This document shows positions 1 to 64,000 of a DNA stretch of 64,000 bases, piece by piece. Source of the DNA: Kalaharituber pfeilii (Eukaryota > Ascomycota > Pezizomycetes > Pezizales > Pezizaceae); the NCBI GenBank assembly GCA_015179045.1, contig WHUZ01000050.1, positions 390,167 through 454,166 on the forward strand. Direction: 5' to 3'. Position 1 is the stretch's first letter, and the number at the start of each line of letters is the position of its first letter. The notes under the pieces are model-generated. The model did not search any database, was not told where the DNA came from, and was given only the letters and a program-made list of their open reading frames with translations. The position numbers and the translations under genes are program-made.

Positions 1-1
1 C

Positions 2-1747
2 GAGCGCTCTCTCCGCCATGACCACTCCTTCCGCCGACGCCTCTCCCCCACCGCCCGCCGCGCCTGCGCTATTGCCCAGTGCATCCGGGACCATGAGGCC
101 CGCACCGTCTGGGCGAAGGAGGCTGCATTGGACGCCGCTGCTGGGCAGGAGGTGTTCCCCGGGATGGTCTTCACACTTGCAAAGGACCGCATGGAGCGGA
201 CGGAGCTGTGGAGAATTGTCAAGAGACTGCCAAAGGGTGCGCTGCTGCATGCGCACATTGGGGCGATGGTCGACGGTGAGCAGTGATGTTCCTCTCTCCT
301 TCCCTTTTCGCCCAAAATGCTGGATGGGGGCTAACATGCCGATGGGTGTTGGCGGGTAGTGGACTGGCTGCTACAGCTGGCGATGAAAACCCCCGGCATC
401 CACATCCTCTCTAAGTCCGGCCCGATCCGAACTGAAGAGGACCTCGCAACTGCCGACATCTGCTTCACCTATATCCCCCCAAGTGACTCCCCTGACTCCC
501 CCATCACCCTCTACGAAGCCACCTACGAAGCTGGCCACCCAATCCCCCTACACACTGCTGCTGCCACCTTCCCTTTTAAATTCACTGCTCTGCACGGCAG
601 CATTCCACTACCCACAGCTGTCTCTGACCATGCCTCCAAACCGACCCTTGCATTCCTCTCCTGGCTGCAATCCCGTACAACCATCACCCCGCATGAAGCT
701 CTGCTTCATCACGATGGCATTGACTGCATCTGGGCCAAGTTCCGGTCCATCTTCTTTGTGCTCAGTGGCCTCATTTACTATGAGCCCATCCTGCGTGCCT
801 TCATTGCCCACCTCTTTGATGCCCTCCACCGGGATGGCATCTCCTGGGTTGACATGCGCGCGGCGTTCCATATGTGCCCACAAGCGTCGCACACTGGCTG
901 CCCTCAAGCGGCGCACACCGGCTTGCCCCTCACATTCACAGATGTGGTCAGGATCTATGGTGAGGAGGTGCACAAGTACCGGCAGTCCCACCCGGATTTC
1001 TGGGGCTCCCGCATCATATGGACTGCCACGCGAATCCTGTCCTCTACCGAGATCAAGGAGAACATGGAGGCATGCCTATTGGCTGCCGAAACTTACCCGG
1101 ACCTCATCGCAGGGTTCGACCTGGTTGGCCAAGAGGATCCTGGCCGCACACTGCTTGAGCATCTTCCAGAGCTACTCTGGTTCCGGAACGAGTGCGAGTC
1201 CCGTGGTCTTTCGATCCCCTTCTATTTCCATGCTGGCGAGACTCTCGGTGATGGCACTGGTGCTGATGACAACCTGTACGATGCCATCCTTCTTGGCACG
1301 AGGCGCATTGGCCATGGCTTTTCGCTGTACAAGCACCCACATCTGATGGACCTTGTCAAGCACAATGGCACTGTTGTTGAAGTGTGTCCAATCTCAAATG
1401 AGATTCTGCGACTTACAGCCAGCATCATGGGACACCCACTGCCAGCACTGCTGGCCAATGGCATCAAGGTTGTGATTGCGAATGATGACCCTGGTATCCT
1501 GGGACAGAAGACAACAGGCAGTCTGACCCATGATATGTGGCAGGTGTGCCAGGCGTTTGGGAACGTCGGGTTGGAAGGGCTTGGAGCCATGTGTGAGACT
1601 GCAGCAGAGGCAGCAGCTTATGTTGGCGGGGATGAGGAGAAGGAGAGAAGGGTGGCGGAGTGGAGGGACAGGTGGGAGGAATTTTGTGTGTGGGTGGTGA
1701 GGGAGTATGGGGCGTGGGATGGGGTGGGCGTGCAGGTGGCCAATTGA
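2..1747 (+). CDS. Adenosine deaminase family protein (ADGF/CECR1-like), 5' partial
   Basis: Metal-dependent purine deaminase family, expected to convert adenosine (or deoxyadenosine) to inosine. The window opens inside the gene. Exon 2-275 reads in frame into a GTGAGC donor; the intron is 276-359 (ends GTAG), and exon 360-1747 runs to TGA. Seen: the N-terminal metal site LPKGALLHAHIGAMVD just before the intron, the catalytic FYFHAGE motif near 1220-1240, then RIGHG, EVCPISN and ANDDPGILG, in the order typical of the ADA superfamily. The long segment before the first His motif and the LLHAH form resemble the ADGF/CECR1 branch more than classical ADA. ADGF proteins are often secreted, but the N-terminus lies outside the window, so a signal peptide cannot be judged. 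The last ~40 codons are low-complexity (Glu/Arg/Trp/Val-rich). Confidence 0.9.
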
Positions 1748-1794
1748 GCTTTGATTTCATTTGATATAGATACTATTTGGGAGCTATGTACGAG

Positions 1795-1945
1795 AGGGCG
1801 GCTGAGGGAGCGGTGTATGTTGGGGGAGGGAGAGAAAGGTGGCGGAGTGGAGGAGCAGGTGAGAGGAGTTTTGTGATTGGGTGATGCGGGATTATGGGAC
1901 GTGGGGGGTGGTGGACGTGGGGGTGTGGGTGGCGTGCGAGCGGAC
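1795..1945 (+). pseudogene. Decayed partial duplicate of the adenosine deaminase 3' end
   Basis: This GC-rich stretch just after the stop codon repeats, with substitutions and small indels, the last ~130 bases of the preceding gene (about 1610-1742). The shared order is GCTGAGGGAG.., TATGTTGG.., GGTGGCGGAGTGGAGG.., TTTTGTG.., TATGGGGCGTGGG-like and a GTGGACGTGGGG-like tail. It is not open in the parental frame. Read as a tandem duplication of the gene's 3' end that has decayed. Confidence 0.6.
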
Positions 1946-2050
1946 AGGCTTGCACGCGACTAAGTGGAGTTAATATTACTGATGTATATTTACGTACAGA
2001 TAGATACCATTATAACTTTGCAACGACAACCACTGAATATACGAAACCAT

Positions 2051-3489
2051 ATGAGAAACTTCAAATATGTACTTTTATTTGTGTGACGCAAATAGCCACC
2101 ATGACCCTTTTCCCTTTATATTTTTCTTTTTCAAAATACCTAAGACCTTCCATATCTCAGTACCCGTACAAACTTTCCCCATCATATCATAAGCTTCAAC
2201 ACCCTCCTCCGTCCCCCTCCTCTGTTCCCCTTCTTTTTTTTATTTTTTTTCATTTATTTAAAAACAAAACAAAAAAAAAAAAAAAAAAAAAAACACAAAT
2301 ACAACCAGATAAACCTCCTCCCTCCCAGGACCCTTCCTTTCCCACCTTACCTCACCCCACCCCACCACCAAAAAAGCTCAACTCAACTAAATACAACTTC
2401 TTAAAATGAGAAACCTTCAAATATGTACTTTTTATTTATGTATTGCAAATACCTCTAAATACCTAGTTCAAACCTATACATACTCTACTACCATTATAAC
2501 TCTTTTCCCTTTATATTTTTCTTCTTTAAGATACTTGAAACCTTCCATTTATCAGTTACAAACGTTTTCCGTGAAATCATAAACTTTCAACCCCCTCCTC
2601 CGTCCCCCTTCTTTTTAATTATTTATTTCATTATAAAAGACAAACAAACCAAAAAAAACACAAATACAACCAGATAAACCTCTTCTCTCCTCCTCGCCCC
2701 CTCCCTTCCCAGGACCCTTCCTCACCTCACCTCACCACCAAAAAAACTCAACACATCTCAATGCAATATAAGACCTTAAAATAAGAAGTCTTCAAATACG
2801 TACTTTTTTATTTTTTATGTACCGCAAATACCTCTAAAGTATCTACTACCAACCAGCACTGTGACTATTTTATTAAAAGAAAATATATATACCTAAAACC
2901 TTTCATATCTCAGTACACATACAAACATCCCCATTCATATATCATAAACTTTCAACACCCTCCTCCGTCCCCCTCCTCCATCCCCCCCCTTTTTTTTTTT
3001 TTTATTTAATTTATTTCTTTAAAAACAAAACAAAGCACACAAAAATACAACCAGATAACCCTCCTCCCTCCCAGGACCCTTTCTCTCCCACTGCACCTTA
3101 CCTCACCATACAACTCCTCAAAATGAGAAACCTTCAAATACGTACTTTTTATTTATATACTGCAAATACCTCTAAAGTATCCACTACTAACCAGCAACGT
3201 GACTATTTAATTAAAAGAATATATATATACCTAAAACCTTCCATATCTCAGTACCCGTACAAACATCCCCATTCATATATCATTAACATTCACCCCCCTC
3301 TCCCCACCGCCCCCCCCTTTTTTTTTTTATTTATTTATTCATTATAAAGACAAACAAATCAAAAAAAAAACACAAATACACCAGCTAACCCTCCTCCCTC
3401 ACCACCTCTCCCGGAACTCTTCCTCTCCCACTCTCACCTCACCCCACCCCACCACCAAAAAAACTCAACACCTCAACACAACACCTCAA
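2051..3489. repeat. Minisatellite: four tandem copies of a ~355-bp unit
   Basis: Four diverged copies begin at about 2051, 2406, 2781 and 3123 with ATGAGAAACCTTCAAATAYG or close variants. Each copy runs in the same order: a TACTTTTTATTTATGTA block, a CATATCTCAGTACCCGTACA-like block, CCCTCCTCCGTCCCCCTCC, a T-run, an A-rich run, CACAAATACAACCAGATAA, a CCTCCCAGGACCC block, then CACCCCACCACCAAAAAA. Spacings are 355, 375 and 342 bases. Apparent short ORFs here are by-products. No transposon protein or long terminal repeat is visible. Confidence 0.85.
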
Positions 3490-4041
3490 AACAAGCACCA
3501 AAAAAAAAAAAAAAAAAAAAAAGCCAATAAACATTTCTTCTATACGTTTTTTTGCCTACATAACATTTACATACTTTGATACCTAAACCTACCTACATAC
3601 GGTAACCTACATACAACAAGTATTTTTAAAACAAAAAAAAAAACAAAAACAAAAACAAAAATAAATATGAAGCAAAAAAAAAAGAAAAGAGTACGAATGT
3701 AGTAAAATATATATATATATATATATATGTTTTTTAGAAATATAAATAATAAAAAGGTATTTTGTATCATTCAGCACAAAAAGAAAATCCCACACAGTAC
3801 GGCACACACACATCACACACACACACACACTAGAAAGGGGACGGAAGAGAGAAAAAAAACGAAAGAAACCAATTCTCCACTAATGTAAAAGTGTAAAATC
3901 ATGCTCTCGGAGGACGTACACAGCTGTTTGTAAATATAAATCGTAGGGAAAAGAACCGTGATACTCAAAAGAAGCTAATCACATAGAAATAGAATTTAGA
4001 CGCATACATAAAAGTAACCCCCTCCAAACACCACCCTCTAA
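3490..4041. repeat. AT-rich low-complexity intergenic DNA
   Basis: Poly-A runs (about 3500-3522 and 3630-3690), an (AT)n microsatellite at about 3708-3728 and a (CA)n microsatellite at about 3802-3830. Beyond these I see no gene. It would hold the 3' UTR of the minus-strand nucleoporin gene that ends at its right border. Confidence 0.7.
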
Positions 4042-6944
4042 CTAACACCTCACCTCCCCCAGCCACCTCCCCAGCTCCCTAGCCCCGGCTTCGTCCTTCG
4101 TCCTCACCGTATACATTCGCGGTTTCCCCCCCGCAATCCCCCACCACTAAAATCCGGCACCATCACCACCTTCTTCTCCGCAAAACACGTATACTCGACA
4201 CCCTTATGCAGCCTCACGTTCACCACCACCTTACCCTGCTCCGTCCTCACCAAGAACCTCGACTTTCCGCTCGTCTTGTCCTTTAGCACCCGCGAGGCCC
4301 CCACGCCAATCTTCTTCATCGCACCCTTGTCGTCCTTGCTGTACACAGCCACTCGGACGGTAAACAGGACCTCGTCGTTCTCTTCGCCGGGGCCCAGGCC
4401 GCTCAGGTCTGTTTTAGTGGTTGGCACGTCGTCCGAGGGTTCCGAGGAGGTTACGTCGGAGGGGGGAGGCTTGGCGCTATCAGGGTCAGATGAAGCGTCA
4501 CCGGGCGTCGACAGGCCGCTTCTGGGGGCGGATACAGGGGGCGCGAGCTTAAAGGCCGACTGGGCTGCAGAGGTGCCAGCACCGAAGGTAAAGCTTGGTG
4601 TATTTGCGGCATTAGGTGTAGCAGTTGATGTGCTCGACGCAGAGCCGCTGGAAAACGAGAACCCCGGTGCAGTGGCGGAGGTACCAAATAGCGACTTCGC
4701 CTCTCCTCCCGCAGAGCTGGTGGATGCGCTCGACCCGAACAACCCGCTCGCCGGCGGTCCAAACTTAATCGGCGTATCTGGTTTCCATGTGTGGTCACCG
4801 CCAAGCTTTGACGCACTGCCAAACGGCCCCGCTGTAGACCCAGTGGGCTTCTCCGGCGTCGACGTCTTGTTCGGCGCGCCGAAAAAGAAACTCGGCTGTG
4901 ACGGTGGAACTATAGACGAGGAATCGCCGCCCTTACTCTTATCCCCAAATAAGCCCAAGCCAGGCCCAGGTTTCTGTGGAGAATCGTCCTCTTCACCTTT
5001 ATCCTTTTGGACATTGATAGTGGGCTTAAGGTTTGCGAATAGGCCACCACTGGTACCGTGGCCGTGGTCGATTGCGGCTCCACCGCCGGCGCTGAAGAGA
5101 TTGCTCTTGGAGCTAGATGGGGGTGTGGAGGGCTTGGGTTCTTGGTTGGAGGGGGGAGTGGAGAATGCATTACCAAATATAGCAGATTGTGATGTAGTGG
5201 GCTTTTCTGGCGTTGATTTCGGTTCGGCTGTACAGTACAATTAGCATACTACAAATCAACAGTAGCATCAATCATAAACTCACCAGGCTTACCAAATCCA
5301 AATAGAGCAGCGCCCACCGTGGGTGATGAACCCATATTCTTATCCACAATCTCCCCAAACAACTTCGCCGCCGCGCTCCCCGGCGCCTGTTTCGATGGCG
5401 CATCATCCTGCTTTGACCTCTTCGGACTGCTCACATTCTGAGCATTTCCAGCCTGCGGTTCTTTCCTCTTGTGGGTCCCAGGCCCAGTAATCTGCTCGTA
5501 TATCTGCGAATACACACTCAACACACCTCGCCAATCCGCGCTCCAATCTGCGGCTTGTAAGGCCCGGAGTAAGGACGAGTTGAGGGCCTTGATCTTGTAC
5601 AGCCTATCATAGGATTCCTTATCTTCATCTGTGTAGTGTGGGGGCGGGGGAGGGACGGATAGATCCACCAGCAGAGATGCAACAGAGTTTGTAGTCACCT
5701 GTGCAGAATTTCCATTGATGGTAGCCAAAGCATTGGATGCAGGGGCAGCCAGTAATGAAGGATACGAGACATCGTCGGAACTAGTAGACTGTGCATTCAA
5801 ACTGACGGGTGACTTCGACCCAAACAACCCATCCGTCGTAGCCGCAGGTTTTGGTGTCTCTTCGGCCTTCTTGCCAAACCCAAACAAACTTTCAGGAGGT
5901 TTCGACCCGGCCAGGCGGGAAAATGATTCTTGCCAGTCGTCGAGTGCCTTGCTAGACACACTGCTAGATATTTCCGCAGGCTTCTTGCCGAACCCAAATA
6001 AGCTTTCAGCAGTTGGTGGTTTGGAGGCTTCCTCAGCCTTCTTTCCAAAAATGCTGTTTGCTTCCTCGGGTTTCTTGCCAAACAAGCTGCTTGCAGTTGA
6101 TGGTTCCTCACCTTTCTTATCATCCGGCTTCTTCCCAAATAAGCTCTCTGATGTCGCCTCTGGCTTATTCCCAAACAAGCTTTCAGCAGTAGGTTTCGCT
6201 GCCTCGTCATATTTCTTTCCAAACAGATTAGCACTTGTAACCTCAGATGGCTTTGCCCCCTCATCAGGCTTCTTTCCAAATAGCGATTGTGACTGCGTAT
6301 TTTTTGCTCCGAATAATCCACCACTCGCACTCTTCGTAGCATCTCCAATCTTCGCATCGCTTCCAAAAAGGCTAGTGCTAGTCCCCAATGGTTTACTACC
6401 AAACAACCCTCCACTCGGCGCTGCAGGCTTCGAAAGCCCCGATGGTGCAGCTGCGGGTGCACCAGCGGGAGTGGTACTCGGCTGTCCAAGTGATGCAAAG
6501 GGATTCGGCTTCCTTTCACCATCTATCTCGTCTTCTTTTTTTACTGGCGAGCTTCCAAATAAACCGAAGCTTGTTGACCCTCCTCCAAACGCGGGTGTGG
6601 TAGAGGGTGTTGTGGACGCGCCAAACATAGAAGGTGGCTTTCCCGCAGGTGTAGAGCTAATTGCTCCCAGGACCGCGAATGGATTCGCAGGTTTTGTGGG
6701 TGAAGGCTGTGGGGCTGGTGTACCAGACGGTGTGCCATTCAGCGCACCAAATGCAGCAAATGGTTTCCCAACTGGCGTTGTCGGACCTCCTAAGAGTCCA
6801 ACCGATATTCCGTTTGTCGCCATCGATGGTGTCGTGGAGGGCGCACTCGATGTTTGCTTGTCAAACGAGAATATCGGCTCTGGCACAGTTGGAACAGGTG
6901 TTGTAGCGCCAAGGGAAGATAAGCGAGATTTTGGTTGTTTAATA
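4042..6944 (-). CDS. FG-repeat nucleoporin with C-terminal Ran-binding domain (Nup2/Nup50-like)
   Basis: Nuclear-pore basket-type protein, expected to bind importin-alpha and Ran-GTP and to assist karyopherin recycling. The minus-strand exon from about 6944 down to 5284 encodes a Ser/Pro/Lys-rich region with many SLFG, GLFG and LFGKKP(D/E)E repeats. The intron is 5283-5228 (GTGAGT..ACAG, phase 1), and the reading continues at 5227 with more FG motifs. The end is a RanBP1-type domain: NDEVLFTVRVAVYSKDDKG, then IGVGASRVLKDKTSGKSRFL. The frame as written stops at 4104. A run of seven G (minus strand, 4126-4132) appears one base short; reading past it continues to a stop at 4042-4044 and adds the expected C-terminal helix. 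The 5' end is unresolved: the reading is open to a probable acceptor at 6945-6947 (CTAAC branch site upstream), and the first in-frame ATG is only at 6823. Confidence 0.85.
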
Positions 6945-6947
6945 CTG

Positions 6948-9623
6948 ATTCACGGCGCGAAAATTGAAAAAGTGCGTTAGCGAGCAACAAGAAAAAACAG
7001 ACAATCCTGAGTTGCTTGGGAAGGGTTGCGTGGCGTTCTGCTTGACTGGGGGTACTAGTGGGAATGTGTGGTGATGGGTGTTCAAACGTGAAGGCACGCA
7101 GAGGACATTATAAAGGAGGAAGGGGGTGAAGGATTAAAAATGATGACAAAATGCGAGAGAGCATAGTTAGAGTTGTGATTAATGCTGCAGCGGGCCGTCG
7201 TGATTGACCACTCAGACTGAAGACCTGCACGGTGGTGGCTAAGGTAATGAAATCAAGATCAACGACGCGGATAGGTAGACGGACGATCGATGCAAGACGG
7301 TAGACAAAGTGGAGGAGGAGAGAGACAGATTGTAACTGAGCTGGAGTATTGGGAATTTTCGCGTCGGCGCAAATCCTGTTGAACACATCTCCCTGTCTCT
7401 GTTCCCCTCCACTTATCATCATCATCCACCACTACCATCAACCGCTGGTACTCTTTCAAGAAGCAGGGGCACTCGCTGGCATGCCCGTCTTTCTGTGGGC
7501 ATTGCACCCTGGCAACACCGTCACTCGCCGCTTCGGTGCACACCAAGGCATATACAAAGGGCAAATAGGGCAATGGGGGGAGGCATGAGGACCAGCGCCT
7601 GCACAAGAACCATCGCAAAACAAACAATTGACTTACGTTCGTCTTTTCATAACCTCCTCGCTTGCGAGCTTCACGGGGGAAGTGGAGTCATCCGGTCCTC
7701 CTCCTCCGTCAGCTCTCCGCAAATAATCGTCCTTCGTGAGTTGTGTGTCCTGATGTCGTTTCGCCATCCTGAATCCCAACTACCGTGTCCGTTATCCAAA
7801 TTCCACGTTCCCTTCCGTTTCGTCGATCCAGTCGTAAAACGTGTCGAGATTTATGATGTGTGATGTTGAGTTGATATTAGTTGTGTTCGTTGATGCGTGT
7901 ATGACGGCGCCCTGCAAACCTTCCCCACTAGCAATGGCCTTAGAATAACGAAAGCGAAAAAGAGCAACGCCAGTCTATCGCGCGACCACGTTTTTGGTGG
8001 AGAATGTATGAGAATTGCTCTGTTCACGAGCGTGAATATAAATTCCACATGTACCGCGTTTGCGTGATATGATTTATGCTTCTCTCAGAGGTGTGTGCAA
8101 AAAAAAAAAACTTAGTTCGGTACACTCCTTCCCTTATCCTAGTCCGTGCTGAGGGCCGCTGGAACTGGCAGTGTCGGGCTGGGGGAGAGCGGATTCTGAG
8201 CCAACGGGTTTCAAACTGCAACAACGTCCTAGATTGAATGACGCAGAATAGATGGCTGGATGGTGTTTGGATATGAGCAGAATGCTGTAGACGGGCCCCT
8301 ACGGCGAGATACCTGGTGATGGGATGGAAGTGGATCTGGACAAGACAGTGGCGTGAGAATAGTCTCGAGTGTGCGAAAACGAGCAGGGCTGCAGGGGAAC
8401 GTCTTGGAGAGGGAAAAACTGGCGATGAGGCTGATGCGCTGTGGCGTCTGTGGCTTGCTTGCAGCTTCCTTCGCGTAGAGCAGCACAACGTCATTGTTCA
8501 ATTAGAAATGGAATACCTATTATGGTGGTCCATGTGTGCAACCAGACTAGTCCATGTGAATTGAATACATGTAGCTGCACGGTACCCCCAGGAGGACATT
8601 TCAAAATTCCATAAGCACGTCTTGTGGCAACATACAACGGAGCCTTGAAAAGTAGCCTAATAGCAAAAACACATTCGACTTCAACATTTAAGTATCAGTA
8701 CTTAGGACGTATACCACCACCACTAGTACCACATATCATGCATTTCAACAATCACCACCTACACAAGCATTCCAATCCCATCACACCCATCACACCCGCC
8801 AGGAGAAAAATATATACCTATGTTACTTTTCCACATTTTATTTCATTGCTACCATGTAGTTTAGTTTCAGGTGTGTGTGTGTCCCCAACCACATGGTCCA
8901 TCCATTTTGTTTCCCATCTATACACAAGCCAAGGTAAAAAACAATAAACATTTCAGATATTCAATCATCATTCCGAGTCCCCTCCCGAATTTCGCACCAA
9001 AAAAAAAAAAAAAAAAAAGTAAAAAAAAAAGAAAAAGTAAAAAAGTAAAAAACCAACCAAATAAGATTAACGTTAAAAAAAGAAGAGGAGCAAAGATAGC
9101 AAGCTATATATGGAACGATACTGAATTTGTGTGGATAGGTTATCAAATGCGGCAGGGCAATGAATAAACGTCCTTCCGCAGGCGATTCCTGTCCTCGAGT
9201 CAATGAGCAAATGTAAAGAAAAAGAAAATATATATAGAGATACCCCAAGGCAAGACAAATTAACAGAAAAGAAAGATGATATCAATCTGAGAAAGGAGGA
9301 TTTTCCAGGATGCCGTTCCACCATGGTGACGACGATAGAATAATAAATATCAGCAGAAATTACACAATTGGTATAAATGACGGGCATCCACTGCGTCATG
9401 CCCACAAATACAACCCCGCAGCTCAACTCGGTGTGAACTGTCTTTAGGGTCGTGATATCGATAAGGAGGAAATAGGAAAAAAACAACAACAAACACCCAT
9501 GGCCGGATAAAGGGGAAATAAAAAAAAGCAACACGAGAATCAACACACCCCGAGAATAACCCCTGGAAGAAACACATGCCGAGAGTAGGGAAAAAAACTA
9601 ATATGGAAAAAAAAAATTAGTTC
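6948..9623. other. Intergenic region without a convincing gene
   Basis: This is the 5' side of the nucleoporin gene and the 3' side of the next minus-strand gene. It should contain the nucleoporin promoter and a missing first exon; a GCTAAC branch-like site near 6985 fits an intron ending at 6945. The other ORFs here are short, compositionally biased and show no recognisable motif. Poly-A/T tracts lie at about 8100-8110 and 9000-9045. I see no tRNA or repeat structure. Confidence 0.5.
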
Positions 9624-10487
9624 TCATCGGGCATGTAGTTCTTTTTCACCATTTCTTCGGAGCTCCATGTTTCGCCGCCATTTCTCCCGTCTTCTGGTGA
9701 GCTCATCATCACTCTCCTCTATTACACTGTCCACCATACTTCCAGCCGAACTAGACCCGCTGACGCTGCCAACTACGCTTCCCCGCGCTGCAGGCTTTGC
9801 GCCGATCAGGCTCATCCGGAAGCCTCTCAGTGGCGGATCATTCCCGCTGACGCTAGGGTTAGAGCCCACGCTGCTTCTGCGTAAGCCAACGTCTTGCTCC
9901 CATCGATTGCCCTCTTTGATGGCATCCTCCAGCTCCTTAATCTTCGGCCACCACTCCCTCTCCCGAGCCTTAGTATCTTTCCACTTCTTCACATACCCAA
10001 TTCCCTCTTCAAGGACCTCATCTCCCAATTCCAGTCGCTTCCAGAACCCTGTGTTGGTTTGCTCTCCCTCGTCCTCGTCCCAGTAGCTCCGTTCAAATTT
10101 CTCCACTTTGTTCCATGTTCGGTCAACCTCTCTGAAGTAGCCTTTGCTGAGTACAGCGCGAAGATAAAGCAGTAGTAGCCTGGCAGAGTCTCGTGTCATG
10201 TCGCCAGTCGGGGATGTTGGTGATGTTATTGTCGACAGACCCATTCCAGCCCCCGGGATGGGGATATTATAATTTCGACTGACTCGTGTGATAATCGCAC
10301 GTAGGGCATTGTCCAGCTCTCGCAACCGGGTGAGTGTAGGTTCGATGTTCTGCTTGGCAGTCGTGATGTCCTCGTAATTGATTTCTGGGTTGAAGCGCCG
10401 GCGATAGTAGTGACTATTTCGCAAAGTTAGCTTATATCCAGAGAATCCGTCCAATAAGCAAGATACATACGGTAATAGGAAAGACAT
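9624..10487 (-). CDS. Hypothetical protein, 268 aa, one intron
   Basis: Not recognised. The ATG is at 10487-10485. A tiny first exon (17 nt, MSFLLP) is followed by an intron at 10470-10414 with donor GTATGT, branch site GCTAAC and acceptor TAG. Exon 2 (10413-9624) opens HYYRRRFNPEINYEDITTAK and stays open to TGA. The protein is hydrophilic, with a predicted helical region (about residues 15-130), a Trp-rich segment (KKWKDTKAREREWWPKI), a Ser/Gly-rich linker (SVVGSVSGSSSAGSM), and an acidic-then-basic tail (ESDDELTRRREKWRRNMELR). No signal peptide or clear membrane span. The canonical intron supports a real gene. An alternative frame at the extreme C-terminus would end KKNYMPDEN instead of EKELHAR, so the last ~15 residues are uncertain. 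Confidence 0.65.
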   Translation of the reverse strand: MSFLLPYVSCLLDGFSGYKLTLRNSHYYRRRFNPEINYEDITTAKQNIEPTLTRLRELDNALRAIITRVSRNYNIPIPGAGMGLSTITSPTSPTGDMTRDSARLLLLYLRAVLSKGYFREVDRTWNKVEKFERSYWDEDEGEQTNTGFWKRLELGDEVLEEGIGYVKKWKDTKAREREWWPKIKELEDAIKEGNRWEQDVGLRRSSVGSNPSVSGNDPPLRGFRMSLIGAKPAARGSVVGSVSGSSSAGSMVDSVIEESDDELTRRREKWRRNMELRRNGEKELHAR

Positions 10488-13040
10488 GTTGCTCTGTGCT
10501 GTAGTTCAAACTAGCGTACAAAGTATCGAAGTTGTCGAAATGAAGTGCACAGTCGTAGCAGGAACTATGATATGCGGAACGTAAATGAATGGATGTTTCG
10601 TCAACTGAAATTACTTGCTACTGTGGTTTGCCGTCTCTTTTCTTGATTGTGGAGGCAACAGCCCGTCTTGCTTCAAGATCCAACTGACCACAAATTGCTT
10701 GGTCCTAACGTTATACCGGTCTAAGAAGTGACACCAACAGATGATCTAGACTGAATGAATGACCTTTGAACACGACCTCGTGACACACAAGCTTTGATTC
10801 GATGACCTAAAAGCGAATGACAAATGTGGAGTTTCTTGGTCAAGGCGGAGGCTGGAGAAGTCGTTCTGTTGAAGGTTATGCAGAATTATAGGGTCCTTTT
10901 GTCGGCGAACCATATACCATGTATTGTCCGATAATGTAGAGTACGTCTTCTAAATGCACTAATCTTCTTTGTCGTTTTTTTCTCTCTTTTTCTTTTCCTT
11001 TCCTTTTTTCCTTTTTCTTTTCTTTGTCTTACGTATCCTTTTTGTCTTTTTGAATGTGGGATCACTGTAAGGGGGATATGAAGAGAAAATCAAGGAGGGA
11101 GAATCTCATGACCCGCAAGAGACCTTGTTCCTTTGTGCAGAGATCGATTTACCGTTTGGGAGGGCTTGTTGAAGGGAAAGAGTCAACGATGAGAGATCAG
11201 TCCCTGGTCCCAGCAATTCTCCTGGGCTCGGGATCCAGCAATGGCGCTTGCGCTCGCTGAAGCTGCCGGTTCCGTGTTTTAGGGCACAGGGTGGGTGGGC
11301 TTTTGGGTAATGAAAATGCTCTATTTTACCGACTGTGCGTAAGCTGCTAACTGAAAGAGTGTGGGCTGCGGCGTGTCCCGTGGCGTGAGGGTTGATGCTT
11401 GCTCGGTAGGCTTCTTTCTGTTCAGCTTCTGATCCTTCCTCCGAGGACAAAAGGTATGTATGCTAAGGAAGCAAGAACTGCACAAGCGCGCTAGGGCGGC
11501 GAGACGGAACGAAAGGGAAGGGAAAAATGGGAAGAGGGCGAGGAACAGGGGAAGCTGGGAAGCGAAAGTGCAATGCGGGAAATGCGCGAGGTGCACACAA
11601 AAGGCCCGACAAACAAAAGCAGGCAAAGAAACCCTTCTCCTCATAATATTGCTGCCCAAGCTGCGCCCTCTTCGCAAGTTGGGATTAATATGTAGAGAGA
11701 GAGAGAGAGGCTAGCCCTGCTGGAGTGAACCGCCGTGCCGCGCAGCCAGCTCCCACGGACCATGAACCGCGCATTGCTCTGCTGCGACCGCCCGTCCGTG
11801 GCTTGGCTGTGACCGGCCGTCGATGGATATGTACCTGTACCTGGCTGCGAGCCACGGTGGATGCTACAGTACTCGAGTACTTCTTGTTAGACAGTTCGAG
11901 ACTTCGTGCTAGGTGCACAGCGGCTCCAGTTGCGAATGTATGATATGGACGATTCATGAAGCAAAGGCTCCCACACAAACGCCAAGTCCTCCAATACAAA
12001 ATACAAAGAATGTCCATCATATGGCCGAAGCGCTCTCCAACTCTAGTGTCGCACTTGTTGGGCTGCAAAGCCACCACAATTATTAGGCAGTCTTGGCAGA
12101 GATAGGCCCTTCTCCTCTTCGAATTCTCTGTCGCGCGTACTAGTACTCTACATACACGTAATGCCTAACATAATGCAAGTGACCAGTCGGATCGAGACTG
12201 GCCAGGCAGCTACAGTCTAACCTTGCTATACCGGACAAAAAGTGCCAGATTTTTACTCGTCCGGTATAGCAAGGTTAGACTGTAGCGATGATCAAAGAGG
12301 CAGCCGCAGAGAACTCAACGGGCGGCGTTGCAATTCGGATCTCCAATCTGCAGGCATAGCGTTACGAGACTAGGCATAGCGATCAATCGCCCAAGTCTGG
12401 AACTATCAATCCCCCTGAAACGCGCACCCGCGGCAACACTGCAGTGTCTATTAACGCTGACCACCAAGTTGCGGCCAACCACAGCGTATTCTCGAGGCAG
12501 AATATAGTGGTCAGCAGCAGCAGCAGCATCATGCAATTCATTCGATGCTCTGACTTGCATGCATTGATAGTCACATCCCCCACCCCTTACCCCCTTAACG
12601 AACGCAGAGCTTCTAGCGCTCCCTCCTTATGTCGCGGCCACATCTCGAGTTTTCTCGGGCATAATTGCTGGATGGCCACATTCGTGTGTGTGCGATCTGC
12701 GTTGTCTACTGGTCCGCACTGAATCTATTTGTAGTAGCTCGGTTTAACTGGTCCCCAACTGTCACACTTGTAACCGTAACGCCCATGCTTTCGTTTCCTG
12801 AAACGCATCACAAAGATCCTCAGCTACACGGGAATACCGTGGCATATTCAATGGTGCGACTAGTATACCGCTACACACGCCTTTGTTCCACCCCCAGAGT
12901 AGCGGATAACCAAAGTTGCCTGAAGAGGAAAGTGCGACTGCAATTAGTGCTGCTGAGATTCAGGTTTCATCTTCCCCGCCCTCTCCGCACGCCCCACATG
13001 TCAATGCAGCCTTTTACGCTGAACTTCAACCTTAGGTTTA
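10488..13040. other. Intergenic region between flank gene and array
   Basis: Contains the promoter of the minus-strand gene ending at 10487, a pyrimidine-rich tract at about 10970-11050, a short (GA)n run at 11695-11710 and the 70-bp fold-back element listed separately. ORFs here are short, overlap on both strands and have no recognisable motifs. Similarity to the amplified units starts near 13,040. Confidence 0.5.
12213..12282. mobile_element. 70-bp fold-back miniature element (TA-flanked)
   Basis: Perfect inverted repeats (about 28 bp counting matching flanks, 12209-12236 and 12259-12286) surround a ~22-bp loop. The arm begins CAGTCTAACCTTGCTATACC, and the element is flanked by TA on both sides (12211-12212 and 12283-12284). 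A TA target site and a CAGT..-type terminus fit an internally deleted Tc1/mariner-pogo (Fot1-like) element. The family assignment is inference. Confidence 0.7.
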
Positions 13041-13186
13041 TCGCATCTTTGGCAGATCACTCGATTGCTTAATCCCTACTTCATACCGCCTGGGGACGAC
13101 GCTAGGCAAGTACACATGTACCCAGCTGAGGGGAGACTGTACCACAGAGTGTATAAGCTATTGCAATGAGGGCAAAATCGCTACTA

Positions 13187-13484
13187 GACAGAAAAATAGG
13201 TATTTGGACAGGGGATATATGCGCCATGCAGTATTCGGCAGAAACCAGCATATTTTCGTATGCTTGGCTGGTGATAGGCATAAGACTAGTCCAAATTTCG
13301 TGATATTATAGGGTGTCCAAATTTATTATGTAAGAAAGTATTTGGACAGCTGACGTGATGAAATTTGGACAGCTGACATAATGAATTTGGACCTGTTCTT
13401 TACCCCCAAGCATACGAGAATATGCCGAACAGCGCATAGCGCATAATATGCATCTATCCCTGTCCAAATACTTATTTTTCTGTC
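13187..13484. mobile_element. 298-bp MITE-like element with TIRs (unit 1 only)
   Basis: Terminal inverted repeats GACAGAAAAATAGGTATTTG.. and ..CAAATACTTATTTTTCTGTC (one mismatch over ~27 bp) are flanked by TA. Sub-terminal similarity continues inward (ATGC-rich, TTCGTATGCTTGG / CCAAGCATACGAG). The interior carries several TTTGGACA copies in both orientations (about 13,290-13,400). The orthologous place in unit 2 (about 25,881) has no insertion, which shows an empty site. No coding capacity; probably a non-autonomous Tc1/mariner-type element. Confidence 0.85.
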
Positions 13485-15063
13485 TACTACATATAGCCCG
13501 TTGTTTGCACACCGCACCTGTGGAAGAGGCCTGCTTGGAGGTTTAACACGAAAGGAACATTTGAAGGAGATAATAAGTGGAGATCTTCTCAGATGTGCTC
13601 AACGCAGCTTACAGTCATATATCGCGGGGCATTCTACGAAGAAGAGAGGAATGTCCTGGGTGACGATGGGGTTCGCACAATTTGATAGGATTGCACGGAT
13701 TCAGCACCATACCCGACAAACTTGGCTCCAAATTAACCACAAGAACCACATATCCAACGTCGAAAATTATATGCAAGAATACGTACAGTAGCTACAAGCA
13801 TCATGAGGAACCAATTGAGGAATCCATATTCTGCAGATGTAATTTCATTGGTGAGAACCTTGTGAGAGGCGTATGCATATATAAGGATGAGTAGTCACGG
13901 TCCTTTATAACTGGGGGGTTTTTGCCATGCTGGGGAGGAGAAGAAAAAAAGAAAAAAAATACGTTGCCTTAGCAACAGTAATGTTATTTACTGTAGTAAT
14001 TGCCAAAAGTCCTTGAAAAAGAATTTATCCTTTTCAGAAAAGCTCAACTATTTAATTCGTGTCATATCGTGCCATGTCGTGTGGTGTTGGTTCGATAGAG
14101 TAATGGACCGAATTGAAGTGGTGAGTGTAGCTGGCTTTAATGTCGGTGCTCTGTCATATATCGTTGTTATCGGTGTAAATGTCAGAGTTATCGGCTCGGT
14201 TGGGCATGATCTCAGACCTTGTTATAGTCCTCTGGCTGCTTCCGCTTCTTTCCTATTATATTTATAGGATTCCGTGAGTATTTGCCCGGCTTACTGTTAC
14301 TCCAGGTGACGTAGGATCTCTAAGACCATATATATGAAGACCATTCGTTCTGAGAAGGTACCTTCGGGAGTAGGGAGTCTTCCATTAGGTATGCCAGTTT
14401 TTCTAATCAATCGCTCTATCTCAACTATCATGGCAACCGATGTCTAGCGCTACATCCTTTCCATCTTCCGTTTCCTTGAGCCCGTGAAGCAGCGAGAGGA
14501 GCGCATTCCGCAGGGGGCTCTGCTGCATGGCGCGGACACCAGGATGATACTGGTGATGCAGGAGGCTCAGTCAGTCATGACGGGTCAGGCAAAAGGTGAC
14601 TATAGCATCAGCTCTCCACTCATCGTGCTTGCGGGTGTCTTACCCCAACACACAGCCTCCACAGGTTGAGGTTTAATTATTCTGCAGCGCAGCTGTTGAG
14701 TACGCTGCGACCCAGTCCAGTGCCCCATAGCCTTCCCCGCACGAAGTAAATTTATGTAATATTTGCTTGCACAACCCTGGAGGGGAAATCTGCAAGCTTA
14801 TGAGCGGTCGTTAACGTTTCAATCACATATTCTATCCAAGAGTTTGCTATCGCGATATCCGTTTACAGCCCCCCAAACGTACGGTGAAAGTCCAAGTTCC
14901 CGATTTCAAGTGCTAGTAGAGTGCTTCGTCCACCCGCTTGAGCTCACGATAAGAAGAGCTCTTCAATTCTGACAGATCAAGTAACAAACCTTGATTTCTC
15001 TTCAACCATCGCGAGGCTGACCATCATGTGTAATTCTTTAGCTTGTTTAGTCTCCTCCACAAC
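13485..15063 (+). other. Upstream region of NLR gene 1
   Basis: Non-coding as far as I can see. It holds the poly-A/hairpin block at about 13,945-13,998 and the junction of a ~1.05-kb deletion relative to the other units near 14,050. A short open stretch (about 14,484-14,669) includes GALLHGADTRM and is preserved in units 2 and 4, but it lacks an ATG start and follows an in-frame TAG, so it looks like a gene fragment. The last 300 bases before the NLR ATG are highly conserved in all five units and should contain the promoter. Confidence 0.5.
13960..13998. promoter_or_regulatory. Conserved double-hairpin block (unit 1)
   Basis: After a poly-A tract lie two adjacent inverted repeats: GTTGCCTTAGCAAC, then ACAGTAA..TTACTGT. 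The block recurs ~1-3 kb upstream of every NLR gene (26,379-26,416; 37,539-37,576; 48,717-48,755; 59,867-59,905). It could be a regulatory element, the end of an old transposon, or simply sequence co-amplified with the unit. Confidence 0.35.
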
Positions 15064-18000
15064 ATGGAATTAGCAGCCTCTGCTGCCGGACTGGCCGGAC
15101 TGGCCGGACTGACGCTACAACTGGCCCAAGTTGCTCGCGATTGTGCCAACATTTATTCTGAAGTGAAAGAAGTTGGCTACACACATGACTCCGTATTGCA
15201 CAATCTCCGGACGGAAGGACTTCGGCTGAAGCGGTGGGAGCAAGCTTGGGGATTGGACGCTGGCAACACCCCCAGCAAGCAACTCCAGCTTGATCCTAAT
15301 GACGAGCGGTCCAGATATGCGGCAGCTGGCCTAGCGAGGATTGTTTATGTGTTTACCAAGATCGCTGAATTGCAATCAAAATATCAAATCGAACCTGAAA
15401 CGAACGAAAAGAAAAGTATACGTGATAGCCTTAGGGTCAGCAAACTATTCTCTAGGTCTCGTTCCAAATCTCCAAGTCCAGCGAATGCTAGTCAGTCTAC
15501 AAGCCTGAGCCCTCAGCTTTCAGGACCTACTCTGAACAATAGTGATCTCTGTCTTTTGGCAAATCCAAAAACCCTCACCAGCACACAATTGCTTCCAGGT
15601 CTACAAGAAGAGATTGCCTCCTTGACTAACACTGTGCAGAAAGTACAGCAGTCTCTGTCTATATATCGCAAGCTGCGTTGGGCTGGCATGGACAAGGCAA
15701 ATTGCACCGAATTGGTAGGCCAGCTCAAGGAGTACATAGACGGCCTCTTCAATGTACTGCCACCTGATCTCACTCCTATCAGTGTACCCAAGACACAGCT
15801 TAGTTTATCTTTCAATATTCCATTCAAGATTTCTGATGTTCGGCGGAATCCTGATTTTGTTGGAAGGGAATACCTTCTCGAACAGCTAGTACATGAGATA
15901 GATGAAGGTAGGGCTGCAACGGATATTACTCATGTAGTGCTCTATGGTATGGGGGGTATGGGGAAGACGCAAATTGCATTGGAGTATGTTTATCGCCATC
16001 GCAAAGACTACTCATCAACGTTTTGGATCAATGCATCTAGCGAGCAGACAACAAAAACTAGTTTTATTCGAATTATGGAGCAATTAATTGAGCATCATGC
16101 GACACTGTTAGATTCGCCGGATTACAAACATATTGGTAGTCTCCTGGGTATCGCAGGCAAGCTCGACTCAGCAGGGCTTTTTAGCACGGAAAAACCAGAA
16201 GAAGAGCAACAGGTTATCAAAGCTGTACAGAAATGGTTAACTGCAAAACCGAACAATAAATGGCTACTTGTGTTCGACAACCTGGATGACCTGGAATCTT
16301 TTGATATAAATGACTACATTCCATCATGTGATTTTGGGACTGTGATTATTACCAGCAGAAGACGTGAGAGTGCGCAGCACCGAAGGGGCCTAGAAGTGCA
16401 TCAAATGCAGAGCAATGAAGCAGAAAGGTTACTTTTGACTAGTGCAGGGTTAGATTTAGGAAGGTTCGCTCCTGAGGGTAAGTGAATAATGTGCCTCAAC
16501 ATAGTTCCTTAATTAATCCAAAATTCCAAATATAGAACGCAAACTTGAGGAGACAGCAGTAGCAGCTATTGTGGAAAATCTTGGATACCTTCCTGTTGCC
16601 ATAGCTCAGGCTGGAGCATATATCAACATTCGGCAATGTTACTTCAGTCATTATCTCAGAGAGTATAAGACAAATGTCAATCGCCTTTTGAGCAGAAAAT
16701 GGAACAAAGGAAAGAATGGTACATCTGTCTTTGCTACTTGGGAGTTGTCATTCAATGCAATCAAGAACCAAAATCCAAAAGCTGCAGAGTTGTTATCATT
16801 ATGTGCGTTTCTTGACAATAATGATATATGTGAGGAGTTTTTGAGGCGAGGAATGAAATTAGCTATGAATGGTAGGCAACCATATATTTTTAAAATAAAA
16901 TTTGTACTTATACATTACTATAGATACAAGCCTAGCAGACTCAATCCATCTACTCTTCTCATACTCGATCGCTAAGCGAACAGAGACATACTATAGTTTC
17001 AATATCCACCCACTAGTTCACCTTTGTATTCGATGGAAACTGGAGATGGAGCCTGACGAATATCAACAAAAGGCTATTGAAGCTTTTCTTGTGGTTGCAT
17101 CTGGATTCGCTACTTCCAAAGGCAGAGTACATACGGTTAGTGACTGGATCTTTGAGCGGCGAAATTTGCCACATCTTTTTGCTGTGGAAAGGCAAATGAA
17201 GGATCTGCCATTGGAAAAGGAGGAGTCACTGGCAGCCTTGGATACTCTCTACTGGGTCTACAAAAACCACGGTCATTATAGAAAGGCAGAAGAAATGTGT
17301 ACAGCCGTATTGGCTGCAAGAGAGAAGTTGCTGGGCACAAACCACTTAAAAACCTTGGGTACTATTCACAGGATGGCAGAACTATATGAGAATCAAGGGA
17401 AATATAACGAAGCACTGGGATTGTATCAGCGAGTATTAGAATGGACAGAAAAATCACTAGGTACTGACCATCCAAACACTCTTGTAGTTGTCATGAACAT
17501 GGGATTGGTATATACTCGCCAAGGGAAATATAGCGAGGCACTGGAACTGCTTCAGCGAGCATTAGCGGGTTGTGAAAAATCACTGGGTGCGGACCATCTA
17601 ACGACCCTTGGTACTGTCCACAACATTGCGATGGTATATGATAATCAAGGGAAATACAATCAGGCGCTGGAGCGGTATCAGTGGGCATTAGCAGGGTTTG
17701 AGAAGACACTGGGTGCTGACCACCCAAGAACCCTTACTACTGTTAATGACATGGCTATAGTATATAGAAAGCAAGGGAAATATAGCCAGGCACTGGAGAT
17801 GTATCAGAGAGCATTAGCGGGAAAAGAAAAGACACTGGGTGCTGACCATCCAACTACCCTTAATACTATCCACAACATTGCTATAGTATATGAAAATCAA
17901 GGGAAATATAGCCAGGCACTGGAACTGTATCAGCGAGCATTAGCAGGGCGTGAAAAATCACTGGGTACTGACCATCCAAGCACCCTTGATACTGTCAACA

Positions 18001-18440
18001 GCATGGCAAATGTATATGAAAGTCAAGGGAAATACAGCCAAGCACTGGAACTGTATCAGCGAGGATTAGCTGGGTTTGAAAAGGCACTGGGTGCCAACCA
18101 TCCAAGCACCCTTCGAACTGTCTACAACATGGCCATACTTTATGAAAATCAAAGGGAATATAGTCAGGCAATGGGGCTGTATCAGCGAGCATTAGCAGGG
18201 TATGAAAAATCACTGGGTACTGACCATCCAAGCACCCTTGATACTGTCCACAACATGGCAGTATTATATGAAAATCAAAGGGCATATAGTCAGGCAATGG
18301 AGCTGTATCAGCGGGCATTAGCAGGAAGAGAAAAGACACTGGGCGCTGAGCATTCAGATACTGTTTGGAGTATGAAGGGGGTAGAAAGATGTCAGGCTGC
18401 TTATGGATTAGGAAAGGTTTTCTACGGGATTTTTTTATAG
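15064..18440 (+). CDS. NLR-like receptor 1: HeLo-like / NB-ARC / 9 TPR, 1,088 aa
   Basis: Putative STAND-type nonself or cell-death receptor. Exons 15064-16477, 16536-16871 and 16924-18440; both introns are phase 1 (GTAAGT..TATAG and GTAGGC..TATAG). Residues ~1-235 look HeLo-like: MELAASAAGLAGLAGL start, LRLKRWEQAWGL, LARIVYVFTKIAELQ, and KLRWAGMD before LVGQLKEYIDGLF, interrupted by a Ser/Lys linker near 125-160. HeLo domains of HET-S relatives act at membranes in cell death. NB-ARC: FVGRE, P-loop GMGGMGKT at 295-302, Walker B LLVFDNLDD from 401, GTVIITSRR from 425, LGYLPVAIAQAG from 487, HPLVH at 612-616. Residues 685-1062 are nine 42-residue TPRs. A 33-bp in-frame deletion removes the stop used by copies 2-4, adding a 13-residue tail (YGLGKVFYGIFL type). 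The first ATG downstream of a stop-bounded leader was chosen; non-ATG extension to 15043 was rejected. Confidence 0.9.
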
Positions 18441-21049
18441 TGCTATTATTTATTTGTTTTTCAGATTATTTGGTTGTTTGTATATTCATGTATTCACGCT
18501 TTCATTTTGCATAGTTGTTCAATTTCTCATTCATATATACCCGAATAACTCTACAATTCATTGGAGAAAGTACTCGTTCTGGGTTTTTTCAATTGCCAAA
18601 TAGCCGAAGTGGGGGGCGAGGGGAATTCGCGGGGGTCATACGGCTTTTAGATAGAGACTTTTTCACATTCAAGTGAACCTTTACTTCATTTAAAGCTAGA
18701 ATTTGTACCACATGCCCACATAGTCTGGCTCGGTTAAACTTGTGCGTAATAGGGGTGCAGGAGCAGAATAGGTAGGGGGTGAGTATACAGTAGCAAAGTA
18801 AGCGGAGGTCGACTATATATAATATGTGCATGAGAGTGAATATTCAGCAATTCGTATGTAGTGTGTGTAGAAGAGGAGATTATGAGTAGCCTGGCACATG
18901 TAGGCTAAAATATATAGAGCGTTGGTATACGGGTCTTCAAAGGGGCTCAAAAGGATTGGAGGAACAAGAGAGAGGGCGGGGGCATGTAGAACACAAGTCC
19001 CGCTGTCATAAGGGGAGAGGACAATAGACTCGAAGGGAGGGTAATATTACTGTACATACGAGATGTTAGCAGGTTCAGATTATCAGCATTGAACTTGAAC
19101 AGCCTAGGGGAGGGTTCCATGTTCAGGGTAAGGGCTGTAGGTGGAGTTAGAGAGGCAGGGAGCTGAGGGCAGCTGAGATGTGGAGCTTGTGTGAGGAAGC
19201 GAGGATGAAAGGCAACCTGCGTGGGACTGGCAGTCATTGGCAACACCTACTGACATACATCCCCTCACTCCTCTCCTCGTACGCCTTCTCCCCGTCCTCG
19301 CCCATGCGTTCATGCAATATAATGATTCTGTCTTCAATCCCTTACCCACCCCCTCGTTCCCCACATAAATGTATACACGCCCCTCTCGACTACCGCCGCC
19401 TTGGGCGGTAAATAACTGTTCATAGAACTGAATTTACTACTGTATATGGCGAACAAGACAGTGATATGGAGCTTTTCTGGGTATCACAACACTTGGGCTC
19501 GGAATAATGATTAACTGGGATGTTTATTCTGCAAACTGGGGTGGCATGTTAAGAGTCGTATGTCGGTTGTATTTAGTTGCATATTTTCGGCTTGTTGCCC
19601 AATGTGTTATACAATGCATGTTGACCATATGAAGCTTATTTTGACTGACGATCTACAAGGGAGTACATAGTAGTATACATGTATGACATATAGGGCCCAC
19701 TTCACCCTCGCCATAAATTGCTCCGCTCGGCATCGACTCTCCCGTGCATAGAAGCTTTAGCTTTTTGCAATCCCAACTCTGTCCATGCGCCTTCCTATTT
19801 GCTTGTATTATGATATTTCTCGAATGGAGGAAAAACGGGCGGATCATTTCGTACGTTGCTGGTCCAATACCATGGGTCGCTTCGAGCACAAATTGGGAGA
19901 TAGTGTGATCTATCATGTTGGAAATTGAATTTGGCTACCCACGCTACCCTCAGTCCTCGGTCCTTGCAGGATTCACTCCCGGTCTTACAGCTTCCTTGTC
20001 CCAAGAACCTTCCTTCACTTGAATTCTGCATATCTAAATATACTACACTGGCTTTCCTTTACGTTCTTCTAGTTCTCCTCTTTCAAGCATCGTTGGACAA
20101 ACTTCAAATTCGGGCTCACCAGTACGTACGAGTATCGAGTTACTTTACCTTTCATCCAAAGCATTACGTTCCCATTCGGTGCATTAAGAGAGTACAAAAT
20201 TAAGTATCCCGGATTTCAGCAGCATGTGCCAGGAACTAGGGTCCACTAGGCTCCTGTTTTGTGACTCAGTTTTTGGCGGGGTGCTACTGGGAATGTATGT
20301 ACGGGTGTGCTGTTCAGAACTGTTCTGGTGGCATATAAAGCAATTGTTTGGGAATCCCTTGTGTTGAATCTTGGAGGCTTAAAGCAGGAGAGACAAACAG
20401 GAATACCTACGGGACGACACTGACAATGGGCGGGGAACTAGTACTTACTGGGTTGCGTCACACAAAGCTTATACACACTTTATGTCTGACGGAAGCTGAC
20501 CCGTACCTACAATGGAAGCGATTTGGAAATCTGGAGGGATTCGATAAAGATACAGATAGATTGAGGCGCAACCGGTGAAGTGAAGCATAACATACCAGCG
20601 ACACAAAGTGGCAGACATCACCTCCGAAGTCATTGCGCAGTTACAGCACTCTGCTCCGCGAACTTCCCACATACCACACCACATCACATCAAAGGGAGCA
20701 GTGAGATCCCTTTCGACTTTTACAATGATGATTACTGGTAATGACCGTGGACGTGGACCGAGCGGCAGATTCCTGGCATGGGGCTGGATCGGTTGCTTGC
20801 TAGAAACGCACCAAGGAGAAGCGAGTAGATGTAGTACAGTATTGGCAACGGGACTGGATCCTCATCTAGTGGTACAAGGGACATTCGAAGTGGGACCTAG
20901 GGGTTGATAGGTGGAAGGAGAAAGAGAACAGCAGTTACACCGCATGATGGAGAGCCGGATCCAACAGTTATACCTAATACAAGCATGATTGGGATCCTGT
21001 CGAGATTCCCGTCATGCTACGGTATAGGCCTGGTGCCGCAGACTTGTAG
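18441..21049. other. 3' flank and spacer of unit 1
   Basis: 3' UTR-like AT-rich DNA to about 18,560, then spacer shared with units 2 (to 32,626), 3 and 4. Several short minus-strand ORFs (for example 18,947-19,246 and 19,653-19,916, the latter containing ATHGIGPATYEMIRPFF) are conserved among units. They lack recognisable domains, and their conservation is what recent duplication alone would give. I do not call a gene here. Confidence 0.5.
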
Positions 21050-22262
21050 GAGCATCAGGGAAGTTTCCAAGTTACAACGATGAAGATGGAGAAGGTGAGG
21101 AGGAAATGGAGCTGTTAATAAGAGGTTGGGATAACTATGAGATGCTGGTGGTAGCAATGATGGCGATGGTCCTTCGGGAGTGGTGCAATAGGCAACTTAA
21201 CAAGAGCCTACCAGCATTATCCGTCACTCTCTCGTTAGAGGCAAAGGAGCCAAACGTCATCATCAGAGGCGAGTAGAGAGTCCTTCCGGAGGAGAGGCGA
21301 TCTATTTCCGAGCGACGGAGAGGAAGATGCAGTTCAACAGGGCAATAAATTCTCAATTGTGCAGAGGAGCGGAAGTGGCGGTGAGGCAGCGTAGCATCCT
21401 ATCTACTACATCCACGAGATGAGGGAGCCAGAGTCATACTACCAGCAGCCATGAAGATGAATACCATGATGAGCGCGACTAGTTTAACCCAAATCCTGCA
21501 CATCATGAACCGTGGGATGATGCAGTGCTCACATCACAGGAAGCACAGATTGCGGTAGAGGAGGAAAGGGAGATTGAGAGTAAGTGAGCGCCGGCGCACA
21601 GGTTGGCGTTTGAGAAGGGCTTGAGCGTGCAGAGTATCAGCACTCACATGTAAACTGCGCTTCGGGATGTCTGCGTTAGCAGTAGAAACATTATCTCACG
21701 GCCAACACAACCGCAAATCTCCACGTCACGAAGCCGCTCTTCCTCCGCCAAACTCACCCCGCTCCCCACACTCTCCACGCTCTGCTCGTATTTCATATAG
21801 CAACTATGACACGAGCATGAGCTCGGAAGGGGGATGTTATCACCGATGTCATTACCTACTTCACTGCAGGTGCAACCACAGTCGTATCCCCATTCTGATC
21901 CTCACAATGTCCAACAGGGAGGCAGGATACTTTGTGCCCAAATTGCCACTATCTCAGAATTAACAGCCATCAAGGCTGAATACGTGAGCTGGAGTTGGTG
22001 GGGGTATGAGGCCGATGACACCAATTTCCGTTGGAAGGGGGTCCAGGGTAGAGAGTTCGGTGCCGACAACGCAGAGGGTTGCCTCACCCCCCTCACAAAG
22101 GGTAGTATCAGCAACACCGTCGCCGCAAAGGGTGGCTTCACCTCTCCTTCCCACTGCGCCTCCACAGTGACAGCAGCAGCAGGCGCAAGGGGGGAACAGT
22201 CTCAACAGGAGGGCAACCCTGTGAATATGCCACTGGTGAGGCCATCACCTGAGGCATCGTGA
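21050..22262 (+). pseudogene. Decayed unrecognised gene, unit 1 copy
   Basis: Protein-like segments in changing frames: EPLIRRW-like and MMAIVLREWCNRQL (around 21,100-21,200), LTSQEAQIAVEEEREIE (about 21,530-21,575), then SALAVETLSHGQHN and a Ser/Pro-rich stretch leading to EYVSWSWWGYEADDTNFRWK (about 21,980-22,040). Frames are broken by stops and indels; one TAA after EEREIE is absent from units 3 and 4. The same remnant appears at about 45,810-46,990 and 57,005-58,140. Family not recognised. Confidence 0.5.
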
Positions 22263-23609
22263 AGCACAGGAAGAGCATTATTGGAAGTTATAGAGTTTGC
22301 AGCTGGTAGTGATAGTATTGGGATGGGAGATGTGGAGGACGTGGTTTCATATCTTTGCTATTTCAGCACATTTTTTTCTTTTTTCCTTACCCGTTTCTTT
22401 TCTTTTCTATTCACCAAAATCTGTAGTTATTTTATTGCCTTCCCCCCTCTTGTAGGGATATTGGGTGGTTTGGGTACGTGTTCTACTACGTATTTATGAT
22501 TTCCCCCCAACCTCTTTGATTTTGGTAGGCGTGGGGATGTGCATGTTTGTGTTGGTGGGTGTTGGGATGATTGGTACTGGCTTACCCATACCTAGATTTC
22601 TTTTTTTTATATATATTTATTTACCCGAAGAACAAAAAAAGAGTCTCAAACTGAGGATACTAAGTCTTTCTTTATTAATTTCTTACATTTAGCCGTGCGT
22701 GGCCAGGGGCAGGGCAGGGCAGGCTGGGGGTCCTTTTGACTTGGGGGGAGGTGGAAATGGGGGTATGCTAGGGAGGAAAGAATCATGGTGAACAGGAAAT
22801 CGAACTCGACTGTGGCCCTTTGACGTGGGTATATCTAAGTATGTATATATGTATGTGTATAGACGCAACCAAATCCGCCGTCAACCAGAAGAAAAATAAC
22901 TACATCGTCGTATATAGGTTAAGGCTGCTTTGTGGGGGTATAATAATAGCTGGGTGTATCTCGACGTGTGAGGGTGCGCACGTGGGGTTACCCTGAATTG
23001 GTGGGTGGGATGTTGGGTTGTAACTCTGCATAGGTGCGGGTCTCGGGTTTTCGCTTGTAAAGAGTGGTGGGTGGGTGGGTGGGTGGGTGGGTTGGTTCGT
23101 TGGTGGCTGGGAGGTATGGATTGCGGGGTGACGGAGGGAGGGAGGCGAGGAGAGCGGGAATTATACATGTACTTTATAAATCGAGGTATATACTTAAGAT
23201 TCTGAGCTGGTTATGTCGGTACCTAGCTAGGACGCAAGCTACAGTATATACATTTACAATTTCCAACATCAGATCAAGTAGTTAATACCTGAGCCCAGTA
23301 CCAGTAATTTCATATATATACCCCAAAGATAAAAACTTCTAAAACTCTTTTTTTTTATTTGTTTATTTTTCCCACGAACGTACCGTATATGCAGACACAT
23401 CTCTTCAACTGTCTACCCATTTCACACCCATCCATCCAACTCCATCTCCACACACAACGCACAATATATCAATACTAAAACAGCAAAAGATCCTTATATA
23501 ATCGAGACGACGTGGTGCATAAGAAATACTGCGAGAGTTGGATTGCTCTCCCAACGTCGCTCGCAATCCGTCATTTCTGTTTCCCCCACCCTTCATCCCT
23601 GCTCCGCCT
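22263..23609. other. Spacer with microsatellite, unit 1
   Basis: T-rich DNA, then a (GTGG)n microsatellite at about 23,064-23,096 inside the segment (22,940-24,796) present in unit 1 but deleted in units 3 and 4. Nothing coding is recognised before the PEX10 remnant that begins near 23,610. Confidence 0.45.
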
Positions 23610-24900
23610 AACTCTCTATTCCCATACTCTCCTCTCAATGGCAATAGCCGCTGTGCGTCTGCGCGCTGCCTATCAATGAGCACTCCGGCTTACTCCGACA
23701 GCACTCCTCGTGCACTTGCGTGCCAGATCGCTCCTGCATTAATCCGAGCTTCTTGGGGTTGGGCAATCAGCATGCCCTCATCTTCGTCTTGTGACGCTGA
23801 AGATATAAATGTGCTCGAAGCTGCGTTGGGGGATTCCGATAAGTAGGAGGGTGGTTCTGGGGCCGGAGGGAGGGTGTGCGTGATGATGTGCTAGTATGTT
23901 TGGGATGCAAGTTGGACACTGAGGAGCACACAGGATACTTCATGTCAGACGCGCTGTCCTTAAGGGAGAAGCCGTTTGCTTAAGATCTAATTATACATAC
24001 CATTAATATTAAAAAAACCAAACCTTCGAGCCAAGTATGACTAATAGGCAATACACACAATGTTGTGAGGGGAAGAAGCAGGAATAGGCTGAGGACATAC
24101 GTATCTCAACCTTCCAACCCTCTTTGCCACATGATAGTATGCCCCAGAGAATATAAAACATCACCAGATTCACAGCCAGTAAATTCTCCGTATTTCTCAA
24201 TGAATCTACATTCTCCCACAAATACTCCTGCACTCTGAACCCTTGCAGTTTCGTAATCTTGACCTCTCCAGAACCACTAGTACCAGCTTTCAATGCCACT
24301 TATCTTGCTAAAAACTCTTTCCGTTGGGCAATCGGCCCGTTTTCTGGCTTTTATCCTGTCCAATTTCACCTTCAATTGCCCTGGACATCAGCAGCATCCT
24401 CGTCAAAATATACCCGGCCCGCTGGGATAGCCTTGGTAGTTGCCCCGTCTCGGAATCGACGTGTACAACGTCGCAGTACTCTTCATTGAGAGTTCGCGCA
24501 CCACGCAGGGTCGTGAGCAAGTGATAGAGAAAGTCGGGCAGGAGCTTGAATTTAGAGATGAGTTGGTGCAGGAAACGGGCGCTAGAGAACGGGAGGACGG
24601 CGTTGTAGAGGTACCTGTTGAGGTGGGAGAGAACATAGGCGTCCTTTTAAATGGTGCGAACTGTAGAGGGGAGGGGGTTGGTGAGTGGGATATGAAAGTG
24701 AGTGTGGTATGTGGGGGAGACGAGACTTATTGATGTCGGGAGCGGCGGCATAGGGATAGGTGAAGGACGGGGATTCGGGAAGGCACCAGACGCAGGTGGT
24801 TGTGGGGAGGATGCTGCCGATGAGGGGCGGGGAAGGAGGGCGGAGGGGTTCAAGGCTGGCGGAGTGGTAGGGACTGGCGGCGGGCCGGAGGACAACATGA
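23610..24900 (-). pseudogene. PEX10: PEX10 (peroxin-10 RING E3 ligase) pseudogene
   Basis: Peroxin-10 is a peroxisomal membrane RING ubiquitin ligase of the matrix-import machinery. Minus-strand fragments line up in PEX10 order but in changing frames: FTYPYAAAPDI (about 24,730-24,765), LLTNPLPSTVRT-like (about 24,650-24,690), LRGARTLNEEYCDVVHVDSE and QRAGYILTRMLL (24,310-24,520), LWENVDSLRNTENLLAVNL, a frame-shifted FSGAYYHVAKRVGRLRYV (about 24,090-24,170), and a degenerate RING end with SKPECSL and LLPLRG (about 23,630-23,720). Frame changes and stops rule out one product. The segment is inside array unit 1; in units 3 and 4 only the N-terminal edge survives (about 47,770-47,930 and 58,940-59,090), so an intact parental PEX10 probably lies elsewhere. 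Confidence 0.8.
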
Positions 24901-25022
24901 TACTGATATTCTGAGGCCTGTCTATTCGATTGCTTAATCCCTACTTCATACCGCCTGGGTACGACGCTAGGCAGGTACACATGTACCCAGCTGAGGGGAG
25001 ACTGTACCACAGAGTACCTAGC

Positions 25023-25844
25023 GGTGGTCATCAATTATCTACGGTAAGGTAAGGTGGAACATTCGTACATTTCATATCCCTGTACGTCTAGCCATTTGCG
25101 GCCGGCAATTGATGACCGGTCCAAAATACAAAAAAGCTAAGGCTTGCACTCTGTAATTGTAGTCTCATTCACGCATATCAACACAACTACAAATTCGTAA
25201 TGCCTCGTGTAAGCCAAAAAGCGTCAATACAGAAGAAAATAGCATTGATAGACTCTTCATTATCTTCCGCAGTTAGACCCCATCCAGATCTCTCTTCTAG
25301 AGCCTTACACTCCCTCCATGACCTCTTTCCATTATCTCCTATCTTTTTCTGACCATAATATGATCATCTGCAGCAAACTCTTGGTCTTTAACATCCTTAT
25401 GACAAGGCCGCTTGCTTGCCTCTCAATAGCTCTATGGTTATCCTCCATCCAAGCGACTAGTCGCTCAAATTCCTCCTTCATCCAGGGTTTAAGGGGATTA
25501 CACTGACATGCCATGGCAGAATAAAGGAGTAAGATAGGGTGATTTATTTGCAGGATTCTGGTATGGATTGGTGATGTCTACGGTGCGGTGCGGTGCAGTG
25601 CAGTGCGGTGCAGTTGCAGTGCGGTGTGGGGTAGCGTTGAGTGGGGGCAAATCTACGGTAAGGTACGTGGTTTTCCAAAAAGTACGGGACTATTTCGTGC
25701 CGTAGATTTTTCAGAAATGTACGGTGATAACGTACCTTGCCTTACATTTCAGGGCGGAACATAGCCAATGAGTGTTGTTGCCAAGACACGGAAAATGTAC
25801 GAATGAAGTTCTACTTACCTTACCGTAGATAATTGATGACCACC
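25023..25844. mobile_element. ~0.82-kb TIR transposon remnant (unit 2)
   Basis: Inverted termini GGTGGTCATCAATTATCTAC.. (25,023 on) and its complement ending at 25,844 match perfectly for ~31 bp; weaker match including ATTCGTACAT extends to ~50 bp. It splits sequence that is continuous in unit 1 (after CCACAGAGT, before TATAAGCTATTGC; compare 13,150), so this is a filled site. Exact target duplication is unclear because a few extra bases sit at the left edge. Inside are a (GGTGC)n-type microsatellite (about 25,578-25,632) and a second, shorter inverted pair (CTACGGTAAGGTACG at 25,651 and complement near 25,745). Superfamily not assigned. Confidence 0.85.
25199..25514 (-). pseudogene. SANT/Myb-like transposon ORF, frame-shifted
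   Basis: The minus-strand start MACQCNPLKPWMKEEFERLV is followed by AWMEDNHRAIERQ, matching the WM-x-x-N type SANT/Myb-like DNA-binding proteins that accompany some fungal transposons. After a frame change near 25,330 the reading continues KIGDNGKRSWRECKALEE, then RSGWGLTAEDNEESINAIFF and a TAG at about 25,199. Lack of a transposase in the same element indicates a non-autonomous copy. Assignment rests on remembered motif pattern; a domain search would settle it. Confidence 0.6.
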
Positions 25845-26511
25845 ATGTATAAGCTATTGCAATGAGGGCAAAATCGCTAGATATAGCCGTTGTTTGCAAA
25901 CCGCACCTGTGGAAGAGGGGATAATACCTGCTTGGAGGTTTAACACGAAAGGAACATTTTAAGGAGAATAGTAAGTGGAGATCTTCCCAGATGTGCTGAA
26001 CGCCGCTGTAGCCTGGTTGCGAGATACAGCCGGACAGTTAAAGAAGGAGGGAGGAAGGTCCTGGGTAACGATGAGGGGTTCGCACAATTGATAGGATCGT
26101 ATGGACTCACTGAAACGTGCAGGTTTCGACAGTTACAAACTTGGCTCCAGATTAACCACAAGAACCACATATCCAACGTCGAAAATTATATGCAAGAATA
26201 CGTACAGTAGCTACAAGCATCATGAGGAACCAATTGAGGAATCTATATTCTGCAGATGTAATTTCATTGGTGAGAACCTTGTGAGAGGCGTATAAAAGGC
26301 TGAGTACTCACGGTCCTCTATAACTGGGGTTTTTGCCCATCTGGGGAGAAAAAAAAAAAAAAAAGAAAAAAAAAAAAATACGTTGCCTTAGCAACAGTAA
26401 TGTATTTACTGTAGTATTTGCCTATCCTTTTCAGAAAAGCTCAACTGTAAGAAATTCCCACTACAAACGGTCAATTTTTGAAAAAGATATTTACCGTCAA
26501 GTAAAAATGTG

Positions 26512-26543
<32 letters not shown>

Positions 26544-28542
26544 TAAAAGCACTCGTCGTCTATCTACTCAAGAAAATTTTTAATCCCAGTACGTACCTTT
26601 GCGGGCGTCCCTCCCCTACCCACCCCCCGTGGGCCTCTCAACCTCCGGCTATCAAATTCTGCCTATCATAACGGTACATCACAAACCTAGGTACATTCAC
26701 AATGTATATCGTGGTGCCCCTCCAATCAATGCCTGAAAACTTCCTTCTCGCACCTCGTCTAACAGATGAAGAGCGTCTTGTTTCTTTTGCGCCGTTGTGC
26801 TCTGTTCTCGCTCCCCGCTCTATTAACTCTTCTCCGTAGCCGACCCTTCCTCCAGCAAGAGCAATAGCAGCTGCAGAATGAAATCTTTTTCCTCTTGATA
26901 ACAACCATCTTGCAAGTACGGGCGTGTTATGGGACTGGTATCTCTTTGGCGCCCTCTCGTTCGTAAGTGTATATATAGGTGGTTGATTCCTGAGTTTTCG
27001 GGATAACTTGCAAAAATCTCAACACCTTATATATCACTACTCGCATGCCACCTTATTGAAATCAACACCAGTGATATCGCATGTACCCTCGCTAGTATTG
27101 TAGGAAGGAGGAGATACTATACCCAGTAGGTTTCCACCGCCTCAACCAGTATTGGAAAAGAAAACGTTAAACAAGGTGGGGGGTATTATGAGAGTCAGCT
27201 CCACTCGTACAAACAGGACGTACGCCACATCCCACCTAGTCTCACTTTCGTCGGTGTGTCTGAGCTTGCCTCAACCTCGTCTCTCAACTACAGTACACAA
27301 CAATTGAATTCGTCTTCTCTTCCGGTAGTCTCTCGACAACTCTTGTATGCCAATAATTCCACCATCCACGGGTTGCTATCCTCCAGCCATTGCCTAACTT
27401 TTCCTAGCTTCTTCGTAAGAGCCACGCCGTGATGACCCCTCACTGTGTGTGCTAATGTCGAGTATGTGTGTACATTGTGCCCTTACGCTTGTGTATGTTG
27501 CTTCTTCCACTGCTGATAGGTTGCTCCCAAGTTCGTGTCATATCGTGCCCGTGACGTGTGGTGTTGGTTCGATAGAGTAATGGACCGCAAGTAAAGTGGT
27601 GAGTGTAGCTGGCTTTAATGGTCGGTACTCTGTCATATATCGTTGTTATCGGTGTAAATGTCAGAGTTATCAGCTCGGTCGGGCATGGTCTCAGACCTTG
27701 TTATAGTCCTCTGGCTGCTTCCGCTTCTTTCCTATTATATTTATAGGATTCCGTGAGTATTTGCCCGGCTTACTGTTACTCCAGGTGATGTAGGATCTCT
27801 AAGACCATATATATGAAGACCATTCGCCTCTGAGAAGGTACCTTCGGGAATAGGGAGTCTTCCATTAGGTATGCCATTTTTCTAATCAATCGCTCTATCT
27901 CAACTATCATGGCAACCGATGTCTAGCGCTACATCCTTTCCATCTTCCGTTCCCTTGAGCCCGTGAAGCAGCGAGAGGAGCGCATTCGGCAGGGGGCTCT
28001 GCTGCATGGCGCGGACACCAGGATGATACTGGTGATGCAGGAGGCTCAGTCAGTCATGACGGGTCAGGCAAAAGGTGACTATAGCATCAGCTCTCCACTC
28101 ATCGTGCTTGCGGGTGTCTTACCCCAACACACAGCCTCCACAGGTTGAGGTTTAATTATTCTGCAGCGCAGCTGTTGAGTGCGCTGCGACCCAGTCCAGT
28201 GCCCCATAGCCTTCCCCGCACGAGGTAAATTTATGTAATATTTGCTTGCACAACCCTGGAGGGGAAATCTGCAAGCTTATGGGCGGTCGTTAACGTTTCA
28301 ATCACATATTCTATCCAAGAGTTTGCTATCGCGATATCCGTTTACAGCCCCCCAAACGTACGGTGAAAGTCCAAGTTCCCGATTTCAAGTGCTAGTAGAG
28401 TGCTTCGTCCACCCGCTTGAGCTCACGATAAGAAGAGCTCTTCAATTCTGACAGATCAAGTAAGAAACCTTGATTTCTCTTCAACCATCGCGAGGCTGAC
28501 CATCATGTGTAATTCTTTAGCTTGTTTAGTCTCCTCCACAAC
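25845..28542 (+). other. Upstream region of NLR gene 2
   Basis: Contains the poly-A/hairpin block (about 26,350-26,416) and a second poly-A run (26,513-26,539). It also holds the ~1.05 kb (26,450-27,535) that unit 1 lacks, including a conserved minus-strand stretch (26,638-26,904, with AIALAGGRVGYGEELIERGA) of unknown nature. The fully conserved ~300 bp before the start codon follows. The GALLHGADTRM fragment recurs at 27,963-28,148. Confidence 0.5.
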
Positions 28543-31500
28543 ATGGAATTAGCAGCCTCTGCTGCCGGACTGGCCGGACTGGCCGGACTGACGCTACAAC
28601 TGGCCCAAGTTGCTCGCGATTGTGCCAACATTTATTCTGAAGTGAAAGAAGTTGGCTACACACATGACTCCGTATTGCACAATCTCCGGACGGAAGGACT
28701 TCGGCTGAAGCGGTGGGAGCAAGCTTGGGGATTGGACGCTGGCAACACCCCCAGCAAGCAACTCCAGCTTGATCCTAATGACGAGCGGTCCAGATATGCG
28801 GCAGCTGGCCTAGCGAGGATTGTTTATGTGTTTACCAAGATCGCTGAATTGCAATCAAAATATCAAATCGAACCTGAAACGAACGAAAAGAAAAGTATAC
28901 GTGATAGCCTTAGGGTCAGCAAACTATTCTCTAGGTCTCGTTCCAAATCTCCAAGTCCAGCGAATGCTAGTCAGTCTACAAGCCTGAGCCCTCAGCTTTC
29001 AGGACCTACTCTGAACAATAGTGATCTCTGTCTTTTTGCAAATCCAAAAACCCTCACCAGCACACAATTGCTTCCAGGTCTACAAGAAGAGATTGCCTCC
29101 TTGACTAACACTGTGCAGAAAGTACAGCAGTCTCTGTCTATATATCGCAAGCTGCGTTGGGCTGGCATGGACAAGGCAAATTGCACCGAATTGGTAGGCC
29201 AGCTCAAGGAGTACATAGACGGCCTCTTCAATGTACTGCCACCTGATCTCACTCCTATCAGTGTACCCAAGACAAGGCTTAGTTTATCTTTCAATATTCC
29301 ATTCAAGATTTCTGATGTTCGGCGGAATCCTGATTTTGTTGGAAGGGAATACCTTCTCGAACAGCTAGTACATGAGATAGATGAAGGCAGGGCTGCAACG
29401 GATATTACTCAGGTAGTGCTCCATGGTATGGGGGGTATGGGGAAGACGCAAATTGCATTAGAGTATGTTTATCGCCATCGCAAAGACTACTCATCAGCGT
29501 TTTGGATCAATGCATCTAGCGAGCAGACAACAAAAACTAGTTTTATTCGAATTATGGAGCAATTAATTGAGCATCATGTGACACTGTTAGATGAGCCGGA
29601 TTACAAACATATTGGTAGTCTCCTGGGTATCGCAGGCAAGCTCGACTCGGCAGGGCTTTTTAGCACGGAAAAACCAGAAGAAGAGCAACAGGTTATCAAA
29701 GCTGTACAGAAATGGTTAACTGCAAAACCGAACAATAAATGGCTGCTTGTGTTCGACAACCTGGATGACTTGGAATCTTTTGATATAAATGATTACATTC
29801 CATCATGTGATTTTGGGACTGTGATCATTACCAGCAGAAGACGTGAGAGTGCGCAGCACCGAAGGGGCCTAGAAGTGCATCAAATGCAGAGCAATGAAGC
29901 AGAAAGGTTACTTTTGACTAGTGCAGGGTTAGATTTAGGAAGATTCGCTCCTGAGGGTAAGTGAATAATGTGCCTCAACATAGTTCCTTAATTAATCCAA
30001 AATTCCAAATATAGAACGCAAACTTGAGGAGACAGCAGTAGCAGCTATTGTGGAAAACCTTGGATACCTTCCTGTTGCCATAGCTCAGGCTGGAGCATAT
30101 ATCAACATTCGGCAATGTTACTTCAGTCATTATCTCAGAGAGTATAAGACAAATGTCAATCGCCTTTTGAGCAGAAAATGGAACAAAGGAAAGAATGGTA
30201 CATCTGTCTTTGCTACTTGGGAGTTGTCATTCAATGCAATCAAGAACCAAAATCCAAAAGCTGCAGAGTTGTTATCATTATGTGCGTTTCTTGACAATAA
30301 TGATATATGTGAGGAGTTTTTGAGGCGAGGAATGAAATTAGCTATGAATGGTAGGCAACCATATATTTTTAAAATAAAATTTGTACTTATACATTACTAT
30401 AGATACAAGCCTAGCAGACTCAATCCATCTACTCTTCTCATACTCGATCGCTAAGCGAACAGAGACATACGATAGTTTCAATATCCACCCACTAGTTCAC
30501 CTTTGTATTCGATGGAAACTGGAGATAGAGCCTGACGAATATCAAAAAAAGGCTATTGAAGCTTTTCTTATAGTCGCATCTGGAATCGCTATTCCCGAAG
30601 GCAGAGAACGTATGGTCAGTGACTGGATCTTTGAGCGGCGAAATTTGCCACATCTTTTTGCTGTGGAAAGGCAAATGAAGGATCTACCATTGGAAAAGAA
30701 GGAGTCACTGGCAGCCTTGGATACTCTCTACTGGGTCTACAAAAATCACGGTCATTATAGAAAGGCAGAAGAAATGTGTACAGCCGTATTGGCTACAAGG
30801 GAGAAGTTGCTGGGCACAAACCACTTAGAAACCCTGAATACTATTCATGACATGGCAGAACTATATGAGAGACAAGGGAAATATAACCCAGCACTGGGAT
30901 TGTATCAGCGAGTATTAGAAGGGAGAGAAAAAGCGCTAGGTACTGACCATCCAAACACTCTTGAAACTGTCATGAATATGGGATTGGTATATACTCGTCA
31001 AGGGCAATATAGCGAGGCACTGGAACTGTTTCAGCGAGCATTAGCAGGTTGTGAAAAATCACTGGGTGCGGACCATCTAACGACCCTTGGTACTGTCCAA
31101 AACCTAGCAATGGTATATGATTATCAAGGGAAATATAATCAGGCACTGGAGCGGTATCAGTGGGCATTAGCAGGGTTTGAAAAGACACTGGGTGTTGACC
31201 ACCCAACAACCCTTACTACTGTTAATGACATGGCTATAGCATATCAAAATCAAGGGAAATATAGCCAGGCACTGGAGATGTATCAGCGGGCATTAGCAGG
31301 GTTTGAAAAGGCACTGGGTGCTGACCATCCAACTACCCTTACTACTATCCACAACATGGCTATAGTATATAAAAATCAAGGGAAATATAGCCAGGCACTG
31401 GAACTGTATCAGCGAGCATTAGCAGGGTGGGAAAAATCACTAGGTACTGACCATCCAACCACCTTTGATACTGTCAACAGCATGGCAAATGTATATGAAA

Positions 31501-31763
31501 GTCAAGGGAAATATAGCCAAGCACTGGAACTGTATCAGCGAGCATTAGCAGGGTTTGAAAAGGCACTGGGTGCCAACCACCCAAGCACCCTTCGAACTGT
31601 CCACGACATGGCAGTATTATATGAAAATCAAAGGGAATATAGTCAGGCAATGGAGCTGTATCAGCGGGCATTAGCCGGAAGGGAAAAGGCACTGGGCGCT
31701 GAGCATTCAGATACTGTTTGGAGTCTGGAGGGGGTAGAAAGATGTCAGGCTGCTCTGAAGTAA
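28543..31763 (+). CDS. NLR-like receptor 2: HeLo-like / NB-ARC / 8 TPR, 1,036 aa
   Basis: Same architecture and intron positions as copy 1: exons 28543-29956, 30015-30350 and 30403-31763, all open. The HeLo-like and NB-ARC parts differ from copy 1 at only a few residues (for example QVVLHG for HVVLYG just before the P-loop, and DEPDYK for DSPDYK). The TPR part differs more: eight repeats, with changes concentrated at the residues after VY and after ALAG. It ends CQAALK, followed directly by AACAAAATAAAG, which includes an AATAAA-like polyadenylation signal. Intact P-loop and Walker B suggest a functional ATPase. Role in nonself recognition or cell death is inferred from the family. Confidence 0.9.
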
Positions 31764-32626
31764 CAAAATAAAGTGTCAGAAGGTCACTATGGATTAGGAC
31801 AGGTTTTCTACGGGGTTTTGTTATAGTGCTATTATTTATTTGTTTTTCAGATTATTTGGTTGTTTGTATATTCATGTATTCACGCTTTCATTTTGCATAG
31901 TTGTTCCATTTCTCATTCATATATACCCGAATAACTCTACAATTCATTGGAGAAAGTACTCGTTCTGGGTTTTTTCAATTGCCAAATAGCCGCAGTGGGG
32001 GGCGAGGGGAATTCGCGGGGGTCATACGGCTTTTAGATAGAGACTTTTTCACATTCAAGTGAACCTTTACTTCATTTAAAGCTAGAATTTGTACCACATG
32101 CCCACATAGTCTGGCTCGGTTAAACTTGTGCGTAATAGGGGTGCAGGAGCAGAATAGGTAGGGGGTGAGTATACAGTAGCAAAGTAAGCGGAGGTCGACT
32201 ATATATAATATGTGCATGAGAGTGAATATTCAGCAATTCGTATGTAGTGTGTGTAGAAGAGGAGATTATGAGTAGTCTGGCACATGTAGGCTAAAATATA
32301 TAGAGCTTTGGTACTAAGGGGCGCAAAGAGCTCAAAAGGATTGGAGGAACAAGAGAAAGGGCGGGGGCATGTAGAACAGAAGTCCCGCTGTCATAAGGGG
32401 AGAGGACAATAGACTCGAAGGGGGGGTAATATTACTGTACATACGAGATGTTAGCAGGTTCAGGGTAACAGTATTGAACATGAACAACCTAGGGAAGGGT
32501 TCCAAGTTCAGGGTAAAGGCTGTAGGTGGAGTTAGAGAAGGAGGGGGCTGACCTGAGGGCAGCTGAGATGTGGGGCTTGTGTGAGGAAGCGAGGATGAAA
32601 GGCAACCTGCGTGGGACTGGCAGTCA
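31764..32626. other. 3' flank of NLR gene 2, truncated spacer
   Basis: Homologous to 18,441-19,236 of unit 1 and 43,158-44,021 of unit 3. Similarity stops abruptly after GGACTGGCAGTCA at 32,626, where sequence from within the Helitron helicase gene begins. No gene of its own. Confidence 0.7.
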
Positions 32627-35052
32627 AGAATAAATGGAAGTTCACCCTCTGTTGTAGATAGCTTAATACGTGGTATAAGGCAGCGTTGACCTTCAAAATC
32701 ACCAGTCAGAATTTGAGCCTCAATGCAACGATGTCCTAATTGTGTAATAGTTAAGCGTGTACCATTGCATAAACCATGTTTAGGGTCTAAGTTTCGCAAT
32801 AAGATAATAGGAGCTCCTATCTTAAGATGTAGCTGTGATGGTGGTAATTCAGCAGGATTTAAACTTTGCAGATACTCTGCGGGATATATTGTTGAATCAA
32901 CTTGTGATGCTTTATCCTGCTGTTCAATACTATCAACTGCATAATAGGTTTTTTCTTCACCATATATACATGGTAGTAAGAGATCATTGAATTCTGCTAC
33001 GACATCATTCCGAAATGCAATGATAGCATGATCTTGAAATGCATTTAAGTTCATATGAGCAGTATCTAAAAGTACTGTAGGAAATATATGTTCAGAAAGG
33101 TTAGTAAGAGAATTAAATGATCTAATATATTCAGGTAATGAGATAAGACTATATAGGCTTGGATTATATGGTAATTGAGTAAGTCAGGATGTAAATTCCG
33201 CAATTGCACCATGTTGCTGTTGCAATCGCATATTTTGTGTTAAGAATAGCTGCTGTAGAAATGGCCATATGAATGATGATTGTAAGCATACATTGACAAT
33301 TGCAGCCCTATTTCCCTTTGGTACTACTGGTAAGATTTGTGCAAAATCTCCACCAAGTAGTATTAGAATATTTCCAAATAACGTATCTTCCGACATACTA
33401 CAGATATCATTCAATGTACGTGAAACTGCTTTAAAGCAAAATTTGTGTTGCATAGGGACTTCATTCCTGATAATTAAGGTTGTCTGCCTAATTAGTTCTG
33501 CTAAGAAGGAGTTACGGCTGATTGCACATGTAGATGATTCATGTATTGCTAAAGGTATTCTGAAATGGGAATAAGCTGTACGACCACCAGGTAACAACTG
33601 AGCAGCAATTCCTGTAGAAGCAACGCAAAGTACAATGTTACCCTTGGAGCGGAAGTAGTGGCATAATACTTGGTAAAGGAACGTCTTTCCTGTGCCACCA
33701 GGTCCTTGCAGAAAGAAACGGGCTGGTAACTTGTTTTCAACTGCATAAACAATAGTATCAAAAGCTTGTTGCTGTTCTAAATTGAATTTTGCAGACTCTT
33801 CATGGTATAGCCTTTCTTCTGTTGCAGTATCATACTGTAGCTCATCTGCAATTAATGGGTTCTTATTAAATATATTCCATGGTAGCTGCGGTGAAGGTAG
33901 TTCAAAATCTGCTAAAGTATGTCCTTGATGCATCAGTATCTTATCAATTAGATAATGTCATAGTCAAGATGTAATAACTCAGAACATGAAGAATTTGGTG
34001 GAATAATATTTGAATGTTGGCTTAAGAAGAACCTCAAGTCATCGCAAATGTTGTCATGAAACCGCTCCCACAGAGCTTTAGGATTTGCTATATTCCCATG
34101 GAGTAAAGCAGTTGCAAATAATGTCTTAAGGGAGTGTCCGCTTCCAAACAAACAGGCTTCTGTGAAGCACTCATTCCATTCATTATCATCCTCCAATAAC
34201 CCAAGTTCCTGACATGCCTGACGAAAGGTTGAATACATGATACTTTGAACTGTTCGCAGCTCTTCAAAACCCCTTGCACCCCGAACAGCTGTTAGCAATA
34301 ACCGCAAAAAGTATTTTTCACCCATAAATGGATTGCAGTGAAAAATACGGCCAATTGCGAAACCTCGCTTCCTAGGAGTCCACTTCCGTAATATTGGATT
34401 ATAGACGAAATGGGAAGGAAACTCTTGGTATAGATATTGCCGAGCTTCTGGCATCTCGGAATTGGCCTGAAAGTAAGCCATCAATGTTGACTGGCTATTA
34501 TTCAACTTGTCCATCATGTTTTCCGTTGACATATCTTCTGCAAAATAGACAGGCTGTTCACCAGGAAGATGGATAGCTAAATGAATGACAGGAGGGAACT
34601 CTTCATGTACACCGAACTCAAACAGATGCCATATAGCCTCTGTCGGTCCAATATACCGCCCCTGTAAGTATTGCTTGATCTCATCCAAATTGCTCTCCAT
34701 ATCAACCTGCAATGTTGCCCTATCTGACCCCTTGTAGATATATTTGTAAATATATTTAGTAGCATGTATTGTAGCACATACCTCAACATTGATATGTGCT
34801 TTATACCGCCAGGACAGATAAGGACTGTATGGAACAATCCATCTATTATCACATTCTACATTTTGGTAGCGACCTATACCGGTACCATCATTCATAGAGA
34901 TAGTAATAGTATTGTTAGTCTGCCGACGTCGATAGAGTGGATAGCCATCTTCGCGAATCAATGTTTGTTCCTGAAATGGACGCGGATATCCTTTTGAGCA
35001 TTTTTTCACTGCAGCACCACTATGAGGAAAAGATGAAGAAGAAGAAAAAGAA

Positions 35053-35084
<32 letters not shown>

Positions 35085-37118
35085 TGCAGACATGCATGGT
35101 GCGTTGGGATTATGAACACCACATGGACCATGGACCATTGTGGAAGTAACAATATTCCAGAGCTCCTCACTCTGAATGCTATTTCTGTTAGGAATTTCGG
35201 CAGAGATTATCTCATCTATTCGGTCTGCAGTGATGTAACGGTCATCTGGATGCAAGAACAGCAACAAATGCATGTGCGGCAAACCACGCTTCTGGTACTC
35301 AATTGTCTAAACACACCCTACATATCGCCCAAAGATATGCTGATGTTTAATCTCGTAGAGCAATTGTTGCTGCTTCAAGTGAAATACTCTTGCAACCAAA
35401 TCAGGGCGGTCCATAGCAGTTTGCGTAGGAAGCAACTCGCGAGTAATCTCCTCCCATCTTGGATTAGCCGTGAAAGTGATGAAGAGTGAAGGGCGCCCGA
35501 AATGACGGACAATGGCCATGGAATCCTGAAAGAGTTGTGTCATAAACCTATCTCCACCAGTGTAGCTGCTAGGTAAGATTACACGACGGCCTAAGGCAGA
35601 CGTATCCATATCCTGCCTCAGGATTGCATCAGCTAAACCATTATAAAGCTCAGAACGGATGTTTGACTGACGTGTACGTAGCCATGTGAGCTTGTTTTGA
35701 TCACAAACAGCCCATGCATCCACAACATATTGTTGAAATAGTCGCTGAGCCTGAAACAATGTGTATGGTTCATTCCGCCGTATATGTAACCTGAAGCGAT
35801 AATGGGATCGCTGGGAGAGACGTGTGCGCTGACGATTCCACATTCATTTTGCAACTGCAAGCCCCAATGCCAACCTGCCTCACCATGTGGGAAGAGGAGG
35901 ACGTAGTGTAATGGCATGTATGCAGCATAGTTAGGATTGATAATACTGAATTTCTCTGCCCCAGTTGCAGTACGGGAAGCCAAAACAATGTCTCGGAACC
36001 CTTGAGCACCATATTCATCTGGAATGATAATAGCAACCTCATCACTGGTAGGTAAATTCTCACGCCGTTTATCTGCACCTTTTTTTTTTTTTTTTCCTAC
36101 AGTCAGCAACTTCTCACGGCATTTTATTATATATCTGCACCTTACCTTTTTCCACAATTAACCGCATTTGTGGATTTAAGATCACCCTTGCCTCCTGAAT
36201 ACTCCGAGAAGCCTGATCCATACGCTCCTTTGCAGTCAGATAGATGGGGTAAAAGGGATTGACATTTCTTATCTCTTCAAATAGCTGCTGTAGGAGTTTG
36301 TGTCAAGTGCTTCTTGTTGCTCACTCTGCGAATGAGCTGCATACTCAGGGTCATAGAAGTATAGTTGTGAGAACCGTGGAACTGAGGTAGCCTGAGTAGC
36401 CAGATTCAAAGGGCGCTGAATATGATAGAGTTCACCATGGATCTGAAAACATTCGATACCATGTGGCAAGGCTGCAAGGCGAGGATCAGGTTTATATTTA
36501 ATTGATGTAAATGCTAAAGCAGTATTGTACTTGCGGATGTGCTTCCGAAAAGCCTTTGCCACATTATCAGACTCATTGAATAATGCATAGAGAAGAGGAG
36601 GCAACTCTTTTAATAACTGCGGACGAACATCCCCTTCTTTACAACATGTTGTAAACCGTGTATTGCGAACTGTAGACTGGTATGAGCGTTCCCCCTTCCA
36701 GTGTAGAGCTCCACACTGTGAACACTCAATATCCATCGAACCCAAATTTAGCACCCGCCATTCTGAAGAAGCTGATATAAATGCTCGAGCCTGAGGAATG
36801 TCGGCCGGTGGTTGCGAGTCAGCAGGTGCTGTAGTAGAAGATAATTGTGTCTTTTGAGTAATTCTCCTTCTTCGGTATGATACCTAAGAAGATATTAATG
36901 GAAGCTACACCTATATTATAGAAACGGAAACTTCAGTAGATACCAAACATGATTGACAGGTCTTCCGGAAACTGCGCCTGCGACCAGATACAGTGAATTC
37001 TATCTAATATTGGTTTCACCAGGTGGCAACGTATGCAACGTGAAGTATCCATGATATTGAAATCGAAAGCGAAGAAATGAAGAATGTGTAGGATGGAGAG
37101 AAACGAAGGATGGTCCAT
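32627..37118 (-). pseudogene. Helitron Rep/helicase, broken and C-terminally truncated
   Basis: Order on the minus strand: a small N-terminal piece (MDTSRCIRCHLVKP, about 37,050), a Cys-containing region (CSQCGALHWKGE, 36,720), the Helitron-like N domain, the HUH motif GLPHMHLLLFL (about 35,280), the Y2 motif KYIYKYIYKG (about 34,735-34,765), and a PIF1-type helicase with GPGGTGKT (about 33,690), GIAAQLLPGGRTAYSHFRIP, GGDFAQILPV and LRNLDPKHGLCNGTRL. It ends after EGELPFIL, before helicase motif VI. Breaks seen: TAG at 35,307-35,309 and TGA at 33,184-33,186 (both where Trp is expected), and frame changes near 35,840 and 33,940. A spliceable 49-nt intron is at 36,145-36,097. A further N-terminal intron near 36,890-36,945 is likely but not resolved. 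Confidence 0.9.
35036..35087. repeat. (GAA)n microsatellite encoding poly-Ser in the Helitron Rep
   Basis: GAA/GAG repeats on the plus strand translate on the minus strand to an almost pure Ser run (with Phe where AAA interrupts) between NAPCMSA and PHSGAAVKKC of the Rep region. The sequence stays in frame. Confidence 0.85.
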
Positions 37119-37422
37119 GGAAAGCAGGAGATAGATGCTACTGCTGCCACAATGATGGTTGCGTAGGCCAAGTCGCAGCTATGCTATAGGAAGGAATGAT
37201 TGCTGCAGTGCTAGAACTGTACTATCGCTATCGCTAGACATAGTGTACTACTACTATCAAGCACGGTAATCCAGTACGTATAGTAGTAGCCAGTAGTATG
37301 CAGGATATTGTATAGTAGCAGTAAAAGTAGCAAGTACCCTGTGGCAGTGTGTGGCAGCAGGATATACTATACAGGATAAAACCGTCCATATGAATCAGGA
37401 TGTAACTCAGTACTATAATAGA

Positions 37423-37457
37423 TTATGTAGCGTTCCAATACTTTCCGAACCAGCGAG
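37423..37457. mobile_element. Right half of the ~109-bp MITE (unit 3)
   Basis: Matches positions 48,604-48,639 of unit 4, including the right inverted terminus and the following TATA. The left half is missing because the Helitron entered here and the adjoining DNA was deleted. Confidence 0.8.
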
Positions 37458-39697
37458 TATAAGGCTAAGCACTCACGGTCTTTTATAACTGCCATTTTTC
37501 AAGGCTGGAGAGAAAAAAAGAAAAGAAAAAAAAAAAAATACGTTGCCTTAGCAACAGTAATGTATTTACTGTAGTATTTGCCAAAAGTCCTTGAAAAAGA
37601 ATTTATCCTTTTCAGAAAAGCTCAACTGTTTAAATCTGTAAGAAATTCCCACCACAAACGGTCAATTTCTGAAAAAGATATTTGAAAAACGTGAAAAAAA
37701 AAGATTCCTTTATCTACTCAAGAAAATTTTAATCCCAGTACGTACCTTTGCGGGCGTCCCTCCCCTACCCACCTCTCAACCTCCGGCTATCAAATTCTAC
37801 CTATCATAACGGTACATCACAAACCTAGGTACATTCACAATCTATATCGTGGTGCCCCTCCAATCAATGCCTGAAAACTTCCTTCTCTTCGCACCTCGTC
37901 TAACAGAGGAGGAGCATCTTGTTTCTTTTGCGCCGTTGTGCTCTGTTTTCGCTCCCCGCTCTATTAACTCTTCTCCGTAGCCGACCCTTCCTCCAGCAAG
38001 AGCAATAGCAGCTGCAGAATGAAAACTTATGGCTCTTTTTCCTCTTGATAACAACAATCTTGCAAGTACGGGCGTGTTATGGGACTGGTATCTCTTTGGC
38101 GCCCTCTCGTTCGTAAGTGTATATATAGGTGGTTGATTCCTGAGTTTTCGGGATAACTTGCAAAAATCTCAACACCGTATATATCACTACTCGCATGCCA
38201 CCTTATTGAAATCAACACCAGTGATATCGCATGTACCCTCGCTAGTATTGTAGGAAGGAGGAGATACTATACCCAGTAGGTTTCCACCGCCTCAACCAGT
38301 ATTGGAAAAGAAAATGTTTGGCAAGGTGGGTATCATGAGAGTCAGCTCCACTCGTACAAACAGGACGTACGCCACCTCCCACCTAGTCTCACTTTCGTCG
38401 GTGTGTCTGAGCTTGCCTCAACCTCGTCTCTCAACTACAGTACACAACAATTGAATTTGTCTTCTCTTCTGGTAGTCTCTCGACAACTCTTGTATGCCAA
38501 TAATTCCACCATCCACTGGTTGCTGTCCTGCAGCCATTGCCTAACTTTTCCTAGCTTCTTCGTAAGAGCCACGCCGTGATGACCCCTCACTGTGTGTGCT
38601 AATGTCGAGTATGTGTGTACATTGTGCCCTTACGCTTGTGTATGTTGCTTCTTCCACTGCTGATAGGTTGCTCCCAATTCGTGTCATATCGTGCCATGTC
38701 GTGTGGTGTTGGTTCGATAGAGTAATGGACCGAATTGAAGTGGTGAGTGTAGCTGGCTTTAATGTCGGTGCTCTGTCATATATCGTTGTTATCGGTGTAA
38801 ATGTCAGAGTTATTGGCTCGGTTGGGCATGATCTCAGACCTTGTTATAGTCCTCTGGCTGCTTCCGCTTCTTTCCTATTATATTTATAGGATTCCGTGAG
38901 TATTTGCCCGGCTTACTGTTACTCCAGGTGACGTAGGATCTCTAAGACCATATATATGAAGACCATTCGTTCTGAGAAGGTACAGTACCTTCGGGAGTAG
39001 GGAGTCTTCCATTAGGTATGCCATTTTTCTAATCAATCGCTCTATCTCAACTATCATGGCAACCGATGTCTAGCGCTACATCCTTTCCATCTTCCGTTTC
39101 CTTGAGCCCGTGAAGCAGCGAAAGGAGTGCATTCGGCAGGGGCTCTGCTGCATGGCGCGGACGCCAGGATGATACGGATGATACTGGTGATGCAGGAGGC
39201 TCAGTCAGTCATGACGGGCCAGGCAAAAGGTGACTATAGCATCAGCTCTCCACTCATCGTGCTTGCGGGTGTCTTACCCCAACACACAGCCTCCACAGGT
39301 TGAGGTTTAATTATTCTGCAGCGCAGCTGTTGAGTACGCTGCGACCCAGTCCAGTGCCCCATAGCCTTCCCCGCACGAAGTAAATTTATGTAATATTTGC
39401 TTGCACAACCCTGGAGGGGAAATCTGCAAGCTTATGTGCGGTCGTTAACGTTTCAATCACATATTCTATCCAAGAGTTTGCTATCGCGATATCCGTTTAC
39501 AGCCCCCCAAACGTACGGTGAAAGTCCAAGTTCCCGATTTCAAGTGCTAGTAGAGTGCTTCGTCCACCCGCTTGAGCTTACGATAAGAAGAGCTCTTCAA
39601 TTCTGACAGATCAAGTAACAAACCTTGATTTCTCTTCAACCATCGTGAGGCTGACCATCATGTGTAATTCTTTAGCTTGTTTAGTCTCCTCCACAAC
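37458..39697 (+). other. Upstream region of NLR gene 3
   Basis: Same order as in unit 2: hairpin block at 37,539-37,576, conserved minus-strand stretch with AIALAGGRVGYGEELIERGA (37,842-38,057), and the conserved ~300 bp before the NLR start. The GALLHGADTRM fragment is frame-shifted here (one G missing near 39,140). No gene called. Confidence 0.5.
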
Positions 39698-42600
39698 ATG
39701 GAATTAGCAGCCTCTGCTGCCGGACTGGCCGGACTGACGCTACAACTGGCCCAAGTTGCTCGAGATTGTGCCAACATTTATTCTGAAGTGAAAGAAGTTG
39801 GCTACACACATGACTCCGTATTGCACAATCTCCGGACGGAAGGACTTCGGCTGAAGCGGTGGGAGCAAGCTTGGGGATTGGACGTTGGCAACACCCCCAG
39901 CAAGCAACTCCAGCTTGATCCTAATGACGAGCGGTCCAGATATGCGGCAGCTGGCCTAGCGAGGATTGTTTATGTGTTTACCAAGATCGCTGAATTGCAA
40001 TCAAAATATCAAATCGAACCTGAAACGAACGAAAAGAAAAGTATACGTGATAGCCTTAGGGTCAGCAAACTATTCTCTAGGTCTCGTTCCAAATCTCCAA
40101 GTCCAGCAAATGCTAGTCAGTCTACAAGCCTGAGCCCTCAGCTTTCAGGGCCTACTCTGAACAATAGTGATCTTTGTCTTTTGGCAAACCCAAAAACCCT
40201 CACCAGCACACAATTGCTTCCAGGTCTACAAGAAGAGATTGCCTCCTTGACTAACACTGTGCAGAAAGTACAGCAGTCTCTGTCTATATATCGCAAGCTG
40301 CGTTGGGCTGGCATGGACAAGGCAAATTGCAACGAATTGGTAGGCCAGCTCAAGGAGTACATAGACGGCCTCTTCAATGTACTGCCACCTGATCTCACTC
40401 CTATCAGTGTACCCAAGACAAGGCTTAGTTTATCTTTCAATATTCCATTCAAGATTTCTGATGTTCGGCGGAATCCTGATTTTGTTGGAAGGGAATACCT
40501 TCTCGAACAGCTAGTACATGAGATAGATGAAGGCAGGGCTGCAACGGATATTACTCAGGTAGTGCTCCATGGTATGGGGGGTATGGGGAAGACGCAAATT
40601 GCATTGGAGTATGTTTATCGCCATCGCAAAGACTACTCATCAACGTTTTGGATCAATGCATCTAGCGAGCAGACAACAAAAACTAGTTTTATTCGAATTA
40701 TGGAGCAATTAATTGAGCATCATGCGAAACTGTTAGATTCGCCGGATCACAAACATATTGGTAGTCTCCTGGGTATCGCAGGCAAGCTCGACTCGGCAGG
40801 GCTTTTTAGCACGGAAAAACCAGAAGAAGAGCAACAGGTTATCAAAGCTGTACAGAAATGGTTAACTGCAAAACCGAACAATAAATGGCTACTTGTGTTC
40901 GACAACCTGGATGACCTGGAATCTTTTGATATAAATGATTACATTCCATCATGTGATTTTGGGACTGTGATTATTACCAGCAGAAGACGTGAGAGTGCGC
41001 AGCACCGAAGGGGCCTAGAAGTGCATCAAATGCAGAGCAATGAAGCAGAAAGGTTACTTTTGACTAGTGCAGGGTTAGATTTAGGAAGGTTCGCTCCTGA
41101 GGGTAAGTGAATAATGTGCCTCAACATAGTTCCTTAATTAATCCAAAATTCCAAATATAGAACGCAAACTTGAGGAGACAGCAGTAGCAGCTATTGTGGA
41201 AAACCTTGGATAACTTCCTGTTGCCATAGCTCAGGCTGGAGCATATATCAACATTCGGCAATGTTACTTCAGTCATTATCTCAGAGAGTATAAGACAAAT
41301 GTCAATCGCCTTTTGAGCAGAAAATGGAACAAAGGAAAGAATGGTACATCTGTCTTTGCTACTTGGGAGTTGTCATTCAATGCAATCAAGAACCAAAATC
41401 CAAAAGCTGCAGAGTTGTTATCATTATGTGCGTTTCTTGACAATAATGATATATGTGAGGAGTTTTTGAGGCGAGGAATGAAATTAGCTATGAATGGTAG
41501 GCAACCATATATTTTTAGAATAAAATTTGTACTTATACATTACTATAGATACAAGCCTAGCAGACTCAATCCATCTACTCTTCTCATACTCGATCGCTAA
41601 GCGAACAGAGACATACGATAGTTTCAATATCCACCCACTAGTTCACCTTTGTATTCGATGGAAACTGGAGATGGAGCCTGACGAATATCAACAAAAGGCT
41701 ATTGAAGCTTTTCTTGTGGTTGCATCTGGATTCGCTACTCTCAAACGCAGAGAACGTACGGTTAGTGACTGGATCTTTGAGCGGCGAAATTTGACACATC
41801 TTTTTGCTGTGGAAAGGCAAATGAAGGATCTACCATTGGAAAAGGAGGAGTCACTGACAGCCTTGGATACTCTCTACTGGGTCTACGAAAACCACGGTCA
41901 TTATAGAAAGGCAGAAGAAATATGTATGGCCGTATTGGCTACAAGGGAGAAGTTGCTGGGCACAAACCACTTAGAAACCCTGAATACTATTTATGACATG
42001 GCAGGACTATATCAGAGACAAGGGAAATATAACCAAGCACTGGGATTGTATCAGCGGGTATTAGAAGGGGGAGAAAAAGTGCTAGGTACTGATCATCAAA
42101 ACACTCTTGGAACTGTCATAGATATGGGATTGGTATATACTCGTCAAGGGAAATATAGCGAGGCACTGGAACTGTTTCAGCGAGCATTAGCAGGTTGTGA
42201 AAAATCACTGGGTGCGGACCATCTAACGACCCTTGGTACTGTCCACAACCTAGCAATGGTATATTATTATCAAGGGAAATATAATCAGGCACTGGAGCGG
42301 TGTCAGTGGGCATTAGCAGGGTTTGAGAAGACACTGGGTGCTGACCACCCAACAACCCTTAATACTGTTAATGACATGGCCGTAGTATATGAAAGCAAGG
42401 GAAATATAGCCAGCACTGGAGATGTATCAGAGAGCATTAGCGGGAAAAGAAAAGACACTGGGTGCTGACATCCAACCACCTTGATACTATCCACAACATG
42501 GCAAATGTATATCAAAATCAAGGGAAATATAGCCAAGCACTGGAACTGTATCAGCGAGCATTAGCAGGGTGTGAAAAATCACTAGGTACTGACCATCCAA

Positions 42601-43157
42601 GCACCCTTGATACTGTCAACAGCATGGCAAATGTATATGAAAGTCAAGGGAAATATAGCCAAGCACTGGAACTGTATCAGCGAGCATTAGCAGGAAGGGA
42701 AAAGGCACTGGGTGCCAACCATCCAAGCACCCTTCGAACTGTCCACAACATGGCAATATTATATGAAAATCAAAGGGAATATAGTCAGGCAATGGAGCTG
42801 TATCAGCGGGCATTAGCAGGAAGGGAAAAGGCACTGGGTGCTGACCATCCAAATACCCTTGGTACTATCTACAACATGGCTATAGTATATCAAAGTCAAG
42901 GGAAATATAGCCAGGCACTGGAACTGTATCAGCGAGCATTAGCAGGAAAAGAAAAGGCACTGGGTGCGAACCATCCAAGCACCCTTGATACTGTCTACAG
43001 CATGGCAATATTATATGAAGATCAAAGGGAATATAGTCAGGCAATGGAGCTGTTTCAGCGGGCATTAGCAGGAAGAGAAAAGACACTGGGCGCTGAGCAT
43101 TCAGATACTGTTTGGAGTATGAAGGGGGTAGAAAGATGTCAGGCTGCTCTGAAGTAA
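39698..43157 (+). pseudogene. NLR-like receptor 3, disrupted (nonsense codon and frameshifts)
   Basis: Exons correspond to 39698-41102, 41161-41496 and 41549-43157. Exon 1 encodes a protein I cannot distinguish from copy 4 (HeLo-like, P-loop GMGGMGKT, Walker B intact). In exon 2 the Tyr codon of the LGYLP motif reads TAA (41,211-41,213). In the TPR exon four single bases are missing relative to copy 4 between about 42,396 and 42,482, each in a run of identical bases, shifting the frame between repeats 5 and 6. Ten TPR units are otherwise present. If the differences are real, the product would be a HeLo-like plus partial NB-ARC fragment; if consensus errors, this is a near-exact twin of copy 4. 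Confidence 0.85.
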
Positions 43158-45809
43158 CAAAATAAAGTGTCAGAAAGTCACTATGGATTAGGAAAGGTTT
43201 TCTGCGGGCTTTTGTTATAGTGCTATTATTTATTTGTTTTTCAGATTATTTGGTTGTTTATTTATTCATGTATTCACGCTTTCATTTTGCATAGATGTTC
43301 CATTTCTCATTCATATATACCCGAATAACTCGACAATTCATTGGAGAAAGTACTTGCTCTGGTTTTTTTCAATTGCCAAATAGCCGAAGTGGGGGGTGAG
43401 GGGGAATTTGCGGGGGAGTGCGGGTCATACGGCTTTTAGATAGAGACTTTTTCACATTCAAGTGAACCTTTTCTTCATTTAAAGCTAGAACTTGTACCAC
43501 ATGCCCACATAGTCTGGCTCGGTTAAACTTGTGCGTAATAGAGGTGCGGGAGCTAAATAGGTAGGGGTGAGGTATACAGTAGCAAAGTAAGCGGAGGTCG
43601 ACTATATATAATATGTGCATGAGAGTGAATATTCAGTAATTCGTATGTAGTGTGTGTAGAAGAAGAGATTATGAGTAGTCTGGCACATGTAGGCTAAAAT
43701 ATATAGAGCGTTGGTATACGGGTCTTCAAAGGGCTCAAGAGGATTGGAGGAACAAGAGAGAGGCGGGGGCATGTAGAACAGAAGTCCCGTGTCATAAGGG
43801 GAGAGGACAATAGACTCGAAGGGGGGTAATATTACTGTACATACGAGATGTTAGCAGGTTCAGGGTAACAGCATTGAACATGAACAACCTAGGGAAGGGT
43901 TCCATGTTCAGGGTAAAGGCTGTAGGTGGAGTTAGAGAAGCAGAGGGCTGAGTGTAGCTGAGATGTGGAGCTTGTGTGAGGAAGCGAGGATGAAAGGCAA
44001 CCTGCTTGGGGCTGGCAGTCATTGGCAACACCTACTGACATACATCCCCTCACTCTTCTACTCATACGCCTTCTCCCCGTCCTCGCCCATGCGTTCATGC
44101 AATATAATGATTCTGCCTTCAATCCCTTATCCACCTCTTCATGCCCCACAAATGTACACATGTCCCTCTCGACTACCGTCGCCTTGGGCGGTAAATAACT
44201 GTTCATAGAACTGAATTTACTACTGTATATGGTGAACAAGATAGTGATATGGAGCTTTTCTGGTATCACAACACTCAGCGCGAAATAATGATTAACTGGA
44301 TGTTTATTCTGCAAACTGGGTGGCATGTTCAGAGTCGTATGTCGGTAGTATTTAGTTGCATATTTTCGGCTTGTAATCCAATGTGTGATACAATGCATGT
44401 TGGCCATATGAAGCTTATTTTGACTGACGATCTACAAGGGAGTACTAGTATATATGTATGACATATAGGGCCCACTTCACCCTCGCCATAAATTGCTCCG
44501 CTCGGCATCGACTCTCCGTGCATAGAAGCTTTAGCTTTTTGCAATCCCAGCCCTGTCCATGCGCCTTCCTATTTGCTTGTATTATGATATTTCTCGAATG
44601 GAGGAAAAACGGGCGGATCATTTCGTACGTTGCTGGTCCAATACCATGGGTCGCTTCGAGCACAAATTAGGAGATAGTGTGAGCTATCATGTTGGAAATT
44701 GAATTCCGCCTACGAAGCGTCCTCGGTCCTCGCAGGATTCACTCCCGGTCTTACAGCTTCACTCTTCCAAGAACCTTCCTTCACTTGAATTCTGCATATC
44801 TAAATATACTACACTGGCTTTCCTTTACGTTCTTCTAGTTCTCCTCTTTCAAGCATCGTTGGACAAACTTCAAATTCGGGATCACCAGTATGTACTAGTG
44901 CCGAGTTACTTTACCTTTCATCCAAAGCATTACGTTCCCATTCGGTACATTAAGAGCGTACAAAATCAAGTATCCCGGATTTCGGCAGCATGTACCAGGA
45001 ACTAGGGTCTACTAGGCTCCTGTTTCGTGACTCAGTTTTTGGCGGGTGTTACTGGGAATGTATGTACGGGTGTGCTGTTCAGAACTGTTCTGGTGGCATA
45101 TAAAGCAATTGTTTGAGAATCCCTTGTGTTGGATATTGGAGGCTTTAAAGTAGGAGAGACAAACAGGAATACCTACGGGACGACACTGACAATGGGTGGG
45201 GAACTAGTACTTACTGGGTTGCGTCACACAAAGCTTATACATACTTTATGTCTGACGGAAGCTGACCCGTACCTACAATGGAAGCGATTTGGAAATCTGG
45301 AGGGATTCGATAAAGATACAGCTAGATTGAGGCGGAACCGGTGAAAGTGAAGCATAACATACCAGCGACACAAAGTGGCAGACATCACCTCCGAAGTCAT
45401 TGCGCAGTTTACAGCACTCTGCTCCGCGAACTTCTCACATACCACACCACATCACATCAAAGGGAACAGTGAGATCCCTTTCGACTTTGACGGTGGACGT
45501 GGACCGAGCGGCAGATTCCTGGCATGGGGCTAGATCGGTTGCTTGCTAGAAACGCACCAAGGAGAAGCGAGTAGATGTAGTACAGTATTGGCAACGGACT
45601 GGATCCTCATCTAGTGGTACAAGGGACATTCGAAGTGGGACATAGGGGTTGATAAGTGGAAGGAGAAAGAGAACAGCAGTTACACCGCATGATGGAGAGC
45701 CAGATCCAACAGTTATACCCAATAAAAGCATGATTGAGATCCTGTCGAGATTCCCGTCGTGCTACGGCATAGGCCTGGTGCCGCAGACTTGCAGGAGCAT
45801 CAGGGAATG
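43158..45809. other. 3' flank and spacer of unit 3
   Basis: Homologous to 18,441-21,049 of unit 1 and nearly identical to 54,349-57,004 of unit 4. AACAAAATAAAG immediately follows the NLR stop. Conserved minus-strand ORFs in the first 1.5 kb have no recognisable domain. Confidence 0.5.
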
Positions 45810-46990
45810 CCGAGGGAGTTTCCAAGCTACCAACGATGCAGATGGAGAAGGTGAGGAGGAAAGGGAGCCGTTGATAAGACGTTGGGATAACCATGAAATG
45901 CTCGTGGTGGCAATGATGGCGATCGTGCTTCGGGAGTGGTGCAATAGGCAACTTAGCGAGAGCCTACCAGCATTATCCGTCACTCTCTCGTTAGAGGCAA
46001 GGAGCTAAACGTCATCAGAGACGAGTAGAGAGTCCTTCCGAAGGAGAGGCGATCTTTTTCCGAGCGACGGAGAGGATGATGCAGTTCAACAGGCAGTAAA
46101 TTCTCAATTGTGCAGAGGAGCGGAAGTGGCGGTGAGGCAGCGTCGACGAGACGATTCCACAGGGTAGCATCCTATCTACTACATCCACGAGATGAAGGAG
46201 CCAGAGTCATACTACCAGCAGCCATGAAAGATGAATACCATGATGATCGTGACTACTTTAATCCAAATCCTGCACATCATGAACCGTTGGATTATGCAGT
46301 GCTCACATCGCAGGAAGCACAGATTGCGGTAGAGGAGGAAAGGGAGATTGAGAGGAAGCGAGCGCCGGCGCACGGGTTGGCGTTTGAGAAGGGCTTGAGC
46401 ATGCAGAGTATCAGCACTCACACGCAACTGCACTTCGGATGTCTGCGTTAGCAGTAGGAACATTATCTCACGGCCAACACAACCGCAAATCTCCACGTCA
46501 TGAAGCCACTCTTCCTCCGCCAAACTCACCCCGCTCCCCACACTCTCCACGCTCTGCTCGTATTTCATATAGCAACTATGACACGAGCATTGAGCTCGGA
46601 AGGGGGATGTTATCACCGATGTCATTACCTACTTCACTGCAGATGCAACCACAGTCGTATCCCCATTCTGATCCTCACAATGTCCAACAGGGAGGCAGGA
46701 TACTTTGTGCCAAATTGCCACTATCTCAGAATTAGCAGCCATCAAGGCTGAATACGTGAGCTGGAGTTGGTGGGGGTATGATGCCGATGGCACCAATTTC
46801 GTTGGAAGGGGGTCCAGGGTAGAGAGTTCGGTGCCGACAACGCAGAGGGTTGCCTCACCTCCCCACAAAGGGTAGTGTCAGCATCACCGTCGCCGCAAAT
46901 GGTGGCTTCATCTCTCCTTCCCACTTCGCCTCCACAGTAACAGCAGCAGCAGGCGGAAGGAGGGGGAGCAGTCTCAACAGGAGGGCAATC
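45810..46990 (+). pseudogene. Decayed unrecognised gene, unit 3 copy
   Basis: Best reading of the acidic part among the units: EREPLIRRWDNHEMLVVAMM then AIVLREWCNRQLSESLPALS (about 45,865-45,990), LTSQEAQIAVEEEREIERKR (about 46,305-46,365), AFEKGLSMQSISTH (about 46,380-46,425), and the Ser/Pro-rich segment with RSARISYSNYDTS. Frames are interrupted by indels and stops, so it is not a single product. Function unknown. Confidence 0.5.
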
Positions 46991-48526
46991 CTGTGATTAT
47001 GCACCGGTGAGGCCATCACCTGAGGCATCGTGAAGCACAGGAAGAGCATTATTGGAAGTTTATAGAGTTTTGCAGCTGGCAGTGATAGTATTGGGATGGG
47101 AGATGTGGGGGATGTGGTTTCATATCTTTGCTATTTCAGCACATTTTTTTCTTTTTTCCTTCCCCGTTTCTTTCTTTTCTATTCACCAAAATCTGTGGTT
47201 ATTTCATTGTCTTTCCCCTCTCGTAGCGTTAATGGATAGTTTGGGTACGTATTCTATTACATATTTATGATTTCCCCCCAACCTCTTTGATTTTGGTAGG
47301 AGCGGGGATGTGTATGTTTGTGTGTTGGTGGGTGTTGGGATGATTGATACTGGCTTACTCATATTGTGGATTTCTTTTTTTTTATATATATTTAAATTAC
47401 TCGAACAAAAAAAAGTCTCATACTGAGGATACTAAGCATTTCCTTTTTTATTATTTTCTTTGTCTTCCCGTTCCATTTAGCTATGCGTGGCCAGGAGCAG
47501 GGTAGAGCAGGCTAGGGTTCCTTTTGACTTGTGAACACTGGGGAAGGTTATGTGGGCGAGGGGGGGGTGGAAATGGGGGTATGCTAGGGAGGAAAGAGTC
47601 AAGGGGAACGGGAAATCGAAGTCGACTGTGGCCCTTTAACGTGGTTTGTGTAAGTATATATATGTATGCATATGTATGGTATAGACGCAACAAGACTCGC
47701 CCTCAACCAGAAGTTTACATCGTCGTATATAGGTTAAGGCTGCTTTGTGGGGTATAATAATAGCTTGTGCGGAGGATGCTGCCGACGAGGGGCGGGGAAG
47801 GAGGGGCAGAGGCAGGGGAAAGCGCAGGGAATGTGGAGGCGGAGGGGCTGGGGACCGACGAAGGCTGGCGGAGTGGTAGGGGCTGGGCGGCGGGCCGAGG
47901 AGGACAACATGGTACTGATACTCGGAGTCGGTCTATGCCGCTGTCAACGTACTTATGTATCTTTGGCAGATGACTCGATTGCCTAATCCCTAGGCTTCTT
48001 ACTACATATGACGCCTGGGGACGACGCTAGGCAAGTACACATGTACCCAGCTGAGGGGAGACTGTACCACAGAGTGAATTAAGCTATTGCAATGAAGGCA
48101 AAATCGCTAGATATAGCCCGTTGTTTGCAAACCGCACCTGTGGGAGAGGAGGATAATACCTGCTTGGAGGGTTAACACGAAAGGAATATTTTAAGGAGAT
48201 AAAGTGGAGATCTTCCCAGATGTGCTGAACGCCGCTGTAGCTGGTTGCGAGATACAGCCGGACAGTTAAAGAAGGAGGGAGGAAGGTCCTGGGTAACGAT
48301 GAGGGGTTCGTACAATTGATAGGATCGTATGGACTCACTGAAACGTGCAGGTTTTCGACAGTTACAAACTTGGCTCCAGATTAACCACAAGAACCACATA
48401 TCCAACGTCGAAAATTATATGTAAGAATACGTAGAGTTAGTGATAAGCATTCATGAGGAACCAATTGAGGAATCCATATTCTGCAGATGTAATTTCATTG
48501 GTGAGAACCTTGTGAGAGGCGTATGC
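46991..48526. other. Spacer, unit 3/4 boundary
   Basis: T-rich DNA, then the remaining N-terminal edge of the PEX10 remnant (about 47,770-47,930, minus strand, with SSSARRPAPTTPPAF), and the unit landmark at about 47,970-48,075. The ~1.86 kb carrying the rest of the PEX10 pseudogene in unit 1 is absent, with the junction near 47,763. Confidence 0.6.
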
Positions 48527-48530
48527 TATA

Positions 48531-48639
48531 ATCGCTGATTCGGAAAGTAGCGGAATGCTGCATAAAGCGTATGCGCTATTCGCCTTTGAAATAGTGCATA
48601 GTATTATGTAGCGTTCCAATACTTTTCCGAACCAGTGAG
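48531..48639. mobile_element. 109-bp MITE with TATA flanks (unit 4)
   Basis: Imperfect ~38-bp inverted ends: ATCGCTGATTCGGAAAGTAG.. and the complement of ..CTTTTCCGAACCAGTGAG. TATA (or TA) lies on both sides (48,527-48,530 and 48,640-48,643). Units 1 and 2 have the empty site (GCGTATGCATATATAAGG at about 13,868 and GCGTATAAAAGG at about 26,287). Unit 5 has the same element at 59,682-59,788, and unit 3 its right half. Confidence 0.85.
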
Positions 48640-48643
48640 TATA

Positions 48644-50884
48644 AGGCTAAGCACTCACGGTCTTTCATACTGTAACTGCCATTTTTCAAGGCTGGAGAGA
48701 AAAAAAAAAATAAAAATACGTTGCCTTAGCAACAGTAATGTATTTTACTGTAGTACTATATTTGCCAAAAGTCCTTGAAAGAGAATTATCCTTTTCAGAA
48801 AAGCTCAACTGTTTAAATCTGTAAGAAAATTCCCACCACAAACGGTCAATTTCTGAAAAAGATATTTGAAAACGTGAAGAAAAAGATTCCTTTATCTACT
48901 CAAGAAAATTTCAATCCCAGTATGTATCTTTCTGGGCGCCCCTCCCCTACCCACCTCCGTAGGCCTCTCAACCTTCGGCTATCAAATTCTGCCTATCATA
49001 ACGGTACATCACAAGCCTAGGTACATTCACAATGTATATCGTGGTGCCCCTCCAATCAATGCCTGAAAACTTCCATTTCGCACCTCGTCTAACAGATGAG
49101 GAGCGTCTTGTTTCTTATGCGCCGTTGTGCTTTGCTCTCGCTCCCCGATCTATTAACTCTTCTCCGTAGCCGACCCTTCCTCCAGCAAGAGCAATAGCAG
49201 CTGCAGGATGAAAACTTATGGCTCTTTTTCCTCTTGATAACAACCATCTTGCAAGTACGGGCGTGTTATGGGACTGGTATCTCTTTGGCGCCCTCTCGTT
49301 CGTAAGTGTATATATAGGTGGTTGATTCCTGAGTTTTCGGGATAACTTGCAAAAATCTCAACACCTTATATATCACTACTCGCATGCCACCTTATTGAAA
49401 TCAACACCAGTGATATCGCATGTACCCTCGCTAGTATTGTAGGAAGGAGGAGATACTGTACCCAGTAGGTTTCCACCGCCTCAACCAGTATTGGAAAAGA
49501 AAACGTTTGGCAAGGTGGGTATCATGAGAGTCAGCTCCACTCGTACAAACAGGATGTACGCCACCTCCCACCTAGTCTCACTTCCGCCAGTGTGTCTGAA
49601 CTTGCCTCAACCTCTTCTTTCAACTACAGTACACAACAATTGAATTCGTCTTCTCTTCCGATAGTCTCTCGACAACTCTTGTGTGCCAATAATTCCACCA
49701 TCCACGGGTTGCTGTCCTCCAGCCATTGCCTAACTTTTCCTAGCTTCTTCGTAAGAGCCACGGGGTGATGACCCCTCACTGTGTGTGCTAATGCCAAGTA
49801 TGTGTGTACATTATGCCCTTACGCTTGTGTATGTTGCTTCTTCCACTCCTGATAGGTTGCTCCCAAGTCCGTGTCATATCGTGCCGTTGTCGTGTGGTGT
49901 TGGTTTGATAGAGAAATGGACCGCAATTGAAGTGGTGAGTGTAGCTGGCTTTAATGGTCGGTACTCTGTCATATATCGTTGTTATCGGTGTAAATGTCAG
50001 TTGTGGGCTCGGTCGAGCATCGTCTCAGACCTTGTTATAGTCCTCTGGCTGCTTCCGCTTCTTTCCTATTATATTTATAGGATTCCGTGAGTATTTGCCC
50101 GGCTTACTGTTACTCCAGGTGACGTAGGATCTCTAAGACCATATATATGAAGACCATTCGCTCTGAGAAGGTACCTTCGGGAATAGGGAGTCTTCCATTA
50201 GGTATGCCATTTTTCTAATCAATCGCTCTATCTCAACTATCATGGCAACCGATGTCTAGCGCTACATCCTTTCCATCTTCCGTTCCCTTGAGCCCGTGAA
50301 GCAGCGAGAGGAGCGCATTCGGCAGGGGGCTCTGCTGCATGGCGCGGACGCCAGGATGATACGGATAATACTGGTGATGCAGGAGGCTCAGCCAGTCATG
50401 ACGGGTCAGGCAAAAGGTGACTATAGCATCAGCTCTCCACTCATCGTGCTTGCGGGTGTCTTACCCCAACACACAGCCTCCACAGGTTGAGGTTTAATTA
50501 TTCTGCAGCGCAGCTGTTGAGTACGCTGCGACCCAGTCCAGTGCCCCATAGCCTTCCCCGCACGAAGTAAATTTATGTAATATTTGCTTGCACAACCCTG
50601 GAGGGGAAATCTGCAAGCTTATGGGCGGTCGTTAACGTTTCAATCACATATTCTATCCAAGAGTTTGCTATCGCGATATCCGTTTACAGCCCCCCAAACG
50701 TACGGTGAAAGTCCAAGTTCCCGATTTCAAGTGCTAGTAGAGTGCTTCATCCACCCGCTTGAGCTTACGATAAGAAGAGCTCTTCAATTCTGACAGATCA
50801 AGTAACAAACCTTGATTTCTCTTCAACCATCGTGAGGCTGACCATCATGTGTAATTCTTTAGCTTGTTTAGTCTCCTCCACAAC
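48644..50884 (+). other. Upstream region of NLR gene 4
   Basis: Hairpin block at 48,717-48,755, the conserved ~1 kb block (49,000-49,860), the GALLHGADARM fragment (50,296-50,490, with a small in-frame insertion compared with unit 1) and the conserved ~300 bp before the start. No gene called. Confidence 0.5.
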
Positions 50885-53800
50885 ATGGAATTAGCAGCCT
50901 CTGCTGCCGGACTGGCCGGACTGACGCTACAACTGGCCCAAGTTGCTCGAGATTGTGCCAACATTTATTCTGAAGTGAAAGAAGTTGGCTACACACATGA
51001 CTCCGTATTGCACAATCTCCGGACGGAAGGACTTCGGCTGAAGCGGTGGGAGCAAGCTTGGGGATTGGACGTTGGCAACACCCCCAGCAAGCAACTCCAG
51101 CTTGATCCTAATGACGAGCGGTCCAGATATGCGGCAGCTGGCCTAGCGAGGATTGTTTATGTGTTTACCAAGATCGCTGAATTGCAATCAAAATATCAAA
51201 TCGAACCTGAAACGAACGAAAAGAAAAGTATACGTGATAGCCTTAGGGTCAGCAAACTATTCTCTAGGTCTCGTTCCAAATCTCCAAGTCCAGCAAATGC
51301 TAGTCAGTCTACAAGCCTGAGCCCTCAGCTTTCAGGGCCTACTCTGAACAATAGTGATCTTTGTCTTTTGGCAAACCCAAAAACCCTCACCAGCACACAA
51401 TTGCTTCCAGGTCTACAAGAAGAGATTGCCTCCTTGACTAACACTGTGCAGAAAGTACAGCAGTCTCTGTCTATATATCGCAAGCTGCGTTGGGCTGGCA
51501 TGGACAAGGCAAATTGCAACGAATTGGTAGGCCAGCTCAAGGAGTACATAGACGGCCTCTTCAATGTACTGCCACCTGATCTCACTCCTATCAGTGTACC
51601 CAAGACAAGGCTTAGTTTATCTTTCAATATTCCATTCAAGATTTCTGATGTTCGGCGGAATCCTGATTTTGTTGGAAGGGAATACCTTCTCGAACAGCTA
51701 GTACATGAGATAGATGAAGGCAGGGCTGCAACGGATATTACTCAGGTAGTGCTCCATGGTATGGGGGGTATGGGGAAGACGCAAATTGCATTGGAGTATG
51801 TTTATCGCCATCGCAAAGACTACTCATCAACGTTTTGGATCAATGCATCTAGCGAGCAGACAACAAAAACTAGTTTTATTCGAATTATGGAGCAATTAAT
51901 TGAGCATCATGCGAAACTGTTAGATTCGCCGGATCACAAACATATTGGTAGTCTCCTGGGTATCGCAGGCAAGCTCGACTCGGCAGGGCTTTTTAGCACG
52001 GAAAAACCAGAAGAAGAGCAACAGGTTATCAAAGCTGTACAGAAATGGTTAACTGCAAAACCGAACAATAAATGGCTACTTGTGTTCGACAACCTGGATG
52101 ACCTGGAATCTTTTGATATAAATGATTACATTCCATCATGTGATTTTGGGACTGTGATTATTACCAGCAGAAGACGTGAGAGTGCGCAGCACCGAAGGGG
52201 CCTAGAAGTGCATCAAATGCAGAGCAATGAAGCAGAAAGGTTACTTTTGACTAGTGCAGGGTTAGATTTAGGAAGGTTCGCTCCTGAGGGTAAGTGAATA
52301 ATGTGCCTCAACATAGTTCCTTAATTAATCCAAAATTCCAAATATAGAACGCAAACTTGAGGAGACAGCAGTAGCAGCTATTGTGGAAAACCTTGGATAC
52401 CTTCCTGTTGCCATAGCTCAGGCTGGAGCATATATCAACATTCGGCAATGTTACTTCAGTCATTATCTCAGAGAGTATAAGACAAATGTCAATCGCCTTT
52501 TGAGCAGAAAATGGAACAAAGGAAAGAATGGTACATCTGTCTTTGCTACTTGGGAGTTGTCATTCAATGCAATCAAGAACCAAAATCCAAAAGCTGCAGA
52601 GTTGTTATCATTATGTGCGTTTCTTGACAATAATGATATATGTGAGGAGTTTTTGAGGCGAGGAATGAAATTAGCTATGAATGGTAGGCAACCATATATT
52701 TTTAGAATAAAATTTGTACTTATACATTACTATAGATACAAGCCTAGCAGACTCAATCCATCTACTCTTCTCATACTCGATCGCTAAGCGAACAGAGACA
52801 TACGATAGTTTCAATATCCACCCACTAGTTCACCTTTGTATTCGATGGAAACTGGAGATGGAGCCTGACGAATATCAACAAAAGGCTATTGAAGCTTTTC
52901 TTGTGGTTGCATCTGGATTCGCTACTCTCAAACGCAGAGAACGTACGGTTAGTGACTGGATCTTTGAGCGGCGAAATTTGACACATCTTTTTGCTGTGGA
53001 AAGGCAAATGAAGGATCTACCATTGGAAAAGGAGGAGTCACTGACAGCCTTGGATACTCTCTACTGGGTCTACGAAAACCACGGTCATTATAGAAAGGCA
53101 GAAGAAATATGTATGGCCGTATTGGCTACAAGGGAGAAGTTGCTGGGCACAAACCACTTAGAAACCCTGAATACTATTTATGACATGGCAGGACTATATC
53201 AGAGACAAGGGAAATATAACCAAGCACTGGGATTGTATCAGCGGGTATTAGAAGGGGGAGAAAAAGTGCTAGGTACTGATCATCAAAACACTCTTGGAAC
53301 TGTCATAGATATGGGATTGGTATATACTCGTCAAGGGAAATATAGCGAGGCACTGGAACTGTTTCAGCGAGCATTAGCAGGTTGTGAAAAATCACTGGGT
53401 GCGGACCATCTAACGACCCTTGGTACTGTCCACAACCTAGCAATGGTATATTATTATCAAGGGAAATATAATCAGGCACTGGAGCGGTGTCAGTGGGCAT
53501 TAGCAGGGTTTGAGAAGACACTGGGTGCTGACCACCCAACAACCCTTAATACTGTTAATGACATGGCCGTAGTATATGAAAAGCAAGGGAAATATAGCCA
53601 GGCACTGGAGATGTATCAGAGAGCATTAGCGGGAAAAGAAAAGACACTGGGTGCTGACCATCCAACCACCCTTGATACTATCCACAACATGGCAAATGTA
53701 TATCAAAATCAAGGGAAATATAGCCAAGCACTGGAACTGTATCAGCGAGCATTAGCAGGGTGTGAAAAATCACTAGGTACTGACCATCCAAGCACCCTTG

Positions 53801-54348
53801 ATACTGTCAACAGCATGGCAAATGTATATGAAAGTCAAGGGAAATATAGCCAAGCACTGGAACTGTATCAGCGAGCATTAGCAGGAAGGGAAAAGGCACT
53901 GGGTGCCAACCATCCAAGCACCCTTCGAACTGTCCACAACATGGCAATATTATATGAAAATCAAAGGGAATATAGTCAGGCAATGGAGCTGTATCAGCGG
54001 GCATTAGCAGGAAGGGAAAAGGCACTGGGTGCTGACCATCCAAATACCCTTGGTACTATCTACAACATGGCTATAGTATATCAAAGTCAAGGGAAATATA
54101 GCCAGGCACTGGAACTGTATCAGCGAGCATTAGCAGGAAAAGAAAAGGCACTGGGTGCGAACCATCCAAGCACCCTTGATACTGTCTACAGCATGGCAAT
54201 ATTATATGAAGATCAAAGGGAATATAGTCAGGCAATGGAGCTGTTTCAGCGGGCATTAGCAGGAAGAGAAAAGACACTGGGCGCTGAGCATTCAGATACT
54301 GTTTGGAGTATGAAGGGGGTAGAAAGATGTCAGGCTGCTCTGAAGTAA
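50885..54348 (+). CDS. NLR-like receptor 4: HeLo-like / NB-ARC / 10 TPR, 1,117 aa
   Basis: Longest intact member. Exons 50885-52289, 52348-52683 and 52736-54348; introns of 58 and 52 nt, both phase 1. The HeLo-like domain lacks one AGL triplet of copies 1 and 2 (AAGLAGLTLQ). NB-ARC motifs are all present: GMGGMGKT near residue 292, LLVFDNLDD, GTVIITSRR, LGYLPVAIAQAG and HPLVH. Residues 682-1101 form ten 42-residue TPRs, most reading like YSQALELYQRALAGxEKxLG. The stop follows CQAALK, with AACAAAATAAAG directly after. Neighbours are its own amplified spacers only. Expected to be a cytoplasmic signalling ATPase whose TPR domain senses a ligand and whose N-terminus executes membrane damage; this role is inferred from the family. 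Confidence 0.92.
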
Positions 54349-57004
54349 CAAAATAAAGTGTCAGAAAGTCACTATGGATTAGGAAAGGTTTTCTGCGGGC
54401 TTTTGTTATAGTGCTATTATTTATTTGTTTTTCAGATTATTTGGTTGTTTATTTATTCATGTATTCACGCTTTCATTTTGCATAGATGTTCCATTTCTCA
54501 TTCATATATACCCGAATAACTCGACAATTCATTGGAGAAAGTACTTGCTCTGGTTTTTTTCAATTGCCAAATAGCCGAAGTGGGGGGTGAGGGGGGAATT
54601 TGCGGGGGAGTGCGGGTCATACGGCTTTTAGATAGAGACTTTTTCACATTCAAGTGAACCTTTTCTTCATTTAAAGCTAGAACTTGTACCACATGCCCAC
54701 ATAGTCTGGCTCGGTTAAACTTGTGCGTAATAGAGGTGCGGGAGCTAAATAGGTAGGGGGTGAGGTATACAGTAGCAAAGTAAGCGGAGGTCGACTATAT
54801 ATAATATGTGCATGAGAGTGAATATTCAGTAATTCGTATGTAGTGTGTGTAGAAGAAGAGATTATGAGTAGTCTGGCACATGTAGGCTAAAATATATAGA
54901 GCGTTGGTATACGGGTCTTCAAAGGGGCTCAAGAGGATTGGAGGAACAAGAGAGAGGGCGGGGGCATGTAGAACAGAAGTCCCGTTGTCATAAGGGGAGA
55001 GGACAATAGACTCGAAGGGGGGTAATATTACTGTACATACGAGATGTTAGCAGGTTCAGGGTAACAGCATTGAACATGAACAACCTAGGGAAGGGTTCCA
55101 TGTTCAGGGTAAAGGCTGTAGGTGGAGTTAGAGAAGCAGAGGGCTGAGTGTAGCTGAGATGTGGAGCTTGTGTGAGGAAGCGAGGATGAAAGGCAACCTG
55201 CTTGGGGCTGGCAGTCATTGGCAACACCTACTGACATACATCCCCTCACTCTTCTACTCATACGCCTTCTCCCCGTCCTCGCCCATGCGTTCATGCAATA
55301 TAATGATTCTGCCTTCAATCCCTTATCCACCTCTTCATGCCCCACAAATGTACACATGTCCCTCTCGACTACCGTCGCCTTGGGCGGTAAATAACTGTTC
55401 ATAGAACTGAATTTACTACTGTATATGGTGAACAAGATAGTGATATGGAGCTTTTCTGGGTATCACAACACTCAGCGCGAAATAATGATTAACTGGGATG
55501 TTTATTCTGCAAACTGGGGTGGCATGTTCAGAGTCGTATGTCGGTAGTATTTAGTTGCATATTTTCGGCTTGTAATCCAATGTGTGATACAATGCATGTT
55601 GGCCATATGAAGCTTATTTTGACTGACGATCTACAAGGGAGTACTAGTATATATGTATGACATATAGGGCCCACTTCACCCTCGCCATAAATTGCTCCGC
55701 TCGGCATCGACTCTCCCGTGCATAGAAGCTTTAGCTTTTTGCAATCCCAGCCCTGTCCATGCGCCTTCCTATTTGCTTGTATTATGATATTTCTCGAATG
55801 GAGGAAAAACGGGCGGATCATTTCGTACGTTGCTGGTCCAATACCATGGGTCGCTTCGAGCACAAATTAGGAGATAGTGTGAGCTATCATGTTGGAAATT
55901 GAATTCCGCCTACGAAGCGTCCTCGGTCCTCGCAGGATTCACTCCCGGTCTTACAGCTTCACTCTTCCAAGAACCTTCCTTCACTTGAATTCTGCATATC
56001 TAAATATACTACACTGGCTTTCCTTTACGTTCTTCTAGTTCTCCTCTTTCAAGCATCGTTGGACAAACTTCAAATTCGGGATCACCAGTATGTACTAGTG
56101 CCGAGTTACTTTACCTTTCATCCAAAGCATTACGTTCCCATTCGGTACATTAAGAGCGTACAAAATCAAGTATCCCGGATTTCGGCAGCATGTACCAGGA
56201 ACTAGGGTCTACTAGGCTCCTGTTTCGTGACTCAGTTTTTGGCGGGTGTTACTGGGAATGTATGTACGGTGTGCTGTTCAGAACTGTTCTGGTGGCATAT
56301 AAAGCAATTGTTTGAGAATCCCTTGTGTTGGATATTGGAGGCTTAAAGTAGGAGAGACAAACAGGAATACCTACGGGACGACACTGACAATGGGTGGGGA
56401 ACTAGTACTTACTGGGTTGCGTCACACAAAGCTTATACATACTTTATGTCTGACGGAAGCTGACCCGTACCTACAATGGAAGCGATTTGGAAATCTGGAG
56501 GGATTCGATAAAGATACAGCTAGATTGAGGCGGAACCGGTGAAGTGAAGCATAACATACCAGCGACACAAAGTGGCAGACATCACCTCCGAAGTCATTGC
56601 GCAGTTACAGCACTCTGCTCCGCGAACTTCTCACATACCACACCACATCACATCAAAGGGAACAGTGAGATCCCTTTCGACTTTGACGGTGGACGTGGAC
56701 CGAGCGGCAGATTCCTGGCATGGGGCTAGATCGGTTGCTTGCTAGAAACGCACCAAGGAGAAGCGAGTAGATGTAGTACAGTATTGGCAACGGGACTGGA
56801 TCCTCATCTAGTGGTACAAGGGACATTCGAAGTGGGACATAGGGGTTGATAAGTGGAAGGAGAAAGAGAACAGCAGTTACACCGCATGATGGAGAGCCAG
56901 ATCCAACAGTTATACCCAATAAAAGCATGATTGAGATCCTGTCGAGATTCCCGTCGTGCTACGGCATAGGCCTGGTGCCGCAGACTTGCAGGAGCATCAG
57001 GGAA
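54349..57004. other. 3' flank and spacer of unit 4
   Basis: Nearly identical to 43,158-45,809 of unit 3, differing mostly by one-base indels in runs of G, C, A or T. A conserved minus-strand stretch at 55,528-55,863 contains ATHGIGPATYEMIRPFF. No recognisable gene. Confidence 0.5.
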
Positions 57005-58140
57005 TGCCGAGGGAGTTTCCAAGCTACAACGATGCAGATGGAGAAGGTGAGGAGGAAAGGGAGCCGTTGATAAGACGTTGGGATAACCATGAAATGCTCG
57101 TGTGGCAATGATGGCGATCGTGCTTCGGGAGTGGTGCAATAGGCAACTTAGCGAGAGCCTACCAGCATTATCCGTCACTCTCTCGTTAGAGGCAAAGGAG
57201 CTAAACGTCATCAGAGACGAGTAGAGAGTCCTTCCGAAGGAGAGGCGATCTTTTTCCGAGCGACGGAGAGGATGATGCAGTTCAACAGGGCAGTAAATTC
57301 TCAATTGTGCAGAGGAGCGGAAGTGGCGGTGAGGCAGCGTCGACGAGACGATTCCACAGGGTAGCATCCTATCTACTACATCCACGAGATGAAGGAGCCA
57401 GAGTCATACTACCAGCAGCCATGAAGATGAATACCATGATGATCGTGACTACTTTAATCCAAATCCTGCACATCATGAACCGTTGGATTATGCAGTGCTC
57501 ACATCGCAGGAAGCACAGATTGCGGTAGAGGAGGAAAGGGAGATTGAGAGGAAGCGAGCGCCGGCGCACGGGTTGGCGTTTGAGAAGGGCTTGAGCATGC
57601 AGAGTATCAGCACTCACACGCAAACTGCACTTCGGGATGTCTGCGTTAGCAGTAGGAACATTATCTCACGGCCAACACAACCGCAAATCTCCACGTCATG
57701 AAGCCACTCTTCCTCCGCCAAACTCACCCCGCTCCCCACACTCTCCACGCTCTGCTCGTATTTCATATAGCAACTATGACACGAGCATGAGCTCGGAAGG
57801 GGGGATGTTATCACCGATGTCATTACCTACTTCACTGCAGATGCAACCACAGTCGTATCCCCATTCTGATCCTCACAATGTCCAACAGGGAGGCAGGATA
57901 CTTTGTGCCCAAATTGCCACTATCTCAGAATTAGCAGCCATCAAGGCTGAATACGTGAGCTGGAGTTGGTGGGGGTATGATGCCGATGGCACCAATTTCC
58001 GTTGGAAGGGGGTCCAGGGTAGAGAGTTCGGTGCCGACAACGCAGAGGGTTGCCTCACCTCCCCACAAAGGGTAGTGTCAGCATCACCGTCGCCGCAAAT
58101 GGTGGCTTCATCTCTCCTTCCCACTTCGCCTCCACAGTAA
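57005..58140 (+). pseudogene. Decayed unrecognised gene, unit 4 copy
   Basis: Same remnant as in units 1 and 3. The longest open part is 57,637-58,140, containing TLSHGQHNRKSPRHEATLPP, RSARISYSNYDTSMSSEGG, QGGRILCAQIATISELAAIK and YVSWSWWGYDADGTNFRWKG. The upstream acidic part (IAVEEEREIERKRAPAHG, about 57,520-57,570) lies in another frame. A one-base deletion breaks the MLVVAMM segment near 57,100. Function unknown. Confidence 0.5.
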
Positions 58141-59681
58141 CAGCAGCAGCAGGCGGAAGGAGGGGAGCAGTCTAACAGAGGGCAATCCTGTGATTATGCC
58201 ACCGGTGAGGCCATACCTGAGGCATCGTGAAGCACAGGAAGAGCATTATTGGAAGTTATAGAGTTTGCAGCTGCAGTGATAGTATTGGGATGGGAGATGT
58301 GGGGATGTGGTTTCATATCTTTGCTATTTCAGCACATTTTTTTCTTTTTCCTTCCCGTTTCTTTCTTTTCTATTCACCAAAATCTGTGGTTATTTCATTG
58401 TCTTTCCCTCTCGTAGCGTAATGATAGTTTGGGTACGTATTCTATTACATATTTATGATTTCCCCCAACCTCTTTGATTTGGTAGGAGCGGGGATGTTGT
58501 ATGTTTGTGTGTTGGTGGGTGTTGGATGATTGATACTGGCTTACTCATATTGTGGATTTCTTTTTTTTTATATATATTTAAATTACTCGAACAAAAAAAA
58601 GTCTCATACTGAGGATACTAAGCATTTCCTTTTTTATTATTTCTTTGTCTCCGTTCCATTTAGCTATGCGTGGCCAGGAGCAGGTAGAGCAGCTAGGGTT
58701 CTTTTGACTTGTGAACACTGGGGAAGGTTATTGGGCGAGGGGGGGGTGGAAATGGGGGTATGCTAGGGAGGAAAGAGTCAAGGGGAACGGGAAATCGAAG
58801 TCGACTGTGGCCCTTTAACGTGGTTTGTGTAAGTATATATATGTATGCATATGTATGGTATAGACGCAACAAGACTCGCCCTCAACAGAAGTTTAACATC
58901 GTCGTATATAGTTAGGCTGCTTTGTGGGGTATAATAATAGCTTGTGCGGAGGATGCTGCCGACGAGGGCGGGGAAGGAGGGCAGAGCAGGGGAAAGCGCA
59001 GGGAATGTGGAGGCGGAGGGGCTGGGGACCGACGAAGGCTGGCGGAGTGGTAGGGTGGCGCGCGGGCCGAGGAGGACAACATGGTACTGATACTCGAGTC
59101 GTCTATGCCGCTGTCAACGTACTTATGTATTTTGGCAGATGACTCGATTGCTAATCCTAGGCTTCTTATACATATGACGCCTGGGGACGACGTTAGGCAA
59201 GTAACATGTACCCAGCTGAGGGAGACTGTAACCACAGAGTGAATAGCTATTGCAATGAAGGCAAAATCGTAAGATTAGCCCGTGTTTGCAAACCGCACCT
59301 GTGGAGAGGAGGATAATACTGCTTGGAGGGTTAACACGAAAGGAATATTTTAAGGAGATAAAAGTGGAGATCTTCCCAGATGTGCTGAACGCCGCTGTAG
59401 CCTGGTTGCGAGATACAGCCGGACAGTTAAAGAAGGAGGGAGGAAGGTCCTGGGTAACGATGAGGGTTCGTACAATTGATAGGATGTATGGACTCACTGA
59501 AACGTGCAGGTTCGACAGTTACAACTTGTCCAGATTAACCACAAGAACACATATCCAACGTCGAAAATTATATGTAAGAATACGTAGAGTTAGTGATAAG
59601 CATTCATGAGGAACAATTGAGGAATCCATATCTGCAGATGTAATTTCATTGGTGAGAACCTTGTGAGAGGCGTATGCTATA
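58141..59681. other. Indel-rich spacer, unit 4/5 boundary
   Basis: Colinear with 46,991-48,526 of unit 3 but missing many single bases, nearly always from runs of two or more identical bases. Includes the N-terminal edge of the PEX10 remnant (about 58,940-59,090) and the unit landmark (about 59,141-59,245). No gene. Confidence 0.6.
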
Positions 59682-59788
59682 ATCGCTGATTCGGAAAGTA
59701 GCGGAATGCTGCATAAAGCGTATGCGCTATTCGCCTTTGAAATAGTGCATATATTATGTAGCGTTCCAATACTTTCCGAACCAGTGAG
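59682..59788. mobile_element. 107-bp MITE with TATA flanks (unit 5)
   Basis: Same element as 48,531-48,639, two bases shorter, with the same TATA flanks. Presence at the same position in units 3, 4 and 5 shows that it inserted before those units separated. Confidence 0.85.
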
Positions 59789-62020
59789 TATAAGGCTAAG
59801 CACTCACGGTCTTTCATACTGTAACTGCCATTTTTCAAGGCTGGAGAGAAAAAAAAAAAATAAAAATACGTTGCCTTAGCAACAGTAATGTATTTACTGT
59901 AGTACTATATTTGCCAAAAGTCCTTGAAAGAGAATTATCCTTTTCAGAAAAGCTCAACTGTTTAAATCTGTAAGAAATTCCCACCACAAACGGTCAATTT
60001 CTGAAAAAGATATTTGAAAACGTGAAGAAAAAGATTCCTTTATCTACTCAAGAAAATTTCAATCCCAGTATGTATTTTCTGGGCGCCCCTCCCCTACCCA
60101 CCCCGTAGGCCTCTCAACCTTCGGCTATCAAATTCTGCCTATCATAACGGTACATCACAAGCCTAGGTACATTCACAATGTATATCGTGGTGCCCCTCCA
60201 ATCAATGCCTGAAAACTTCCATTTCGCACCTCGTCTAACAGATGAGGAGCGTCTTGTTTCTTATGCGCCGTTGTGCTTGCTCTCGCTCCCCGATCTATTA
60301 ACTCTTCTCCGTAGCCGACCCTTCCTCCAGCAAGAGCAATAGCAGCTGCAGATGAAAACTTATGGCTCTTTTTCCTCTTGATAACAACCATCTTGCAAGT
60401 ACGGGCGTGTTATGGGACTGGTATCTCTTTGGCGCCCTCTCGTTCGTAAGTGTATATATAGGTGGTTGATTCCTGAGTTTTCGGGATAACTTGCAAAAAT
60501 CTCAACACCTTATATATCACTACTCGCATGCCACCTTATTGAAATCAACACCAGTGATATCGCATGTACCCTCGCTAGTATTGTAGGAAGGAGGAGATAC
60601 TATACCCAGTAGGTTTCCACCGCCTCAACCAGTATTGGAAAAGAAAACGTTTGGCAAGGTGGGTATCATGAGAGTCAGCTCCACTCGTACAAACAGGATG
60701 TACGCCACCTCCCACCTAGTCTCACTTCCGCCAGGTGTGTCTGAACTTGCCTCAACCTCTTCTTTCAACTACAGTACACAACAATTGAATTCGTCTTCTC
60801 TTCCGATAGTCTCTCGACAACTCTTGTGCCAATAATTCCACCATCCACGGGTTGCTGTCCTCCAGCCATTGCCTAACTTTTCCTAGCTTCTTCGTAAGAG
60901 CCACGGTGATGACCCCTCACTGTGTGTGCTAATGTCCAAGTATGTGTGTACATTGTGCCCTTACGCTTGTGTATGTTGCTTCTTCCACTGCTGATAGGTT
61001 GCTCCCAAGTCCGTGTCATATCGTGCCGTGTCGTGTGGTGTTGGTTTGATAGAGTAATGGACCGCAATTGAAGTGGTGAGTGTAGCTGGCTTTAATGGTC
61101 GGTACTCTGTCATATATCGTTGTTATCGGTGTAAATGTCAGTTGTGGCTCGGTCGGGCATGTCTCAGACCTTGTTATAGTCCTCTGGCTGCTTCCGCTTC
61201 TTTCCTATTATATTTATAGGATTCCGTGAGTATTTGCCCGGCTTACTGTTACTCCAGGTGACGTAGGATCTCTAAGACCATATATATGAAGACCATTCGT
61301 CTGAGAAGGTACCTTCGGGAATAGGGAGTCTTCCATTAGGTATGCCATTTTTCTAATCAATCGCTCTATCTCAACTATCATGGCAACCGATGTCTAGCGC
61401 TACATCCTTTCCATCTTCCGTTCCTTGAGCCCGTGAAGCAGCGAGAGGAGCGCATTCGGCAGGGGGCTCTGCTGCATGGCGCGGACGCCAGGATGATACG
61501 GATATACTGGTGATGCAGGAGGCTCAGTCAGTCATGACGGGTCAGGCAAAAGGTGACTATAGCATCAGCTCTCCACTCATCGTGCTTGCGGGTGTCTTAC
61601 CCCAACACACAGCCTCCACAGGTTGAGGTTTAATTATTCTGCAGCGCAGCTGTTGAGTACGCTGCGACCCAGTCCAGTGCCCCATAGCCTTCCCCGCACG
61701 AAGTAAATTTATGTAATATTTGCTTGCACAACCCTGGAGGGGAAATCTGCAAGCTTATGGGCGGTCGTTAACGTTTCAATCACATATTCTATCCAAGAGT
61801 TTGCTATCGCGATATCCGTTTACAGCCCCCCAAACGTACGGTGAAAGTCCAAGTTCCCGATTTCAAGTGCTAGTAGAGTGCTTCGTCCACCCGCTTGAGC
61901 TCACGATAAGAAGAGCTCTTCAATTCTGACAGATCAAGTAACAAACCTTGATTTCTCTTCAACCATCGCGAGGCTGACCATCATGTGTAATTCTTTAGCT
62001 TGTTTAGTCTCCTCCACAAC
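59789..62020 (+). other. Upstream region of NLR gene 5
   Basis: Hairpin block at 59,867-59,905, the conserved ~1 kb block, a frame-shifted GALLHGADARM fragment (about 61,433-61,625) and the conserved ~300 bp before the start. No gene called. Confidence 0.5.
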
Positions 62021-64000
62021 ATGGAATTAGCAGCCTCTGCTGCCGGACTGGCCGGACTGACGCTACAACTGGCCCAAGTTGCTCGAGATTGTGCCAACAT
62101 TTATTCTGAAGTGAAAGAAGTTGGCTACACACATGACTCCGTATTGCACAATCTCCGGACGGAAGGACTTCGGCTGAAGCGGTGGGAGCAAGCTTGGGGA
62201 TTGGACGCTGGCAACACCCCCAGCAAGCAACTCCAGCTTGATCCTAATGACGAGCGGTCCAGATATGCGGCAGCTGGCCTAGCGAGGATTGTTTATGTGT
62301 TTACCAAGATCGCTGAATTGCAATCAAAATATCAAATCGAACCTGAAACGAACGAAAAGAAAAGTATACGTGATAGCCTTAGGGTCAGCAAACTATTCTC
62401 TAGGTCTCGTTCCAAATCTCCAAGTCCAGCGAATGCTAGTCAGTCTACAAGCCTGAGCCCTCAGCTTTCAGGACCTACTCTGAACAATAGTGATCTCTGT
62501 CTTTTGGCAAATCCAAAAACCCTCACCAGCACACAATTGCTTCCAGGTCTACAAGAAGAGATTGCCTCCTTGACTAACACTGTGCAGAAAGTACAGCAGT
62601 CTCTGTCTATATATCGCAAGCTGCGTTGGGCTGGCATGGACAAGGCAAATTGCAACGAATTGGTAGGCCAGCTCAAGGAGTACATAGACGGCCTCTTCAA
62701 TGTACTGCCACCTGATCTCACTCCTATCAGTGTACCCAAGACAAGGCTTAGTTTATCTTTCAATATTCCATTCAAGATTTCTGATGTTCGGCGGAATCCT
62801 GATTTTGTTGGAAGGGAATACCTTCTCGAACAGCTAGTACATGAGATAGATGAAGGCAGGGCTGCAATGGATATTACTCAGGTAGTGCTCCATGGTATGG
62901 GGGGTATGGGGAAGACGCAAATTGCATTGGAGTATGTTTATCGCCATCGCAAAGACTACTCATCAACGTTTTGGATCAATGCATCTAGCGAGCAGACAAC
63001 AAAAACTAGTTTTATTCAAATTATGGAGCAATTAATTGAGCATCATGCGACACTGTTAGATTCGCCGGATTACAAACATATTGGTAGTCTCCTGGGTATC
63101 GCAGGCAAGCTCGACTCGGCAGGGCTTTTTAGCACGGAAAAACCAGAAGAAGAGCAACAGGTTATCAAAGCTGTACAGAAATGGTTAACTGCCGAACAGA
63201 ATGACAAATGGCTACTTGTGTTCGATAATTTGGATGACTTGGAATCTTTTGACATAAATGATTACATCCCACCATGTGACTTTGGAACTGTGATTATTAC
63301 CAGCAGAAGACGTGGAAGTACGCAGGGCCGAAGGGGCTTAGAGGTACATCAAATGCAGCACAATGAAGCAGAAAAGTTACTTTTGACCAGCGCAAGGTTA
63401 GATTTGGAAAGGCTCACTTCTGAGAGTAAGTGAATAACGTTTTAACTAGCCAGCGTCTGATTAGAGACTAGTTTTAACATAGTTCACTAATTAATCCGAG
63501 TGTAGAGTGCAAACTGGGAGGAGCAGCAGCAGCAGAATTGTGCAAAACCTCGGATACCTTCCTCTTGCCATAGCTCAGGCTGGAGCATATATCAACATTC
63601 AGCAATGTTTATTCAGTCATTATCTTAGAGAGTATAAGGCGAATGTTAATCACCTTTTGAGCAGGAAATGGAGAGGGAAAGGATGATAGATCTGTCTTTG
63701 CTACTTGGGAGTTGTCATTCAATGCAATCAAGAACAAAATCCAAAAGCTGCAGAGTTGTTATCATTATGTGCGTTTCTTGACAATAATGATATATGTGAG
63801 GAGTTTTTGAGGCGAGGAATGAAATTAGCTATGAATGGTAGGCAACATATTTTAGAATATAAATTTGTACTTATACATTCTATAGATACAAGCCTAGCAG
63901 ACTCAATCCATCTACTCTTCTCATACTCGATCGCTAAGCGAACAGAGACATACGATAGTTTCAATATCCACCCACTAGTTCACCTTTGTATTCGATGGAA
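62021..64000 (+). pseudogene. NLR-like receptor 5, frame-disrupted and cut by window end
   Basis: Exon 1 (62021-63425) is open and carries the HeLo-like domain, FVGRE, GMGGMGKT and LLVFDNLDD. From about 63,190 it diverges from the other copies (AEQNDKW, YIPPCDFGTVIITSRRRGST), and intron 1 (63,426-63,507, 82 nt) is longer and different in sequence. Exon 2 (63,508-63,837) has at least three one-base disruptions: a missing A near 63,535, an extra base near 63,680 and a missing C near 63,735. The TPR exon begins at 63,886 and runs off the window. Residue differences in exon 1 mix features of copies 1/2 and of copies 3/4. It may be a broken gene or an unpolished stretch of assembly. Confidence 0.8.

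Follow-up and report, generated by a model that had tools for sequence, protein, structure and literature searches.

The window is a stretch of 64,000 nucleotides from Kalaharituber pfeilii (the Kalahari desert truffle). It forms the right end of contig C307 (454,166 bases), and both end together. Five NOD-like receptor (NLR) genes lie in it head to tail, starting at 15064, 28543, 39698, 50885 and 62021. The features of the array were as follows.

15064..18440, + strand: unit 1 NLR gene; exons 15064-16477, 16536-16871 and 16924-18440; 1088 aa; C-terminus altered
18441..28542, no strand: spacer 1; 18402-22951 matches spacers 3 and 4 at 91-92% identity; remaining pieces 82-96%
28543..31763, + strand: unit 2 NLR gene; exons 28543-29956, 30015-30350 and 30403-31763; 1036 aa; open
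32626..37649, - strand: Helitron in spacer 2; Helitron_like_N (PF14214), PIF1 helicase (PF05970) and Pif1_2B (PF21530)
39563..46437, no strand: near-identical tract of units 3 and 4; ~6.9 kb with 1 substitution and 25 one-base indels
39698..43157, + strand: unit 3 NLR gene; broken as assembled
43158..50884, no strand: spacer 3; left part inside the near-identical tract common to unit 4 and spacer 4
50885..54348, + strand: unit 4 NLR gene; exons 50885-52289, 52348-52683 and 52736-54348; 1117 aa
54349..62020, no strand: spacer 4; contigs C136 and C102 carry 98-99% copies of 54400-59700
56684..58169, + strand: stretch resembling a host open frame; 72% identical at the DNA level to one of 668 aa in contig C317
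62021..64000, + strand: unit 5 NLR gene; truncated by the contig end, with 115 bases of exon 3 present

The ATG start was kept across all five units, and two conserved introns of 58 and 52 nt with GT...AG borders were present in units 1-4, as the first-pass annotation had described. The head-to-tail order it proposed also held, while its unit length of ~11-12 kb was corrected to 11.1-13.5 kb, the successive start-to-start distances being 13,479, 11,155, 11,187 and 11,136 bp. The gene blocks were 95-97% identical to one another and the alignable spacer pieces 82-98%, indicating that the spacers were co-amplified with the genes, in line with the earlier claim. Of the left flank, the 3 kb from 4000 to 7000 were placed at one location in the genome. 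The description of the members as near-identical and full-length did not stand, since long open frames were seen as assembled in units 1, 2 and 4, with unit 3 broken and unit 5 truncated by the contig end. Exon 2 of unit 3 contains an in-frame stop, and the TPR exon of this unit lacks a single base at four places relative to unit 4; this breakage may be consensus error. The frame of unit 5 is disrupted in exon 2 as assembled.

In unit 4, HeLo (PF14479) matched residues 7-232 (E=2.2e-18, 67.3 bits against a Pfam cut-off of 23.2) and NB-ARC (PF00931) matched residues 267-542 (E=9.2e-10, 38.6 bits against 23.5). The C-terminal part was made of 42-residue TPRs (TPR_10, 5.3e-105; TPR_12, 3e-120; both above the Pfam cut-offs). 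All domains for which an HMM check had been suggested were thus recovered, and the domain called HeLo-like is Pfam HeLo itself. Among 30 relatives, 26 matched HeLo, 29 matched TPR and all 30 matched NB-ARC with invariant P-loop columns, which bears out the NB-ARC motifs noted earlier. Relatives in Terfezia and Tirmania also carry HeLo, NB-ARC and TPR together. A HeLo-only profile searched against PDB (E up to 10) gave three matches over 52 residues, all to the HET-s protein: 2wvn (7.4e-4), 2wvo and 2wvq. The whole-protein profile matched kinesin light chains and a Podospora anserina putative kinesin light chain with TPR-like repeats (4y6c/4y6w; E 4.4e-34 and 5.1e-35); these two entries hold the repeat piece alone, and the match spans the repeats only. 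We take this protein to be a 42-residue-repeat protein. Residues 1-682 as a single sequence showed no match in PDB. The predicted HeLo model was weak (mean pLDDT 62), and the N-terminal stretch was modestly hydrophobic (1.39, barely over 1.38 at residue 476).

The Helitron occupies most of spacer 2, with its coding spread over several frames, and a 98% copy of it was found in a spacer of contig C102. The stretch at 56684..58169 is probably a decayed copy of the 668-aa open frame; no Pfam domain was found in either. Two ORFs considered as a possible spacer-encoded partner gene, 56807-57403 and 57595-58137, gave no Pfam match and were rejected. The search for known RNAs gave no match at gathering score.

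At least 38 close copies of the gene (one partial) are present in the genome, the counts being lower bounds. A fungal NLR cluster is defined as at least two NLRs <40 kb apart with <8 other genes between them (PMC12258605). Applied by distance alone, this definition placed 27 of the 38 copies in 9 clusters, in which 17 of 18 neighbouring pairs were co-stranded; two of 40 matches, one at 70% and one fragment, were omitted from this count. Gene models were built for 25 of the 38. Twelve of them end early (<660 aa) and four more have aberrant ends, and many of the frame lesions are one-base homopolymer indels. Contigs C102 and C136 carry largely the same array, with five further gene starts. In a quick tree the ten array copies formed one clade, and the clade of the subfamily was Kalaharituber-only. 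Signs of recombination were detected among the array copies (p=0.001, own PHI-like test). Assembly chimeras could imitate a signal of this kind. RIP was considered and rejected: the dinucleotide indices over the array, read against index thresholds, were unbiased, and in the one spacer pair compared (units 1 and 4) C/T changes showed no preferred sequence context.

Selection was estimated over the domains of the receptor. The summed dN/dS of 55 pairs from 11 copies was 0.23 for HeLo and 0.22 for NB-ARC, which is constraint on both domains across the family. HeLo pairs inside the C350/C58/C312 group gave 0.34-1.10 with few changes, and units 1, 2 and 4 gave 0.98-2.2 just past NB-ARC. For the repeats, 12 copies, including three from the window, supplied 86 TPRs, collected with a pattern that misses imperfect repeats. 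Thirteen of the 25 gene models were left out (12 short frames and C306_1650, which has an aberrant end), and U1, C350_476 and C157_543 were retained despite odd ends. The register that places the published ligand-contact positions onto the 42 columns was set by hand on a TPR consensus and is assumed here. Canonical positions 2, 5, 9, 12 and 13 correspond to columns 6, 9, 13, 16 and 17, whose entropy ranks were 3, 6, 4, 2 and 1 of 42. These groove columns were taken from PMC1261162 and not picked from the data. The pN/pS at the five positions was 2.17 (gene-level bootstrap 1.17-4.90) and that of the other 37 columns 0.41, indicating positive selection at the predicted groove positions by a counting method rather than a codon-model test. 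None of 10,000 random five-column sets reached the observed pN, and 278 of 10,000 reached the observed pN/pS ratio. Hypervariability did not extend to canonical positions 33 and 34 (columns 37 and 38, ranked 33 and 9) but was seen at column 35, which is not among the published positions. The mean internal repeat identity of units 1, 2 and 4 was 0.64-0.67 (best repeat pair 0.79-0.83), below the >85% over 100 aa used for high internal repeat conservation in PMC4986451, and in this the window copies differ from the NLRs described there; one of the 12 copies, C57_285, averaged above it (0.87). The recombination signs and the fast change at ligand-contact positions agree with the earlier proposal that the array is a substrate for fast diversification.

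These results probably reflect a tandem array of HeLo/NB-ARC/TPR NOD-like receptor genes whose TPR groove is diversified and whose units recombine. Fast change at the predicted ligand-contact positions, with the rest of the protein stable, suggests a locus of new specificities. The ligand, the cell death and the immune role are what we infer.

An assembly artefact would produce a similar picture if a noisy long-read assembly had turned one or two genes into a seeming array by over-splitting or duplicating them. The 25 indels between units 3 and 4 all fall in short homopolymers. Outside the tract, the two units differ at 66 of 1978 sites in the 2 kb to the left and at 51 of 1949 in the 2 kb to the right, nine of them in one misaligned stretch. 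This pattern looks like long-read consensus error over an identical tract, so units 3 and 4 may not both be real there. Copies C102_a and C136_a likewise differ by one substitution, and both pairs may be assembly duplicates. The contigs also break at nearly identical places within the unit: C307 stops 115 bases into exon 3, and C102 and C136, read in reverse, start ~195 bases into it. JGI assemblies were made from PacBio (Falcon or Celera) or Illumina reads, with hybrids PacBio-patched, and the assembly passage of the source gives no route for this particular species, to which PacBio or Illumina may apply (PMC7550596). However, 8 of the 10 array copies are clearly distinct, at least 19 substitutions apart pairwise over ~2 kb, and units 1, 2 and 4 are distinct within a single contig. 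A second haplotype is not favoured as the origin of C102 and C136, the tested flank piece being single in the genome, though one may exist for the array itself. An artefact is therefore unlikely, although the exact copy number of the array may differ from that in the present assembly.

Neutral decay of tandem duplicates after amplification would account for the frames broken as assembled in units 3 and 5 and in the five copies on C102 and C136, and for the apparently decayed host-gene copy in the spacer. However, many lesions are homopolymer indels, and neither a dN/dS of ~0.2 across HeLo and NB-ARC nor a pN/pS >1 at the groove positions is neutral, which makes a dying family quite improbable. 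Capture and spreading of the gene by the Helitron is hardly credible: although the element lies in spacer 2 with its copy in C102, it is present in one of the four window spacers, and the other spacers align mutually without it. More likely, the Helitron was duplicated together with the array. The receptors could also serve a role other than nonself recognition, such as signalling with plant or symbiont proteins, and have diversified otherwise. This desert truffle has cell-wall enzymes that make up an ectomycorrhiza-like repertoire (PMC7550596), but groove diversification joined to a death-type effector fits the pattern of fungal recognition NLRs in PMC4986451, and such a role is rather doubtful.

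In the favoured reading, a groove-diversified receptor array, the TPR groove of each receptor would be the site at which a ligand, nonself or modified self, is sensed. Ligand binding would switch the NB-ARC domain and lead to oligomerisation, whereupon the HeLo bundle would expose a hydrophobic N-terminal helix and permeabilise the membrane, killing the cell or the fusion compartment. New specificities would arise as units undergo unequal exchange and gene conversion, which would reshuffle TPRs and copy number. It is possible, and we suggest it tentatively, that this is a RIP-free receptor-making locus of at least 10 units, where unequal exchange and gene conversion together with groove selection keep making new specificities that vary in number and kind among individuals. 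If true, it would be a fungal counterpart of plant R-gene clusters.

HNWD proteins of Podospora have a HET N-terminus and NACHT. The HNWD genes het-d, het-e and het-r likewise have 42-residue repeats with hypervariable sites under diversifying selection, and need long-read assembly; their sensor is WD40, whereas that of Kalaharituber is TPR (PMC12222747). The HeLo executioner domain is shared with HET-S/NWD2, a two-gene system whose receptor has no HeLo of its own; here HeLo is fused to the receptor itself, and the model needs no separate effector or amyloid motif (PMC10197012). Fungal NB-ARC/TPR NLRs also combine effector, NB-ARC and TPR in one protein, and a Podospora sesB-like/NB-ARC/TPR protein has variable TPR positions on the concave side, like the variability at canonical groove positions in Kalaharituber (Dyrka et al. 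2014, PMC4986451). The combination HeLo, NB-ARC and TPR is not named in the parts of that study drawn on here, and in contrast to its NLRs the present genes are one subfamily with at least 38 close copies, many clustered head to tail.

Sordariales served as the order for comparing NLR organisation. Their clusters hold two to five NLRs, 16 of 272 being made of paralogous copies; recombination is proposed as an NLR diversifier, and RIP is described as a barrier to tandem duplication (PMC12258605). The present array is similar in that NLRs lie within 40 kb and recombination is implicated. It is unlike those clusters in that each of the five array genes on C307 is a close paralogue of the others, two further contigs with more copies may belong to the same array, and no RIP-like bias was found. 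The kind of system is already known; the array is more uniform than the clusters in the Sordariales survey, and exceeds them in size provided that the extra contigs are part of it. With an array of a single HeLo-NLR subfamily that shows signs of recombination, this desert truffle offers a direct test of whether fungi diversify recognition by tandem arrays in the manner of plants.

The public gene models of array copies were also compared with the genes read here. The four that could be placed (P0003, P0005, P0007 and P0020) start at residues 203-296, so that little or none of the HeLo domain is left in them, and surveys relying on such models would overlook the killing domain. Public model P0001, on another contig, starts at residue 1.

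Self-comparison of the Kalaharituber pfeilii window (G000:C307:390167-454166), whose right edge coincides with the end of the 454,166-base contig, showed five head-to-tail blocks, as the first-pass annotation had claimed. That annotation had also assigned one full gene to every unit, which, as assembled, held for units 1, 2 and 4 and failed for unit 3, which stopped early, and unit 5, which is truncated. Two short introns were found in each of units 1-4.

Features of the window (strand in brackets where given)
335-1744 (+): left flank ORF, adenosine-deaminase family
5252-6949 (-): left flank ORF, FG-nucleoporin
15064: gene start of unit 1, 1088-residue protein
28543: gene start of unit 2, 1036-residue protein
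32626-37649 (-): Helitron, occupying most of spacer 2
39698: gene start of unit 3, frame stops after 485 residues
50885: gene start of unit 4, 1117-residue protein
62021: gene start of unit 5, truncated by the contig end, exon 2 altered

A 98% copy of the Helitron was observed in the spacer of C102, a further contig, with a similar right junction and a different left junction. The spacer stretch 56684-58169 showed 72% DNA identity to a 668-aa host ORF on contig C317 (L042:640-2646), and no Pfam family was found for either.

The HeLo, NB-ARC and TPR assignment was supported by the HMM search: unit 4 matched HeLo (residues 7-232), NB-ARC (residues 267-542) and, at nine or ten stretches, TPR_12 or TPR_10, each above its Pfam cut-off. 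The P-loop columns of NB-ARC showed no variation across 30 relatives. A HeLo profile, built from eight rows of which one was a three-residue stray, matched three PDB chains up to E 10, all of HET-s protein, over 52 residues (best E 7.4e-4). The best 60 of 149 PDB matches to the whole-protein profile included kinesin light chains as well as 4y6c/4y6w from P. anserina. The HeLo part was helical but weak in the AlphaFold2 model, with a mean pLDDT of 62 and values below 50 at residues 107-173. No other 19-residue stretch of unit 4 is as hydrophobic as the N-terminus, yet the N-terminal Kyte-Doolittle score is just 1.39, and the stretch at residue 476 reaches 1.38. The public gene models P0003, P0005, P0007 and P0020 of array copies (contigs C307, C136 and C102) begin somewhere from residue 203 to residue 296 of the present gene readings, so that little or none of HeLo is included; P0006 was not placeable by the probe that placed these four.

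The analysis showed the architecture and the array, along with signs of recombination, of constraint and of change in the groove. Judging from the families, the TPR groove would bind a ligand, which may be a self variant (incompatibility) or of viral, bacterial or plant origin, NB-ARC would then switch and oligomerise, and HeLo would expose its N-terminal helix and permeabilise membranes, a HeLo mechanism described in PMC10197012 and PMC9815663.

The HeLo/NB-ARC DNA gave 40 genome matches, of which 38 showed 84-100% identity, including one partial match. When clusters were set by distance alone (<40 kb), with C102 and a second such contig, C136, counted separately, 27 of these 38 close copies fell in 9 clusters, and 17 of 18 neighbouring pairs shared strand. 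At least 74 NB-ARC and at least 100 HeLo matches were counted genome-wide, per match and not per gene. Sequence matching the array covers most of C102 (38.5 kb) and C136 (24.7 kb), except stretches of ~4.5 and ~3.6 kb. These contigs carry five more gene starts, in one clade with the window copies, bringing the total to ten, and the first 11 kb of each, reversed, matched the last 11 kb of the window at 98.8%. Many other family members showed a ~64-77% conserved 3′ flank over the first ~670 bases past the stop codon, indicating that earlier duplications, too, carried part of the flank along with the gene.

The receptor kind and its mode of change are already known; the novelty is the array itself, which is uniform. 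No paper on Kalaharituber and NLRs was found among the open-licence PubMed Central papers searched. A Sordariales survey reports NLR clusters of two to five, with paralogous copies in 16 of 272 (PMC12258605). The five genes on one contig here equal the maximum stated there, and the array would exceed it only with C102 or C136 as true parts of it.

A 3-kb piece of the left flank (4000-7000) was found at a single place in the genome. At least 19 pairwise substitutions over ~2 kb separate eight of the ten copies, and a single substitution separates each of two pairs, units 3/4 and the copies C102_a/C136_a. Over a tract of 6.9 kb, units 3 and 4 differ by one substitution and by 25 one-base homopolymer indels, a pattern typical of consensus error where the underlying sequence is identical. 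That identity may stem from very recent duplication, from gene conversion or from duplication by the assembler. The sole substitution in the tract is the in-frame stop of unit 3, so that the loss of function of unit 3 is uncertain too. According to the genome paper, JGI used PacBio (Falcon or Celera) or Illumina, with hybrids PacBio-patched; its relevant passage leaves the route for K. pfeilii specifically unstated (PMC7550596). Three contigs (window 63886-64000 and the starts of reversed C102 and C136) break within ~80 bases of a common unit point, at the TPR exon start.

The dS in HeLo and NB-ARC was 0-0.05 among units 1, 2 and 4, versus 0.26-0.35 when unit 4 was compared with three copies from other subfamilies, which makes the array a recent one within its family. 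A quick protein tree of 62 rows, for which the program warned of long branches in the outgroup, was also built; in it the window subfamily (21 rows) was Kalaharituber-only, and 12 Terfezia/Tirmania sequences fell outside it. Summed dN/dS over 55 pairs of 11 copies was 0.23 for HeLo, 0.22 for NB-ARC and 0.26 for the next stretch. However, the stretch after NB-ARC gave 0.98-2.2 in units 1, 2 and 4, and HeLo pairs inside the C350/C58/C312 group of related copies on other contigs gave 0.34-1.10, with few changes each; these subsets tell against a simple reading. Recombination was detected by our own PHI-like permutation test in the array (p=0.001; 8 copies, 94 sites) and in the C350/C58/C312 group (p=0.002), and not in the C306 group of related copies, which offered six sites only (p=0.98). 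The same signal could arise from chimeras in the assembly. The array showed no RIP-like bias.

Sensor variation was measured on 86 TPRs of 42 residues, for which 12 gene models out of 25 were used. Magliery and Regan reported TPR positions 2, 5, 9, 12, 13, 33 and 34 as the most variable, on the concave face (PMC1261162), and Dyrka et al. placed TPR variation on the concave side in Podospora (PMC4986451). In our register, positions 2, 5, 9, 12 and 13 correspond to columns 6, 9, 13, 16 and 17, with variability ranks of 3, 6, 4, 2 and 1 of 42; positions 33 and 34 ranked 33 and 9. The pN/pS was 2.17 at these five groove columns versus 0.41 at the other 37. Resampling of genes gave 1.17-4.90, and 1.1% of the samples did not exceed 1; random five-column sets reached the observed pN in 0 of 10,000 draws and the ratio in 278 of 10,000. 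By one pattern, units 1, 2 and 4 have 8, 7 and 9 TPRs. The internal repeat identity of these copies was 0.64-0.67, under the published 85% criterion. Column 35 (canonical 31 in our register) was also hypervariable, ranking 5 by entropy, and lies outside the groove set as listed in PMC1261162.
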